Assembly: GCF_030166655.1 (NCBI RefSeq)
Contig: NZ_CP126446.1
Coordinates: forward strand, 3,782,001-3,846,000
Direction: 5' to 3'
DNA: 64,000 bases
Source: Pontibacillus chungwhensis
GTDB taxonomy: Bacteria; Bacillota; Bacilli; Bacillales; BH030062
In this document: piece after piece, positions 1 through 64,000 of the stretch
How the letters are laid out: every line of letters starts with the position of its first letter
How positions within the stretch are numbered: the first letter of the stretch is position 1
Notes under the pieces: model-generated
Told to the model about the DNA's origin: nothing
The model's input: only the letters and a program-made list of their open reading frames with translations
Database searches by the model: none
Translations under genes and position numbers: made by a program

Positions 1-585
1 AGCTAGTTCATCAAACGTGTGATCAAACGCTGTAACGTCTTGGATCGTGCCGTTATGGGGTTTGATTTTACGCGTTTGCCATTTCGAGATGACCCCATCA
101 AGTGGGGTAAGCAGCTTCAGGGGAGCGATCTTGCTTGATAGAAGCGCGACTGGTCGCTGCATCAGGACGTATCTCGGCATGTCTGTCATATGAGCTGCCC
201 CTGTATAGCGGAGGAAGAGCTCCTTCGCCTTTTCAGCAGGGAAACCGTACAAGAAGTCGATGCCCTGATCATTTGCGTGTTGTAGTAGTTTCTCGTTTAA
301 CTTCTTATATATACCTTTCCCTCGTGCGTCAGGATCGACCATCGTATCAATACGGAGGCCGACGGTGCGACGCTTCCCTTCAATCCATGCATCCCCGATC
401 CAGAGAGAAATGTGACCAAGAATCGCTTCCTCTTCTTCAAAGACTAGAATCCACGGATTAAAGTCGTTCGGATGCTGTAAGAACTTCCACTCCCATACGG
501 AGAGGGAGCGTTCTTTTCCGAATACTTTGGTGAACAGCCCCTGAATCTTTGGTTCATCGCCGGGTTGGTACGTTCTGATTGGCAT
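1..585 (-). CDS. GNAT family N-acetyltransferase, 3' end cut off by the window
   Basis: The frame is open from 585 to the left edge, about 195 codons, so the C-terminus is missing. It reads as a GNAT acetyltransferase, which would move an acetyl group from acetyl-CoA to an unknown amine. Visible are an N-terminal MPIRTYQPGDEPKIQ segment and a central strand-turn around D-ARGKGIYKKLNEK, matching the R/Q-x-x-G-x-G/A acetyl-CoA pyrophosphate loop. I chose the ATG at 585 because an AAAGG sits about 9 bases upstream; the in-frame ATG at 594 is too close to it. It follows tagA on the same strand but is separated from it by a terminator hairpin, so co-transcription is probably limited. The substrate cannot be told from sequence. 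Confidence 0.75.
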   Translation of the reverse strand, partial: MPIRTYQPGDEPKIQGLFTKVFGKERSLSVWEWKFLQHPNDFNPWILVFEEEEAILGHISLWIGDAWIEGKRRTVGLRIDTMVDPDARGKGIYKKLNEKLLQHANDQGIDFLYGFPAEKAKELFLRYTGAAHMTDMPRYVLMQRPVALLSSKIAPLKLLTPLDGVISKWQTRKIKPHNGTIQDVTAFDHTFDELA

Positions 586-613
586 AAGTGTCATCCTTTA
601 CTAAAAGTGCAAA

Positions 614-638
614 GAGGCTTGACCGCTTGCCAAGCCTC
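614..638 (-). terminator. Rho-independent terminator after tagA
   Basis: An 8-bp perfect stem (GAGGCTTG/CAAGCCTC) with a 9-base loop starts 5 bases past the tagA stop. On the minus strand it is followed by a short T stretch (TTTGCACTTTTA). It also precedes the acetyltransferase gene. Confidence 0.65.
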
Positions 639-642
639 GCTT

Positions 643-1356
643 TTATTTCTTCGTTACGATCTTCCAGAGGAATTTCGGTAAGGCGAGCTGGCGTTTGAAT
701 CGTTTCGGATCTGTGGCTAAGCGGTAGAACCATTCCATTCCGACTTTACGAAACGGCGCCGGTGCTCGTTTTACATGCCCGGCATAGACATCAAAGCTTC
801 CGCCAACACCCTGGAACACTTTCACCGGCAGGCGGTCTTTGTTCTCACGAATCCAAAGCTCTTGCTTCGGAGAACCGAGGGCGATAAACATGACGTCTGC
901 TTTCGATTCCTGGATTTGCTGGATTAGGGCTTCCTGATCCTGTACATAGCCATTTGCATGTCCGGCAACTTTAAGCGCTGGATACTTCTCTTGAATGTTG
1001 TCGATCGCTTTTGTGACGACTTCTTCTTTTGCCCCATAAAAGAAGACGCTGTAGCCTTCTTTCGCCGAGAGCTTCAGAAGGTGGTCCATCATATCGACGC
1101 CAGTGACGCGGGAGCGAACTTGTCCACCGCTTAGGCGGGATGCAAGAAGCACCCCTACTCCGTCTGGGATCTGGAACGTTGAACCGTTGATGAGATCACG
1201 AAGGGTCGCATCTTCCTGCGCCTTCATGATCTTCTCCGGGTTCACGGCAATAATCGTGGATTGCTCAAGTCGCTGCACGCGGGTCTTTAATTGCTGAGTG
1301 ATCTCTTCATATGATAATGGGGAGACTTCTACTCCCATGTATTGTTCATTTTTCAT
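643..1356 (-). CDS. tagA: N-acetylglucosaminyldiphosphoundecaprenol N-acetyl-beta-D-mannosaminyltransferase (TagA/WecG/CpsF family)
   Basis: TagA family enzymes transfer ManNAc from UDP-ManNAc to undecaprenyl-PP-GlcNAc, making the linkage disaccharide of wall teichoic acids or secondary cell-wall polymers. The 237 residues span the full family core: NPEK near 39-42, IPDGVGV with Asp65 (a conserved acidic residue of the family), R-VTGVDM, FFYGAKE, ALGSPKQE and GVGGSFDVYAG. The C-terminal tail is basic and aromatic (RKVGMEWFYRL, then a Lys/Arg-rich end), which in the family aids membrane association. The gene starts 13 bases after the sugar-dehydrogenase gene on the same strand, so the two form an operon. 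The neighbours csaB and ugd point to a pyruvylated secondary polymer rather than classical poly(glycerol phosphate). Confidence 0.93.
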   Translation of the reverse strand: MKNEQYMGVEVSPLSYEEITQQLKTRVQRLEQSTIIAVNPEKIMKAQEDATLRDLINGSTFQIPDGVGVLLASRLSGGQVRSRVTGVDMMDHLLKLSAKEGYSVFFYGAKEEVVTKAIDNIQEKYPALKVAGHANGYVQDQEALIQQIQESKADVMFIALGSPKQELWIRENKDRLPVKVFQGVGGSFDVYAGHVKRAPAPFRKVGMEWFYRLATDPKRFKRQLALPKFLWKIVTKK

Positions 1357-1369
1357 TGATGTATCCCTC

Positions 1370-2647
1370 TTAGTTTATTGGCTTAAGGCCTGTTAAGTGA
1401 CCGATCTGGTAAAGGGTCATTCCCTCGTGGTCCGGCACGCAGTTACGTGTATCAAGAACAACAGGTGTCTTCATGTATTGAGCGAAGAGGCTCGGGTCCA
1501 TTTCTTTAAACTGACGGTGATCAGCCAGGATAAGCGCTGCATCCGCATCTTTTAATGCTTCTTCTACGCTGTGTAACGGGATGTCTGTCATCTCCTGCTT
1601 CACGAATGGATCGTGTGCTGCAACCTGGAAGCCTTTTTGATGCGTTTGAAGACGCTTTGTAATCGTGACAGCTGGGCTTTCACGTACATCGTCTACGTTC
1701 GCTTTATAAGATAGGCCGAATACGGCTACTTTTGGATTGTCGATATTCTCCGTTAACGTTTCGATCTTCTCAACAACAAATGAAGGCATAGAATCATTTA
1801 TTTGACGAGACGTCTGCATCAGTGGTGTCACTTCTTCAGCCTTTTCAATAATGAAGTAAGGGTCAACGGCGATACAGTGTCCGCCTACACCTGGTCCTGG
1901 CTGCAGGATGTTAACACGTGGGTGCATGTTGGCAAAATTAATGACTTCATGCGCGTTCACATCAAGCTTGTCGGATACTTTAGCTAGTTCATTGGCTAGG
2001 GCAATGTTTACGTCACGGAATGTGTTTTCCATTAACTTCGACATTTCCGCTGTAACAGCTGTTGTTTCGTGGATGTCTCCTTTTACAACAAGACGGTACA
2101 CGTCCGCTGCTTTCTTCGCGCCTTCTGGTGTTAAGCCACCAACGACGCGTGTGTTATGGATTAATTCTTCCATGATCTTACCTGGAATCACACGTTCCGG
2201 GCAGTGGGATACGTAAAGGTCGTTGCCTTCAAGGTCCCATCCTGCATCACGAAGAACCGGAGCGACGACGTCATCAATCGTTCTCGGTGGGATCGTTGAC
2301 TCAACGATGATTGTGTTGCCTTTCTCAAGGACAGGCAGAATCGATTCTGTTGCCTGTGCCACATAGTCCGTATTCGCCGTTTTGTCTTCATAGACAGGTG
2401 TTGGCACTGCAATAATGAAGACATCCGCTTTCTGGACTTCTGTTGAGGCTGTTAATCGACCGGATTCAACCGCTTCTTTCACAACTTCAGGCAATCCTGG
2501 TTCTTCTATGTGAATGTTTCCTTCGTTTAGCGTATCTACTACTTTCTTATTTACATCAACGCCTACTACATCGTAGCCAGCTTTTGCGAAAACAGCTGAC
2601 GTTGGAAGGCCGATATAGCCTAGGCCGACTACACAAATTTTTGTCAT
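1370..2647 (-). CDS. Nucleotide-sugar dehydrogenase, UDP-ManNAc 6-dehydrogenase-like (WecC type)
   Basis: This NAD-dependent enzyme oxidises C6 of a UDP-sugar to a uronic acid. The N-terminal Rossmann motif GLGYIG is at residues 8-13. The catalytic cysteine is Cys258 in GGHCIAVDPYF, and the C-terminal UDP-sugar-binding domain contains the usual YKANVDDVRESP. The GLGYIGLPT start, NIHIEEPGL and the GHCIAVDPYF cysteine motif are closer to UDP-N-acetylmannosamine dehydrogenases (WecC) than to UDP-glucose dehydrogenases; this is an inference from motifs. An upstream in-frame ATG (2692) would add 15 hydrophilic residues; I use 2647 because MTKICVVGLG begins the domain and AAAGGAG lies upstream. With TagA next door and MnaA at 39 kb it would make UDP-ManNAcA. 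Confidence 0.9.
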   Translation of the reverse strand: MTKICVVGLGYIGLPTSAVFAKAGYDVVGVDVNKKVVDTLNEGNIHIEEPGLPEVVKEAVESGRLTASTEVQKADVFIIAVPTPVYEDKTANTDYVAQATESILPVLEKGNTIIVESTIPPRTIDDVVAPVLRDAGWDLEGNDLYVSHCPERVIPGKIMEELIHNTRVVGGLTPEGAKKAADVYRLVVKGDIHETTAVTAEMSKLMENTFRDVNIALANELAKVSDKLDVNAHEVINFANMHPRVNILQPGPGVGGHCIAVDPYFIIEKAEEVTPLMQTSRQINDSMPSFVVEKIETLTENIDNPKVAVFGLSYKANVDDVRESPAVTITKRLQTHQKGFQVAAHDPFVKQEMTDIPLHSVEEALKDADAALILADHRQFKEMDPSLFAQYMKTPVVLDTRNCVPDHEGMTLYQIGHLTGLKPIN

Positions 2648-2813
2648 AACGATCTCTTCTTTCTCCTTTAATATTTGATTAGAGTATAGCAAAGAATTCC
2701 AACCCTTGCGAATAGTTATTTCCGTCTGAATTTCGAATCTTTATTTCATTTTCTGACAAAAGGTGCTACTATGAAATTGAGTTTGTAGCAGTAAAGGATT
2801 GGAAAGATAACTT

Positions 2814-3923
2814 ATGAAGATTGTTATTTCAGGGTTTTATGGGCTAGGAAATACAGGAGACGAAGCGATTCTTGATAGTATGATTGATAACTTACGATCA
2901 TCGCTCGATGAGCCTGACCTCACTGTTTTTTCCCTTTCCCCTGACGAAACCGCATCTAAACATTCAGTTACCAGCATATATCGAGGCTGGCGTCATGATT
3001 TTAAGAAGAAGGTACGAGCACTTCGTGAAGCTGACCTTCTCCTAAGTGGTGGCGGCGGCTTACTTCAAGATACATATCCTACTCGTATTATTTTCGGACC
3101 TCTTCCATATTATTTACTTATTGTGCTATTAGCGAAATTGTGTGGCACGAAAGTAATGTTCTTCTCTCAAGGAGTCGGCCCCGTCACAAGCAAATATGGG
3201 AAGCTTCTTATGAGAATGTTCGGGAACTTGGCAGATTTTATTACGGTGCGCGATGATTATTCCAAGAACTACCTTCATGATCTGAAAGTCACCCGTCCAA
3301 AGACGGTGGTGACCGCAGATATCGTATTCGCCTATCAGGGCCGTGACGACGATGCTTGTGTTGAATCTCTTCCTATTAAACGGGATGATTCTCTAGTCGG
3401 CATCAGCGTACGCCCCTGGTTCGAGGAAACCCGCTATCAGAAAGAGATGGCGCTCTTGGTCGATCGTTTGATCAAGGAGCACGGCGTCACGCCTGTTTTT
3501 ATTCCGATGGAAGGCGAACACGATGCCTCTGTGTCCCGTACGATTCAAGGGCACATGGAACACGGCGACAAAACGTACGTCTTAGGCACGGATTTCACAC
3601 CGAACCAATACTTACAGTTTATGAAACATTGCGATACAGTCATCGGCATGCGCCTGCACGCGCTGATCTTTGCAACGCTTGCTTCTGTTCCATACGCAGG
3701 GATTAGCTATGATAAAAAGGTTGAGAGTCTCGCGAAACGAACAGGCATGTGGGACTATTCCACAACGCTTGAAGAGTTCACGGCGGATGACCTTTATCCG
3801 AAAGTGGCACAGATCCTAGAGAATCATGATGCTCTAAGTGATGAGCTTGATCAAGAGCGAGCCGCACTTCGGGAACAAGCCCTTCAAAACCTCGAGCTTA
3901 TGAAGAAGCATTTCGTAAAGTAA
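2814..3923 (+). CDS. csaB: Polysaccharide pyruvyl transferase CsaB
   Basis: CsaB adds a pyruvate ketal from phosphoenolpyruvate to ManNAc in secondary cell-wall polysaccharides. In many Bacillaceae that modification is the ligand for S-layer-homology (SLH) domains. The 369 residues carry the family marks: a start of GFYGLGNTGDEAIL, GGGGLLQD near 80, FFSQGVGPV, and the C-terminal MRLHALIFA signature. The gene is divergent from the tagA/dehydrogenase operon across a 166-bp gap and is followed in the same direction by a GT4 glycosyltransferase. Shine-Dalgarno is GGAAAG about 8 bases before the ATG. I saw no SLH-domain protein in the window itself. Confidence 0.93.
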   Translation: MKIVISGFYGLGNTGDEAILDSMIDNLRSSLDEPDLTVFSLSPDETASKHSVTSIYRGWRHDFKKKVRALREADLLLSGGGGLLQDTYPTRIIFGPLPYYLLIVLLAKLCGTKVMFFSQGVGPVTSKYGKLLMRMFGNLADFITVRDDYSKNYLHDLKVTRPKTVVTADIVFAYQGRDDDACVESLPIKRDDSLVGISVRPWFEETRYQKEMALLVDRLIKEHGVTPVFIPMEGEHDASVSRTIQGHMEHGDKTYVLGTDFTPNQYLQFMKHCDTVIGMRLHALIFATLASVPYAGISYDKKVESLAKRTGMWDYSTTLEEFTADDLYPKVAQILENHDALSDELDQERAALREQALQNLELMKKHFVK

Positions 3924-4075
3924 CGGATGCTTCTCCCTCGAGTCGCGGGGATTTTCATTTATAGTTGTATGGCTTACAATGGTCATATGTGAAATTTTAG
4001 CTTATCTCGTAACCCTATACATTTTTACTTTGTACATAAATCAACTCGAGATTTTGGTATACTCGGAGGAACATT

Positions 4076-5257
4076 ATGAGAATTTTATTGGCAACGGTAT
4101 TCAATTACCCCCACACAGGTGGGCTATCAACCCATATGACAACTTTAAAATCGGGGCTTGAGGCTTTAGGACATGACGTTGAGATTTTGTCCTTTAGTGA
4201 CCTGCCCTATTACAAACAACAATTCTTCGCAAAAGGACCCAGTTTCTTTATGAATCGCATGGTCCCTGGGAAGGGTATTTTGCTTGGGCATAAATTACGC
4301 CAGAATATGCTGAAAGACATGATTAAAAAGCAGCATGATCAAAAGCCCTACGATCTTGTGAACGCTCAGGATATCTATGCAACGTTTGCCTCTTTAGAGG
4401 CGGGTGTGAATACCGTTACGACCGTGCACGGCTATATGACATTTGAGGCGATTAGCCGCGGATCGATTAAGTCGGACAGTGAGGAAGCGAAGGTCTTACA
4501 GGAGAAGGAAACAGAGGCCTACAAGAAGACGCGCCAAGTCATTACGGTCGACTACCGCATTCGAAACTACGTCCGTGACCTTGCTGGTGTGGATGGCATT
4601 CGCGTGCACAACTTCATCGACGTGGACCAGTTCCGCCCTCAAACGGACCGGAAACAAGAGTTCCGCAAGAAGTTCGGCTTCAAGGAAGAAGATAAACTCA
4701 TCTTCATCCCCCGCCGCTTAACGAAGAAAAACGGTGTGATCTATCCTACGAAGGCCCTGTCGCTTATTCAACAATCATTCCCGGAGGCCAAGCTCATCTA
4801 CGCCGGCAGCGGTGAAGAGGAACAAGCCGTCCGAGACGAAGCAAAAGCAAACGGCACAGAATCCTCTGTCCACTTCCTAGGAGACATCCCTCACGAGGTG
4901 ATGAAGGATTACTACGCTATGAGCGATATCACGATGGTTCCATCCGTTCACTCAGAAGGCGTCGAAGAAGCAACGTCGATCTCAGCATTAGAAGCCATGG
5001 GCAGTGGCGTACCCGTTATCGCCTCAGCCGTAGGTGGCCTAAAAGAAATTGTCGATCACGAAGAAAACGGCCTACTCGTCCCAGAAAAAGACATAACGGC
5101 CCTGGCCCAAGCCGTGGAGCGCATACTTTCAACACCCACATTCGGCGAACGCATGGCCCTACAGGCCCGCCTCCTGATCGAACAAGAATATTCTCACGTA
5201 TCAGCGGCCACATCCTATGCTAGTATTTACGAAAATGTATTGCAGCACGTTTATTAA
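4076..5257 (+). CDS. GT4-family glycosyltransferase
   Basis: This is a 393-residue GT-B fold enzyme of family GT4. The N-terminal acceptor domain contains HTGGLSTHMTTL near residues 14-25. The C-terminal nucleotide-sugar domain contains FIPRRLTKKNG, then the E-x7-E region LEAMGSGVPVIASAVGG, then HEENGLLVPEKD. No signal peptide is seen, so it acts at the cytoplasmic face. CGGAGGA lies 5 bases before the ATG. It follows csaB by 152 bp and probably builds the same polymer; the donor sugar cannot be read from sequence. Confidence 0.88.
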   Translation: MRILLATVFNYPHTGGLSTHMTTLKSGLEALGHDVEILSFSDLPYYKQQFFAKGPSFFMNRMVPGKGILLGHKLRQNMLKDMIKKQHDQKPYDLVNAQDIYATFASLEAGVNTVTTVHGYMTFEAISRGSIKSDSEEAKVLQEKETEAYKKTRQVITVDYRIRNYVRDLAGVDGIRVHNFIDVDQFRPQTDRKQEFRKKFGFKEEDKLIFIPRRLTKKNGVIYPTKALSLIQQSFPEAKLIYAGSGEEEQAVRDEAKANGTESSVHFLGDIPHEVMKDYYAMSDITMVPSVHSEGVEEATSISALEAMGSGVPVIASAVGGLKEIVDHEENGLLVPEKDITALAQAVERILSTPTFGERMALQARLLIEQEYSHVSAATSYASIYENVLQHVY

Positions 5258-5367
5258 ATAGATGTTTTTCAAGTTCAAGGTTTTAAAGGGTTTCCTGTAG
5301 TTGAAGGGTTTTTCTTTCTGCTATATGCGCCCCCTTTTACCGAGGGATTCGTTCTCCTAATTATGTT

Positions 5368-5480
5368 GGGGGAGGGAGATGGGCGAGACTCCTATGGAAA
5401 AACGGACAACCGAGACCCCACAGCGAAGCGAGGAGGCTCGGCCGTTCGTCCATGGAAAGCGAGTGACTCCCCCTCCCCTC
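5368..5480. repeat. Palindromic intergenic element, copy 1 of 4
   Basis: This is a GC-rich inverted repeat in the 293-bp gap between the GT4 and flippase genes. It has the shared core seen in the other copies: GCGAGACTCCT, then GAGACCCC, then GAGGAGGCTC, then GGAAAGCGAGT. The outer arms are G-rich on the left and C-rich on the right (GGGGGAGGG with CCCCCTCCCC) and are close to complementary. Apart from this element I see no gene in the gap. Confidence 0.8.
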
Positions 5481-5550
5481 TTCCCGCTTATAAAAGTGGG
5501 TCCCTACTCGTTGAAAAACAAGTATATGAAGAAAGAAGAAGGTATTCAAC

Positions 5551-7080
5551 ATGTCTGGATTAAAGAAAACCGCAATCTGGATTACGATGCTATCGATTTT
5601 GTTGAAACTACTTGGGTTTGTAAGGGAGAGCATGATGGCCAGAGAATTTGGTGTAAGCGAAAGCACCGATGGCTTCTTGCTTTCCTTTACTTTTGTCACG
5701 CTAATCTTAGCGCTGATTGCGAACGGATTTAATTCCGTCTTCCTCCCCCATTACGTCAAGCATCGTAAAGCAGATGTAGAGAAAGCCGAACGAAATGCCA
5801 ACAGCATTTTAAACTACACGACGATCTTTTTCCTCGTTGGATCGGTGGCAGCGTATTTCCTCGCTCCTTACATCGTTCCATTTCTGTACGGAGACCGGTC
5901 GGCGTTAACGCTAGAAATTACGATTGAGCTCACGCAAGTGTTCTTCATCTTTATGGTCGTCATTGCCTTAAGTGGTGTACTCGAATCGTACCTGCAGGCG
6001 CGCCGTATTTTCGTTCCGACTCAGATCTCAAAGATTATGGGTACGCTTATGGCGACTGTGTTCCTTGTTCTGTTCGCAGATCTTTGGGGCATTTACAGTA
6101 TGGCGTACGGATTTGTGTTTGGTACGTTCCTCGGTGTTGTCATTCAGTTCGTTTCCTTGAAGCGAGGCGGATTTAAATGGATGCCGAGCCTGAAGTTTGA
6201 TGAAGAGTTCGGGCGTAACTTTTTAATCTTGTTAGCACCCGCCCTTCTCCACTCTTCTGTTGGCCATATTAACGTGTTCGTCAACAAAATGTTCGCAGCC
6301 CGTATTGATACAGGGGCCACGACGTATTTAAACAATGCATCCTTACTGATGAGTATTCCGAGTACGATTTTCACAACGACGATTGTTGCGATTATCTTTA
6401 CACTCCTGTCAGAACAGGCTCAACAGAAGGAAAAGTTTAAAAACACCCTTTATATGGGGTATCAAATTGGGATGATGACGCTGTTGCCGATCGCGGTCGG
6501 TACGTTCTTAGTGGGTAAAGCTGCAATTTCCTTCATTTATGAAGGTGGTAAGTTCACACCAGAAGACACAGCGAATACGTACTACGTTCTTCAGCTCTAT
6601 ATTCCGATTATCTTAACGCAGGGTCTCCTTGTCATTGGGGTAAAAGGACTGTACGCGCAGGAGAAAACGAAGAAACTATTAAGCATCAGTTCCACCACGA
6701 TTATTTTAAACGCGGTGTTAAACTACGCCTTTATTCAGCCGATGGGCTACCCGGGACTTGCTTTATCAAGTTCTGTAGTCGCGGTGTATTACGTCTCAGC
6801 CGTTACTTATGCGGTGTATCAGGATTACGACAAGAGCGAGCTTATGCAGATTCCGGCACTCTTCTTTAAAGTGCTGATTCCGACGATTATCATGGCGTTG
6901 CCGATTTATCTGATTCAGACGTTGACAGATATTGAGTCGCTCTACGCTCTATGGGAGCTCGTTATTCTCGTTCCGATCGGGATTGTCTTTTATGTGATTG
7001 GCCTTTATGTGTTCTACCGTGAAGGCTTCAGGCAGATGATGCGCTTAGTGAAAGATCGTAAGAGTATGAAACAAGGATAA
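5551..7080 (+). CDS. MurJ/MviN-family lipid-linked glycan flippase
   Basis: This is a polytopic membrane protein of 509 residues, in the size range of MurJ (about 14 transmembrane helices). It has the family features GFVRESMMAREFG near residue 22, many hydrophobic segments, and conserved charged residues in helices lining the cavity. MurJ-family members flip lipid II or other undecaprenyl-linked oligosaccharides across the membrane. The position next to csaB, a glycosyltransferase and an exported protein suggests the cargo is the secondary-polymer intermediate rather than lipid II, but that is inference. AAGAAGG precedes the ATG. It is followed after 13 bases by the next gene, so the two are co-transcribed. 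Confidence 0.87.
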   Translation: MSGLKKTAIWITMLSILLKLLGFVRESMMAREFGVSESTDGFLLSFTFVTLILALIANGFNSVFLPHYVKHRKADVEKAERNANSILNYTTIFFLVGSVAAYFLAPYIVPFLYGDRSALTLEITIELTQVFFIFMVVIALSGVLESYLQARRIFVPTQISKIMGTLMATVFLVLFADLWGIYSMAYGFVFGTFLGVVIQFVSLKRGGFKWMPSLKFDEEFGRNFLILLAPALLHSSVGHINVFVNKMFAARIDTGATTYLNNASLLMSIPSTIFTTTIVAIIFTLLSEQAQQKEKFKNTLYMGYQIGMMTLLPIAVGTFLVGKAAISFIYEGGKFTPEDTANTYYVLQLYIPIILTQGLLVIGVKGLYAQEKTKKLLSISSTTIILNAVLNYAFIQPMGYPGLALSSSVVAVYYVSAVTYAVYQDYDKSELMQIPALFFKVLIPTIIMALPIYLIQTLTDIESLYALWELVILVPIGIVFYVIGLYVFYREGFRQMMRLVKDRKSMKQG

Positions 7081-7093
7081 GGAGGGTTAGACG

Positions 7094-8680
7094 ATGAAAC
7101 GGTGGCGAATCTTAGCCGGACTGATTACATTAGCCGCAGTTGCCGGTTTATGGGTCATTTTCTCCCCTGAACCAGTCGACGGGATGAAAGAAGTGACAGT
7201 GGGCGAAGAAGAAACGATCGCCCACATCTTCGGTGATGGTCTTCAGTTTATGGAACAGGATACAGAGAAACATGAATGGGTCGCCGCCCGTGACGTCGTC
7301 TATTCCTATGAAGTGTACGCGGGCAACGAGCACATCGGTGAGGTTTCTATCACAGACCGGACGCTCCGTAACGGCGATGAACTTCATTTTTCTTCTTTTG
7401 AAAATAAAGGTGATGACACTCACACGGTTACGATTGAGTATCCCCTCTCAGGTGAGATGGAGTTAACTTCTTTTGACGACATCGGTTCAGCGATTGAGCA
7501 TAAGCATGATTCAACCGTTGGAGTCGACCCGACGACGATTCCAGTCGGATACGGGACGCTCGCTGATGGCAGCTCGGTCTGGCTTGGTCAGCGTTACACT
7601 TCTACGGTTTTAACGAAAACCTATGAATCTGGTAAAACGAGCGTTGTACGAGAGTTAGATGAGGAAACCAACCCTTACGAAGTTGAGGACGAACGGTTGA
7701 GACAGACACTTGAAGCGAGTGGTGACCAACTAGCCGAAAGCTGGCTGATGCGCTCAGGCGATCCCCTCTTCTCTTCTATAGAAAAGGCGACTGCTTGGGC
7801 CGAGGATATGGCTGTCGATTACCGCTGGGCGAAGAAGTGGCTGACGCCGGCTGGTGTGTATCAGAAGGTGCCATGGTCGATTGAACCGGGTACAAAAATG
7901 GGCTACGGCCGCGTGATCGGAACCCTACCTCACCAGGATGCTTTATCACGGTATGAGGCAACGGGTGAGCGTTTCTTTGAAAGCATTTCGCTTAATGCGG
8001 TGACAACGATTGAAGCGTATCGCGCTGAGAAAGAAACAGAGCTTTGGAAGACGGAGTATACGAGTACGTGGGTAAAAAAAGCTTACGGCATTCACGCTCC
8101 TTATACAGATACGCGTCATAATGAAAAGCTTGCTTTATTCTTAATGAATGCAGCAGACGGGCTTGGTATTGAGTCTCTTCAGTCAGAAAGCGTGAAGTAC
8201 GCGGATTACCTTGTCGCACAGGCTGATGATGGTAATACGATTTCCTTTGGAGACGATGCCTTTCTTGTTGGGGACTATGATGGACCTGGCAAAGAGGAAG
8301 TCCCTCACGCATCGCTCAATCACGCACTGGGTGAGTCCGATTATTTGCTGAAGGCGTATGAGCGGACGGGTGATGAGAAGTATTTGAACCTGGCCTACTC
8401 GATTCGTCAGGCGATTGAAATGATTGGCACAGAGTGGATTCGTGAAGAAGGCGAGCATGAGGATGACGTCTGGTATCAAGTGAATGAGGATCATACGTTT
8501 GAAGGTAATGACTATCAGTTATTAACGTTGGTTGATTTATATAAGAATCAGAAGGCCTGGGCCGAGACAGAGTACGGTGTGAGTGATGTGTATAATACAT
8601 TGATTGAATCGAAATCGTCTTATCTGGAGCGAACTGGTCTTGATGTTGAGAAAGCTGTGAATGAACGCATCTCCCCTTAG
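7094..8680 (+). CDS. Exported, membrane-anchored protein of unknown function; distantly C5-epimerase/alpha-alpha-toroid-like
   Basis: The 528 residues begin with a signal anchor (MKRWRILAGLITLAAVAGLWVIF, residues 1-23), then a beta-rich region to about 200, then a helical C-terminal part. That part has repeated helix pairs of the kind seen in alpha/alpha-toroid glycan enzymes, such as HASLNHALGESDYLLKAYE followed by TGDEKYLNLAYSI. This pattern resembles the C-terminal domain of D-glucuronyl C5-epimerases, but I cannot assign catalytic residues, so the function stays open. A strong GGAGGG sits 8 bases before the ATG, and it is translationally close to the flippase gene. A role in modifying the flipped polymer outside the membrane would fit the context. 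The stop codon lies inside its terminator. Confidence 0.6.
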   Translation: MKRWRILAGLITLAAVAGLWVIFSPEPVDGMKEVTVGEEETIAHIFGDGLQFMEQDTEKHEWVAARDVVYSYEVYAGNEHIGEVSITDRTLRNGDELHFSSFENKGDDTHTVTIEYPLSGEMELTSFDDIGSAIEHKHDSTVGVDPTTIPVGYGTLADGSSVWLGQRYTSTVLTKTYESGKTSVVRELDEETNPYEVEDERLRQTLEASGDQLAESWLMRSGDPLFSSIEKATAWAEDMAVDYRWAKKWLTPAGVYQKVPWSIEPGTKMGYGRVIGTLPHQDALSRYEATGERFFESISLNAVTTIEAYRAEKETELWKTEYTSTWVKKAYGIHAPYTDTRHNEKLALFLMNAADGLGIESLQSESVKYADYLVAQADDGNTISFGDDAFLVGDYDGPGKEEVPHASLNHALGESDYLLKAYERTGDEKYLNLAYSIRQAIEMIGTEWIREEGEHEDDVWYQVNEDHTFEGNDYQLLTLVDLYKNQKAWAETEYGVSDVYNTLIESKSSYLERTGLDVEKAVNERISP

Positions 8681-8695
8681 GAGGTGCGTTTTTTT
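8664..8695 (+). terminator. Terminator overlapping the stop codon of the preceding gene
   Basis: The arms AACGCATCTCC and GGAGGTGCGTT pair over 11 positions with one G-T wobble and a 5-base loop, followed by seven T. The last codons and the TAG stop (8678-8680) form part of the hairpin. Confidence 0.85.
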
Positions 8696-8700
8696 GGTTT

Positions 8701-8815
8701 GGGTGGTGGGGCTTTAGTGTGGTAGAGAGGTGATGGGTGTCTGACACGGTTTAGTGCTGTAGAGCGTTGGTGTGTGTCTGACACCCTTTAGTGCTGTAGA
8801 GGATTGATGATAGTA
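8701..8815. repeat. 37-bp GTGTCTGACAC repeat, two units
   Basis: Two GTGTCTGACAC cores start at 8737 and 8774, exactly 37 bp apart. Each is followed by a TTTAGTGCTGTAGAG segment. This is the start of the 467-bp gap between two convergent genes. Confidence 0.85.
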
Positions 8816-8829
8816 TTTAGCCGTTAGGA

Positions 8830-8995
8830 TGGTTTTCTAGACGTTTGAGAGGAGAATATGGACGTGGTGTAGCTCTTTCTCGACGTTAGATTCGGGTTTC
8901 TCGTCGTGCGGATGTTTTTTCTAGACGTAAGGGACGGTTTTCTTGACGTGCGTGGCCTCGTTCTAGATGTCAGAGTTCATTTTCTCGACGTTCAC
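8830..8995. repeat. 21-bp-period array (TTTCTMGACGT family), eight monomers
   Basis: Eight consecutive monomers of 21 bp can be laid end to end. Each carries a T-rich start and a core like TTTCTAGACGT, TTTCTCGACGT or TTCTTGACGT, followed by about 9 variable bases. No ribosome-binding site or credible reading frame is present. Confidence 0.88.
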
Positions 8996-9007
8996 CCTGC
9001 CCACTAA

Positions 9008-9105
9008 AGTCAAAAGTATTTTAATACAGTAAAGGATAGCAGGGTGTCAGACACCCTGCTATCCTTTAAAGCAACACCGCGTGTCAGACACGCTTCACTC
9101 TACTA
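9008..9105. repeat. 37-bp family repeat in fully palindromic form, plus a second copy
   Basis: Positions 9031-9067 form a perfect inverted repeat: 18-bp arms (AAAGGATAGCAGGGTGTC and its complement) around a single central A, 37 bp in all. A second GTGTCAGACAC core follows at 9081-9091, with flanks ACCGC and GCTTCA that do not match as well. Confidence 0.9.
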
Positions 9106-9111
9106 AAGTAA

Positions 9112-9141
9112 AAGGAACAGGCCGCGGGCGGCCTGTTCCTT
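9112..9141 (-). terminator. Terminator of the RND efflux operon
   Basis: The arms AAGGAACAGGCCGC and GCGGCCTGTTCCTT are perfectly complementary over 14 bp with a 2-base centre. They lie 6 bases past the transporter stop codon, with short T tracts on both sides, so it may stop transcription from either side. Confidence 0.85.
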
Positions 9142-9147
9142 CCTTTT

Positions 9148-12100
9148 TTATGATTCTGTTTCGGTTTTGGTTTGTTTTTTGTTGCCTCGTTGGAAGAGGC
9201 GGACGATTTTCTTGGATAGGTCGTCGAAATACGTGTAGACAACCGGGATGAGTAAGAGCGTGAAGAAGCTTGAGACGGTGAGACCAAAGATAATGGTGAT
9301 CGCCATCGGCTGCTGGGCTTCTGCGCCTTCTCCTAGTCCTAAGGCTAGTGGAATCATTCCGAGTACGGTTGTGAGTGTGGTCATTAAGATCGGGCGAAGG
9401 CGACTTGGTCCCGCTTCTAGAATCGCTTCGTAGCGATCGACGCCTTTTCGTCTGACGATGTTAATGTAATCCACGAGCACAATCGCGTTGTTTACAACGA
9501 TCCCGGCGAGCATGATGACCCCGATGATAGCTGGTACACTAATCGGCTTCCCTGTAATGAATAGGCCGCCAAGTACGCCAATAATTGTAGCTGGCATCGA
9601 GAACATGATGACAAATGGATACAGGAAGTTCTCAAACTGCACGGCCATTACGGCGTAGACAAGGAAGATCGAGAAGATCAACGCTAGTGCCAGATCTCCA
9701 AAGGAATCAGCCATGTCCTCTGCCTGTCCCCCTATTGAATAGGAATAGCCTTCTGGGAAGTTAATGCGATCGAGTTCGGATCGAATATCTTCTGTAATGC
9801 TTCCAAGGTCGCGGTTTACAATGTCGCTTGTGACGTTGACTTGCTTTTGCTGATTCTCACGAAGCAATGTCGATGGTCCCTGGACTTGTTCGAGCTCAGC
9901 GACGGTTGCGAGCGGGATCATGTCGCCCGTCTGGGTTTGGATATTCATCGATTCTAAATCGCTAATCGTGCGACGTTCATCATCTGGAAGAATGATGCGC
10001 ACATCGATTTCCTCCCCAGCTTCACGGAAACGGGTGGCCGTTTGACCGCTAAAGCCAAGCTGCACCTGGCTCATCACCTGCTGATAGGAAAGGCCGTACT
10101 GCGCGGCTTTGTCCCGGTCGACGTTGACCTGGATTTCAGGGCGCCCTTCTGAAGCTGATGATTCAGGATTGTGAACGCCGTCGATCTGGTCAATCGTCCA
10201 GGTGACTTGATCGGCAAGTTCCCGTAAGACTTCATATTCTTCACCGTTTAGCTGAATCTGAACTGGAGCCCCTGTCCCAAGACCCGCTGCCATTTCACTA
10301 ACGGTGATTTCAGCCCCAACTATATCACGGAGATCTTCATCCATCTCTTGCATCACAGTGGATGTTGTTTTGTCCCGTTCTTCTGGTGGGACGAGCTGTA
10401 TCGTGTAGGTGGCTTCATTGGCTGTTGATGAGAATCCTTCGAAGCCTCCTCCACCGATGCTTAAGTAATTCGATGAAATGATCTCTTCGTATGGTTCTAA
10501 CTTTTGGTCGATTTGTTTTGTAATCGATTCTGTTCCTTCTAAGGACGTTCCGGATGGTGCTTCAACGGTTACCTCGATTTGGCCCTGGTCAGATGGTGGA
10601 ATGAATTCCGTACCAAGGAGAGGTGCGAGAAATCCGCTTCCGACGATTGCGAGAATCGTAACGATGACCGTAATGAGACGATGTCTTAGCACCCCGCGAA
10701 GCATCGAGCGATAGCCGTTGTTGATTTTGTCCATGAAACGGTCGAACCAGTAGCGGCGTCCGTTGTCCTTCATCGCTTTCGTTAAGAGCTTCGATGACAG
10801 CATTGGAATGAGCGTGATCGAGACGATTAAGGATGCGACGAGTGAGAAGGAAACGGTTAACGCGAGTGGCGTGAACAGTTCTGATGCGATTCCTTCAACG
10901 AATACGATCGGCAAGAATACCACGAGCGTTGTCGTCGTTGAGGCAATAACGGCAGGTGCGAGTTCTGATGCCCCTTGTTTGGCCGCTTCTTTGAGCGAGT
11001 ATCCGTTCTGCCTGTAGGCGACGATATTTTCTAGTATGACGATCGAGCTATCGACCATCATTCCGATTCCTAAAGCGAGTCCGCCCATCGTGAGGACGTT
11101 CAACGTGTTGCCAGTAAAGTACATAAGCGTAAATGTTGAGATGATCGCAATCGGAATGGAAATCCCAATAACGATCGTTGCCCGTACACTCTTCAGGAAT
11201 AAGAGCAGAATGAGTACGGAGAACAGACCACCGAGAATGATGTTTTGTACAACAGAGCGAATCGATTGTTTGATAAAGGTCGAGGTATCAAACACGATGT
11301 CCATGCTCACATCACTAGGTAAATCCTCCTCCACGTCATCCTTAGCCGCTGCTACGTTGTTGGCTACTTCTACTGTGTTCCCGTCTGATTTTTTCAAAAC
11401 GGATAAGACAACAGAGGGCTGGCCGTTGACGCGGGAGATCGTGGTCACGTCTTTGAACGTGTCTTTAACCGTTGTCACGTCCTCCAGTTCTAGCTGAGCT
11501 CCAGTTGGAGAGGTGATGATCGTTTCTTTCACATCTTCAATCGTTTCGAACTCTCCCTGAATGCGAACCTGCAGGTCTTGGTCCCCTTTTTCAAGCACGC
11601 CTGCTGACGTGGACTGGTTGGCTGCGTTAATAGCCTGCACGAGAGTCTGAGCGTTTAAGCCGTATTGCGCCATTCTCGCACGGTCGATCTGCACTTGCAC
11701 CTCCCGGGAGCGGCCCCCTTCGATGCTGACAGATCCGACACCCCCCTGCCGTTCAAAATAGGGAACGATGTTATCTTCAGCGATTCCTTGCAGACTTGAA
11801 GCATCTTTACCAGATAAGCCCACCCACATGACTGGAATTTGCTGTGGATCAAAGCGTAATATGCTCGGGTCCGCAGCATCTTCTGGCAGGAGCCCTTTAA
11901 TCTGGTCGACTTTTTCCCGGACGTCGAGAAGAGCGTTATCTAAGTTCGTCCCATTCTCAAACATCAGAATCACGAGGGATGCGCCAGGCTGAGACTGGGA
12001 TTGCACGGTGTTAATGCCCTCAATGGAACTGACAGCCGATTCGACTGGACGGCTGACGAGTTTCTCCACTTCCTGCGGGGCAGCATCCGGATATTGTGTC

Positions 12101-12243
12101 GACACGACGGCAATAGGTAGATCGATCTCAGGATAAAGGTCGATCGTCAGGTTTCGTAGTGAAACGAAGCCAAGAGCGACGATCGCAAGGACGATCATAA
12201 AGACGCCGACGGGTCGTTTAACGGAGGATTCGACGAGTTTCAC
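9148..12243 (-). CDS. RND-family efflux transporter (HAE1/AcrB type, SwrC/YerP-like)
   Basis: This is a proton-driven multidrug or lipophilic-compound exporter of the inner membrane, 1031 residues. The usual RND plan is visible twice: a first transmembrane helix ([14 protein letters not shown]), a large extracytoplasmic loop, then a six-helix bundle, repeated in the second half. Conserved stretches include [16 protein letters not shown] (paired acidic residues of the proton relay), [17 protein letters not shown] and [15 protein letters not shown]. The start is GTG, overlapping the adaptor stop by one base (TAGTG), so translation is coupled. In B. subtilis the relative SwrC (YerP) confers surfactin resistance and is next to a long TetR regulator, as here; substrate identity is inference. 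Confidence 0.93.
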
Positions 12244-13424
12244 TAGTCTACCTCCTTCATGATGCGGATCTTGTTGTCATCGGACAGAGTGAGCTGCCCT
12301 TTCGTTACGACTTGATCTCCTTCCGTCACGTCGCCTGTAATCGCCGTAAGGTCAGACTGAGCCCGAACGACTTCTACAGCTGTTTTCACCGCACGTTCCT
12401 CTTCAATGATGTACACGTACGTTTCTTCATTTTCTTCTACTACTGCAGAAGTTGGGACCAAAATTTTATCGGCGACGGTCATTTCAGGTAGCTGAAGTGT
12501 GGCCATCATGCCTGGTTTGATCTTGGCATCTGCATTTGTGACGGTTGCCTCAACCGGGTACAAGCCACTGTCGTTTGTAATGGATGAGATGTAGGTCACC
12601 TTCGAGGTTACGTCTTCATCTAGTGAACTCATGAAAGCCGGAATCTCTTGATCTTTTTTAAATAGAGAAAGTTCATCGGCTGTTACGGAAACTTGTAAGG
12701 TGATCGGGTTCAGCGCTACAATCGTCGCAAATGGTTGCTGACCGGACACCATATCCCCTACTTCGCCGTTCACGGACGTGACTTCGCCTGATATGGTCGC
12801 TACAATGGCCGCGTTACTTAGCTGACCTCTGGTTGAGTCGAGTTGCGCCTGAGCCTGATCCACCTGGAGCTGAGCCTGTTCGACGCTAATCTGTGCACTA
12901 TCATACTGCGCTTCTGCCTGGTCGACGGCACGCTCTGCTTGGCTTACGGCTTGTTTGGCGTTTTCTTTTGCAGGGCCCATGAGCTTGTCTTCCTGCTCCT
13001 TAGCGTCATTTAATTGTTCACGCGCGTCACGAAGCGATTCTTCAGCGGCGTCACGCTGACTTCTTGCCGCTTCGAGCTGCTTTTGGGCAGACTGGACGGA
13101 AATCTTCTGGACCTCAATCTGGTCATTTACATTGGAAGCACTGACTCGGCCAATGACGTCACCTTTTTGAACGGTATCTCCTTTCGATACGTTCACCTCC
13201 ACCAGTTCGCCTGTTGATTTCGGCAGGATCGGTGCATTCTTGCTCGGCATGGCCCGTCCAAACACTTCACGCTCAACGACGAGGTCGCCTTTACTTACTT
13301 GCGCCACTTCTACGGGCGTCACTTGTTCCACTTCTGACTGTGTGCCTTCTGTTGAATCATCAGAGCATGCTCCTAACACTAGGGATAGGGTCAGCATGGC
13401 TCCGGCTAATACCTTCTTGTTCAT
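12243..13424 (-). CDS. RND periplasmic-adaptor-type subunit, lipoprotein (membrane fusion protein)
   Basis: This membrane-fusion protein would couple to the downstream RND pump. A lipoprotein signal ends at LGAC with Cys20. Then follow a lipoyl/biotinyl half-motif (TGELVEVNVSKGDTVQKGDVIG), a long alpha-helical hairpin rich in Gln/Ala/Glu (about 105-200), the second lipoyl half (GEVTSVNGEVGDMVSG) and a beta-barrel C-terminal part. The 393-residue length is normal. It begins 27 bases after the tetR stop and overlaps the pump gene, so the order is tetR-adaptor-pump in one operon. In a Gram-positive it is anchored to the outer face of the membrane. Confidence 0.92.
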   Translation of the reverse strand: MNKKVLAGAMLTLSLVLGACSDDSTEGTQSEVEQVTPVEVAQVSKGDLVVEREVFGRAMPSKNAPILPKSTGELVEVNVSKGDTVQKGDVIGRVSASNVNDQIEVQKISVQSAQKQLEAARSQRDAAEESLRDAREQLNDAKEQEDKLMGPAKENAKQAVSQAERAVDQAEAQYDSAQISVEQAQLQVDQAQAQLDSTRGQLSNAAIVATISGEVTSVNGEVGDMVSGQQPFATIVALNPITLQVSVTADELSLFKKDQEIPAFMSSLDEDVTSKVTYISSITNDSGLYPVEATVTNADAKIKPGMMATLQLPEMTVADKILVPTSAVVEENEETYVYIIEEERAVKTAVEVVRAQSDLTAITGDVTEGDQVVTKGQLTLSDDNKIRIMKEVD

Positions 13425-13451
13425 TCTTCTCGTACTCCCCTCAGTTGTCTC

Positions 13452-14330
13452 TTACAATAAGGAAATGTTCATACGGTCTGCAATGTCCTGGCAGTCTTGT
13501 TCCATTTCCGGCAGATCTTTAAAGTGAGCAAGCATTCCCTGAATCATTACCGTTTCAGGCTTCTCCTTCTTCACTTCATTCTCTATAATCTCTAAAGCAT
13601 GCGTCAGTTCTTCGATGCGATTCTTATGTAGGGAAAGGGTCTTTATTTTCTCTTTCATCGACTCTAGCTGCCCCAGAATACTCTCATCTTCCTCAGGCAG
13701 ATCAAGCCCCATGGAGATCGACTCCACCTGTTCTTTCGTGATAAGCGGATCATCTGATTCTTTCATTAGTCCAGTTATCGCATCATCCAATCGTCTAACG
13801 ATAAAATCGGCTAAACGTTTGGCATCAAGAGGCAACTGATCAATGACGAGCCACTTAAAATAGCTCTCCATCATTCCTTCTAATAGAATGCTTGCGTCAA
13901 CGATCTTAGGCGTAAGCGCTTCCCCGTAAATATTGAGGAGGTTCTCATTACTCCACCTGAAGTTTTGCTTGCGCATCTCCATCATAAAGCTATTGGCTTC
14001 TGATTTAATATCGACGTTATCGCGCATATGCATAATGATAAATTCTTTATTATTTTGAAAAGCTTCTATATAGACTTGAATCTGGCGGGCTAATGACTCC
14101 TTCGGCGGCAGCGCTTGTTTCCGAACTTCCTCTACTCGCTCGACAAGGTCATTGTAGTAGTATTGGTGAATGTTTAACGTCAGGTCTTCTTTTGAAGAGA
14201 AATGCAGGTAAAAAGCGCCCTTCGAGACCCCACTTTGGTCGGCAATTTCTTGTATGGATGTGGAATGGAACCCTTTCGTTGCAAATAGCTTCATCCCGGT
14301 TTCAATGATGCGTTGTTTCTTCTCATTCAT
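13452..14330 (-). CDS. TetR/AcrR-family transcriptional regulator of the efflux operon (YerO-like)
   Basis: The N-terminal helix-turn-helix is clear: KGFHSTSIQEIADQSGVSKG, then AFYLHFSSKEDL (residues about 20-50). The ligand domain is long, giving 292 residues against about 190-200 for typical TetR proteins; B. subtilis YerO, beside the SwrC gene, is similarly long. The extension (about 200-292) is charged and helical, with a coiled-coil-like run around 215-265. It is the first gene of the efflux operon and has a palindrome at its own transcription start, so it likely represses itself and the pump. The inducer is unknown. Confidence 0.9.
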   Translation of the reverse strand: MNEKKQRIIETGMKLFATKGFHSTSIQEIADQSGVSKGAFYLHFSSKEDLTLNIHQYYYNDLVERVEEVRKQALPPKESLARQIQVYIEAFQNNKEFIIMHMRDNVDIKSEANSFMMEMRKQNFRWSNENLLNIYGEALTPKIVDASILLEGMMESYFKWLVIDQLPLDAKRLADFIVRRLDDAITGLMKESDDPLITKEQVESISMGLDLPEEDESILGQLESMKEKIKTLSLHKNRIEELTHALEIIENEVKKEKPETVMIQGMLAHFKDLPEMEQDCQDIADRMNISLL

Positions 14331-14395
14331 AAAGTCTTCATCCTCTCTCCCTCTAGCATATCATCCCACAGCTGGGTAAGATAGAGGACTGGGCA

Positions 14396-14448
14396 TGACT
14401 GGTCAGTCAAGCCATGGATACTATACTATATTGGGTGTCCCTTTACAA
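14396..14448 (-). promoter_or_regulatory. Promoter of the tetR-efflux operon with TetR-type operator
   Basis: Minus strand: -35 TTGTAA at 14448-14443, a 17-bp spacer, -10 TATAGT at 14425-14420. Immediately downstream, where transcription would start, is the inverted repeat TGACTG-GT-CAGTCA at 14396-14409, typical of TetR operators. A bound repressor there would block initiation or early elongation. Confidence 0.8.
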
Positions 14449-14533
14449 TAGCTTCCACCTCTTAAATGTGTATAGAGCGTGTCTTTTTTAGTATGGACGA
14501 GGTTGGGTGGTTTCATAAACTTATGCGGAGAGA

Positions 14534-14714
14534 ATGTTTCCATTAACGTTATTATGAGCTTAAGGTGAACCGGGAAATCACTCCCTTTCCGCGGCGAGCT
14601 GGGGAGCCTCCTCAATCGCTACGCGCTTTCCGGGGTCTCCCCTAAGCTCCCAATGCCGCAGGAGTCTCGCGATTTCCCGGTTCACCTTTACCATAATTGG
14701 AGTAATGGAAACAT
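14534..14714. repeat. Palindromic intergenic element, copy 2 of 4 (inverted orientation)
   Basis: The core arms AAGGTGAACCGGGAAATC and GATTTCCCGGTTCACCTT are perfectly complementary over 18 bp. A second, outer pair ATGTTTCCATTA/TAATGGAAACAT encloses them. The inner conserved core (GAGCCTCCTC, GGGGTCTCC, GCAGGAGTCTCGC) is the reverse complement of that in the other copies. No gene is seen in the 757-bp gap between tetR and comK (14331-15087). Confidence 0.88.
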
Positions 14715-14853
14715 GCTATAGGCCCCTGGAAGATGTATAAAACACACCCAGCTTATGTTGGGGGCCGTTCGCAAAACCCATAGCATGCCCTGTCAAAAGT
14801 GGTGAACGGACCTCACCTAATCACCTCTAATCCTCTCCTCACATATAGCGCGG

Positions 14854-15031
14854 GTTTCCGTTCCACCCAATTCGGCGAAGGTGGCCCTGGAAATTGCGAG
14901 ACTCCTGCGGGAGAAAGAGGTCGACGAGACCCCGGAGGGCACGAACTTTGCCCGAGGAGGCTCGACAGCTCGCCCGCGGAAAGCGAGTGATTTCCAGGGC
15001 CACCTTACTCCCCAATAAAGCAAACGGAAAC
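14854..15031. repeat. Palindromic intergenic element, copy 3 of 4
   Basis: The arms AAGGTGGCCCTGGAAAT (14878-14894) and ATTTCCAGGGCCACCTT (14990-15006) are perfectly complementary over 17 bp. An outer pair, GTTTCCGTT and AACGGAAAC, lies beyond them. The inner core carries GCGAGACTCCTGCGGG, GAGACCCCG, GAGGAGGCTCG and CCGCGGAAAGCGAGT. Confidence 0.9.
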
Positions 15032-15051
15032 ATTTTCTATTTGTGAGCAAA

Positions 15052-15083
15052 AAGAAGAGCCTGCTTGGGAGCAGACTCTTCTT
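15052..15083 (-). terminator. Terminator of comK
   Basis: The arms AAGAAGAGCCTGCT and AGCAGACTCTTCTT pair over 14 positions with one wobble, around a TGGG loop. The minus strand then has five T. The stem starts 4 bases past the comK stop. Confidence 0.88.
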
Positions 15084-15087
15084 ACAT

Positions 15088-15567
15088 TCAGGATTTCATG
15101 TATAAGGAGCGTGAGAAGGTTGCAATGGCCAGTCCTGTTAGCTGCATTTGCCGCTTAATGGAGTAACCTGAAGTTGTGATATCTATGATGGATTCATCAG
15201 AGAACATCACCTTACTGCCCTGGTCTCCTTTATTCTCTTCATATTCCTTTACGTGGTAAAATGAGATCCATCCACAATACATATTGCGCGGGGACATTGT
15301 GGGAAACATAAATGTCCCCTCACTCGGATTTACGGGTACCGGGAGCTTGCTTTTTGTCTGTAATATCTTCTCCATCGCCATCTGTCTTCCAATAAGAGTC
15401 GATCCTCCCATCAAACACGACTCGGTTATGATCTGTTTAGGTGTTTTTCTACAATAGATCACACGGTTTGGTTCGAGGATTTTGGATACATTGGTGGGAT
15501 GGAGATTTGAGAAGACTGCCATTGTATCTGGATTAATTATATAAGCCTCTCTCACTTCTTCCCCCAT
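15088..15567 (-). CDS. comK: Competence transcription factor ComK, short form
   Basis: ComK activates the DNA-uptake (K-state) genes by binding paired AT-boxes. Recognisable family blocks are AYIINPDTMAVFS, VIYCRKTPKQIITESCL, NPSEGTFMFPTMSPR, CGWISFYHVKEYE and the following KVMFSDESIIDI. The protein is 159 residues, against 192 for B. subtilis ComK; it stops soon after the AWLRTKF-equivalent helix (LAIATFSRSLYMKS). It therefore lacks the tail that in B. subtilis holds the FMLYP MecA-binding motif. It has a strong AAGGAGG 6 bases before the ATG and its own terminator, so it is monocistronic and looks intact, not decayed. Two palindromic elements lie downstream. Confidence 0.85.
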   Translation of the reverse strand: MGEEVREAYIINPDTMAVFSNLHPTNVSKILEPNRVIYCRKTPKQIITESCLMGGSTLIGRQMAMEKILQTKSKLPVPVNPSEGTFMFPTMSPRNMYCGWISFYHVKEYEENKGDQGSKVMFSDESIIDITTSGYSIKRQMQLTGLAIATFSRSLYMKS

Positions 15568-15717
15568 CGCTTGCCTCCTTATAGAATATATTTACATTTA
15601 TGTGATTCTATTATACCGGAATAACACTTGAATTTTGAGAATTATTTGTATATTTCTTCAAATTTTTATTTGAAGTAGTATTTTAGAACTATTTTCCGCT
15701 CGAAATTGCTATATATC

Positions 15718-15726
15718 TGATATACT
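15718..15726 (+). promoter_or_regulatory. Extended -10 promoter for the small protein gene
   Basis: TGATATACT matches TGnTATAAT-type extended -10 elements; no good -35 is seen. A start near 15733 gives a short leader containing the Shine-Dalgarno. Confidence 0.45.
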
Positions 15727-15759
15727 GGGGGTCACCATATATTGGGAGGTCATGCTGAC

Positions 15760-15942
15760 ATGGGGGAGATGCATCCTGCCACTGGTACATACGACGTGAA
15801 GCGTCAGGCAAATCTGTCCTTAATGGACAAGGCGTTAACGCGTATGCAGACAAAAGGTAACGAGGACGTGAAGATGATCGAGGATTCGTTAAAAGAACCC
15901 GAGCATCCAACTCTCGGAGCCGTCATTGATACGAAGGCTTGA
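15760..15942 (+). CDS. Small protein, YjfB-like putative motility protein
   Basis: A 60-residue protein starting MGEMHPATGTYDVKRQ and ending HPTLGAVIDTKA. The middle (LSLMDKALTRMQTKGNEDV) is an amphipathic helix. The overall plan, a helix with a Ser-Leu-Met-Lys-Lys/Asp-Ala start and a His-Pro-x-Leu-Gly-x-x-Ile-Asp tail, resembles the YjfB family of small proteins linked to motility; this is a pattern match from memory only. GGGAGG lies 10 bases before the ATG at 15760, and a second ATG at 15769 is possible. It has its own promoter and terminator, which supports it being real despite its size. It is the only plus-strand gene between the cell-wall locus and ohr. Confidence 0.6.
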   Translation: MGEMHPATGTYDVKRQANLSLMDKALTRMQTKGNEDVKMIEDSLKEPEHPTLGAVIDTKA

Positions 15943-15964
15943 GTGTATTCTCAAGGCGAAGCAA

Positions 15965-15993
15965 AAACCCACTACCTTTATGGTAGTGGGTTT
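15965..15993. terminator. Bidirectional terminator between convergent small genes
   Basis: The perfect arms AAACCCACTACC and GGTAGTGGGTTT have A and T tracts on both sides. It serves the small plus-strand gene and the minus-strand lipoprotein gene, whose stop codon is only 6 bases away. Confidence 0.9.
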
Positions 15994-15998
15994 TTCCA

Positions 15999-16313
15999 TT
16001 AATCGTTCATATCGTCATCTGTATTGTTTGTGTTTCCTTCTTTATCGCCTTGTTGCATGTTATCATCTTCATTCATTTTTTCTTCTTCTTTGTCCATGTT
16101 CTCTTCTTCTTTTTGATTCTCTTCTTGTTTCATGTCCTCATCGTTTTCCATTTCATCTTTCTTATCTTCTTCCATCTGTTGCTCATCTTGCTTCTGTTCT
16201 TCTTGTTGCTGCTCGTTTTCTTCAGGCGTTTCTTCCTCAGTATCACCACAAGCCGCCATTAGAGATAGTGCAAGCGCTGAAGCACCTAATTTAAATAACC
16301 AACTTTTCTTCAT
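15999..16313 (-). CDS. Highly acidic Glu/Asp/Gln/Asn-rich lipoprotein
   Basis: A lipoprotein signal of 21 residues ends at LMAAC with Cys22. The mature part of about 80 residues is almost wholly Glu, Asp, Gln, Asn, Lys and Met, with no hydrophobic core, and so is probably disordered on the outer membrane face. I do not recognise a family. AGGAGG is 7 bases before the ATG at 16313; the ATG at 16319 is too close to it. Such low-complexity acidic lipoproteins are common in halophilic Bacillaceae, but no role can be assigned. Confidence 0.75.
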   Translation of the reverse strand: MKKSWLFKLGASALALSLMAACGDTEEETPEENEQQQEEQKQDEQQMEEDKKDEMENDEDMKQEENQKEEENMDKEEEKMNEDDNMQQGDKEGNTNNTDDDMND

Positions 16314-16444
16314 GTTCATTCCTCCTAAGTATAGTGGAATCCCCTGATTCTTCAGGAGTTCCGTTGTACTAGTTGTTAGAATGAGCTTTTATTGGAAAAG
16401 TATGCATGGTTTTTTACACTTTTTGGGTTTTGTTTTTTTGAGGT

Positions 16445-17030
16445 GGGAGGATGTATTTGGGCGGGGTTCGGACACTCTGGAGCTGGTCTGGATGCTTTTG
16501 ACTGGCGTCCGGGCACTTCGGGCGAGCGTCTCGTCACTTTCTCGCTCGTTCGGACACTTTCGCGCGGCGTCCGGGCACTTCGGGCGAGCGTCTCGTCACT
16601 TTCTCGCTCGTTCGGACACTTTTGCGCGGCGTCCGGGCACTTCGGGCGGGCGTCTTGTCACTTTCGCGCTCGTTCGGACGCTTTTGAGCGGCGTCAGGGC
16701 ACTTCGGGCGGGCGTCTCGTCACTTTCGCGCTCGTTCGGACGCTTTTGAGCGGCGTCCGGGCACTTCGGGCAGGCGTCTCGTCACTTTCGCGCTCGTTCG
16801 GATGCTTTTGAGTGGCGTCCGGGCACTTCGCCAGGACCTCCCGTCACTTTCCTCCCTCGTTCGGACGCTTTTGAGCGGCGTCCGGGCACTTCGGGCGGGC
16901 GTCTCGTCACTTTCGCGCTCGTTCGGATGCTTTTGCGCGGCGTCCGGGCACTTCGCCAGGACCTCCCGTCACTCTCCTCCCTCGTTCCGACGCTTTTGAG
17001 CGACGTTCGGGCACTTCCCACGTGCCTCCA
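16445..17030. repeat. GC-rich tandem array with about 62-bp period (three 21-bp submonomers)
   Basis: The phrase CGTCCGGGCACTTCG recurs at 16506, 16568, 16630, 16692, 16754, 16816, 16879 and 16941, with a weaker copy at 17004. The spacings are 62 or 63 bp. Each period divides into three related segments beginning CGTCCGGGCACTT, CGTCTCGTCACTT and GTTCGGACGCTTT. Reading frames across it shift between copies because 62 is not a multiple of three, so it is not coding. It fills the gap between fabZ and the lipoprotein gene. Confidence 0.92.
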
Positions 17031-17037
17031 AACAAAA

Positions 17038-17072
17038 AACGCTCCAAAGCTACATAATAGCACTGGAGCGTT
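17038..17072 (-). terminator. Terminator of the flhO-flhP-fabZ transcription unit
   Basis: The arms AACGCTCCAAAGCTA and TAGCACTGGAGCGTT pair well apart from one internal mismatch pair. On the minus strand the hairpin is followed by TTTTTTG. It lies 12 bases past the fabZ stop. Confidence 0.85.
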
Positions 17073-17083
17073 ACACGTAATGA

Positions 17084-17521
17084 TTAATCTTCTTTATCGC
17101 CTAGGGCGAACATGATTTCAGCTTCACAGACGGTTTCGCCTTCAGCTGTTTTGGCTGTGGCTTTTCCTTTTCCGATGCTGGCTTTAGCACGGATGATTTC
17201 GACTTCTAGAATTAGTGTGTCGCCTGGGCGCACTTGGCGCTTAAAGCGGCACTTATCGATGCCTGTGAAGAAGGCAAGACGACCCTGGTTTTCTTCTTTT
17301 TTCAGCATGGCTACGGCGCCTACTTGGGCAAGAGCTTCTACGATCAACACGCCTGGCATGACGTTGTAGCTCGGGAAGTGGCCCTGGAAGAAAGGTTCGT
17401 TTGCGGTTACGTTCTTTTTCCCGACAGCGCGTTTACCTTCTTCTAGTTCTGTGATTTGATCAACTAGAAGGAATGGGTAGCGGTGCGGGATAATGTCTTT
17501 AATTTGTTCGATATCTAGCAT
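17084..17521 (-). CDS. fabZ: 3-hydroxyacyl-[acyl-carrier-protein] dehydratase FabZ
   Basis: FabZ dehydrates beta-hydroxyacyl-ACP to trans-2-enoyl-ACP in type II fatty acid synthesis. The 145-residue hot-dog protein has PHRYPF at 12-17 and the catalytic pair His48 (GHFP) and Glu62 ([12 protein letters not shown]). A longer frame to 17575 would add 18 poorly conserved residues; the start at 17521 has AGGAGG upstream and begins [17 protein letters not shown] as in the family. The location downstream of mbl-flhO-flhP matches B. subtilis (ywpB). Confidence 0.96.
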
Positions 17522-17535
17522 AGATAGGGAGCCTC

Positions 17536-17865
17536 CTATTCGGTTTTCGTTACGATATCTATAATATGTTGCCACGTATCAAGTTTCAAGGCATCGGTTG
17601 GATTTCCGTCTCCAATCACGCCATATCCGATCATAACGCCACCAACGAGAGCGAGTGCACAGATGACCAGAACGACAATGATCCGTAACCAGATCGGAAA
17701 GACACGACGACGATAACGTTCAGGTTTCTTTTCTTTATCCTGCTTCTTAACTTTGTCGGTTTCTTTCGAGGCTTGGCTCTTTGTTTTCTCTTGATTCTGT
17801 TGTTCTTTCTGAATTTCTCGTCGTTCAGTGCGACTGGTTGGCTCTGATTGTTTCTTTTCTGGCAT
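17536..17865 (-). CDS. EpuA-type small membrane protein (often mis-labelled RNA polymerase subunit beta)
   Basis: A 109-residue protein with a charged, Lys/Glu/Gln-rich cytoplasmic half (to about 58), one transmembrane helix ([20 protein letters not shown]) and a short extracellular end containing [10 protein letters not shown]. This is the EpuA/DUF family plan (VFPIWLRI entering the helix, then [10 protein letters not shown]). Databases often call it DNA-directed RNA polymerase subunit beta, which the sequence does not support. AAGGAG lies 9 bases before the ATG at 17865; the upstream ATG at 17886 has no Shine-Dalgarno. It lies between flhP and fabZ. Confidence 0.8.
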
Positions 17866-17907
17866 ACCTACAGACTCCTTATCCATTCGTTTGGCGCTTC
17901 TGAGTGT

Positions 17908-18735
17908 TTAACGTAGCTGGTTGACTAGTCCCATCATCTGGTCGCCCATTGCGATCGAGCGACTGTTAAACTGATAAGCGCGTTGCATCATAAGCATATC
18001 TGTCATTTGTTTCGACATGTCGACGTTTGAGGTTTCTAGGGCACCTTGCTTCATATTGATGTTCTCAGGTGCTACCCCGCTGACAATGTCCTCCACGTTT
18101 AGGTTTCCTATTCCCTCACCAGGGATTCGAAACACATTTTGACCGGCTGCTTCAAGTAATCGAGGTCGCTCAGCGTTAACGATCTGAAGACGACCGACTT
18201 CATTTTGCAAGCCATTCTGTGTAAGGAAGATCGACCCGTCTTTTCGTATCGTCATTTGCTCGAACGTATCGCTAAAGACGATCGGCCCATCTTCACCAAG
18301 AACAGGGTTGCCATTTGATGTCACCATCATGACTTCATTAGCATTGACCGGAGTGAAGGAGAAAGAGCCGTCTCGTGTATAGCGGGTTTCTTCTTGTCCG
18401 TTTATGGTCGTTTGAATTTGAAATAGATGCTTTTCATCTTGAAGGGCCACATCTAACGCACGACCTGTTTCTTTAATCGATCCCTGTGACAGATCAATGT
18501 CCGTATGAGCCAGTTTAGCACCTGAACCCATGCGAAGTCCATCGGGGGTTAACCGATTTGGATTGTCCCCTTCTTCTTCGATGTTGTCGATTTGCTGGTA
18601 GAGAAGAGAAGCGAATTCAGAGTTCTTCGTTTTGTAACCGGGTGTTTCCATGTTGGCTAAGTTGTTCCCGACTAAATCAAGCTTTTGCTGAAGCTGCCCC
18701 ATCGTGACGGCCGCTTGCATTGAAGATCGTAGCAT
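17908..18735 (-). CDS. flhP: Flagellar rod/hook-basal-body protein FlhP (FlgF/FlgG family)
   Basis: A 275-residue axial protein of the flagellar rod. The N-terminal rod signature NNLANMETPGYKTKNSEF and the C-terminal heptad-rich EN-NMKQGALETSNVDMSKQM, then DMLMMQRAYQFNSRSI, pair in the assembled rod. The middle holds the FlgG-type beta region. It lies 14 bases after flhO on the same strand with a G-rich Shine-Dalgarno. In B. subtilis FlhO and FlhP form the distal rod and are exported by the flagellar type III system. Confidence 0.93.
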   Translation of the reverse strand: MLRSSMQAAVTMGQLQQKLDLVGNNLANMETPGYKTKNSEFASLLYQQIDNIEEEGDNPNRLTPDGLRMGSGAKLAHTDIDLSQGSIKETGRALDVALQDEKHLFQIQTTINGQEETRYTRDGSFSFTPVNANEVMMVTSNGNPVLGEDGPIVFSDTFEQMTIRKDGSIFLTQNGLQNEVGRLQIVNAERPRLLEAAGQNVFRIPGEGIGNLNVEDIVSGVAPENINMKQGALETSNVDMSKQMTDMLMMQRAYQFNSRSIAMGDQMMGLVNQLR

Positions 18736-18749
18736 GTAAAAGATCCCCC

Positions 18750-19580
18750 CTAGCGCACTCTGGCAATTTCATTAACTGCCTTGTCCATACTTTGGTCATA
18801 GGCTTTTAATACTTTCTGATTGGTTTCAAAAAGGCGGTAGGAATTCATCATATCAACCATCGTCTTTGAAGCATCCACATTAGAACGTTCAAGAGCATTT
18901 TGTTGAACTGAGAATGTTACATCCCCCGTTGTTCGTGCATTCTGAACAGCCTCGCCTTCTCCTCCATCAAAACGGAAGAGGTTCCCACCTTCTTTCACCA
19001 TTTGGTTCACGTCATTCGTATATGTAAGACCGAGTGGAGTCGCTTGTCCACCCGCTTCTAAAATGCCATCACTTGTCACATTAAAGTCCATACCACCCGT
19101 TTGAATCCGGGCACCGTTTTGATCCAAAACGTAGTTCCCGGCGTGGGTAGTCAGGAAGCCTTGTCCATCAACGGTAAAATTCCCGTTTCTCGTATAGCGC
19201 TGTTCGCCGTTTTCATTTTGAACGGTAAAGAAAAGCGCTCCAGATTCATCGGGAATATTGCCGTTGATGAGTGCCATGTCAGAGAGGATTCCTGTTTCTC
19301 GAATATCGCCTTGAGCAAAATCAGGTATCTCTTCTTGAACATAAACGCCAGTGTTCATACCGCCGATATCCTTGTTAACAGGTAGCGTGAGACCGCCGGA
19401 TTGCGTCGGGATTTCTTTGCCGCCCATTTTTTGCATTAAAAGTTCTGGGAAAGCGCGCATCGATGATTGATCGGCTTTGTACCCAGGTGTTGTGGAGTTG
19501 GCTAGATTATTAGAGAGCGCTTCTTGCTGACGCTGTTGAGCGAGCATACCAGAAGCTGCTGTATAGAATCCTCTTAACAC
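18750..19580 (-). CDS. flhO: Flagellar rod/hook-basal-body protein FlhO (FlgF/FlgG family)
   Basis: A paralogue of FlhP with 276 residues. It has the start MLRGFYTAASGMLAQQRQQE, the rod motif NNLANSTTPGYKADQ, and the C-terminal NALERSNVDASKTMVDMMN followed by SYRLFETNQKVLK. The start codon is GTG at 19580 with AAGGAGG 9 bases upstream. It begins only 21 bases after mbl, so any sigma-D promoter would have to lie inside mbl, and read-through from mbl is also likely. Confidence 0.92.
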   Translation of the reverse strand: MLRGFYTAASGMLAQQRQQEALSNNLANSTTPGYKADQSSMRAFPELLMQKMGGKEIPTQSGGLTLPVNKDIGGMNTGVYVQEEIPDFAQGDIRETGILSDMALINGNIPDESGALFFTVQNENGEQRYTRNGNFTVDGQGFLTTHAGNYVLDQNGARIQTGGMDFNVTSDGILEAGGQATPLGLTYTNDVNQMVKEGGNLFRFDGGEGEAVQNARTTGDVTFSVQQNALERSNVDASKTMVDMMNSYRLFETNQKVLKAYDQSMDKAVNEIARVR

Positions 19581-19601
19581 GAGACTTGTCCTCCTTCAGG
19601 C

Positions 19602-20603
19602 TTAGACAATGTTGTTTTTCGGTAATTTATCGATGTTCTCAAGCATAATGCCTGTCCCTTTTGCCACACAGTTCATTGGTTCTTCTGCTACTAGGACTGG
19701 GACTTTGAGTTCTTCTGCTAACAGTTGGTCAAGGCCGTGTAATAAGGCACCGCCTCCTGTTAAGATCACACCGCGGTCAATAATGTCCGCTGAAAGTTCA
19801 GGTGGTGTGCGCTCTAGCACTTGCTTCGCTGATTGAACAATAACGGCCACTGATTCTTTCAGTGCTCCTTCAATCTCTTCGGAGTACACGGTAATCGTAC
19901 GCGGCAGACCTGACACCATGTCACGCCCGCGAATGTCGATCTCTTCTTTACGTGATCCAGAGAAGACCGTAGCAATGTTCACTTTGATGTCTTCTGCTGT
20001 GCGCTCACCAATAAGAAGCTTGTAGTTCCGCTTGATGTATTGAAGGATTTCGTTATCGAATTTATCTCCGGCCATTTTAATAGATGAGGCGGTGACAATG
20101 TCGCCCATAGATAGAACTGCGATATCTGTGGTACCACCGCCGATATCTACTACCATGTTCCCGCTCGGCTGGAAGATGTCCATTCCAGCGCCAATTGCAG
20201 CGACTTTCGGCTCTTCTTCAAGAAGAACGCGTTTACCGCCGCTCTTTTCAGCTGCTTCTTTAATGGCTTTTTGCTCGACTTTCGTAATGTTTGTCGGGCA
20301 GCAAATCAGCATACGAGGCTTAGACAAGAATCCTCGAACGTTGATCTTATTGATAAAATGCTTTAGCATCGCTTCTGTTACGTCAAAATCTGCAATAACG
20401 CCATCTTTCAACGGGCGAATTGCTTCTATATTCCCAGGAGTACGTCCCACCATACGACGGGCTTCATCCCCTACTTCTAAGACTTTACCACTATTACGGT
20501 CCATCGCGACTACGGATGGTTCATTAAGTACAATACCTTTACCTTTTACGTGAATGAGTACGTTCGCTGTACCCAAGTCTATCCCTATATCTCTTGCAAA
20601 CAT
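19602..20603 (-). CDS. mbl: MreB-like actin homologue Mbl
   Basis: Mbl forms membrane-associated filaments that guide sidewall synthesis. The 333 residues carry the actin-fold nucleotide motifs: DLGTANVLIHVKGKG (phosphate 1), VDIGGGTTDIAVLS (phosphate 2) and TGGGALLHGLD (adenosine). A membrane-binding N-terminal MFARDIGID is present. The position after spoIIID is the B. subtilis arrangement, which distinguishes it from MreB and MreBH. Confidence 0.95.
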   Translation of the reverse strand: MFARDIGIDLGTANVLIHVKGKGIVLNEPSVVAMDRNSGKVLEVGDEARRMVGRTPGNIEAIRPLKDGVIADFDVTEAMLKHFINKINVRGFLSKPRMLICCPTNITKVEQKAIKEAAEKSGGKRVLLEEEPKVAAIGAGMDIFQPSGNMVVDIGGGTTDIAVLSMGDIVTASSIKMAGDKFDNEILQYIKRNYKLLIGERTAEDIKVNIATVFSGSRKEEIDIRGRDMVSGLPRTITVYSEEIEGALKESVAVIVQSAKQVLERTPPELSADIIDRGVILTGGGALLHGLDQLLAEELKVPVLVAEEPMNCVAKGTGIMLENIDKLPKNNIV

Positions 20604-20753
20604 GAGATATTGATCCTCCCTGCTCTTCTGATACTTCCGAAAACAGTTTTCTTCTAGTAATATATTTTATCACAAAATTCCACAATTTTAGTCATAATTA
20701 GAGAAAAAAGTTTCCAATACCAAAAGAATTAGGCCTTTGGGAGGACCATAGTC

Positions 20754-21035
20754 TTATCCAGCCGTATTTGCAGGCGCCTCCTGACTTGCTTTTGTTTTGT
20801 ATTTCTTCTTCGTCGCTTCCCCGCCACGCAGGTGACGAATCGCTTTATGGTAATCTAAAATATCCTTCACCTCGTTGGCTAATTCGGGATTGATTTCCGG
20901 CAACCGCTCCGTCAAATCCTTGTGAACAGTACTCTTAGACACGCCAAATTCCTTGGCAATGACCCGGACGGTTTTCTTCGTCTCCACGATATATTTCCCG
21001 ATCTTGATTGTTCGCTCTTTGATGTAATCGTGCAC
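20754..21035 (-). CDS. spoIIID: Sporulation transcriptional regulator SpoIIID
   Basis: SpoIIID is the mother-cell DNA-binding switch protein of the sigma-E regulon. The protein from residue 2 on, HDYIKERTIKIGKYIVETKK, is nearly identical to B. subtilis, and the helix-turn-helix VRVIAKEFGVSKSTVHKDL follows, with a basic C-terminal tail. The start is GTG at 21035 with AGGAGG 8 bases before it, giving 93 residues, exactly the B. subtilis length; the longer frame from 21083 is not used. A CATATACT element about 50 bases upstream could be a sigma-E -10, but I find no matching -35. Confidence 0.96.
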   Translation of the reverse strand: MHDYIKERTIKIGKYIVETKKTVRVIAKEFGVSKSTVHKDLTERLPEINPELANEVKDILDYHKAIRHLRGGEATKKKYKTKASQEAPANTAG

Positions 21036-21309
21036 ACCACTCGCCTCCTGATGATTGGATGTCAAAGGTGTGAAATGAGACAAGGCACTGGGCTATAAGT
21101 ATATGTTTAGTATGCAGCTTCTAGGATGCAGGCTCTTCTATGTCCGGTAAGGTAAACCTCTAAAAACTCTCACCTCAAACCTTTCTATAACTCGGTTTGT
21201 AACAGAATATGTTTCACAAAAACCCTTTATGCTTAAAACATCACAACGGACAAGGACTTTAGCCACATTTCTTTCACAAACTGAGGCATTGCCCCTTTTA
21301 TGCGGTGAA

Positions 21310-21425
21310 GGGACAGTGCGTGTCTGACACCCTTTAGTGATGTAAAGGGATGACGCGTGTCTAACACCCTGCACTTCTCTACCGTAGTGAAGGGTGTCTG
21401 GCACGCGTTCGTTCTCTAAAGCGTT
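21310..21425. repeat. 37-bp GTGTCTGACAC family repeats, about three units
   Basis: Cores GTGTCTGACAC (21320), GTGTCTAACAC (21357) and GTGTCTGGCAC (21394) are spaced about 37 bp apart, with CTTTAGTGATGTAAAGG between the first two. They lie in the gap of 447 bp between spoIIID and the AimR-like gene. A 98-codon open frame across them lacks a Shine-Dalgarno and is not called. Confidence 0.85.
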
Positions 21426-21440
21426 ACAGAGCATAAATAG

Positions 21441-21475
21441 ACCCGGTCCGTGGCAGTGCCTGCCACGGACCGGGT
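21441..21475 (-). terminator. Strong hairpin after the AimR-like gene
   Basis: The perfect 15-bp arms ACCCGGTCCGTGGCA and TGCCACGGACCGGGT surround a 5-base loop, starting 8 bases past the stop codon. There is no T run after it on the minus strand, so it may terminate weakly or protect the 3' end. Confidence 0.65.
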
Positions 21476-21482
21476 GGTGTGT

Positions 21483-22511
21483 TTATTGAACGATCTCCAT
21501 ATTTAGGCGACTCATTGCTTGAAGCGGGAGCCTGGCAAAAAAATAATGACTGAGTTCATTTACAAATCTGAAATAAGATTCTAATAAGATTGATTTGTCT
21601 TCTTTAGCAAGACCCAGATAGTAAAGCTGAAATGGTGTTGGGTCTTGGATCTTTTCTAGAATGTCTAACGCTTGTTGTGTTTCTCCTCTTACAATGGCCA
21701 AGTGAGCTTTTTCTGTGGGATCGAGTGTAGTAATGCCCTCAGTTCTCCCGTGAACAGCTGATATAAAAGGGATATTATGGTTATCAAGAACGAATTGGAG
21801 GGAACGAATGTTATATTGCTCTGCAATCGCTTGCGCTTGGTTAATATGATAGAGCGTAGCCTCGTACCCTTCAAAGAGATATGTAAGGGCAAGGCTCGAA
21901 TGGATTTTTGCGATTCTTTCAGGTGATAAGTCTTCATTCATAATATTAAATGCATATTTTCGAGCGATAATGAGTTCATTATTTCTCCAATGGTAACGGA
22001 ATAATAGATATTTGTATCTTAACGTGAGGTACTCCTTCAAGATCGATGGTTCTAACTCGTCCAATTTTTCTTTGAAGCGGTCTATGTATACAGCAAACAT
22101 ACTAAATCGATTCGAGTCATAATAAAGAATGGACTGAATTAAGTCTACAAAGCATTCCTGTTCACCCGTAACTAAAACAATTTCTTGAAGATTATCAAAT
22201 GTTTGACTAATATTTAGTTTTCCATTTTTGTAATGGTAGTAGATTTCATATAACTGTCCCCAGGAACGGTCCATGATATCTGTAGATCGCTTATTTTCTT
22301 CTATCATCCACAATAATTCTTTATCTAAATCATTCACAATCAAAAACTCCATACCGTGTTGGCGAGCTTCGGGAGTCTTTCTCTCTAAGCAAATCTCTTT
22401 AATCATGTGAAGAGCCTGGTCCTTCCCGTGTATTTTAGGAAGTGTATTCTTCAACATATAAAGAGAAATATTCTGTGTAGACAACTCTCGAATAATAGCT
22501 TTTGCACTCAT
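21483..22511 (-). CDS. AimR-like TPR peptide-receptor protein
   Basis: A 342-residue all-helical protein with tetratricopeptide-like helix pairs. The C-terminal block (AHLAIVRGETQQALDILEKI, then LYYLGLAKEDKSILLESYFRF and FFARLPLQAMSRL) matches the end of AimR, the arbitrium receptor of SPbeta-type phages (there LYYLKGRLE...SIEYFKK...RLPLLELQKM, from memory). AimR belongs with the RNPP group of peptide-sensing regulators. The N-terminal helix-turn-helix is not obvious. The ATG at 22511 is preferred (GGGGTGA 8 bases upstream). No phage genes surround it, and I could not find an aimP-like peptide gene within 400 bp downstream. It sits between spoIIID and spoIIQ, an insertion relative to B. subtilis. 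Confidence 0.75.
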   Translation of the reverse strand: MSAKAIIRELSTQNISLYMLKNTLPKIHGKDQALHMIKEICLERKTPEARQHGMEFLIVNDLDKELLWMIEENKRSTDIMDRSWGQLYEIYYHYKNGKLNISQTFDNLQEIVLVTGEQECFVDLIQSILYYDSNRFSMFAVYIDRFKEKLDELEPSILKEYLTLRYKYLLFRYHWRNNELIIARKYAFNIMNEDLSPERIAKIHSSLALTYLFEGYEATLYHINQAQAIAEQYNIRSLQFVLDNHNIPFISAVHGRTEGITTLDPTEKAHLAIVRGETQQALDILEKIQDPTPFQLYYLGLAKEDKSILLESYFRFVNELSHYFFARLPLQAMSRLNMEIVQ

Positions 22512-22654
22512 GGATATCATCACCCCATAACCGGACTTTTTTAGAAACAAATTGTGACAGTCTCAAACAATGCCAAACTAAAATTACCAAAATTTCAGAA
22601 TAATTGATACCCTTTCTACAAAACAAGAACTAAATCGACAAAACCTCCATATGC

Positions 22655-22785
22655 CGCACACCTTTAGGCTTTACAGCAATGAAGCGTGTCAGACACCCTT
22701 TAGTTCTTCACCGCACTAGCGGGTGTCTGGCACGCTTTAACTCTCCACCGCACTAGCGGGTGTCTGACACGCTTTAGTACGGGAA
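22655..22785. repeat. 37-bp GTGTCTGACAC family repeats, three to four units
   Basis: Cores GTGTCAGACAC, GTGTCTGGCAC and GTGTCTGACAC follow one another at about 37-bp intervals, each followed by CTTTAG or CTTTAA and a CCGCACTAGCGG-like spacer. They fill the gap between the AimR-like gene and spoIIQ. Confidence 0.88.
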
Positions 22786-22789
22786 CGTG

Positions 22790-22816
22790 AAAAAACCACC
22801 CATAGGGTGGTTTTTT
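22790..22816 (-). terminator. Terminator of spoIIQ
   Basis: The perfect arms AAAAAACCACCC and GGGTGGTTTTTT surround a 3-base loop. They lie 7 bases past the spoIIQ stop, with a built-in T run on either strand. Confidence 0.9.
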
Positions 22817-22823
22817 CTGTTCT

Positions 22824-23750
22824 TTATGCGTTTGTCATCGAGATCGATGATTCTTCTTCATCTTCGTTTGGTTGTTCTGTTTCAGGTTGTTTGTCTTCGT
22901 CTGCATCAGTGGATTCGCCATCCTCTACATCTTCAGATCCATCTTCAGTTTGACCTTGGTCTTCGCCTTGGTTTAGGTCCTGGTCCTGGCCTTCGCCTTC
23001 GCCTTCAACTTCAGCACCTTCTTCTTTGTCCGCTTCAGCATTAGCATCTGTTTGATCCTTAAGTTTGCTTAGTGGTTGGAAGAAGTAATCTTCTGGATTT
23101 AGAGCTTGGTCGCCGTTACGTACTTCAAAGTGTACGTGGAGGCCACTAGCTTGTCCAGCTAGACTGCGTCCGGATGTTCCGATTACGTCGTCTTGATTAA
23201 CCTTGGCACCGACTTCTACAAGGACGTCACCTAAGCTCATGTAACGAGTCTTGATGTCGTCTTCATGTGTGATCTCGATGTATTTGCCATATAGCGCATC
23301 TTCTTTTACTTCCGTGACGGTTCCTGTTGCAGAAGCTACCACATCAAAAGATTCGCCATCTTCTCGTGCAATGTCAATTCCATTACTTTGGTAAAATTTG
23401 TTGTTGAATTGAATGATGGCCTGTTCTTTCTCTTCGCTGCTGCTGTCATGATCGTAGAACTTTGTTTTGATGACAGCTTGGTCTTGATTTAAAACTGGCA
23501 TGTTTAAGTTCTCATTCAGGTCCATAACCGGTACAGATTGGTCGTCCTCGTAAGAGTACTCAATGCCACCTTCTTGTTGGCCTTCTTCAGGTTGAACGTT
23601 ATCCACGTTCTGATTCATACTTTGGAAAACAAGTACTCCTGTCAAAATCAAAGCTGCAGCAACTAGATAAACACTTGGGAAAAACCATTTTTTGCGGAAA
23701 ACACGTTTCCAATTGTTTTTTGAAACGCTTTTGTTTTCTTCCTCTCTCAT
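22824..23750 (-). CDS. spoIIQ: Stage II sporulation protein Q (forespore engulfment protein, degenerate LytM domain)
   Basis: SpoIIQ is made in the forespore, spans its membrane and binds SpoIIIAH across the intermembrane space. The protein is 308 residues: a basic cytoplasmic start, one transmembrane helix (VYLVAAALILTGVLVFQ), a linker, and a LytM/M23 fold (about 110-225). GLHVHFEV is kept, but the first zinc His position reads SNGIDIA, so it should be inactive as in B. subtilis SpoIIQ. A C-terminal tail of about 80 residues is extremely acidic (EVEGEGEGQDQ..., EEESS), longer than in B. subtilis and in keeping with a halophile. It begins 112 bases downstream of spoIID. Confidence 0.94.
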   Translation of the reverse strand: MREEENKSVSKNNWKRVFRKKWFFPSVYLVAAALILTGVLVFQSMNQNVDNVQPEEGQQEGGIEYSYEDDQSVPVMDLNENLNMPVLNQDQAVIKTKFYDHDSSSEEKEQAIIQFNNKFYQSNGIDIAREDGESFDVVASATGTVTEVKEDALYGKYIEITHEDDIKTRYMSLGDVLVEVGAKVNQDDVIGTSGRSLAGQASGLHVHFEVRNGDQALNPEDYFFQPLSKLKDQTDANAEADKEEGAEVEGEGEGQDQDLNQGEDQGQTEDGSEDVEDGESTDADEDKQPETEQPNEDEEESSISMTNA

Positions 23751-23862
23751 TTCATCATCACCTCAGGAATCATTCTGATCAGAAAGAGGAAGAACTATAC
23801 ATTTTTTATAAAAAATTTTTTAAACTTATTTTTCGACAAATCCGGGATCTTATACGCTTTTT

Positions 23863-24885
23863 TTACTTCGAGGCCATTTTGGGTAGAAAAGAGTCCACGT
23901 TCTCAATCGCCACCCCTTTGTAATAATGGGTTACGATCTCTTTGTAGTCCTTCCCTTCTTGGGCCATGCCGTTGGCTCCGAATTGACTCATACCAACTCC
24001 GTGACCATAACCTTTAGTCTTAAAGATAAAATGATTATCTCTGTACTCAACCGTGAAGTCAGAAGACTGGAGTGCAAGCGCCTCCCGGATTTCACGACCT
24101 GTGAGCGTTTTGTCTCCAATGGTTGCTTTTGAGATCCGATTACTTTCCGTTTTCTCAATATTGGCTAACACTGGCTTTGTTGGATCGATGTTCACCGCTA
24201 ACAGGTTCTCCACTTCCGATTCAGAGAATACCTTTTGATCTAAATACTTTGGTGAGGTTTCATCCCACGGACTTGAGACACTTCGAAGATAAGGGATCTC
24301 ATTCTTCCAGTAATCTTCCGAGTTCTCCGTTTTCCCATTGGACGTGGAGAAGAACGCAGCAAAAATCGGATCGCCTTCAAACGTCAGGATCTCACCCTTT
24401 GTTTCCCCAACAGCTTGACGAACCTTCTGAATCTTCCACTCGTAATCCGTGCCCCATATTTGGCGCAGTTCTTCATCGTTCTTGTAGACCTGGTGTTGAA
24501 CGGTGTCTGTAACGTCCGCTCCGCCCTGAAGCTTCTCTTCTCCTTGGACGAGGTACCGTACAATATACGTTCGTGCCGCAAGGGCTTGTGCTTTCAAGGC
24601 TTCGATTTCGAAATCTGCTGGCATTTCAGAGGCGACAACACGAGACACATATAACTCGAGTGGTACCTCCTCCACTTGATTTGCTTGATCACGTAGGACC
24701 GATACGACAAAGGCCGGGTTCTCTTCAAGATTGTACTCCGCCACAGCCTCCGTCGCAGCTGGCTGTTCTGTAGCTCCTTCCTTGTTGTGTTCGATAAATG
24801 GTACGACAATTAACGTCGGAAGTACGAGAATCATAAGAACTAACACACTTATGATTATAAAACTCGGCCCCTTCCACATCTTCAT
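23863..24885 (-). CDS. spoIID: Stage II sporulation protein D (septal lytic transglycosylase)
   Basis: SpoIID cleaves glycan strands at the sporulation septum and drives engulfment with SpoIIM and SpoIIP. The protein is 340 residues: a short cytoplasmic start, one membrane anchor (SFIIISVLVLMILVLPTLIV), then the enzymatic domain. Catalytic Glu87 lies in SRVVASEMPADFEIEALKAQ, and the conserved KGYGHGVGMSQFGANGMA stretch is near 295. The place between murA and spoIIQ is the B. subtilis order. A mother-cell sigma-E promoter is expected; I could not pick it out with confidence. Confidence 0.95.
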   Translation of the reverse strand: MKMWKGPSFIIISVLVLMILVLPTLIVVPFIEHNKEGATEQPAATEAVAEYNLEENPAFVVSVLRDQANQVEEVPLELYVSRVVASEMPADFEIEALKAQALAARTYIVRYLVQGEEKLQGGADVTDTVQHQVYKNDEELRQIWGTDYEWKIQKVRQAVGETKGEILTFEGDPIFAAFFSTSNGKTENSEDYWKNEIPYLRSVSSPWDETSPKYLDQKVFSESEVENLLAVNIDPTKPVLANIEKTESNRISKATIGDKTLTGREIREALALQSSDFTVEYRDNHFIFKTKGYGHGVGMSQFGANGMAQEGKDYKEIVTHYYKGVAIENVDSFLPKMASK

Positions 24886-25029
24886 TCAGAAGCCCCCTTT
24901 TCTAGTTACTCTACTATCTAATCTATACAGATTTCCCCTTTAGTAGAACCACAGGTGAGAAAAAGTGTAGATTGTTGTGATGGGACAAGGTGTCTTTGAA
25001 TAAGGTAAGGGGTGACGTGCTGGGGGTGT

Positions 25030-25395
25030 CTGAATTACGACTTTTGACGTCTAGATTCATTGGACTCACGTCTAGTTTCTGATTGATGACGACTAAATTA
25101 CTTAAGGTCATGTCTAGATTCTGGCTAACGACGGCTAAATTCATTGAGATCATGTCTATTTCCTGGCTGAGCACAACTAAATTCCTTAGGAGCACGGCTA
25201 GATTTTAGCTAGCTACGGCTATATTCATTGAGATCATGTCTAGATCTTGGCTGATAACGGCTAAATTCCTTAGGAGCACGGCTAGATTCTGGCTCGCCAC
25301 AGCTAAATTCCTTAAGAGCACGGCTAGATTTTGGCTAGCCACAGCTAAATTCCTTAAGAGCACGGACAGATTCGTTCAGACCATGTCCAGATCGT
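25030..25395. repeat. 21-bp-period array (ACGTCTAGA family), about 17 monomers
   Basis: About 17 monomers of 21 bp run end to end, each starting with a variant of ACGTCTAGATT, ATGTCTAGATT or ACGGCTAAATT followed by about 10 variable bases. The core is the reverse complement of that in the 8.8- and 36.2-kb arrays. Later units alternate (ACGGCTAGATTYTGGCT with ACAGCTAAATTCCTTAA), giving a 42-bp sub-period. It fills most of the 615-bp gap between spoIID and murA. Confidence 0.92.
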
Positions 25396-25453
25396 GTCTG
25401 TACCTCCCTGCACCATTACATAACACCTTATTTAGCTTCGATTGAACATAAAA

Positions 25454-25482
25454 AGAGACTACCTCCATTGGAGATAGTCTCT
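25454..25482 (-). terminator. Terminator of murA
   Basis: The arms AGAGACTACCTCC and GGAGATAGTCTCT pair over 13 positions with one wobble around a 3-base loop, followed on the minus strand by TTTTTATG. It lies 18 bases past the stop. Confidence 0.88.
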
Positions 25483-25500
25483 AGGCTATACGATATCTAA

Positions 25501-26823
25501 TTAAGATGATAAGGATGATTTAACGTCAGTTTGTGGATGATCTTCTTCTTCTTCAACTTCGTCATCAATGCGTTCCACATCTGCACCAAGGGCTACTAGC
25601 TTGCTTTCAAAATCAACATAGCCTCGATCTAAGTGCTTCAGTTCAGTGACGCGAGTGTGACCGTCAGCTACTAAACCAGCCACAATAAGGGCAGCGGCTG
25701 CGCGAAGATCTGTAGCAGATACTTCTGCACCTTGTAAGGATGAAGGACCTTCAACAATAACAGAACGGCCTTCAATCTTCAGGTTCGCGTTCATGCGACG
25801 GAATTCTTCTACGTGCATGAAACGGTTCTCAAAGACTGTCTCTGTAATGACACTTGTGCCTTCTGCTTGCAGCATAAGGGCCATCATTTGTGACTGCATA
25901 TCTGTTGGGAAGCCTGGATGCGGCATTGTCTTAAGGTCAACGGCTTTTAGCTTTTCAGGTCCAATAACACGCAGACCTTCGTCTTCCTCTTCGATAATGA
26001 CACCCATTTCTTCCATTTTGGCCACAAGGGACCTTAGATGCTCTTGTTCAGCGCCTTTTACGAGTACGTTTCCTTTTGTGATTGCAGCAGCAACCATAAA
26101 TGTTCCTGCTTCAATACGGTCAGGAATAATGTTGTGCTCCGCGCCTACAAGCTTTTCTACACCTGTAATGCGAATCGTTTCTGTACCTGCACCGATGACT
26201 TTTGCTCCCATCTTATTCAAGTAGTTAGCTAAGTCAACGATTTCTGGCTCTTTGGCGCAGTTTTCAAGAACGGTTTTGCCTTCTGCTAAAGCAGCGGCCA
26301 TCATAACGTTCTCTGTTGCACCAACACTAGGAACGTCAAAGTAAATACGAGCGCCTTTCAGACGGCCTTCGGTATACGCTTCAATGAAGCCGTTTCCGAC
26401 ATTTACTTTCGCTCCCATAGCTTCGAACCCTTTTAGGTGCTGATCAATTGGTCGAGAACCAATCGCACACCCTCCAGGTAGTGCTACTTTCGCATGCCCA
26501 TATCTAGCTAATAACGGGCCTAATACAAGGACAGAAGCTCTCATTTTGCGAACATACTCAAACGGTGCTTCTGTTGTCAGCTCTTTTGATGCATCAATTG
26601 TAACAGTGTTGTTTTCTACATTTACTTCGGCATTCATATATCGTAAAACTTCACTAATTGTATGAACATCAGCAAGAGCGGGTACATCTTTTAAAATACT
26701 TTTTCCTTCACTAGCGATTAAACCTGCTGCGATGACAGGCAGAACAGCATTCTTTGCACCTTCAACTTTTACAGTGCCTGTTAACTTGCTGCCACCGCGG
26801 ACGATGATTTTTTCCAAGGTCAT
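25501..26823 (-). CDS. murA: UDP-N-acetylglucosamine 1-carboxyvinyltransferase MurA
   Basis: MurA transfers enolpyruvate from PEP to UDP-GlcNAc, the first committed step of peptidoglycan synthesis and the target of fosfomycin. The 440 residues contain [15 protein letters not shown] near 19, the catalytic loop [13 protein letters not shown] with Cys119 (so fosfomycin-sensitive type), [13 protein letters not shown] and [14 protein letters not shown]-terminal acidic tail of about 22 residues ([11 protein letters not shown]...) extends past the fold. Next to ywmB and spoIID it corresponds to B. subtilis murAA. Shine-Dalgarno is GGAGGGG before the ATG at 26823. Confidence 0.96.
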
Positions 26824-26849
26824 TCCCCTCCGCGTCCATTTTCTCTATA

Positions 26850-27590
26850 TTAATATTCACTCGTTATTATCGGCGTTCCAAATATGAGGGTTGTCTTTGC
26901 GCCCATTCCTTGCCGAAGGGCATACTGAACATTCATCGCCCCATTGTCCGAGTAAGGAAGCGCCTGATTCCATTCGTTTGTAAATCCGGTTACTGAAATA
27001 AAACCTGGTTCTGTTAGTGTTTGTAATTTTTCGATTTCTAGTCTTGTACTAAATTTTTCAAGCAATAAAACACCATCTATCTTATCATTTTTATCCGCTT
27101 TCACACAAGTGAAAATTGTGGTATTTTCTTGAAAAAAGGCGGATTTGACGCGATTCAGACGGTTTGTCATAAATTGCTTGGTATGAGAGTCCCATGTTGG
27201 TCCCGTCATTTTATAAATGATCTCGGCATAAGGCTCTTCATGTTTAGACACAAGTATTATAAATTGTTCGGATCCTGGTATTGATTTATGATGGTTCATT
27301 GCAATGATTTTTGTTACATCTTCCGTTTCATGGGTGGTTACCGATAGGTCGGGATTGGTTGATTTGAGCTGATTGAGAAGCGCCGGAAGTTGGTTTTCTT
27401 GAAATTGTTCTTTCAAGACGATTTCCCATTGAGTCATAGAAATCCCTTCTTCCGATAAAAACGCGGACACATCTTGGAGTGGTTGCAATGGAGACTGAGT
27501 ACTCGCCCCAGCACTCATTTGATTCACATATGAGTTCAGAGTAACTGCCAGTAAAATAATAATAAAAAATGGTTTCGTTTTGTTTAACAT
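26850..27590 (-). CDS. ywmB: YwmB-family exported protein
   Basis: A 246-residue exported protein with an N-terminal signal (PFFIIILLAVTLNSYV) and the YwmB/DUF1779 domain, which has a TATA-binding-protein-like alpha/beta fold and no known activity. Conserved regions include GISMTQWEIVLKEQ and the final GTPIITSEY. Between ywzB and murAA it is in the B. subtilis order. Function unknown; cell-envelope or sporulation links have been suggested only from context. Confidence 0.88.
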   Translation of the reverse strand: MLNKTKPFFIIILLAVTLNSYVNQMSAGASTQSPLQPLQDVSAFLSEEGISMTQWEIVLKEQFQENQLPALLNQLKSTNPDLSVTTHETEDVTKIIAMNHHKSIPGSEQFIILVSKHEEPYAEIIYKMTGPTWDSHTKQFMTNRLNRVKSAFFQENTTIFTCVKADKNDKIDGVLLLEKFSTRLEIEKLQTLTEPGFISVTGFTNEWNQALPYSDNGAMNVQYALRQGMGAKTTLIFGTPIITSEY

Positions 27591-27681
27591 TTCGCTCTCT
27601 CCCCTTGGAAAAAATCATATCTCCATTATCAACGAGAGAGGCATCAAACATACTTCAAAACCTTCGACAGTTCTCGAAAGA

Positions 27682-27705
27682 AAAACTGCCTGTGTCGGCA
27701 GTTTT
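27682..27705 (-). terminator. Terminator-like hairpin after ywzB
   Basis: The perfect 9-bp arms AAAACTGCC and GGCAGTTTT are followed on the minus strand by TTTTTC. They directly abut the ywzB stop, separating it from ywmB. Confidence 0.75.
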
Positions 27706-27936
27706 CTATAAAAGAAACTTTAAATTCTGAGACCATTGCAAATAATCTAAGAAGAAGTTGCTTACAGCTGTTCCAATCGTAATCGTTAAAAACATCAAAA
27801 GTACTCGCGCTTCGAATACGCGCCCTTTTTTAATTAACCCATCCAAATTGAGGGCTTGTAAAAGACGCCATGTAATTAAAATAAAAACAATATGCGAAAT
27901 CATATTCGTAAGCGATTGGTATCCTACTAAATCCAT
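27706..27936 (-). CDS. ywzB: DUF1146 small membrane protein YwzB
   Basis: A 76-residue protein with two predicted transmembrane helices (SHIVFILITWRLLQAL and VLLMFLTITIGTAVSNFFLDYL). It matches the DUF1146/YwzB family in length and in the WRLLQALNLDGLIKKGR loop. It sits between the atp operon and ywmB, as in B. subtilis. Function unknown. Confidence 0.88.
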   Translation of the reverse strand: MDLVGYQSLTNMISHIVFILITWRLLQALNLDGLIKKGRVFEARVLLMFLTITIGTAVSNFFLDYLQWSQNLKFLL

Positions 27937-28085
27937 TTAAGTCACACCTTTGCATGCTGGTTTCTACTAAAACTCTGACATTGGCATGCGTAATTGTCAA
28001 TCTTGGGACGTGACTCGGTATACCATTCCTTTTTTTAAGTTACTCTAAACCTATTCCACTCAATAAAAAGTAGTTCTTCTTCCTT

Positions 28086-28113
28086 ATATCGGTCCATTTC
28101 GACAATTTATTTA
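28086..28113 (-). promoter_or_regulatory. Possible sigma-D-like promoter upstream of ywzB
   Basis: Minus strand: TAAA at 28113-28110 and CCGATAT at 28092-28086, separated by 17 bases; the usual sigma-D gap to CCGATAT is 16. The target would be ywzB about 150 bases downstream. The off-by-one spacing and the unexpected target keep this weak. A TTGACA at 27998-28003 (minus) with a poor -10 is an alternative. Confidence 0.3.
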
Positions 28114-28266
28114 GGAATTCCTTTTTATGTAATGTATTAATTTGTTAAATTTTAATGAATTTTTGAACTTTCGATGATTCCATTGCTCTCTCTGAGCGTA
28201 AGGCAATTCAGGAAATATGATATTTGATGGGGACGCCGTGAGGTCCGTTATTCCAAATAAGTGAAG

Positions 28267-28392
28267 TTCTGGATGGAGGACTGCGAGACTCCCGCGGGGA
28301 AAGGAGCCTAGGGGGAGACCCCGGAAGACGGCTTGCCGTCTGAGGAGGCTTCCCAGCTCCCCGCAGGAAAGCGAGTTGTCCTCCATCCAGAC
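28267..28392. repeat. Palindromic intergenic element, copy 4 of 4
   Basis: The arms TCTGGATGGAGGAC and GTCCTCCATCCAGA are perfectly complementary over 14 bp and enclose the conserved core GCGAGACTCCCGCGGGG, GAGACCCCGG, GAGGAGGCTTC and CCGCAGGAAAGCGAGT. It lies in the 533-bp gap between atpC and ywzB. No gene is seen in that gap. Confidence 0.9.
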
Positions 28393-28445
28393 CTAGCACA
28401 CATACCGAAACGGACCATTCCATGCGAGTCTACTCAAAAGAAAAA

Positions 28446-28928
<483 letters not shown>

Positions 28929-28934
28929 TTAATA

Positions 28935-30365
<1,431 letters not shown>

Positions 30366-30392
30366 TTACTTTCACGTTCATCCAGGGCTCGC

Positions 30393-31259
<867 letters not shown>

Positions 31260-31337
31260 TCACCACCCTTTCTTCAAAGGTTGCTTATCTGATCTCCAAA
31301 GGAGCCAATTAGGCTACTTTGAAGACCGTTTAGTTTA

Positions 31338-32852
<1,515 letters not shown>

Positions 32853-32864
32853 TCACCCCTATCA

Positions 32865-34042
<1,178 letters not shown>

Positions 34043-34132
34043 ATGTATCTTGTATTCAATTCTTTTCATTTAAGGTATAAGGAATGGCGAAGACAATACT
34101 GGTCGTACTCCGCCATTTTAAATCAAAATCTA

Positions 34133-34396
<264 letters not shown>

Positions 34397-34403
34397 TTAT
34401 AAA

Positions 34404-35530
<1,127 letters not shown>

Positions 35531-35532
35531 GT

Positions 35533-35751
35533 TTAATCTTCTCCCGTGTATTTTCGCACTAAATAGATCGTGCCATATGTACCTGCGGCTAGTCCGGTGA
35601 AAAGACCTAGGATTAGAAAGAGTGGTGATGTGGTAAACTGGTTATCAAGCCAGCGTCCGAAAAAAATTCCTACTAATGTGCATCCGGATAGTTGGGATAA
35701 GATCCCACTCGTCAATGCCATAGCTTTAAATGGATTATCATTCGAGGCCAT
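35533..35751 (-). CDS. atpZ: AtpZ/AtpI-family small membrane protein
   Basis: A 72-residue protein with two transmembrane helices (LVGIFFGRWLDNQF entry, then LFLILGLFTGLAAGTYGTIYLV). It is first in the operon, where many Bacillaceae carry atpZ, implicated with AtpI in Mg/Ca transport and F-ATPase assembly. I use the ATG at 35751 (GGAG 8 bases upstream); the frame could extend to 35766. Confidence 0.88.
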   Translation of the reverse strand: MASNDNPFKAMALTSGILSQLSGCTLVGIFFGRWLDNQFTTSPLFLILGLFTGLAAGTYGTIYLVRKYTGED

Positions 35752-35832
35752 GAAAACAGCTCCCACTTAAGTTTTCATAGAAATCTTAAAAATTTTGTCG
35801 TTTTATGAAAACCTTATCATTCCGCTTAAATT

Positions 35833-35861
35833 AGCATACAATAGGGGTTTTCTATTGTCAA
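35833..35861 (-). promoter_or_regulatory. Promoter of the atp operon
   Basis: Minus strand: consensus -35 TTGACA at 35861-35856, 17-bp spacer, -10 TATGCT at 35838-35833. The predicted start near 35826 leaves a leader of about 75 bases before atpZ. Confidence 0.85.
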
Positions 35862-36059
35862 TCCGTTTGTGAAGAAAAGTCATCGCTGTAAAAATATGTG
35901 AGTAAACATTCAAATTGTCACAAATTCATTATTTCACAAGTGCACCCGTATTGTACACAAATACCCTTTTAAAATCAAAAGTATTTTTTGGTTATAATAC
36001 GCTTTCGGACGCATTCATTTCGACCCCGTTCACTTTGTGACGTTTTTGTGAAATTTTTA

Positions 36060-36110
36060 AAAGAGGCTGTTCCAAAAAGTTGTCGCTCAACTTTTGGAAC
36101 AGCCTCTTTT
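36060..36110 (-). terminator. Long hairpin upstream of the atp promoter
   Basis: The arms AAAGAGGCTGTTCC... and ...GGAACAGCCTCTTT pair over about 22 positions with one bulged A and a 5-base loop. It lies between the protease gene and the atp promoter. On the minus strand only a short T run follows (CTCTTTTAAAAATTT). It may end transcription from the protease and the 36.2-kb array. Confidence 0.75.
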
Positions 36111-36184
36111 ATTTAGGACGTATGTCTTTATGTTGGAACCTGTCGAATTAGAGGGGTTCTTGCTTTGAGATGGGAGTTTCTGAA

Positions 36185-36415
36185 TGTTAGGTCACAGACG
36201 TTCTCGACGCTAGACCTTGCCTTCTCGATGTCGAAGTCCTTTTTCTAGACGTGCGAACCACTTTTCTAGACGTCGGGACTTGTTTTCTCGATGTTGAAAC
36301 TCATTTTTTCGATGTCGTGACGGGTTTTCTCGCCGTTAACCCCCGTTTTCTTGACGTGCAGATAGGCTTTCAGGACGTCGCTTCCCACTTTCTCGACGTC
36401 CTCCCTATAATCAAT
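36185..36415. repeat. 21-bp-period array (TTTTCTAGACGT family), at least ten monomers
   Basis: Eight monomers of exactly 21 bp lie at about 36241-36408, each opening with TTTTCTAGACGT, TTTTCTCGATGT, TTTTCTTGACGT or similar. Degenerate units (GTTCTCGACGCTAGAC, CTTCTCGATGTCG) precede them. The core and orientation match the 8.8-kb array. A frame through it reads as a seven-residue repeat (FLDVxxx) but has no ribosome-binding site. Confidence 0.9.
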
Positions 36416-36439
36416 CCGCCCCCTCCCCTACCCTTCTAT

Positions 36440-38620
36440 TTAAGGAAAAGTCTGGCCAATGGTAATCGGGGTTTCGAAGGACTGTGTTACTCCACCTTGC
36501 TTCACTGTTACAACAGCCAGGTAGGTTCCATCCTCGCCCACCTCTTTTTTATCTAGTGTACCTTCTACCATTCCTCGAGCTACATCTTCATTTTTAAATA
36601 GAGGTCTAATGTAGCGGAGCGTTTCCGGATCATATAAATCGACTTCTAGCAGATCGGCTGCAAGTGGTAAGTAGAGTTTGTATTGATACTCCTCTTCTGA
36701 GAATGGTTTGAGCGAGAATTCAAGACCCATGGCTCGTGGGAACTCGGCTTCTTTTGTAAGAGCTAAGTATGGAAGCTGATAGGTTTTATGATCATCTTTT
36801 AACTCAAGCCACCCTTGTATAAATGTTTCTTCGTTCCGCAGATTATGCTGGTGAATCGATAAAGAGATCGGCACCGTCTTCTTCTCCCCTGGTTGAAGCG
36901 AGAAGCTCATCGGGAGCTGAAAGCGGATGCCCCTTTCTTGCTTAGGTATGGTGAAGCGGTAATCTTGGGGCTCGTCGCTTGAATTCTCTACAGTAATCTT
37001 AGTCTCCCGCGTTTCTGTGTCATCAAGTATTCGACCAAAAGCTAAACGACCATTGTAGAGAATGGACGATGGCTCAGCAGCTGCGAGTGGTTCAATGCGT
37101 CCCATTCCCTGGGCGATCGGCTCTACATTTTCTCCGTTTGCTTCCTTTAATACGGTAGCTGTTGAAAGGAGTGCAGCTTTTAACTTCTCAGGTCCCCAAT
37201 CAGGGTGGGCTTCTTTTAATAAGGCTAACGCTCCTGCGACATGGGGGGCTGCCATGCTCGTTCCTTGAAGGTCCTTATATCCTCCTGGAACTGTACTGGT
37301 AATGGCGACGCCCGGGGCAACGATGTCAGGCTTGATGTCCCAGTTCCACGTCACAGGGCCTTTTGAACTAAAGCTTGCAATTGTATCTTTATTCACTTGA
37401 AACTTTGTTTCGAGCCAATTGTTCGTGTCAGCTATTTGTTGTTTCAGCCACTGTCCCTGTTCTTTTGTTAAGGCTGCAACCGGAATGGTTACGTCTCCTT
37501 CAATGGCACCCTGGAACTCTCCATCTTCGTTGTTATATATAAGAGCTGCTACTGCACCGGCTTTTTCAGCCATCATGGCTTTCTCCGTAAACGTCACCTC
37601 TCCCCGCTCTATTAACGCAATTTTGCCTTGGACGTTTTGAGTGATTTGTTTACCGAGACCAGCTGAAGCAACCGTGTAAGTTTTTCGAAGATCCCATGGT
37701 TCAGAGCCCATCATGGGCATAACAGGGAGCGCTTTTCGCGAAAGGGCATCATAAAGATACGGAATTTGGAGCGGTGGCGTCGAAGCACCGACAGCAATAG
37801 ATTTTATAGCTGTTGCCGGAGATCCCACCGTCCACTCCCCTGGCCCGGAGTTTCCGTTTGAGATGACCATCGCGACTCCCATATCTACAGCTTGGTTGAC
37901 CGCGATACTCGTTGGCCAGTCGGGCCCGTTTACAGAGCTACCTAGAGAAAGATTGATAATGTCCATCCCGTCTTCGACCGCCTGCTCGATCGCAGCTATG
38001 ACCTGAACAGAAGAGCCGACTCCACCAGGACCTAGCGCGCGGTATCCGTATAGCTCCGCATCTGGCGCCATGCCTTTTAGTTTGCCGTCCGCTGCTATAA
38101 TTCCTGCCACATGGGAGCCATGAAGAGTAGGTTCCCCTTGGGTTTCGAGCGTTTCCATCGGATCCTCATCAAGGTCGACGACATCATACCCGCCTTTAAA
38201 ATTCTTCTTCAAATCAGGATGGTTGTAGTCAATACCGGTATCGATCACGCCGACCTTCACTCCTTTACCAGTATAGGGAGTGGATCTGAATGGATCCTTA
38301 TTTTCTAAGACAAAGGGAACACTTTCATTAATATGCACCTGGTAGGTTTGCGAGGGAAAAGACTGCTCTACGAAGTCGGACTTTTCTACCCGTTCTAAAT
38401 CCCTTACCGATCCACGAAGAGCTAGCCCTTGCAAAAGCGTGTCATACACATGGATCACTTCAACGCGAGGGTGGTACTTCTCAATATAGGACTTCCATTT
38501 ATGTGCATCATCTTCCACTTCAATGATAATCGACTGTAGCTCCCGCTTCCCCATCGCCTGCTGGCCAGGACTGCCTAATAAGAAGCTAAAGAGTACCATA
38601 ACGACAACGATTTTCTTCAA
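36440..38620 (-). CDS. Secreted subtilisin-like serine protease (S8, Vpr-like) with PA domain
   Basis: An extracellular protease of about 726 residues. From the N-terminus: a signal peptide (KKIVVVMVLFSFLLGSPGQQAMG), an inhibitor-I9-like propeptide, the catalytic Asp in GVIDTGIDYNHPDL, His in LHGSHVAGIIAADG, a protease-associated (PA) insertion of about 120 residues, the catalytic Ser in LQGTSMAAPHVAGA, and an Fn3-like C-terminal domain. The layout is that of B. subtilis Vpr. I favour a TTG start at 38620, which has AAAGGGTGG upstream and gives a clean signal peptide; the in-frame ATG at 38671 lacks a Shine-Dalgarno. Confidence 0.9.
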   Translation of the reverse strand: MKKIVVVMVLFSFLLGSPGQQAMGKRELQSIIIEVEDDAHKWKSYIEKYHPRVEVIHVYDTLLQGLALRGSVRDLERVEKSDFVEQSFPSQTYQVHINESVPFVLENKDPFRSTPYTGKGVKVGVIDTGIDYNHPDLKKNFKGGYDVVDLDEDPMETLETQGEPTLHGSHVAGIIAADGKLKGMAPDAELYGYRALGPGGVGSSVQVIAAIEQAVEDGMDIINLSLGSSVNGPDWPTSIAVNQAVDMGVAMVISNGNSGPGEWTVGSPATAIKSIAVGASTPPLQIPYLYDALSRKALPVMPMMGSEPWDLRKTYTVASAGLGKQITQNVQGKIALIERGEVTFTEKAMMAEKAGAVAALIYNNEDGEFQGAIEGDVTIPVAALTKEQGQWLKQQIADTNNWLETKFQVNKDTIASFSSKGPVTWNWDIKPDIVAPGVAITSTVPGGYKDLQGTSMAAPHVAGALALLKEAHPDWGPEKLKAALLSTATVLKEANGENVEPIAQGMGRIEPLAAAEPSSILYNGRLAFGRILDDTETRETKITVENSSDEPQDYRFTIPKQERGIRFQLPMSFSLQPGEKKTVPISLSIHQHNLRNEETFIQGWLELKDDHKTYQLPYLALTKEAEFPRAMGLEFSLKPFSEEEYQYKLYLPLAADLLEVDLYDPETLRYIRPLFKNEDVARGMVEGTLDKKEVGEDGTYLAVVTVKQGGVTQSFETPITIGQTFP

Positions 38621-38694
38621 ACAAAACCACCACCCTTTTCCTCTATCTTCTGAAAGAACCCTCCACTTCATACATAGAAACTACACTTTAGTGC

Positions 38695-38925
38695 TTTGCA
38701 GAAATGGTGGGTGTCTGACACGCTTTAGCGCTGTAGAGGATCAGTGGGTGTCTGGCACGCTTTAGTGCTGTAGAGGATCAGTGGGTGTCTGGCACGCTTT
38801 AGTGCTGTAGAGGGTCAGCGGGTGTCTGGCACGCTTTAGCGCTGTAGAGGGTCAGTGGGTGTCTGACACACTTTAGCGCTGTAGAGGGTCAGCGGGTGTC
38901 TGGCACGCTTTAGTTGGGTAAAGAA
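38695..38925. repeat. 37-bp tandem repeat, six copies
   Basis: Six head-to-tail units of 37 bp, each CTTTAGYGCTGTAGAGG then TCAGYGGGTGTCTGGCACG with few changes, plus a partial seventh (CTTTAGTTGGGTAAAG). The core alternates between GTGTCTGACAC and GTGTCTGGCAC. It fills the gap between the protease and mnaA. Confidence 0.95.
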
Positions 38926-38961
38926 AAAAGCAAGGGACGCGGGGTCCTCTTGCTTTTATCA

Positions 38962-40116
38962 TTAGTCGTCTTTGGTTGTGAAGGGTTGTGGTTTTTCTTC
39001 CTGGTAGTTGAAGAAATAGCGCATGGCTTCTGCGATTCGGGCGGATGCTTGGCCGTCTCCGTATGGGTTGGAGGCTTTCGCCATTGCATCGTACGAAAGG
39101 TCGTCCGATAGCAGTTCGTTTGCCATGGAGAAGATATTCTCTTCGTCTGTTCCGGCAAGTTTTAATGTACCTGCTTTAATTCCTTCTGGGCGCTCGGTTG
39201 TGTCACGAAGGACAAGAACCGGTACCCCAAGGGACGGCGCTTCTTCTTGAACTCCCCCACTATCTGTCATGATCAGGTGAGATCGTGACGCGAAGTTGTG
39301 GAAGTCGATAACATCAAGTGGCTCAATTAAGTGAATACGGTCGTCCCTGCCAAGAATTTCGTTGGCTGCTTCCTGGACCGCAGGGTTTAAGTGAACCGGG
39401 TAAACCACTTCAACGTCTTCATGTGTTTCCACTAAGCGTTTGATGGCTTTGAACATGCCACGCATCTTGTCGCCTAAGTTTTCACGACGGTGTGCAGTAA
39501 CGAGAACAAGACGTTTGTCTTTCCCTTTTTCTAAAATCTCGTGTGCATAATCGTCTTTAACTGTTGTCTTAAGCGCATCAATCGCCGTATTTCCTGTGAC
39601 AAAAATATTGTCCTCAGGTTTATTCTCATCCAATAAATTTTGCTTGGACTGATTGGTTGGTGTGAAATGAAGATCAGCCATTACGCCTGTAAGCTGACGG
39701 TTCATTTCTTCCGGGAACGGAGAGTACTTATTCCATGTGCGCAGTCCCGCTTCTACGTGCCCAACTGGGATCTGGTTGTAGTAAGCTGCAAGACTTGCTG
39801 CAAATGTTGTTGTTGTATCTCCGTGAACAAGCACAACGTCTGGCTTTGTTTCCTTCATGACTCCATCAAGTCCTTCAAGAGCACGCGTTGTGATCTCTGC
39901 TAAGGTTTGACGGGATTTCATAATGTTTAAATCAAAGTCAGGTGTAATGCCGAAGATCCCCATTACTTGGTCCAGCATTTCACGGTGTTGAGCTGTCACG
40001 GTAACAATTGGTTCAAATTGGTCTGAACGTTTTTGGAGTTCCAAGACGAGAGGGGCCATCTTAATGGCTTCAGGTCTTGTCCCAAAAATCGTCATGACTT
40101 TTATTCGTTGGCTCAT
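38962..40116 (-). CDS. mnaA: UDP-N-acetylglucosamine 2-epimerase MnaA/WecB
   Basis: A non-hydrolysing epimerase that interconverts UDP-GlcNAc and UDP-ManNAc, feeding TagA and the ManNAc dehydrogenase at the start of the window. It has 384 residues from ATG 40116 (GGAGTG 6 bases upstream). Motifs: TIFGTRPEAIKMAPL, VHGDTTTTFAASLAAYY, HVEAGLRTWNKYSPFPEE, TAHRRENLG and the active-site TDSGGVQEEAPSLG. It is 22 bases downstream of upp on the same strand, as in B. subtilis. Confidence 0.96.
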   Translation of the reverse strand: MSQRIKVMTIFGTRPEAIKMAPLVLELQKRSDQFEPIVTVTAQHREMLDQVMGIFGITPDFDLNIMKSRQTLAEITTRALEGLDGVMKETKPDVVLVHGDTTTTFAASLAAYYNQIPVGHVEAGLRTWNKYSPFPEEMNRQLTGVMADLHFTPTNQSKQNLLDENKPEDNIFVTGNTAIDALKTTVKDDYAHEILEKGKDKRLVLVTAHRRENLGDKMRGMFKAIKRLVETHEDVEVVYPVHLNPAVQEAANEILGRDDRIHLIEPLDVIDFHNFASRSHLIMTDSGGVQEEAPSLGVPVLVLRDTTERPEGIKAGTLKLAGTDEENIFSMANELLSDDLSYDAMAKASNPYGDGQASARIAEAMRYFFNYQEEKPQPFTTKDD

Positions 40117-40138
40117 GTCGTTCACTCCAAACAAAACT

Positions 40139-40768
40139 TTATTTCGTTCCGAACAGACGGTCTCCTGCGTCTCCTAAACCTGGTACGATATAACCTTTTT
40201 CATTTAGTTTCTCGTCCATTGCCGCAAGATAGATATCTACATCAGGGTGTGCTGCCTGAATTTCTTCGACACCTTCAGGAGCGCCAACCAGGCACATTAA
40301 GCGGATTTGCTTCGCGCCGCGCTTCTTAAGTGAGTGGATGGCTTCGATAGCAGAACCACCTGTTGCAAGCATTGGGTCCACAACGATCATTTCACGTTCT
40401 TGAACGTCGCTTGGAAGTTTCACATAGTATTCAACTGGCTTAAGCGTTTCAGGATCACGATAAAGTCCAACGTGACCTACTTTCGCTGCTGGAATTAAGT
40501 CTAAAATTCCATCTACCATACCTAGTCCTGCGCGAAGAATAGGGATAATCGCAATCTTCTTACCTGAAATCACTTGGGATTTCGCTTCTGAAACGGGTGT
40601 TTGAATCGTTACTTCTTCAAGTGGTAAATCACGTGTGATTTCAAACGCCATTAAAGCTGCTACTTCATCTACAAGTTCACGGAATTCCTTCGTTCCTGTT
40701 TCTGTCTTCCGTATGTACGTTAGTTTGTGCTGAATAAGAGGATGATCAAATACATAAACCTTACCCAT
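40139..40768 (-). CDS. upp: Uracil phosphoribosyltransferase
   Basis: This enzyme salvages uracil to UMP with PRPP. The 209 residues match the family length. Visible are the start [32 protein letters not shown], the PRPP loop [16 protein letters not shown], and the uracil-binding C-terminal [16 protein letters not shown]. It has its own promoter. Confidence 0.97.
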
Positions 40769-40809
40769 GAGCCGATCTCTCCTTTAATTGAATAGTTTGC
40801 ATCCTTAAA

Positions 40810-40838
40810 ATTGTACTGAATTCTGGGTTGTGTTTCAA
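40810..40838 (-). promoter_or_regulatory. Promoter of upp-mnaA
   Basis: Minus strand: -35 TTGAAA at 40838-40833, 17-bp spacer, -10 TACAAT at 40815-40810. The predicted start near 40803 gives a leader of about 35 bases; no room for a PyrR-type attenuator. Confidence 0.75.
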
Positions 40839-41029
40839 GATGCATGAAACAATCTCTACACAAAATATTCTAAGGTCCTTTTGGCTTTTGTGACGGTTTT
40901 GTGAATTTTTTTCTTCTATTATATAGAGCCTTACATATTCTTACTTAGTTTACCACAAAAAAGCCCGTTTCATGAAAAAGCTAGACAGACTAATTTTTAA
41001 TGATGAGTGAGACATAGGAGGCGCTTTAC

Positions 41030-41165
41030 TACGGTACAGTATTGATGGGTGTCAGACACCCTTTACTTCGCTACTGCGCTGATGCGTGTCTGACACCCTT
41101 CACTTCGCCACCGCACTGACGGGTGTCTGACACCCTTCATCCCGCTACTGTACTGAAGGGTGTGG
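41030..41165. repeat. 37-bp GTGTCTGACAC family repeats, four units
   Basis: Cores GTGTCAGACAC, GTGTCTGACAC and GTGTCTGACAC at 37-bp spacing, with a partial fourth (GGGTGTGG). Units here read CTTTACTTCGCTACTGCGCT. The rest of the 445-bp gap between hemAT and upp shows nothing but the upp promoter. Confidence 0.88.
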
Positions 41166-41177
41166 ATACTGAAAAAA

Positions 41178-41202
41178 ACTCCAACTCATAAGGAGTTGGA
41201 GT
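41178..41202 (-). terminator. Terminator of hemAT
   Basis: The perfect 10-bp arms ACTCCAACTC and GAGTTGGAGT surround a 5-base loop and are followed on the minus strand by TTTTTT. Confidence 0.9.
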
Positions 41203-41213
41203 GTGGGTTCAGT

Positions 41214-42512
41214 TTATTCTTCTGTTTTGTTTAATAGTTTTTGCGCGAGGCCGGACAGGTTGTCGGTGGTGCCATGGATATCTTGGATGGCATCGACGAT
41301 CAGGTCAAGGTCTTCTTTATTTCGGTTGAACATGTCTACGTATTGGTTCATTTCCATCTTCACTGTTGCTAGTCCATTCGTGACTTGTTTCATATCTGTT
41401 TGGGATTGCTTCGTTGAAGCGTTCATTTCCTGCATGGATACTTGCAAGGTCTGAATGTTTTCGTTGCTTTCATTTGTAATTGAATTGATTTGATTACTCA
41501 TTTGCTTGGAGTTTTCTGCTAGTTTTCGCACTTCTTCTGCTACAACAGCGAATCCTTTTCCGCTTTCTCCGGCACGAGCCGCTTCAATGGATGCGTTTAA
41601 AGCCAGTAGATTCGTTTGGTCCGCGATGCCTTCAATTTGGTTTGTGATAGATGTAATTTGTTGAGACAGATCATCTAGTTTTTCCATGGTTGCCATGCTG
41701 TTATTAAACTGTTCAAGCACCGTTTGGAAAGAGTTCAGCATTTCATTTACTTTTTGATCATTCATATCTGTTAAAGAAATTAGATTCTGACTGCTCTTTT
41801 GCGTATTCTCTGTGTCTTTCCGAATCCGGTCCGCTTTCTCAGACGTTTCGTTCATGGACGCATCTGTCTGTTCTACAGAAGCTGCTACTTCCTGACTAAT
41901 CGCCACTAATTCCCGGCGAAGCATCTCGTTCCGATCATTGGCTTCAATTGCTTGTGATGCTTTCACAGCTAGGTAATGATCTACTACAAGCTGACTATCC
42001 AGATTCATTATATTCGTTACCGCCACCAAAATATCAGAGAGCTTGTGGGGTTGATCCTGATAAGATTCCACCACTTTTGGAATCAGTAAGTTGCTAAGAG
42101 CGGAATATGTAGCAAGGAACCAGGCAACCGGAAGCTCCACACCACCATGGGTGCGTCCAATTCGCTTACGCATGTTCATATACGCTTCATCAATATTTCC
42201 GGAAAATGCACTATCAAAATACTCGACAAATACTTGCTTCAGTTTGTCATGAGAACTATGATTCGTTGCAATTTCATTTAGTCGAGGGTGAGCATACAAG
42301 TGCTCCAATACTTTATCCAGCAGTTGATCGCTCAATGCTAACACAGCTGGTTTCACTTCTTTCACTGTAGCAAGCTGTTTATCCGTTAAACTCATATAAC
42401 TTAAACGTCCGGTAAGATCCTGGTCATCGACTGTTACAGGCGTTCCCATATCTGCATACGCACTCGCTGCTTCAAATCGGGCCGTTGGTCTCTTTTTTGT
42501 AAAAATACTCAT
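41214..42512 (-). CDS. hemAT: Haem-based aerotactic transducer HemAT
   Basis: A soluble oxygen-sensing chemoreceptor. The N-terminal globin domain (about 30-190) has the proximal haem histidine at residue 122 in [18 protein letters not shown] helical linker follows, then the methyl-accepting signalling domain, whose tip reads [20 protein letters not shown] then [15 protein letters not shown]. At 432 residues it matches B. subtilis HemAT. There are no transmembrane segments. It is monocistronic with a sigma-D promoter and its own terminator. Confidence 0.95.
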
Positions 42513-42540
42513 CGTAATTCCCCCTTTATTCCTTCTTCTT

Positions 42541-42567
42541 ATATCGGCTTTAGGTGGAGGAAACTTA
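42541..42567 (-). promoter_or_regulatory. Sigma-D (motility) promoter of hemAT
   Basis: Minus strand: GCCGATAT at 42548-42541 is a perfect sigma-D -10, and TAAG at 42567-42564 is one mismatch from TAAA at the canonical 15-base gap. It starts transcription about 20 bases upstream of the hemAT ATG (GGGGGA Shine-Dalgarno). Confidence 0.8.
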
Positions 42568-42689
42568 ATCTTGCTAGCGCATTTGATAAGTTGCGGTTCA
42601 GATTAGGATGAGGAGGTGACCATGGACAGACTTTGACCTTTTGTTTCGCTAGAAATTTCTTTATTGCATTCTTGTTTTCTTGGTTGCTT

Positions 42690-43740
42690 GGATTTCTTTC
42701 TTTATTACTCTTGAGACTTTGTGCATTCTGGGTTTGGTTTAGACACTGGGGCGGGGGTTTCTGCATTCCGCTCACGGTTTCGACACTCAAACTTTGGTTT
42801 CATCACTCTATCTCAGTTTTCTTCACTACTCCAACTCCTTTCTTCATAACCCCGACTTCTTTCTTCACTCCAAAACCACTTTAGACATTACAGAACCTCT
42901 ATCTTCACTCCACATCTAGTTTAAACACTCTGACCAAGCTTTCTGCATTCCGCTCTCCCTTTCGACACTCAAACCCCGGTTTCTTCACTCCATCCCGGCT
43001 TTCTTCATTACTCGAACTCCTTTCTTCATAACCCCAACCTCTTTCTACACTTCAAAACCACTATAGACATTCCAGAACCTCTATCTACACTCCACATTCG
43101 GTTTAAACACTCCGACCACGCTTTCTGCATTCCGTTCTCCCTTTCAACACTCAAACCCCGGTTTCTTCACTCCACCCTGGCTTTCTTCACTACTCCAACT
43201 TCTTTCTTCATACCCCCAACCTCTTTCTACATTTCAAAACCACTTTAGACATTCCAGAACCTCTAACTTCACTCCGCATTCGGTTTAAACACTCCGGCAA
43301 CACTTTCTGCATTCCGCTCTCCCTTTCGACACTCAAACCCCAGTTTCTTCACTCCACCCCGGCTTTCTTCACTACTCCAACTTCTTTCTTCATAACCCCA
43401 ACCTCTTTCTACATTTCAAAACCACTTTAGACATTCCAGAACCTCTATCTACACTCCACATCCGGTTGAAACACTCCGGCAACGCTTTCTGCATTTCGAT
43501 CCTACTTTCGACACTCAAACCCCAGTTTCTTCACTCCACCCCGGCTTTCTACACTACTCGAACTCCTTTCTTCATAACCCCAACCTCTTTCTACATTCCA
43601 AACCCTCTTTATACATTCTAGAACCACTATCTACACTCCACTTCTGGTTTAAACATTCTGACCACGCTTTCTGCACTCCGATCCCACTTTCGACACTCAA
43701 TCCCCGTTTTTCTACACTCCGCCCCCGCCCACACCACTCA
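42690..43740. repeat. Large array with exact 182-bp period built from 20-21-bp submonomers
   Basis: The phrase CTGCATTCCG (with variants) occurs at 42761, 42943, 43125, 43307, 43489 and 43671, each exactly 182 bp apart. Each period holds nine submonomers of 19-21 bp of the form CTTTCTnCAYTCC plus variable bases (for example CTTTCGACACTCAAACC, TTTAAACACTCCGG, CTTTCTACATTTC). One strand is almost free of G, the other of C. No promoter, Shine-Dalgarno or persistent frame is present. It occupies most of the 1.3-kb gap between hemAT and glyA. Confidence 0.95.
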
Positions 43741-43765
43741 CTCCCCACCAACACAAAACAAAAAA

Positions 43766-43788
43766 GCCTCTCCCCAAAGGGGAGAGGC
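43766..43788 (-). terminator. Terminator of glyA
   Basis: The perfect 10-bp arms GCCTCTCCCC and GGGGAGAGGC surround an AAA loop and are followed on the minus strand by TTTTTTGTTTTG. Confidence 0.92.
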
Positions 43789-43807
43789 TCGCTCACACTC
43801 AATCTAC

Positions 43808-45043
43808 TTATGCATATAACTCAAAACGAGACGTTAAGGCCAGGACGCGGTCGCGGGCTTCGGCTAGTTTGCCTTCGTCTTCGTGGTTGTTTAGGGTGAA
43901 GGCGATGATGGATGCGATCTCATCCATTTCTTCTTCTCCGAAACCACGGGATGTGACGGCTGCTGTTCCGATGCGGATGCCGCTTGTGACGAATGGGCTT
44001 TCTGGATCGAACGGGATCGTGTTTTTGTTCACTGTGATTCCGATGTCATCCAGGGCTTTTTCGGCTACTTTTCCTGTTAGGTTCAGAGGACGTAAGTCTA
44101 GTAAAAGCAAGTGGTTGTCTGTTCCACCTGATACGAGACGGACGCCTTCTTTTTGTAAGGATTCACCCAGGCGCTTGGCGTTGTTGATGATTTTCTCTGA
44201 GTAGTCTTTGAAATCATCTTGAAGAGCTTCCTGGAAGCTCACTGCTTTGGCTGCGATGACGTGCATAAGTGGGCCGCCTTGCATGCCTGGGAATAAAGCT
44301 TTGTCGATTTTCTTCGCATATTCTTCTTTACAAAGGACCATGCCACCACGTGGACCGCGAAGGGTTTTGTGTGTTGTGGTCGTTACGAAGTCTGCGTATG
44401 GTACCGGGTTTGGATGGTGGCCTGTTGCCACAAGACCGGCTACGTGCGCCATATCCACAAGCAGGTAAGCTCCTACTTCGTCCGCGATTTCACGGAATTT
44501 CTTAAAGTCAATGGAACGAGGGTACGCACTTGCACCAGCTACGATGAGCTTCGGCTGTACTTCGCGGGCTTTCTCAAGTACGGCTTCGTAATCGATTTGT
44601 TCTGTTTCCTGATCGACGCCGTAGTCTACAAAGTTGTACAGTTTCCCGCTGAAGTTAACAGGGCTGCCGTGTGTTAAGTGGCCGCCGTGGTTTAAGTTCA
44701 TACCAAGTACTGTGTCACCTGGATCAAGCACTGCAAAATAAACCGTCATGTTCGCTTGAGCACCTGAGTGAGGTTGAACGTTGGCGTGGTCCGCTCCGAA
44801 TAATTTTTTGGCGCGGTCGCGAGCAAGGTTCTCTGCAATATCGACGTGTTCACACCCGCCGTAGTAACGTTTGCCAGGATAACCTTCTGCGTATTTGTTC
44901 GTTAATACAGATCCTTGAGCTTCCATAACGGCTTCAGATACAAAGTTCTCCGATGCAATCAGTTCGATTTTCTCCTGCTGACGCGTTTTTTCGAGTTGAA
45001 TGGCTTCCATAATTTCTGGATCAACTTGTTGTACGTGCTTCAT
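43808..45043 (-). CDS. glyA: Serine hydroxymethyltransferase
   Basis: A PLP enzyme converting serine and tetrahydrofolate to glycine and methylene-THF. It has 411 residues from the ATG at 45043 (AAAGGGGGA upstream); the frame extends 14 residues further without support. Motifs: [50 protein letters not shown], and the PLP lysine in [14 protein letters not shown]. It follows ywlG by 34 bases. No glycine riboswitch is seen. Confidence 0.97.
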
Positions 45044-45077
45044 GTGTACGTCCCCCTTTAAATTCGTTTCGCCCTTC

Positions 45078-45641
45078 CTAATCACAGGTAACGGACGATG
45101 GTTCTTCTATTGTGTAAACTGCCCGGTTGCCACCAATGAGCTTCGGACGAGATCGCGCATTTGTCACGTGAGCCTCTCCGATCGTCTTTTGCTTAAACCT
45201 GACAGGTACAGCTACTTTCTTCAAATGCATGCCAATAAACGTATCGCCAATATCGATCCCGGCGTTTGCCGTAATCTCCTCAACGACCACTGGGTCTTTC
45301 ATCTGATGATACGCGTGCGTGGCCATGGACCCTCCCGCTTTGCGGACCGGAATGACTGACACTTCTTCTAAACGGTGTTCACGTAAGACGTCTCGTTCTA
45401 GAACGAGCGCTCGATTGAGGTGCTCACAGCATTGGAAAATGAGCCTGACTCCGCATTGATCTTTAAGACGCGCGAGTTCTTCGTAAAGATCCTCAGCGAT
45501 CTTCTGACTTCCGCTTGTGCCGATGTGTTCTCCTGCGACCTCACTTGTGGAACAACCCACTACGAAAAGGTCGCCCTCTTTTAAGTATGAACTGTCGATC
45601 CATTCATCGACAATTTGCTTTATGTCCTCTTTTACAGTCAT
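45078..45641 (-). CDS. ywlG: YwlG family protein (TIGR01440/DUF436)
   Basis: A 187-residue cytoplasmic protein of unknown function, conserved in Firmicutes beside rpiB and glyA. Features: an N-terminal helix ([20 protein letters not shown]), [31 protein letters not shown] and a Gly-rich [10 protein letters not shown] stretch. I take the ATG at 45641 with GGGAGG upstream; 23 more codons are open before it. Confidence 0.9.
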
Positions 45642-45728
45642 GGAAGGATTCCTCCCTTTTATAATCAGAGGCATAATGGACGAAAAGGAGAAGGAAACAC
45701 ACAGACGCATTCCTTCTCCTTCCTCGCT

Positions 45729-46166
45729 TTATGCTTCGTATTCCGAGATTTTAGAAACGCGGTTTGCGTGGCGTCCGCCTTCAAATTCCGCACTTAACCA
45801 AGTCTTTGCAATTTCACGCGCAAGACCAGGTCCGATTACACGCTCACCCATTGCAAGAATGTTTGAGTCATTGTGTTCACGCGTTACTTTTGCCGTGAAT
45901 AGGTCGTGAACGAGCGCACAGCGCACGCCTTTTACTTTGTTCGCAGAAATAGACATACCGATGCCTGTACCACAGATCAGGATTCCGCGGTCAAATTCGC
46001 CATTGGCTACGCGTTCTGCTGCAGGAATGGCGTAATCTGGGTAATCGACAGAACCTTCACAGTCACAGCCGATGTCCTCAAATTCAATGTTCATTTCTTC
46101 TAAAAGGCTTGTTACTTCCTTACGAATGTTCACGCCTCCGTGATCTGATGCTACGATAACTTTCAT
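45729..46166 (-). CDS. rpiB: Ribose-5-phosphate isomerase B
   Basis: An RpiB/LacAB-fold sugar-phosphate isomerase of the non-oxidative pentose phosphate pathway, 145 residues. It has IVASDHGGVNIRKEV, DYPDYAIPAA, the active-site CGTGIGMSISANK with its Cys, and REHNDSNILAMGERV. The start at 46166 has AAGGG 9 bases upstream. It is the ywlF equivalent and follows the chemoreceptor gene closely. Confidence 0.94.
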   Translation of the reverse strand: MKVIVASDHGGVNIRKEVTSLLEEMNIEFEDIGCDCEGSVDYPDYAIPAAERVANGEFDRGILICGTGIGMSISANKVKGVRCALVHDLFTAKVTREHNDSNILAMGERVIGPGLAREIAKTWLSAEFEGGRHANRVSKISEYEA

Positions 46167-46171
46167 GATGA

Positions 46172-47494
46172 TCATCCCTTCTCTATATCTGTAATTCGAA
46201 ATCGGTGGATTTGTTGTCTTAATCCGTCCGCTTGTTCCTGAAGCGCATGGGCAATCTGATCAATGGATTCGATTAATTCTGTCTGATGCTGTACGGATGA
46301 GCTTGCTTGAAGCGTACCGGCTGAGGTTTCTTCTGCAATGGCTGAGACTTCTTGTGATTGAATCGATGTCGATTGGAGTGACGTTAACTGCTGGTCTACA
46401 AGGGCAGAAATCTCCTGGACCGCTAACGCAACTTCGTTAACAGACGTCGACATATCCGCGATCGCCTGATTGGTCTCTCCGCCACGATCCGCTTCACGGC
46501 GAGCAAACTGAACCCCATCGGTAATCTTTTGGACCACCTGTGAGACATCTTTTTGCATATTTTGAATCAGATCAGAAATGCCTTTAACCGCTTTGCCGCT
46601 CTCGTCAGCAAGCTTCCGCACTTCTTCTGCGACGACAGCGAAGCCTTTTCCATGCTCACCGGCACGGGCTGCTTCGATGGACGCGTTTAAAGCCAGCAAG
46701 TTCGTTTGCTCGGCAAGGTTGCCAACAAGGGAGATGATGTCTCCCACTTTCTTGGCGTTCGTTTCCATGCGTTCGACCGCTTCTAAAGAAAGCTCCTGCT
46801 CTTCTGCGATGGACTGGATGCCTGTTACGAGTGAGTGAACGACTTTCTCGCTGTCTTGCAGCGTTGCGATCATGTGTGAAGACATCTCATGAGAACGCTG
46901 CGCTTTTTGTTGAACTTGTGTTGCGAGTTCGGTTGTTTCTTCGATCGCTTCGGCTGTTTGTTGAATGGCAGTAGATGAGTTCTCTGAGCCTTGCGAAATT
47001 TCATCGATCGTCTCTGATATAAGCCGCGCTTGATCTGTCGCTTGTTCGGTTGCCTTTTTTATGGCGGTTACCGATTGATTCGTTTCCCCGAAATTCTGGT
47101 CAATGTTATGTACCATGCCTCTTAAATTGGTCATCATCGTTCCAAAAGCTGTACCGAGGGAGCGAATTTCGTCGTCTGATTTAGAGACAGCCACTTCATC
47201 CGTTATATCCCCAAGAGCTGCTTTAGCGGCGATTCCTTCCAATTTAAGAAGAGGTTTTGTAATAAAACCGGCTGCTACATAAGCAAGAATGCCTGACCAC
47301 AGTATGCCGAGGGCGAACGTGATCAACGTAAACGGCACGATGCCAAGACCGATGGTATCTTTCATCCGGTCATACAGCACATAAATGAAAAAAGCGCTCG
47401 TTGAATACGTGATTACAGCAAGCGCTGTGATGAACACAACAAGCTTTAATCTGAGACTAAACCGATATTTCTTTTTCTCCGCCACTTCTGCCAT
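46172..47494 (-). CDS. Methyl-accepting chemotaxis protein without an extracellular sensor domain
   Basis: The protein is 440 residues. Two transmembrane helices ([40 protein letters not shown]) are separated by about 15 residues, so there is essentially no external ligand domain. A HAMP domain ([20 protein letters not shown]) and a long signalling coil follow, with the tip [20 protein letters not shown] and [18 protein letters not shown]. It may sense membrane or cytoplasmic state. It lies between ywlE and rpiB with 5- and 21-base gaps, so it shares their operon, where B. subtilis has no such gene. Confidence 0.92.
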
Positions 47495-47515
47495 CTCCCT
47501 ACAAAAACCTTTGTC

Positions 47516-48130
47516 CTACTTATTGTCTAATTTTTCGATAAGAAGTTCAACATGTTTTTCAATTTCTGTAAGCGTTTTTTCGTAGGTATCTGCATCCCCT
47601 CCAAATGGATCGGAAATGTCAGAGTTAGGTAGATTTGCTTCGATTTCACGGATGAGTGAGATCTCTTCGTTCAGGTGTTGCACTAAGGCCTTTTCTAGTT
47701 CTTGCGGCGTGTTATATTTTTGGCGATTCTTTTGTAAAAAGACTGCCTTTCTATCTTCTAAAGTAGAGTAAGCTTCTTTAAGCTGCTGCCACTGATTGTG
47801 ATCATTCTGGAGAACGTATTCTTTCAGCGTAAACACGTTATCTTCAAAGCGCGGATACTCCATCACAACGCTTTGCTTATGCTGCGCGGTCATGGTTAAC
47901 ACAAGGTCCGCCCACCTCATCAGATCGAGTGAAAGAGGTTGCGACTCGTGCTTAAGGGAAATCCCTTTCTTCATAAGAGCTTCTTCTGTCCCTTTAGAGG
48001 CTCTTGAACCCTTATGAGCAAAGATCCCAGCTGACCTTACTTCGATGTCTCCATTCTTCTCCCTTAACAAGGCTTCTGCCATCGGACTTCTACATGTATT
48101 CCCTGTGCACACAAACAATATATGCTTCAT
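47516..48130 (-). CDS. ywlE: Protein-arginine phosphatase YwlE, with a large insertion
   Basis: A low-molecular-weight phosphatase fold that dephosphorylates McsB-modified arginine residues. The P-loop reads VCTGNTCRSPMAE with Cys8, Thr12 (the residue giving arginine-phosphate specificity) and Cys13. The general-acid loop is DPFGGD near 174. The length is 204, against 150 in B. subtilis: about 59 extra residues lie between FTLKEYV (100-106) and the DPFGG loop, rich in Gln/Lys/Glu and probably helical. The ATG at 48130 has GGAGG 7 bases upstream. It is preceded by an extended -10 promoter. Confidence 0.9.
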   Translation of the reverse strand: MKHILFVCTGNTCRSPMAEALLREKNGDIEVRSAGIFAHKGSRASKGTEEALMKKGISLKHESQPLSLDLMRWADLVLTMTAQHKQSVVMEYPRFEDNVFTLKEYVLQNDHNQWQQLKEAYSTLEDRKAVFLQKNRQKYNTPQELEKALVQHLNEEISLIREIEANLPNSDISDPFGGDADTYEKTLTEIEKHVELLIEKLDNK

Positions 48131-48165
48131 TCTCAATCCTCCACTAATGTGCTTATCTTACCTGC

Positions 48166-48174
48166 ATTATAACA
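48166..48174 (-). promoter_or_regulatory. Extended -10 promoter of the ywlE-MCP-rpiB-ywlG-glyA unit
   Basis: Minus strand TGTTATAAT: a consensus TATAAT with the TGn extension; the -35 is poor. The start would be near 48159, about 30 bases before the ywlE ATG. Confidence 0.65.
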
Positions 48175-48203
48175 TATGAACCGAGGAAGACGCCTGAGGT
48201 AAG

Positions 48204-48238
48204 AAAACTCCTTCGTTCATATACAACAAAGGAGTTTT
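48204..48238 (-). terminator. Terminator of the WG-repeat gene pair
   Basis: The arms AAAACTCCTTCGTT and AACAAAGGAGTTTT pair with one mismatch around a 7-base loop, followed by T residues on the minus strand. It starts 5 bases after the stop. Confidence 0.85.
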
Positions 48239-48242
48239 GTCG

Positions 48243-49637
48243 TTAAAATGGCTTAAATTCGTGGGTAATTTCCCCATCTCGATTTCTGTACTGGAAGATA
48301 TAGCGAATCCCATCTCCTCTTGAAGGGTTTTCAACGTTTTTGATCGTTAAGGCCGTTCCCTTATAAAAAGGAAAGCCGTGTTCGTAATTGCCTTCGAGCT
48401 CGATTTCGAAGTTCCCTTCCGTGTCAATATACCCACTTTTGCCTTCTGCTACCGCATGGGCGAGGCCGTCTACGAACCATCCAATCACTCTGAACGTTGG
48501 TTCGATAACAAGATCCCCGCCTTTGTTAATGACCCCGCACTTCTGGTCTATACAAACCGTCGCATAATCATCGTGAAACGGGTAGGCCTCATCATATTGA
48601 GCCTCGATTTTCATCGTTCCTTTTTTGTTAATAAAGCCAAATTGCCCATTTACCTGAACAGGAGCAAGGCCTTCAGAAAAGCCGTACGCTTTAGTAAACG
48701 TATCGTCTATAAGTTTCTTACCATCTGAATCGATATAATGATAGCGCCCGTCGTCTTGCATCACAAGAGCTACACCCTCATTGAAATGAAAGGCTTCTCT
48801 ATAGAGGGGTTCGATGACCATGTCCCCGCTTCGATTGATGTACCCCCACTTTTCGTTCTTCACAACGGGAGCATAGCCATCTTTAAAACTTTTGGCGCCC
48901 CGATATTGTGTGGCAATCACCATTTCCCCGTCTGTGTCGATGTAACCTCTCGCTCTATCATTCACCACTAAAGCTCGCCCGTCATGAAAGGCTTTGGCCT
49001 GTTCATACGTTTCATCGAAAACCTGCTCTCCTTGCTGGTTTATAAACGTATAAGACTCATCGCCCCCGATCTCCCCCTTCGCGGCTGGGAAAAGAGGTTG
49101 CGTGAAATAGTAGCTTTCCATCATATACTCAGGGCCACGCCCTCTTATGCCAGAAGTCAGTTGAATTCCGTAAAGAGGATAATTGCTGTTGTATCCTGTT
49201 TCAAGCACGAGTTCCCCTGTTTCATCCACAAAACCTAGTTCAGCGTTCTCGTTTACCGTGAAATAAAGGGTGTCGTTTGAGGTCAGTTGAATGTACAGCA
49301 GGTAAGCTCCACTCATTACCACAAGGAGGAGTCCCGCTATAAGCCATTTCCTTTTGGAGCGCCTTTGGGATTTACGCCCTTTTGCCTGGTCGACCAGAAA
49401 GGGATCGTCATCTTCGACGATGGACTCAGGTGCTGCTGGGGGCGGGCGTTCTTCTGTTTCCTCTTCTATTGGTTCAAGTACCTCTTTTTTCTTCGGTGGG
49501 TCGTATGTAGGTCGTTGAGGTTGAAACTCGAACATGGATTCTTCGTTCTTGTCTTGAATGTAGGCCTGGTCTTTGTTGCATTTGGCGCACGATTCGCCTT
49601 CTTCGATCTGTGCGCCACATTTCTTGCATTCTTTCAT
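48243..49637 (-). CDS. Zinc-ribbon membrane protein with WG repeats, second of a tandem pair
   Basis: The protein is 464 residues. An N-terminal zinc ribbon (CKKCGAQIEEGESCAKC) comes first, then an acidic/proline linker, one transmembrane helix (KWLIAGLLLVVMSGAYLLYI, near 95-115), and an extracellular part of seven to eight WG repeats. These are beta units such as GYINRSGDMVIEPLYREAF, then HFNEGVALV. WG (KWG) repeat proteins are common but functionally unassigned; ligand binding or wall contact is possible. It is about the same length and architecture as the gene upstream, 40 bases away, so the pair came from tandem duplication. Confidence 0.85.
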   Translation of the reverse strand: MKECKKCGAQIEEGESCAKCNKDQAYIQDKNEESMFEFQPQRPTYDPPKKKEVLEPIEEETEERPPPAAPESIVEDDDPFLVDQAKGRKSQRRSKRKWLIAGLLLVVMSGAYLLYIQLTSNDTLYFTVNENAELGFVDETGELVLETGYNSNYPLYGIQLTSGIRGRGPEYMMESYYFTQPLFPAAKGEIGGDESYTFINQQGEQVFDETYEQAKAFHDGRALVVNDRARGYIDTDGEMVIATQYRGAKSFKDGYAPVVKNEKWGYINRSGDMVIEPLYREAFHFNEGVALVMQDDGRYHYIDSDGKKLIDDTFTKAYGFSEGLAPVQVNGQFGFINKKGTMKIEAQYDEAYPFHDDYATVCIDQKCGVINKGGDLVIEPTFRVIGWFVDGLAHAVAEGKSGYIDTEGNFEIELEGNYEHGFPFYKGTALTIKNVENPSRGDGIRYIFQYRNRDGEITHEFKPF

Positions 49638-49676
49638 TGGGTCACCTCACTTTCCTAGTGGATAGGTCTTTTTCTA

Positions 49677-51074
49677 CTAGAGGCCATCAAATTCATGAAC
49701 CACTTCTCCGTTTTTATTTCTGTATTGGAAGAAGAACCGATTCTGATCTTCTTCTGGATTCTCATTTGCTTTTATCGTAAGGACCAATCCATTGTAATAC
49801 GGAAAGCCTTGGCCCATGGCATCGACCTCAAATTGGGTTTCCCCTTTGGTATTAATGTAGACCATACGTTGTCGATCGTTTGTGAAGGCAAAGGCAAGTC
49901 CATCCACGAACCATCCAATCGATTCGAACTCTGGCTCAACAACCATGTGTCCTCCTTTATTGATCACGCCGCATTTATTCTCCTCAGGGCATACGGTCGC
50001 ATAGCCATCATGAAAGGGATAGGCGTTGACGAATTGAGGCTTGATCTTTGTATTCCCGTCTTCATCAACATAACCAAAGCTCCACCCTTCTTCAAACCGG
50101 ACTGGCGCGAGACCTTCTGAGAAAGCACGGGCATCCGGGAAGGTTTTCTCCATGATTTTCTTCCCTTCTGTATCAATGAAGTATGCCCTGCGATCCTTCT
50201 TCACAAGAGCCACCCCACCGTTGAAATGATAAGCTTCTTCATAAGAAGGTTCTATGACCATATCCCCGTCTTTATTCACATAGCCCCAGTAGCCTTCGAC
50301 CATCACAGGGGCGTACCCTTCTTTGAAATCTTTGGCATTATGATAATCGGCTGGAATAACCATTTCTCCCTCCACGTTTATGAAGCCCCGTAATCCGTCT
50401 TTTATGACAAGGGCGCGGCCCTCATAGAAAGGTAGGGCCTGCTGGAAAGAGGGTTCGATCCCCCATTCCCCCTCTTTGTTGATATAGCCAAACGTTGGAC
50501 CCTCCTCCATTGAAGGTACCCTTGCCGGATAAAGTTCTCCTGTAAACTGCATTCCTTTGCCAATATGCTCAGGACCCAGGTCCTTGGCATCTTCCTCATA
50601 AGGGAACGTGGGTTGGATTTCGCGATCTGTTTCAAGCACGATTTTCCCTGCTCTGTTCATGAATTGTAGTTGCCCTTCCTCATCCATCGTAAAATAGAGC
50701 GTATCCTTCGAAGTGATCTGCATGTATATGAGAAAAGCTGCGCCCAATACAATAAGGAGCAGGCCTGACACGACCCATCTTACTTTTGGGCGCTTGAATT
50801 CTTTTGACTTTGACTCGGTCTTTTCGCCGAATAAGAAAGGGTCTTCCGGTTCGGTTTGTTCGACTCGTTCAGGTTGAGTAACGGAGGCCTCTTCTACGGG
50901 TTCGGGCTCCTCCATCTCCCGCTTTCTTTTCGGCGTTTCATATGTAGGTTGTTCTGGCTCGTAATCAAACATCGATTCTTCGTTTTTTCTTTGTATGTAA
51001 TCTTGTTCTTCTTTACAATTCTCGCATATGTCCCCCGCTTCAATCGGAGAACCACACCTCTTGCACTCCCCCAC
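49677..51074 (-). CDS. Zinc-ribbon membrane protein with WG repeats, first of a tandem pair
   Basis: The protein is 465 residues and has the same plan as its neighbour: zinc ribbon (CKRCGSPIEAGDICENC), acidic linker, one helix (WVVSGLLLIVLGAAFLIYMQ) and extracellular WG repeats (GYVNKDGDMVIEPSYEEAYH, then FNGGVALVKKD). The two share the NEESMF motif, the (F/Y)xPxxPTY stretch and repeat order, but differ at many positions, so the duplication is not recent. The start is GTG at 51074 with GGAGGTGG upstream. It is not part of the B. subtilis ywl region. Confidence 0.85.
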   Translation of the reverse strand: MGECKRCGSPIEAGDICENCKEEQDYIQRKNEESMFDYEPEQPTYETPKRKREMEEPEPVEEASVTQPERVEQTEPEDPFLFGEKTESKSKEFKRPKVRWVVSGLLLIVLGAAFLIYMQITSKDTLYFTMDEEGQLQFMNRAGKIVLETDREIQPTFPYEEDAKDLGPEHIGKGMQFTGELYPARVPSMEEGPTFGYINKEGEWGIEPSFQQALPFYEGRALVIKDGLRGFINVEGEMVIPADYHNAKDFKEGYAPVMVEGYWGYVNKDGDMVIEPSYEEAYHFNGGVALVKKDRRAYFIDTEGKKIMEKTFPDARAFSEGLAPVRFEEGWSFGYVDEDGNTKIKPQFVNAYPFHDGYATVCPEENKCGVINKGGHMVVEPEFESIGWFVDGLAFAFTNDRQRMVYINTKGETQFEVDAMGQGFPYYNGLVLTIKANENPEEDQNRFFFQYRNKNGEVVHEFDGL

Positions 51075-51103
51075 CGTTCCACCTCCACAATTTTCCTATA
51101 TCT

Positions 51104-51112
51104 ATTGTAGCA
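51104..51112 (-). promoter_or_regulatory. Extended -10 promoter of the WG-repeat pair
   Basis: Minus strand TGCTACAAT, a TGn-extended -10, located about 30 bases before the GTG start. No clear -35. Confidence 0.55.
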
Positions 51113-51140
51113 GGAAGTGTGGTCTTTTTTCGATAAAAAA

Positions 51141-51165
51141 GCCGCCCGAACATGATTCGGACGAC
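51141..51165 (-). terminator. Terminator of the persulfide dioxygenase gene
   Basis: The arms GCCGCCCGAA and TTCGGACGAC pair over 10 positions with two wobbles, around a 5-base loop, followed on the minus strand by TTTTTTATC. Confidence 0.85.
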
Positions 51166-51173
51166 TCAGTTAT

Positions 51174-52295
51174 TTATACAGCGCAGCGGTTCGGGCCGAC
51201 TTCCATTTCACGGCGTTCGTCTGCGTCTGGTTGCTTTTTACCCATATTGGTTTTGCGAATTTCTTCGTGACTGTTTGGCTGAGGCGGAAGGTTATCGGTC
51301 ACAAGGTGACGGAATTCACTCTCATCCTCTACCTGCAAACGATCGTTTTGCTTATAAAGCTCCTGCAGCTTCCCTTGCACCGTTCCTTCTTCATTCACTT
51401 CTTCCATTTTACCAAAGTGGGCCGGCAGAACGATTAAGTCCTGAGACAGATCTTTGTAGCGGCTGTAAAGCGTCTGACGAAGATCCTCTACCCAGTCTTC
51501 TGCTTTCCCGGCAAGGTCCGGACGGCCAATGGATTGAACGAATAAAATATCGCCTGTTAGCAAGTATTTCTGATCGACGATAAAGCTTGTGCTTCCGATC
51601 GTGTGACCTGGTGAATAGAAAGCAGCAACCTTCACATCGCCAACGGAGATTTCTGTGCCGTCTTCTAAACCACTATACGAAAACTCAACCCCGACATCAT
51701 CTTGTTTCGGGAACCAGTAAGTGGCGCCTTCTTGGTCAGCGAGTTCTTTACCTCCTGAGATATGGTCCGCGTGTAAATGGGTATCGAGCACGTGTTTAAT
51801 GGAGATGTTGTGCTTTTTCGCGAACTGTTTATAGTGGTCTGTCATACGGTTGGCATCCACAACAGCTGCCTCGCCGTTTGCTATGATCATGTAAGATAAG
51901 CACCCTTTTCCGAGGCGAAGGAACTGATACAGCTCGCCGCCACCGGTTAGATCCCCAATTTTGACCGGCTCAAGGTGTTCACTCCAGGCGGTCATTCCAC
52001 CTTCAAGGTAGGTAACCTCCTCAAGACCTGCTTCTTTCAGGATTTCAACGGCTTTCTGTGAAGAAATGCCTCGAGCACAAACGACGTAAACGGGTTGGTC
52101 ATTTGGAAGCTTTTCTTTCACGTCACCAGGATCGCTTTCGAGCGTTTTAAAAGGGATATTCAAACTGCGAACATTGCGGCCTTCTACAGCCCACCCTTCG
52201 TAGTCTTCCTCTTTTCGAATATCGAGAAGAAATACTTCCTCATTGTTCAGAATCTTTTTAGCTAATTCATCTACAGTTAATGGTTGTAGTGCCAT
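51174..52295 (-). CDS. Rhodanese-persulfide dioxygenase fusion (ETHE1/CstB-type metallo-beta-lactamase fold)
   Basis: A 373-residue two-domain protein for oxidising sulfane sulfur. The N-terminal rhodanese domain has the active Cys73 in VVCARGISS and [12 protein letters not shown] at its end. The metallo-beta-lactamase domain (about 120-310) has THLHADH (His173, His175, Asp177, His178), GHTIGS (His231) and TGD (Asp249), the one-iron set of persulfide dioxygenases. A C-terminal segment of about 60 residues follows. It converts glutathione- or bacillithiol-type persulfides to sulfite. The next gene in the operon is a TauE/SafE exporter, matching cst-type sulfide detoxification operons. A CstR/CsoR repressor gene is not in the window. 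Confidence 0.88.
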
Positions 52296-52316
52296 TTTAA
52301 ACCCTCCTGTTCATTG

Positions 52317-53093
52317 TTAAAGAAGAATGTCCCACCATATCTTGATGGCTGTGCCGACTATAAGTACGGCGAGAATCGTTTGCAGTACGTTCGTATTGGC
52401 TTTTTTCCCTGCTTCGGCTCCAAGTTGAGAGGTTATGATGCTTGCAATCCCGATCGCGATTGCAGGCATGATCGGTACATCACCTGAGAATAGCTTACCT
52501 GTTACAGCGCCAATCGATGAGATAAATGTGATGGCCAGTGAAGAAGCGATGGTCATCCGGGTCGGAATGTGAAGGATACTGAGCATAATCGGTACAAGTA
52601 AAAAAGCTCCGCCTGCACCGACGATTCCCGCTCCGATTCCGACGATAAATGCCGAAATAGAGGCGACCCATTTGTTAAAGTCCGGGTGATCCTTTCCTTC
52701 CGTCTGTTCGTGTGTCGGGATGAACATCATGACTACGGCAATCAGTGCAAGGACACCGTACACAATATTTACGACTTTCTCAGATAAGTACGAGGCTCCA
52801 AATCCTCCTAATAAGCTACCGATTAAGATACTTATGCCCATATAGACGATTAACGTTTTATGAAGGTAGTTCCCCTTACGGTACCCCCATACGCCTCCAA
52901 ATGAAGCTACGAAGACTTGCACAGCCACAATACCAGCAGCTGCATGGGCGCTGAAACCAGCGAAGCCCAGTAGTGGTGGGATATAAAGCACCATCGGATA
53001 ATTGACAATGGCACCGCCTATGCCAACTAATCCAGATACGAAAGAACCGACAAGTCCAATAGCAAAAACCGTTAACAATAATGACCATTCCAT
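52317..53093 (-). CDS. TauE/SafE (TSUP) family sulfite/organosulfonate exporter
   Basis: An eight-helix membrane protein of 258 residues with two related halves. Each half has the TSUP signature: VGSFVSGLVGIGGAIVNYPM near 15-34 and VGIGAGIVGAGGAFLLVPIM near 150. It probably exports sulfite made by the downstream persulfide dioxygenase, which starts 21 bases later. A GGTATAGGTAT motif about 90 bases upstream might be part of a regulator site, but I cannot assign it. Confidence 0.88.
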   Translation of the reverse strand: MEWSLLLTVFAIGLVGSFVSGLVGIGGAIVNYPMVLYIPPLLGFAGFSAHAAAGIVAVQVFVASFGGVWGYRKGNYLHKTLIVYMGISILIGSLLGGFGASYLSEKVVNIVYGVLALIAVVMMFIPTHEQTEGKDHPDFNKWVASISAFIVGIGAGIVGAGGAFLLVPIMLSILHIPTRMTIASSLAITFISSIGAVTGKLFSGDVPIMPAIAIGIASIITSQLGAEAGKKANTNVLQTILAVLIVGTAIKIWWDILL

Positions 53094-53234
53094 ACAACTA
53101 GCACCTCTTTACCTGCCACAGCTTCCTTCTTAGTCTGCAATCCCTGTCCACTTTTTATCCTAAAAATTAGGCTCACAATACCTATACCACTATCTGTACT
53201 CACAAAACATCAAAAATCCTTTCCTGCTTTAGAG

Positions 53235-53345
53235 AACGACAACATGCCAGACACCCTCCACTGCTTTAGTGCAGTGAAGGGTGTCTGGCACGCGTCTTCG
53301 CTTTAAAGGACCGCAGGGTGTCTGACACGCTGGGGTTTGTTACCG
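53235..53345. repeat. 37-bp GTGTCTGACAC family repeats
   Basis: A GTGTCTGGCACG core at 53281 and a GTGTCTGACACG core at 53318 are 37 bp apart. They are preceded by ACACCCTCCACTGCTTTAGTGCAGTGAAGG, itself an inverted repeat. They lie between mntP and the sulfite exporter gene. Confidence 0.8.
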
Positions 53346-53358
53346 TATTAAAGCAAGT

Positions 53359-53913
53359 TTATAGGATGAGCTGGAGGCCGAATGCGCAAAGGATGCTGCC
53401 TCCGAACATTTCTGAGTAGGTACCGAGGAGCCCTTGAACTTTCCTTCCGAGCAGAAGTCCTCCCCATGTGAGTACGGTACTGGCGAGTCCAAATAAAACG
53501 AGCGTTATAAGAGTACGAGCTCCGGACATTCCGAGACTTAGCCCGACTGAGAAGCTGTCTAAACTAACGCTTAAGGAGAAGATAATGAGGCCAAATCCTA
53601 CGGGTGTGAACGCAGGCGCGTCGTCTTTTTGAAAGGAGGAATAAAACATTTGCGCACCCAGAATTAGGAGCAATACCCCTCCGGCTACTGTCGCGACTGA
53701 ACCTAGCTGAGCAGATAGAAATCGGCCGACTACCATTCCGATAAAGGGCATGATTACATGGAATATTCCTACTGTAAGTCCGATCGTGCCTATTTTTCGA
53801 AGCCTGAGCGGAACCATTCCCATCCCAAGGCCGATTGAAAAAGCATCCATTCCTAATGCTACTGCCATCATGGTAAGCGTAACAATCTCTCCAATAATCG
53901 TGAACGAATCCAT
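53359..53913 (-). CDS. mntP: Manganese efflux pump MntP
   Basis: A 184-residue, six-helix membrane protein (DUF204) exporting Mn(II). The two halves each keep an acidic Asp in a helix: [15 protein letters not shown] near 22 and [16 protein letters not shown] near 120. It lies 64 bases after ywlC, as ywlD in B. subtilis. The gap is too short for a yybP-ykoY manganese riboswitch. Confidence 0.94.
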
Positions 53914-53977
53914 AAAAAAACTCCCCCTCGGGACATGCTAGTTCAGCATATGCGAAAAAGGAGGAGTTTAGAAGAAG

Positions 53978-55027
53978 CTATTTGTCTTGGGTAATAACGC
54001 TAGTTGATGCTTTCTTTAACCGGTTCATAACAGCATAGCCCATCCCGTATTCCGGGAAGCTTTCACATAGGATCACGTCAATGGTATCGGTAGAAAACGC
54101 GCGCAGGGCGCTATACAAGTGAACAGCCACTTCGCTTAACTGCTCACGAGAACCACATACCTGTACCTCATCTGCTTCGATTTGATCCACATGTTCCTCA
54201 CTGATAATGACACCGACGCGTTTGTCATTCTCTCTAAGCTGGTCAATCTGACTTTGAAGAAATTCAAGGTCTCCTTCTACAAGCCAAAGAGGGGCTTCAG
54301 GGGCATAGTGCGTATACTTCATGCCTGGTGATTTTGGTTTTTCTTTTTGATTTAGTAAAGCGGCATCGAAGTCCGTCGGCCCCACTACGCTCTCAAGGTC
54401 TTCTTTTGTAATGCCACCTGGTCTTAAAATTACCGGACGGTCCCCTGTGCAATCCACAACGGTCGATTCAACGCCTACGCCTGTCTGGCCCCCGTCTACA
54501 ATTCCAGCAACGCGGCCATTCAGATCTTTGTACACGTGATCGGCTGACGTTGGGCTCGGGCGACCAGAGCGGTTCGCACTCGGCGCAGCGAGCGGGAGCC
54601 TGCACGCTTGTAATAATGCACGGGCTACCGGATGATCAGGAATCCGGACGCCCACAGAAGATAATCCTGCCGTTACATTTGAGGCACAGGCGCCGTTGCT
54701 CTCTAAAATAAGGGTAAGCGGTCCAGGCATAAAGGCATCGATTAGCTTATGGGCGATGTCCGGAATATGCGTCACCACGTCTTCAATATGCATTTTATCG
54801 GCTACGTGCACAATAAGCGGATTGTCAGCCGGCCGACCTTTAGCTGCAAAAATGTGTTGCACCGCTTCGTCATTCAGCGCATTCGCCCCAAGGCCGTACA
54901 CCGTTTCAGTAGGAAAAGCGACAGCCTGATTCTCTTTAAGACATTCGGCCGCTTCATGGATTTGTTGATCGTAATCGTTTATATGTTGAGGATCGATGGT
55001 CCAAAATTTCGTTTCTGTTGTACTCAA
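53978..55027 (-). CDS. ywlC: L-threonylcarbamoyladenylate synthase (TsaC/Sua5)
   Basis: Makes threonylcarbamoyl-AMP for the t6A37 modification of ANN-decoding tRNAs. The 349 residues include the YrdC domain (about 20-210: FPTETVYGLGANAL, AKGRPADNPLIVHV, SANRSGRPSPT) and the Sua5 C-terminal domain with SPGMKYTHYAPEAP. The first ATG (MSTTETKFW) is used. Confidence 0.96.
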   Translation of the reverse strand: MSTTETKFWTIDPQHINDYDQQIHEAAECLKENQAVAFPTETVYGLGANALNDEAVQHIFAAKGRPADNPLIVHVADKMHIEDVVTHIPDIAHKLIDAFMPGPLTLILESNGACASNVTAGLSSVGVRIPDHPVARALLQACRLPLAAPSANRSGRPSPTSADHVYKDLNGRVAGIVDGGQTGVGVESTVVDCTGDRPVILRPGGITKEDLESVVGPTDFDAALLNQKEKPKSPGMKYTHYAPEAPLWLVEGDLEFLQSQIDQLRENDKRVGVIISEEHVDQIEADEVQVCGSREQLSEVAVHLYSALRAFSTDTIDVILCESFPEYGMGYAVMNRLKKASTSVITQDK

Positions 55028-55185
55028 GGTTCGAGCATCCTTTCTCTGTTTGCCAACATTATTCTTATATTATGAGCTTTCTTCTCCCTTTTCTGCAAGT
55101 CCTCTACCTATTCTTATGAGTAAGATCTACTTAAAACGGGTAGAGTGTAATTGTGCAACCAAACAAATGTATGGAGGGATTTTTC

Positions 55186-55602
55186 ATGAAAGTACTTTAT
55201 ACAGCAGAAGCAACAGCAAAAGGCGGACGCGAAGGTTCCGTTTCAACATCTGATAATAAAGTTGAACATAATCTGTCTACGCCAGAAGGTCTTGGCGGCC
55301 AAGGCGGAGACGGTACAAACCCTGAACAATTATTCGCATGTGGCTATTCAGCGTGCTTCGATGGCGCACTAAACCTTGTTGCCGATCAGTCTGGTGAACA
55401 GATTGAATCAACGGTTACAGCTAAAGTTGATATCGGTAAAGGAAACGACGGCTTAGGTCTTGGCGTGAACTTACATGTTGAGATCAGCGGTGTTGACCAA
55501 GCTAAAGCTGAAGAACTTGTGAATAAGGCACACGATGTATGCCCTTATTCTAAAGCGACACGCGGTAACATCGAAGTTTCTCTAGAAACGAAGGCTGTGT
55601 AA
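55186..55602 (+). CDS. ohr: Ohr/OsmC-family organic hydroperoxide peroxidase
   Basis: A 138-residue thiol peroxidase that reduces organic hydroperoxides with a Cys pair. The first Cys is in NPEQLFACGYSACFDGAL and the second in AHDVCPYSKATRGNIEV, the Ohr pattern. GGAGGG lies 6 bases before the ATG at 55186; 11 upstream codons are also open but unsupported. It is on the plus strand, divergent from ywlC, and is not at this place in B. subtilis. No OhrR gene or clear OhrR box is seen. Confidence 0.92.
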   Translation: MKVLYTAEATAKGGREGSVSTSDNKVEHNLSTPEGLGGQGGDGTNPEQLFACGYSACFDGALNLVADQSGEQIESTVTAKVDIGKGNDGLGLGVNLHVEISGVDQAKAEELVNKAHDVCPYSKATRGNIEVSLETKAV

Positions 55603-55622
55603 AGCAGGCTTTTAGACTCAGG

Positions 55623-55650
55623 AAGAGGCTATCCTATAGGATAGCCTCTT
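55623..55650 (+). terminator. Terminator of ohr
   Basis: A perfect palindrome AAGAGGCTATCCTA/TAGGATAGCCTCTT, 14-bp arms, followed by TTTTTA. Confidence 0.9.
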
Positions 55651-55663
55651 TTTATATAGCAAA

Positions 55664-55735
55664 TGTGAATAAAAGGGGGGTTCATCCACATGTTTGCACA
55701 AGTTATTAACAAGTGTTATCCACAAGTGTGAATAA
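55664..55735. promoter_or_regulatory. DnaA-box cluster
   Basis: Within 72 bp there are three exact TTATNCACA boxes: 55664-55672 (minus, TTATTCACA), 55716-55724 (plus, TTATCCACA) and 55727-55735 (minus, TTATTCACA). One-mismatch sites are at 55682-55690 (TCATCCACA) and 55703-55711 (TTATTAACA). The cluster fills the gap between the ohr terminator and the stop of the ywlB-like gene. Confidence 0.8.
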
Positions 55736-56164
55736 CTAACTCTTACTCGATTCATAGCACCACCAGTTTCCGGTTTGTGCTGGTAACTCTTTCTCATCAA
55801 TCGGGACGGCGGATGAGTCTATTTGTTGATACTGATAGGTTTGAAGCAATGGTTCTAGCGTGCGTTGATGACTGAAGACATATAATTTCTGAAGGCCTTG
55901 CTCTTCCACGTGTTGCTGTAAGACTTCGAAAAGTGTGAGGACAAGCTCTGGTCTTACTCCGGATTGGAAGTATAGGGATCTTAGCCAAACGGACTCTTCT
56001 TCGACGGGCACAAGAGCTACAAATCCTTGCTGCTCGCCGTTTAATGTGACGATGTGTCCGTGTTCCATTAAGCGCTCCCGATCTGTTAGCTGTTCTAGCT
56101 TATCCCCAAAGAAATCTTCCATTGTGGATTCTTTATGATCTTTTATATGAGTAAGTTCAATCAT
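55736..56164 (-). CDS. Putative GNAT-like protein (YwlB-like by position)
   Basis: A 142-residue protein starting MIELTHIKDHKESTM. Features that could be a GNAT fold are HIVTLNGEQQGFVALVPVEE, VWLRSLYFQSGVRPELVLTL (a beta4-alpha3-like step without a clear glycine loop) and LQKLYVFSHQRTLEPLL. By position, between spoIIR and ywlC, it corresponds to B. subtilis ywlB, a predicted acetyltransferase, but similarity is not something I can verify. Its stop codon follows directly after the last DnaA box. Confidence 0.65.
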   Translation of the reverse strand: MIELTHIKDHKESTMEDFFGDKLEQLTDRERLMEHGHIVTLNGEQQGFVALVPVEEESVWLRSLYFQSGVRPELVLTLFEVLQQHVEEQGLQKLYVFSHQRTLEPLLQTYQYQQIDSSAVPIDEKELPAQTGNWWCYESSKS

Positions 56165-56229
56165 ATAATTCCCTCCCTGGCATTGTTACTACTATCTATA
56201 TGAAATGCTAGAGAGAATATGATAGATTT

Positions 56230-56916
56230 CTATAAAAAGCTAAACCACTCGGTTAAGAAGAACTTCACTTCGACTTTTTCTCGCTCTGCTTTTGCACTTG
56301 AGTCTACTTCTTCTTTTGGCTCTTCTTTCGTTGTGGACTGCTCCTCTTCGATCTCTTGAGCCGGTTCATCTGTTGTTTCTGCAGCTACTGATGTGCCGTT
56401 ATTGAAATCAAGGAAGCAAAGTGGTGGGAATAGCACACACCACCAGTTGGCTCCATCTCCATTACCTAACGTAATTAAGATTGCTTCATATTCACCAGCT
56501 GGGTAAAGATACGTTCCATAAAGTTTAGCCGGAAATTCTACATGCTTCCCGTAATCCACAGTGTAAGATGTTTGAACACCTTCTTCTTTCAACACGTTAT
56601 CCACAATTTCCTCTAATTCACCTAGTCGGCTCTGAATTAGTTCACGAGCTGCTTCAATAGAGGTTAACTCCTCGACCCAAACGGTGATCTCAGCATTGAC
56701 GGCGTCTCTTACTTTTCGTTTAATCGCCTGATCTCGATCACGGTCACTATTTGCTAGAATGCGTAAACGAATGGCTTGATCTGGAATGACTTGAATATCC
56801 GTGCCACGGTCAGGCGCCTCATTATACCCTTCCAATGTATAAGGAAACAATACCGCACAAAGCACAACCAACAACGCAACACCAACCGCTTTCTTTACAT
56901 TCACCTTCTTCAACAT
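56230..56916 (-). CDS. spoIIR: Stage II sporulation protein R
   Basis: A forespore-secreted signal that triggers SpoIIGA to cleave pro-sigma-E in the mother cell. It has 228 residues from the ATG at 56916 (GGGGG 8 bases upstream). An N-terminal export helix (VGVALLVVLCAVLFPY) is followed by RLRILANSDRDRDQAIKRKV and the signature GDGANWWCVLFPPLCFLDF, then an acidic tail. It contains an isolated exact DnaA box at 56597-56605. Confidence 0.95.
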   Translation of the reverse strand: MLKKVNVKKAVGVALLVVLCAVLFPYTLEGYNEAPDRGTDIQVIPDQAIRLRILANSDRDRDQAIKRKVRDAVNAEITVWVEELTSIEAARELIQSRLGELEEIVDNVLKEEGVQTSYTVDYGKHVEFPAKLYGTYLYPAGEYEAILITLGNGDGANWWCVLFPPLCFLDFNNGTSVAAETTDEPAQEIEEEQSTTKEEPKEEVDSSAKAEREKVEVKFFLTEWFSFL

Positions 56917-56969
56917 ATTCATATCCCCCGTCCCCTTTATGTTTTGCTTCGTCCTTTTCTCTTACAACC

Positions 56970-56998
56970 AGTATGAACAGCAAACCACCCCCCTATAC
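56970..56998 (-). promoter_or_regulatory. Candidate sigma-F promoter of spoIIR
   Basis: Minus strand: GTATA at 56998-56994, 15 bases, GTTCATACT at 56978-56970, one mismatch from the GGnnAnAnT -10. spoIIR is a classic sigma-F gene, which raises the prior. Confidence 0.5.
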
Positions 56999-57024
56999 CC
57001 AAAAATCTACTAAAATTTAAAACT

Positions 57025-57225
57025 ATCACTTTAGTAGGGTGAAGGGGGAAAGGGTGTCTGACACGCTTTAGTGCTGTATAAAAACGGGGCGTGTCTACAC
57101 CCTTTAGTGCTGTACAAGAACGGGGCGTGTCTGACACCCTTTAGTGCTGTACAAGAACGGAGCGTGTCTGACACCCTTTAGTACTGTACAAGAACGGGGC
57201 GTGTCTGACACGCTGGTGTGCTTTA
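57025..57225. repeat. 37-bp GTGTCTGACAC tandem repeats, about five units
   Basis: Five head-to-tail units of about 37 bp of the form CTTTAGTGCTGTACAAGAA then CGGGGCGTGTCTGACACC. One unit has lost a G (GTGTCTACACC). They fill the 339-bp gap between prmC and spoIIR. Confidence 0.93.
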
Positions 57226-57242
57226 AAGCTGTGCATAGAAAA

Positions 57243-57268
57243 AGCCTGGCTCGTTTTAGAGCCAGGCT
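57243..57268 (-). terminator. Terminator overlapping the prmC stop codon
   Basis: The perfect 10-bp arms AGCCTGGCTC and GAGCCAGGCT are followed on the minus strand by TTTTTC. The prmC TAA (57256-57258) lies in the loop edge and the last codons form the right arm. Confidence 0.88.
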
Positions 57269-58119
57269 AGGATGATGCGGTCTTTTTGGTTGATGTCTTG
57301 TATGACGTTTAAGTTGGCGTATGGGAAAGTTTCGTGAATAATAGCGGAAACATCTTCTCCTTGGTTATGGCCGATTTCAAAGGCAAGGAGTGTTTCTTCT
57401 GCTTTTACTTTTGGAACCTGACTCACAATTGCTCGGTAAGCAGCAAGTCCGTTATCGTCAGCAAATAGCGCTAGTTCAGGATCGTGATTGACGACCACAT
57501 CAGATAAGCTTGAGCGGTCAGATTCTGGAATGTACGGGGGATTAGAGACGATCACATCCATCTTCTCCCCTGTTTCTACAATTGGCTCGAGGAAGCTTCC
57601 CTCATAGAAGGAAATCTCTGCTCCAAGACTCGTTGCATTCTCTCTTGCAACTTTTAGCGCCTCAGGGGATAAATCGACAGCTTTCATGGAGACGCGTTGT
57701 AGCTCTAGCGCGAGTGTAATCGCAATAATGCCACTACCTGTTCCTATATCCACCATGTTCAGCGTCTGGTCACTCCAGCCTTTCTTTTTCAGCTGATCCG
57801 TCACTGCTACAATAAGCTCTTCTGTTTCTGGGCGAGGGATCAGAACGTGACCATTCACGATAAAGTCACGACCGTAAAACTCTTCTTGCCCGATTAGATG
57901 CTGAACAGGGACGCCTTCTTCTGCATGGGTGCGGATATCTTTCTCGAACTGAGCAAAAAGCTCAGGATCGATTCCATCCCTTCCATTTGCAAGGAGCTGG
58001 GCACGGCTGCATTCTAAATGGTGCATCAGTAATAAATCCGCCACGTTTGCTTCTCGATCTCTCTCCGTTAAAAAAGAGGAAGCCCAGCGACGGGCTTCCC
58101 AAATTGTTTGATTCGACAT
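57256..58119 (-). CDS. prmC: Release factor glutamine N5-methyltransferase
   Basis: Methylates the GGQ glutamine of release factors with SAM. It has 287 residues from the ATG at 58119. An N-terminal helical domain has FLTERDREANVADLLLMHHL, followed by a SAM fold with VDIGTGSGIIAITLAL and the catalytic NPPYIPESD. The ATG follows the prfA stop by one base, so the enzyme is co-translated with its substrate. Confidence 0.96.
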   Translation of the reverse strand: MSNQTIWEARRWASSFLTERDREANVADLLLMHHLECSRAQLLANGRDGIDPELFAQFEKDIRTHAEEGVPVQHLIGQEEFYGRDFIVNGHVLIPRPETEELIVAVTDQLKKKGWSDQTLNMVDIGTGSGIIAITLALELQRVSMKAVDLSPEALKVARENATSLGAEISFYEGSFLEPIVETGEKMDVIVSNPPYIPESDRSSLSDVVVNHDPELALFADDNGLAAYRAIVSQVPKVKAEETLLAFEIGHNQGEDVSAIIHETFPYANLNVIQDINQKDRIILAWL

Positions 58120-58120
58120 G

Positions 58121-59191
58121 TTATTCTCCGATCGAAGCAAGCGCTTTTGTTTGTTCTTCCATAATCAACGCTTCTGTGATCTCGTTTAGGTTACCTTCAA
58201 GAATCTTATCAAGCTTCTGAATCGTTAACCCAATACGGTGATCGGTCACACGGTTTTGTGGGAAGTTGTACGTACGAATACGCTCAGAACGATCCCCTGA
58301 ACCAACAGCAGACTTACGGTTCTCATCATACTTCGCTTGTTCTTCCTGTTGGAATTTCTCATAAATACGTGCACGTAAGATCTTCATGGCTTTCTCTTTG
58401 TTCTTGATCTGGGATTTTTCATCCTGACAAGAAGCAACGATTCCAGTTGGTTCGTGCGTTAGACGAACGGCAGACATAGTGGTGTTAACACTCTGTCCTC
58501 CTGGTCCACTTGATGCGAACGTATCCACTCGAATTTCTTTCTCATTAATGTCGACTTCGACTTCTTCTGCTTCTGGCAGACAAGCGACAGTCGCTGTAGA
58601 CGTGTGAATACGGCCTCCAGATTCCGTTTGTGGTACACGTTGTACGCGGTGTGCACCATTTTCGAACTTCAGCTTGGAGAATGCGCCACTCCCGTTTATC
58701 ATAAAGATAATCTCTTTATATCCGCCTACTTCACTTTCATGAGCTTCAATGACTTCTGTCTTCCAGCCATTTGCTTCTGCATAACGGGAGTACATGCGAT
58801 AAAGGTCTCCAGCAAACAAGGCTGCTTCATCGCCACCCGCTGCACCACGAACTTCCATAATAACGTTCTTATCGTCATTTGGATCTTTCGGGATAAGAAG
58901 GATCTTAAGGCGCTCTTCCATCTTGTCTTTCTCTGCAGAGAGTTCAGAAATCTCTTCTTTCGTCATTTCTTTCATCTCATCATCAAGATCTTCTTCAAGC
59001 ATGGCTTTGGCGTCATCAAGCTGCTGAACCGTATCTTTGTATTCGCGGTAAACTTGAACCGTTTCTTCAAGGCCCGCTTGCTCTTTCGAGTATTCACGTA
59101 GTTTGTTTGAATCGTTCACGATTTCCGGGTCGCTAAGCAATTCATTTAGTTTTTCATACCGATCTTCTAAGGTTTGAAGTCTATCTAACAC
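58121..59191 (-). CDS. prfA: Peptide chain release factor 1
   Basis: Terminates translation at UAA and UAG. The GGQ motif lies in [18 protein letters not shown], the codon-reading loop region contains [18 protein letters not shown], and the C-terminal [17 protein letters not shown] follows. Translation most likely starts at GTG 59191, where AGGTGG is 6 bases upstream and the protein begins [18 protein letters not shown] with 356 residues, the B. subtilis length. An ATG at 59197 is too close to that site. Confidence 0.95.
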
Positions 59192-59309
59192 TTGCATCCA
59201 CCTCTTTTTTGTCCATAACAGTCTAATTATAGTATAGGCGATAAAGGGAGTCAAAAGAAGTCATAACCGCACATTTTTTAAATCCTTTCCCTTCTGGCCT
59301 TATGTAAAA

Positions 59310-59333
59310 AGGTCAGCTACTTGTAGCTGACCT
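59310..59333 (-). terminator. Terminator of the yhcN-family gene
   Basis: The perfect 10-bp arms AGGTCAGCTA and TAGCTGACCT surround a CTTG loop, with TTTTTAC after it on the minus strand. Confidence 0.85.
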
Positions 59334-59344
59334 CCTTCTTTATT

Positions 59345-59390
59345 GCTGTAAAGCAGCGACGGGTGTCTGACACCCTTTAGCTTACTATAG
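59345..59390. repeat. Single 37-bp-family unit
   Basis: One GTGTCTGACAC core followed by CCTTTAG, just past the stop of the lipoprotein gene. The 59192-59390 gap otherwise holds only the terminator. Confidence 0.75.
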
Positions 59391-59816
59391 TTAATCGACA
59401 ATTTTCACTCGGATGTTGTAACGAGGAAGGGCGCGCTGGATGGCTGTTTTAATGTTTTGGGTTGTTACCATGCGCTCGTCATTGCTCTTAATGTCTTCAT
59501 CTACTGTGACCCTGACGCGCACGACATCTTTATTGAAGATCACACGGCGCACCTTAACGCCTTCTAGAGTGTCGACTGCTTCATATACTTTCTCACGATC
59601 TTTACGAAGTCCCCAAGTCTCCCCCACTTGGTTAATCTGCATCGGATTATCTGATTGCAAATTTCGGGAACGCTTCGGCTCATGGTGCATCATGGAATCC
59701 GTGTTCCGTGCAAAGAATTGAACATCCTGCACTTCATCTGTCGCCTGTGGATTTGATGCGCATGCGCTTAGTAACACGGCGGCTGCTAAACCTACTGACA
59801 CTAAAGCTATTCTCAT
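59391..59816 (-). CDS. YhcN/YlaJ-family sporulation lipoprotein
   Basis: A 141-residue lipoprotein with the lipobox LLSAC at Cys19. The C-terminal part has the YhcN/YlaJ pattern: YEAVDTLEGVKVRRVIFNKD then RVRVTVDEDIKSNDERMV. In B. subtilis such proteins are inner spore-membrane or coat-associated and affect germination or outgrowth. It lies between prfA and tdk. Confidence 0.85.
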   Translation of the reverse strand: MRIALVSVGLAAAVLLSACASNPQATDEVQDVQFFARNTDSMMHHEPKRSRNLQSDNPMQINQVGETWGLRKDREKVYEAVDTLEGVKVRRVIFNKDVVRVRVTVDEDIKSNDERMVTTQNIKTAIQRALPRYNIRVKIVD

Positions 59817-59894
59817 GGAGAAACCTCCTTTTCAGCTTGTTTCTAATAGCTTCTCCATAAGAATCAGGACTATGTTTGAACACAAACGGTAAAT

Positions 59895-59965
59895 CGAGGA
59901 AGAAAAGCACTGTAGTGCGGTACCGTGCGAAAGGGTGTCTGACACCATGTACTGCTTTAGTGCAC
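59895..59965. repeat. 37-bp-family unit
   Basis: GTGTCTGACACC at 59936-59947, flanked by GTAGTGCGGTACCGTGCGAAAG and TGCTTTAGTGCACTAAA, in the gap between tdk and the lipoprotein gene. Confidence 0.75.
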
Positions 59966-59971
59966 TAAAAA

Positions 59972-59994
59972 GCCCCTTCCGTTGTGGAAAGGGC
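59972..59994 (-). terminator. Terminator of tdk
   Basis: The arms GCCCCTTCC and GGAAAGGGC pair over 9 positions with one wobble, followed on the minus strand by TTTTTAG; 6 bases past the stop. Confidence 0.88.
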
Positions 59995-60000
59995 GTTTGG

Positions 60001-60618
60001 TTATGATTTTTGGGTTTGGGTCGCTTTTACGATGTGCCTGGGTTTGTTGGGTACTTCATGGTGATGGCGGCAACGAGGCTCATATGATTCGGAGGCACCG
60101 ACTAAGATGATCGGTTCGTCATATGAGGCAGGACGGCCATCAATTAAGCGCTGTGTCCGGGTTGCGGGGGATCCGCATACTGGACAGATTGCTGATAATT
60201 TCGTAACGGATTCACTGACTGCCATAAAGGTTGGCATACATCCAAACGGTTCTCCACGAAAATCTAGATCCAAACCGGCAACGATGACGCGGTGTCCTCG
60301 ATCAGCAAGGGTTTGAGCAACCTCAACGACATGATCATCGAAGAACTGAACTTCATCGATCCCTACAACATCTACATTTTCATCTACCACATCAAGAATC
60401 TCCGTTGAATGGTCTAATGGTCGAGCTAATACAGACGTTCCATTGTGACTCACGATGGAATCCTCTGCGTAACGGTTATCTAGAGCTGGTTTAAATACTT
60501 TTACGGAAAGGTTTCCGTATGTAGCACGGCGGACGCGGCGAATCAGCTCTTCTGATTTCCCTGAAAACATACTCCCACAAATCACTTCAATCCAACCGCT
60601 GTGTTTCATCACATGCAC
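60001..60618 (-). CDS. tdk: Thymidine kinase (class II)
   Basis: Phosphorylates thymidine to dTMP in pyrimidine salvage. Motifs: [14 protein letters not shown] (P-loop), [26 protein letters not shown], zinc cysteines in CPVCGSP and a later Cys-Arg-His-His, and [17 protein letters not shown] (thymidine lasso). The likely start is GTG 60618, since AAGGGAG lies 10 bases upstream and VHVMKHSGW aligns with MYIMKQSGW of B. subtilis. It gives 205 residues. Confidence 0.95.
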
Positions 60619-60759
60619 AAGCCGGTCTCTCCCTTCTCTTCCTCGTTCCTTTTTCTTATCATGTACCACTTTGTTGGGTACTATCAAAACTCTATATCAA
60701 AAGGGGGAATCGCCTAATAACTGGTTTAAGAATTCACCCTTCAAGCTATTCATGGCATA

Positions 60760-60798
60760 AAAAAACAGGCAAAAGGTTAGACAATTTGCCTGTTTTTT
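60760..60798 (-). terminator. Terminator of the L31 gene
   Basis: The perfect 14-bp arms AAAAAACAGGCAAA and TTTGCCTGTTTTTT give a strong hairpin with a T run; 30 bases past the stop. Confidence 0.93.
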
Positions 60799-60827
60799 AT
60801 CTCCAAAACTAAGCGACGAATCGCAAC

Positions 60828-61073
60828 TTAGCCAAGGTTGTATTTTTTCTTAAAGCGATCTACACGGCCACCAGCTTTGTCAGCTTTTTGCTTACCAGTG
60901 TAGAATGGGTGTGAAGCTGAGCTAATTTCCACACGGATTAGAGGGTAAGTGTTACCATCTTCCCATTCAACAGTTTCATCAGAATGTAACGTTGAACCCG
61001 TTAGGAATTTGTAGTCAGAGCTCGTATCTAAGAATACGACCTTACGGTAATTCGGGTGAATTCCTTCCTTCAT
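60828..61073 (-). CDS. rpmE2: Ribosomal protein L31, type B (zinc-free)
   Basis: An 81-residue 50S protein with the type B pattern: [20 protein letters not shown], then [26 protein letters not shown] and [14 protein letters not shown]-like end. It contains no cysteine, so it cannot bind zinc. In B. subtilis this location between rho and tdk holds the zinc-binding rpmE, while the zinc-free paralogue (ytiA) is elsewhere under Zur control. Symbol given by type, not position. Confidence 0.93.
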
Positions 61074-61205
61074 GCTTTTCCACTCCTTTTTGCCCTGCGT
61101 CCTTAGGAAACAGAGTTATTCTAAGAGGTTTTAATTGGCTGGATCGACCCAGCCGAACTTAAACTCACATAGAAAGATTATAACAGTAGCCCCTCTTAAA
61201 TGCAA
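61074..61205 (-). promoter_or_regulatory. Promoter and structured leader of the L31 gene
   Basis: Minus strand: -35 TTGCAT at 61205-61200, 17-bp spacer, -10 TATAAT at 61182-61177, start near 61170. The leader of about 97 bases can form GGCTGG/CCAGCC around GTCGAT, and CTTAG/CTAAG further on. It resembles r-protein leaders, possibly an L31 autoregulatory element. No Zur-box-like palindrome overlaps the promoter as far as I can see. Confidence 0.7.
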
Positions 61206-61264
61206 CAGCCATTCGACGACTTAAAAGGAGCTCTGTTTGTTTCAATATTTGCTATAAATCCTTG

Positions 61265-62554
61265 CTATGAACGACGTGAAGAGTTTTTACCCTTCATTTC
61301 TTCATCCATGAGTTGGAAAAATTCGTCGTTATTCTTCGAAGATTTCAAACGACGCAAGAAGCGGTCGACGAAGTCGTGCTGGTCGCCCATCGTTTTGCGG
61401 ATCGCCCAGATCTTCTCAAGATGCGGTTTTGGCAGGAGCAGTTCTTCTTTACGCGTACCTGAGCGCTTGATATCAATCGCAGGGAAGATACGGCGTTCTG
61501 CAAGAGAACGATCTAAGTGAAGCTCCATATTTCCGGTTCCTTTGAATTCTTCATAAATAACGTCGTCCATACGAGAGCCTGTATCAACAAGAGCTGTCGC
61601 CAGGATCGTTAGACTACCGCCTTCTTCGATATTACGGGCAGCACCGAAGAAACGTTTCGGACGGTGGAATGCCGCAGGGTCAATACCACCAGACAGCGTT
61701 CGTCCACTTGGCGGGATCACGAGGTTATAGGCACGAGCCAGACGCGTAATGCTATCCATTAAGATAATGACGTCTTTCTTATGCTCAACAAGACGCATTG
61801 CACGCTCTAGCACAAGCTCTGATACCTTAATATGGTTCTCTGGAACTTCATCAAATGTTGAACTGACAACATCCACATCCGGCTGAACAGAACGCTCAAT
61901 ATCCGTTACTTCTTCCGGACGCTCGTCTACAAGAAGGATGATTAACTTAGAATCAGGATGGTTTTGAGAGATGCTGTTTGCAATTTGTTTCAGTAGCATG
62001 GTTTTACCGGCTTTTGGTGGTGCTACTACAAGACCACGCTGACCGAAACCAACCGGTGTCATGAGGTCGATAATTCTCGTTGAAAGCTTTTTCGTCTCAG
62101 TTTCAAGTCCCATCATACGATCAGGATATAGTGGCGTTAGAGCCGGGAAGTGTACACGCTCTTTTGCGGAATCAGGGTCTTCGCCGTTAACAGCATCAAC
62201 GTGAAGAAGGCCATAGTAGCGCTCATTTTCTTTTGGCGGACGTACTTTACCCGACACCTTATCCCCATTTCGAAGATCGAAACGACGGATTTGTGACGCT
62301 GAAATATAAATATCTTCTGCACTTGGAGAGTAATTAATCGGACGTAAGAAACCAAAGCCTTCTGAAGGGATAATTTCTAGAATTCCGTCCATGAATAGGA
62401 AGCCATCTTTTTCAGCTTGCGCCTTTAAGATCGCAAAGATTAATTCTCGTTTCGTTAATTTCGCATAGTAAGAGACTTTATATTCACGTGCTAAGGAATA
62501 GAGTTCCTTTAAATTTAAGGTCTCAAGATGCGATATGGATAGTGAAACGGACAC
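61265..62554 (-). CDS. rho: Transcription termination factor Rho
   Basis: A hexameric RNA helicase of 429 residues. The N-terminal OB-fold has [20 protein letters not shown] for RNA binding; the ATPase core has [16 protein letters not shown] (Walker A), [16 protein letters not shown] (Walker B and R-loop) and [20 protein letters not shown] (Q/R-loops). It starts with GTG at 62554. No large insertion domain is present. Confidence 0.97.
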
Positions 62555-62738
62555 AATATCACCACACCTATGTTTATTTATTTTTATAATCTATGAAAGG
62601 AAACAGTTCGAATATAGCTTCTGCAATGGATAAAAAATGGATCTTTTTTAATTGAAGGAAGTCTTTAGAAGCTAGAATAGAAGTTTGCCAACGGGGTTTA
62701 AAAAACGAATTTTTATGGATGCTTTTTAAACAACTATC

Positions 62739-62768
62739 ATTTTAACCCTAATCCATCTGTTTATTCAA
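62739..62768 (-). promoter_or_regulatory. Candidate rho promoter
   Basis: Minus strand: TTGAAT at 62768-62763, 18-bp spacer, TAAAAT at 62744-62739. It leaves a leader of about 180 bases, in line with the long autoregulated rho leader of B. subtilis. The 340-bp gap between rho and glpX holds nothing else clear. Confidence 0.4.
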
Positions 62769-62846
62769 CTCCAGATTAAAAAAAATGAGCGCACCCTTTA
62801 TGAGAGTGATTTTTAAGAGTAGAAGAAGAAGTTCTTTATGAATAGG

Positions 62847-62882
62847 TAAGCGACTACTCATACGTGATGAAGCAGTCGCTTA
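62847..62882 (-). terminator. Hairpin after glpX
   Basis: The arms TAAGCGACT and AGTCGCTTA are perfectly complementary over 9 bp with an 18-base loop, 12 bases past the stop. No T run follows on the minus strand, so termination strength is doubtful. Confidence 0.5.
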
Positions 62883-62893
62883 GTCTATCTTTT

Positions 62894-63862
62894 TTATGGT
62901 TTAATTACTAGATTTGGTTTCTTTTTCAGAGAATGGTCGCCATCTATAAAGCGAACCGTTCCTGATTTCGCGCGCATGACAACCGTTTGGGTCGTCGCAT
63001 GCACACCTTTGAACTGTACACCTCTGAGCAATTCACCATCTGTAACGCCTGTTGCGGCGAAAATGGCGTCGTCGCCTCCACAAAAGTCATCCATATGTAA
63101 CACTTTGTGAATATCATCGATGCCCATCTTCATACAACGTTCTTCTTGTTCAGCGTTCTCCGGGAGTAATTTCCCTTGAATTTCTCCACCTAAACATTTC
63201 AGAGCGGCTGCTGCTAAAACGCCTTCTGGAGCTCCTCCGCTTCCGAACAAAATATCTACGCCTGTATGATCGAATGCTGTATTGATCGCCGCTGCTACAT
63301 CTCCATCAGAAATGAGCTTAATGCGTGCGCCCGCCTGTCTGATCTCTTCGATCAACCCTTCGTGACGCTTTCTGTTCAATACAATGGCCACAACATCCTC
63401 GACATCTTTGTTCTTGGCTTTTGCCACTGCCTTTAAATTCTCTTCAACGGAAGCATTAATGTCGACTAAGCCGACTGCCTCCGGTCCAACGGCTAGTTTC
63501 TCCATGTACATATCTGGTGCGTGAAGAAGTTTACTATGATCAGCTACAGCGAGAACAGAAAGTGCATTCCACGTCCCTTGTGCCACGATGTTGGTTCCTT
63601 CTAAAGGATCAACCGCTACATCGACACGGGGGCCGTATCCATTTCCGAGCTTCTCTCCTATATAAAGCATAGGAGCCTCGTCCATTTCCCCTTCTCCGAT
63701 CACCACTGTGCCTTTCATTGGAATTGTATCAAAGACGTCACGCATAGCGCTTGTGGCTGCGTCATCCGCTTCATCTTTCTTTCCTCGTCCCATCCAGCGC
63801 GCTGACGCAAGCGCCGCGGCCTCTGTGACGCGTACTAATTCCATCGTTAAACTTCTTTCCAT
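62894..63862 (-). CDS. glpX: Fructose-1,6-bisphosphatase class II
   Basis: Hydrolyses fructose 1,6-bisphosphate in gluconeogenesis. It has 322 residues from the ATG at 63862 (GGGGAGGAATT upstream). Motifs: [15 protein letters not shown], the metal-site [39 protein letters not shown] and the C-terminal HLK-rich end. It lies upstream of rho on the same strand, where B. subtilis also carries glpX. Confidence 0.96.
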
Positions 63863-63882
63863 GGTAATTCCTCCCCTTGTTT

Positions 63883-63939
63883 GTAAGCGTGGCTTAAGAG
63901 AAGCTCCCTCCCACAAGAGCCTCTCCCCTCACGCTTTAC
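63883..63939 (-). promoter_or_regulatory. Leader hairpin upstream of glpX
   Basis: A two-part hairpin just before the glpX Shine-Dalgarno: the outer arms GTAAGCGTG and CACGC-T-TTAC (one bulge) enclose the inner arms GAGAAGCTC and GAGCCTCTC (one wobble). It may end the upstream gene's transcript or regulate glpX translation; which one is not clear. Confidence 0.45.
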
Positions 63940-64000
63940 GTTGGTTGATCACCCACATCTCCATGGAACACACGTTTAAGAATTTTGAAATTGTTCGATT

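Follow-up and report, generated by a model that had tools for sequence, protein, structure and literature searches.

Polar intergenic arrays with a 20–21 bp unit and a constrained core in a Pontibacillus genome

Pontibacillus is a salt-loving relative of Bacillus. A 64-kb stretch of one of its genomes (positions 3782001–3846000), hereafter the window, contains five tandem arrays whose sequences look unrelated and whose units have nearly the same length, which raises the question of what these arrays have in common and what keeps the unit constant. All five arrays of the original prediction were recovered by Tandem Repeats Finder (TRF) and in the raw sequence, at the following approximate positions:

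A1, 8830–9000, plus strand: array of family alpha with the core TTTCTmGACGT every 21 bp; flanked by a plus-strand gene (7094–8680) and an RND permease gene (9148–12243, minus strand).
A2, 16460–17018, plus strand: family delta, CACTT-type core, 62-bp higher-order unit composed of 21 + 21 + 20; downstream of fabZ (17084–17575, minus strand).
A3, 25047–25400, minus strand: 21-bp step, 42/84-bp higher-order repeat, minus-strand core ATCTAGCCGT; flanked by murA and spoIID, and among the three arrays contrary to the replichore rule given below.
A4, 36190–36402, plus strand: a further array of family alpha, with the core TTTCTmGACGT every 21 bp and free spacers; located downstream of a minus-strand gene for a subtilisin-like protease (36440–38671).
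A5, 42740–43730, plus strand: array of family gamma with the core TTTCTwCACTC, mainly at a 20-bp step; located downstream of the minus-strand gene glyA (43808–45085).

The autocorrelation maxima of A1, A3 and A4 were at multiples of 21, those of A2 at 62, 124, 125 and 21, and those of A5 at 20 and 40, with a 182-bp higher-order repeat equal to nine units. The proposed common step of about 21 bp was therefore right, being exact in A1, A3 and A4 and present as 21 + 21 + 20 in A2, although A5 has a 20-bp unit. A T-rich stretch followed by a nGACryT-like core had also been proposed for all five arrays. The quoted cores were found and the layout was shared, with one core common to A1 and A4 and a related one in A3, but the cores of A2 and A5 belonged to other families. 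As predicted, the arrays were located between the main genes, the exception being a doubtful 53-aa ORF called within A3, and the 10 proteins adjoining them gave no transposase match (3 of the 10 had no match at all). The window was a hot spot, with 5 arrays in 64 kb vs. 19 in the remaining 1.6 Mb examined.

The survey covered 1.664 Mb, 40% of the 4.17-Mb genome, made up of the window and 80 further 20-kb stretches. The 803 intergenic regions of 90 bp or more were searched with our own periodicity scan, with the cut-off set at the 99.5% quantile of resampled sequence. Seventy-four regions exceeded the cut-off vs. ~4 expected, and 63 of them had a period of 20–21 bp or a multiple (n = 24), 37 bp (n = 25) or 52 bp (n = 14); the other 11 were scattered. 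The 24 regions included A1–A5 and two weak cases (z 5.2 and 5.0, below the null maximum of 5.4), one of which, at 2.723 Mb, displayed no core visible by eye. Outside the window, in a sample of 800 kb, the autocorrelation of intergenic DNA was raised at lags 42, 21, 20, 63, 40, and 60 (z 2.1–4.0), and also at lag 18 (z 2.9) and at short lags. The idea of a shared repeat class had been held open to refutation if no lag-21 signal existed elsewhere; an excess at 20/21 and multiples was present, and this objection therefore fell away. Different periods in related species were the other ground for abandoning it. A scan of spoIID loci (n = 58) in Bacilli and Clostridia, including Pontibacillus, which relied on a crude ORF mask, gave 40 intergenic regions with z over 5.5, of which 16 had periods of 20–21 or 40–42, 8 of 50–52, 3 of 37, and 13 other periods. 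The cores inspected at these loci varied between species, and the periods in relatives were again 20–21 bp, so this second objection was not borne out either. One size class with a common core layout was supported.

Units aligned by eye, together with DNA searches, gave four core families, written here on the pyrimidine-rich strand:

alpha: core TTTCTmGACGT, step 21.
beta: core ACTTGAGCCGC, step 20.
gamma: core TTTCTwCACTC, step 20.
delta: core TCCTGACACTT, step 21.

Core-to-core distances were counted up to 70 bp. The alpha family was the strictest, with 119 of 127 steps exactly 21 and none at 20 or 22, and in delta (n = 93) 74 steps were 21 and 5 were 20. Gamma (n = 151) had 87 steps of 20 and 29 of 21; beta (n = 220) had 115 of 20, 54 of 21, and 9 of 19. 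Steps of 20 bp would drift round a 10.5-bp helix, which counts against the protein-site reading given below. Between arrays, the identity of spacers was 0.33–0.38 vs. 0.74–0.83 for cores, the latter inflated because units were selected by core match; the phase-locked units of four alpha arrays, taken without core picking, displayed the same contrast. Three of the 40 catalogued loci were located inside a longer called ORF, and at least some such ORFs were doubtful.

Constraint on the core was assessed within arrays by aligning the copies of higher-order repeats site by site and comparing the substitution rates of core and other sites. The core rate was below the spacer rate in all six arrays compared, from two species, although two of the six were weak. 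In A5 the rates were 0.034 vs. 0.115 with a narrow core, a definition tried only after the wide one, which gave 0.048 vs. 0.117. The corresponding values were 0.114 vs. 0.179 in A3, 0.099 vs. 0.359 in array L083, 0.269 vs. 0.364 in array L082 (delta), and 0.076 vs. 0.289 in the P. salipaludis array at the A4 site. A2 gave 0.042 vs. 0.096 after alignment; an ungapped comparison gave no difference there because the copies were out of register. One-sided rank tests over the six arrays gave p from 8e-6 to 0.04. Rotations of the core mask equalled the observed result in 1 of 181 cases for A5 (5 of 181 with the wide core), 1 of 41 for L083, 3 of 41 for L082, and 1 of 41 for the P. salipaludis array. 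For A3 (15 of 83) and A2 (12 of 61) the constraint was weak, since many rotations did equally well.

The position of the arrays relative to genes was analyzed for 37 arrays with both neighbors known, and 549 intergenic regions of 150 bp or longer served as the baseline. Convergent settings were enriched (16/37 vs. 55/549, p 7e-7) and divergent settings depleted (1/37 vs. 135/549, p 9e-4), and 16 of the 20 arrays in co-directional settings began within 110 bp past the end of the upstream gene. Some ORFs in or beside arrays were doubtful; if the 91-aa ORF at 366,198 were not real, one convergent case, itself an exception in polarity, would become co-directional. With a crude finder, 30 of the 55 gene ends that face an array had a terminator before the array began, and we make no claim that arrays follow terminators. 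A common flanking gene family was rejected, as the commonest Pfam family, among the top 25 of 125, accounted for at most 4 of the 77 flanking proteins.

The preference for convergent genes also suits DNA that is bent or favored by gyrase, in which two-turn phasing would bend or wrap the helix where supercoils gather between converging genes. Curvature predicted from wedge values was compared with resampled sequence in 39 of the 40 arrays and gave mean z of 2.7 (alpha), 2.1 (beta), 1.0 (gamma), and 2.8 (delta). However, the curvature was uneven, with z of 1.0 or less in 11 of the 39 arrays, and some gain is expected in any 21-bp periodic sequence. Strong curvature in all arrays was thus not found, and the bent scaffold that had been suggested is weak as a common principle and was rejected as such, the increase being moderate and non-uniform. 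Bending alone would also leave the constrained ~11-bp core, its versions in sister species, and the polarity unexplained, and we consider this explanation highly improbable.

The place of arrays past gene ends could also point to elements acting in RNA, the pyrimidine-rich strand opposite leading-strand genes serving as a Rho entry site or as the source of a small RNA. On that strand beta and gamma were C-rich and G-poor (C 0.36; G 0.18 and 0.12, respectively) with raised YC content, a composition that suits Rho but that was limited to these two of the four families; delta had G 0.31 vs. C 0.29, and the bias of alpha was weak. Rho, moreover, requires neither a fixed 20–21 step nor a fixed core, and Rho sites appear unlikely as a general account. 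Folding was inconsistent: among ten 146-nt pieces, z ranged from -2.97 to +1.78, with the plus strands of A4 (z -2.6) and A2 (z -3.0) more stable than shuffles, the minus strand of A3 worse, and the others unremarkable, so RNA structure was likewise rejected; the window gave no Rfam match. The reported detection of 52-nt satellites of B. coagulans in RNA-seq (PMC8625621) counts in favor of an RNA-level role, which overall appeared improbable.

The arrays also had a direction. GC skew in this genome changed sign at ~2.1 Mb, where its sole RTP-like gene (2.071 Mb) was also located. In the right replichore the pyrimidine-rich core was typically carried by the minus strand, and in the left by the plus strand. 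This rule held at 37 of the 40 catalogued loci (binomial p 2e-8), namely 12/14 in alpha, 10/11 in beta, 8/8 in gamma, and 7/7 in delta. The strands of these loci came from DNA searches (28), from the queries (4), or by eye from the core (8). With strands from DNA searches only and the queries excluded, 28 of 29 loci agreed, the 29 including one 28-bp match (1129 kb) absent from the catalogue. The three exceptions were A3 and the arrays at 366 and 371 kb, of which only the last was returned by the DNA searches. In convergent regions, which are neutral with respect to transcription, 14 of 16 arrays agreed with the replichore, as did all three arrays in co-directional gene pairs opposing the fork and the one in a divergent pair. 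Array direction in this genome is therefore tied to replication more than to local transcription, as a bias and not a law.

A second single-contig genome (G005) had cores other than those above (CTATCCAGAA, CGCCTGAA, GAGAATCGCAC). All eight of its sampled arrays with a partner agreed with the replichore by eye; the other 3 of the 11 sampled had no partner and were assigned no direction. Three more loci came from a DNA search, one in agreement and two, at 963 and 3246 kb, in disagreement; the 963-kb array was aligned with the local genes instead. The total of 9/11 is not significant alone. Searching G005 with one of its three CGCCTG-type arrays returned only the query itself, and their grouping was made by eye. 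The leading strands of Firmicutes have a general purine bias. The array strands were A-poor on the side opposite the leading strand, so the polarity may partly reflect general strand composition. The catalogue has no array in the interval from 1.55 to 2.40 Mb, but the correlation with origin distance was not significant (rho -0.19, p 0.10; G005 p 0.29), and exclusion from the terminus is suggestive only. A similar trend was found for the 37- and 52-nt classes, and array number tracked G+C (rho 0.35, p 0.0015).

Orthologous sites in related genomes displayed what changed and what was retained. The SpoIID of this genome (G000) was 86% identical to those of P. chungwhensis (G001) and P. salipaludis (G004), GlyA was 99 and 98% identical, respectively, and syntenic blocks had 71–93% DNA identity. 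At the A5 site, both species had arrays in the same orientation with a 20–21 bp period and the core TTTnGTAACTTC, and no array was found at this site in the other six genomes. At the A4 site, where this genome has TTTCTmGACGT, P. salipaludis had TTTCTGGCCGT alternating with TTTGAGCCGT and P. chungwhensis had ATTCAGGCCGT. Place, orientation, and period at the A4 and A5 sites were thus kept while the core differs between sister species. The A3 site carried an array of the same unusual direction in P. salipaludis. An alpha array, the family chosen as query, matched only its own genome among the eight of the genus. In contrast to the 20–21 bp cores at the A4 and A5 sites, the 37-nt arrays near spoIID in P. 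chungwhensis and P. salipaludis, one of them at the site of a window array, retained a GTGTCTGACAC-type core.

Such turnover is also what neutral or selfish satellites would produce, in which a replication-linked copying error or single-strand insertion sets the unit length and the fork direction and the arrays have no function. Higher-order repeats within arrays and the polarity relative to replication fit this explanation, as do arrays missing from the orthologous sites of sister species (P. chungwhensis had none at the A1, A2, and A3 sites, and P. salipaludis none at the A2 site), and a single array can be homogenized by unequal exchange. However, cores varied less than spacers among copies in two species, and same-family arrays shared cores but not spacers, which copying between arrays would not yield. 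The 3.3-kb loci around the genome's four Y1-transposase genes, which reach ~1.5 kb from each gene, also had no 20–21 array. Functionless satellites therefore seemed unlikely to us, although less so than the RNA and bending explanations.

The reading that best accommodates the observed spacing, core constraint, position, polarity, and concerted core differences and turnover, and to which we would give about an even chance from the sequence data, is that of polar arrays of putative sites for one or more co-evolving, sequence-specific DNA-binding proteins. That the spacing is strict and the spacers free suggests that the arrays are read as duplex DNA, and a constrained core in spacer-unrelated arrays that differs between sisters argues for a trans-acting reader rather than inter-array copying. 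Protein binding, as originally suggested, thus fits the strict spacing, the free spacers, and the constrained core, the protein itself being putative. One or more such proteins would occupy every ~11-bp core along an array, the bound molecules being spaced by two helix turns and probably aligned into a filament. A difficulty is that the four core families of this genome would require several such proteins, or a single one that is loose in its recognition. A change in protein specificity would switch the core in all units of an array and likewise in the spacer-unrelated arrays of a genome, which would explain constant size together with variable sequence. The direction of the arrays and their place past gene ends suggest a polar function, most likely that of a one-way nucleoprotein barrier or organizer at gene ends that would limit head-on or antisense traffic entering leading-strand genes. 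A search of the flanking Pfam families (top 25 of 125) and of RTP-like genes in eight genomes found no candidate binder. RTP-like matches numbered one in seven genomes and two in the eighth, and, judged by match scores, RTP is an unlikely binder, since the scores were nearly equal in all eight, unlike the changing array cores. The predictions are a co-evolving binder, with matching specificity in the binders of sister species, and altered head-on traffic or chromosome layout upon array removal; if true, the arrays would represent a new kind of sequence-directed chromosome organization in bacteria.

The size class itself is known. Subirana and Messeguer (2021; PMC8161180) described tandem repeats in Bacillus of constant length (20–21 or 52 nt) and variable sequence with unknown function, identified with SATFIND under a minimum of four repeats and 60% equal lengths. 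These were species-specific with short conserved signals; the two-turn length was remarked on, and a polymerizing protein, nucleoid stabilization, or a small RNA was proposed. The present arrays resemble that class in unit size, non-coding place, several families per genome, species specificity, a shared short signal, and the adjacent 52-nt class, found there in some species. Constant length, several non-coding families, species-specific sequence (with the alpha query), and a short conserved core were all found here, and the original description of an undescribed repeat class does not stand, the two-turn and nucleoid-protein ideas included. In the sections consulted and by a search for terms, that paper did not report orientation, convergent preference, a core difference at orthologous sites, or a 37-nt class, and searches of open-access literature named no paper dealing with array polarity or core switching. 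New here are the period survey, the core constraint, the gene-end preference, the replichore polarity, and the core differences between sister species. The 20–21 nt class has been enigmatic since its description, with constant size, unshared sequence, and no function, and polarity, gene-end place, core constraint, and orthologous core differences make it open to testable claims.

REP/BIME elements are extragenic, with palindromic units and a RAYT gene flanked by its own repeat. Like the present arrays, they occur near gene ends and convergent genes, are species-specific, and can form tandem arrays, but the 20–21 cores are asymmetric, as judged by orientation seen by eye and in DNA searches. 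A RAYT/REP origin was rejected, since RAYT-like genes adjoin 37-nt, 52-nt, or GGGACAGG-type repeats instead; in this genome, REPs seem to be approached more nearly by the 37- and 52-nt classes than by the 20–21 arrays. Sal-box/TTF-I terminator arrays and RTP/Ter sites are bound by proteins in a polar manner, close to gene ends or to act on forks, as in the proposed mode of action, but differ from the present arrays in sequence and in the latter's many chromosomal loci. The satellites of centromeres and their binding proteins likewise combine a constant unit size with concerted turnover between sister species, but the present arrays are short and dispersed, by the dozen. Tentatively, with chances a little short of even, we propose a replication-aligned satellite system, in which fast-evolving DNA-binding proteins would read polar gene-end arrays whose ~11-bp core is switched genome-wide from one sister species to another, with site, direction, and two-turn spacing retained. 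If true, this would be a bacterial counterpart of centromere-satellite co-evolution and the first handle on the function of the 20–21 nt class.

The core GTGTCTGACAC, which was near-palindromic, marked a 37-bp tandem class in the window, where its arrays occupied the following positions:
8712-8801, 37-bp class array
21250-21440, 37-bp class array
22686-22778, 37-bp class array
38707-38913, 37-bp class array
41043-41163, 37-bp class array
53150-53300, 37-bp class array
57054-57211, 37-bp class array

This class comprised 25 periodic regions in the 1.664 Mb sampled. The GTGTCTGACAC-type core was conserved in P. chungwhensis and P. salipaludis, whereas the cores of the 20-21-bp class were not. 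At the place orthologous to array A2 of the latter class, P. chungwhensis (L250:10750-11225) held a dispersed repeat of another kind, which contained a GGAGCGAACGGAGTGAGTGAGGAGGCTC-like stretch, and repeats related to it matched window positions 14528-15040 (14.5-15.0 kb) in both directions.

The 52-bp class, the unit of which contained the inverted repeat AAAAGGTMACAGA...TCTGTGACCTTTT, accounted for 14 periodic regions in the 1.664-Mb sample of this genome, including loci L013, L021, L044, and L049 (e.g., absolute positions 426422, 1258023, and 3642492).

Three RAYT-like Y1 proteins were encoded in the genome (G000):
L247, G000:C1 3569480
L248, G000:C1 3733718
L249, G000:C1 3643118

Just upstream of one of these genes, there were two 37-nt cores spaced 37 bp apart; this could be a chance association, because the 37-nt arrays are so common. 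Close to the other two, GGGACAGG or CCTGTCCC repeats were found. One 52-bp class region stopped within ~0.2 kb of the gene at 3643118.

In the sampled stretches, all three periodic classes thinned out toward the terminus, and their scarcity there followed the lower G+C content of that region. The thinning of the 20-21-bp class along the ori-ter axis was not significant by a rank test in this sample. A replication terminator protein (RTP) family match, present in all eight genomes of the genus examined, was located near the skew switch (G000:C1 2071401), and likewise in the second single-contig genome (G005:C1 1935151).
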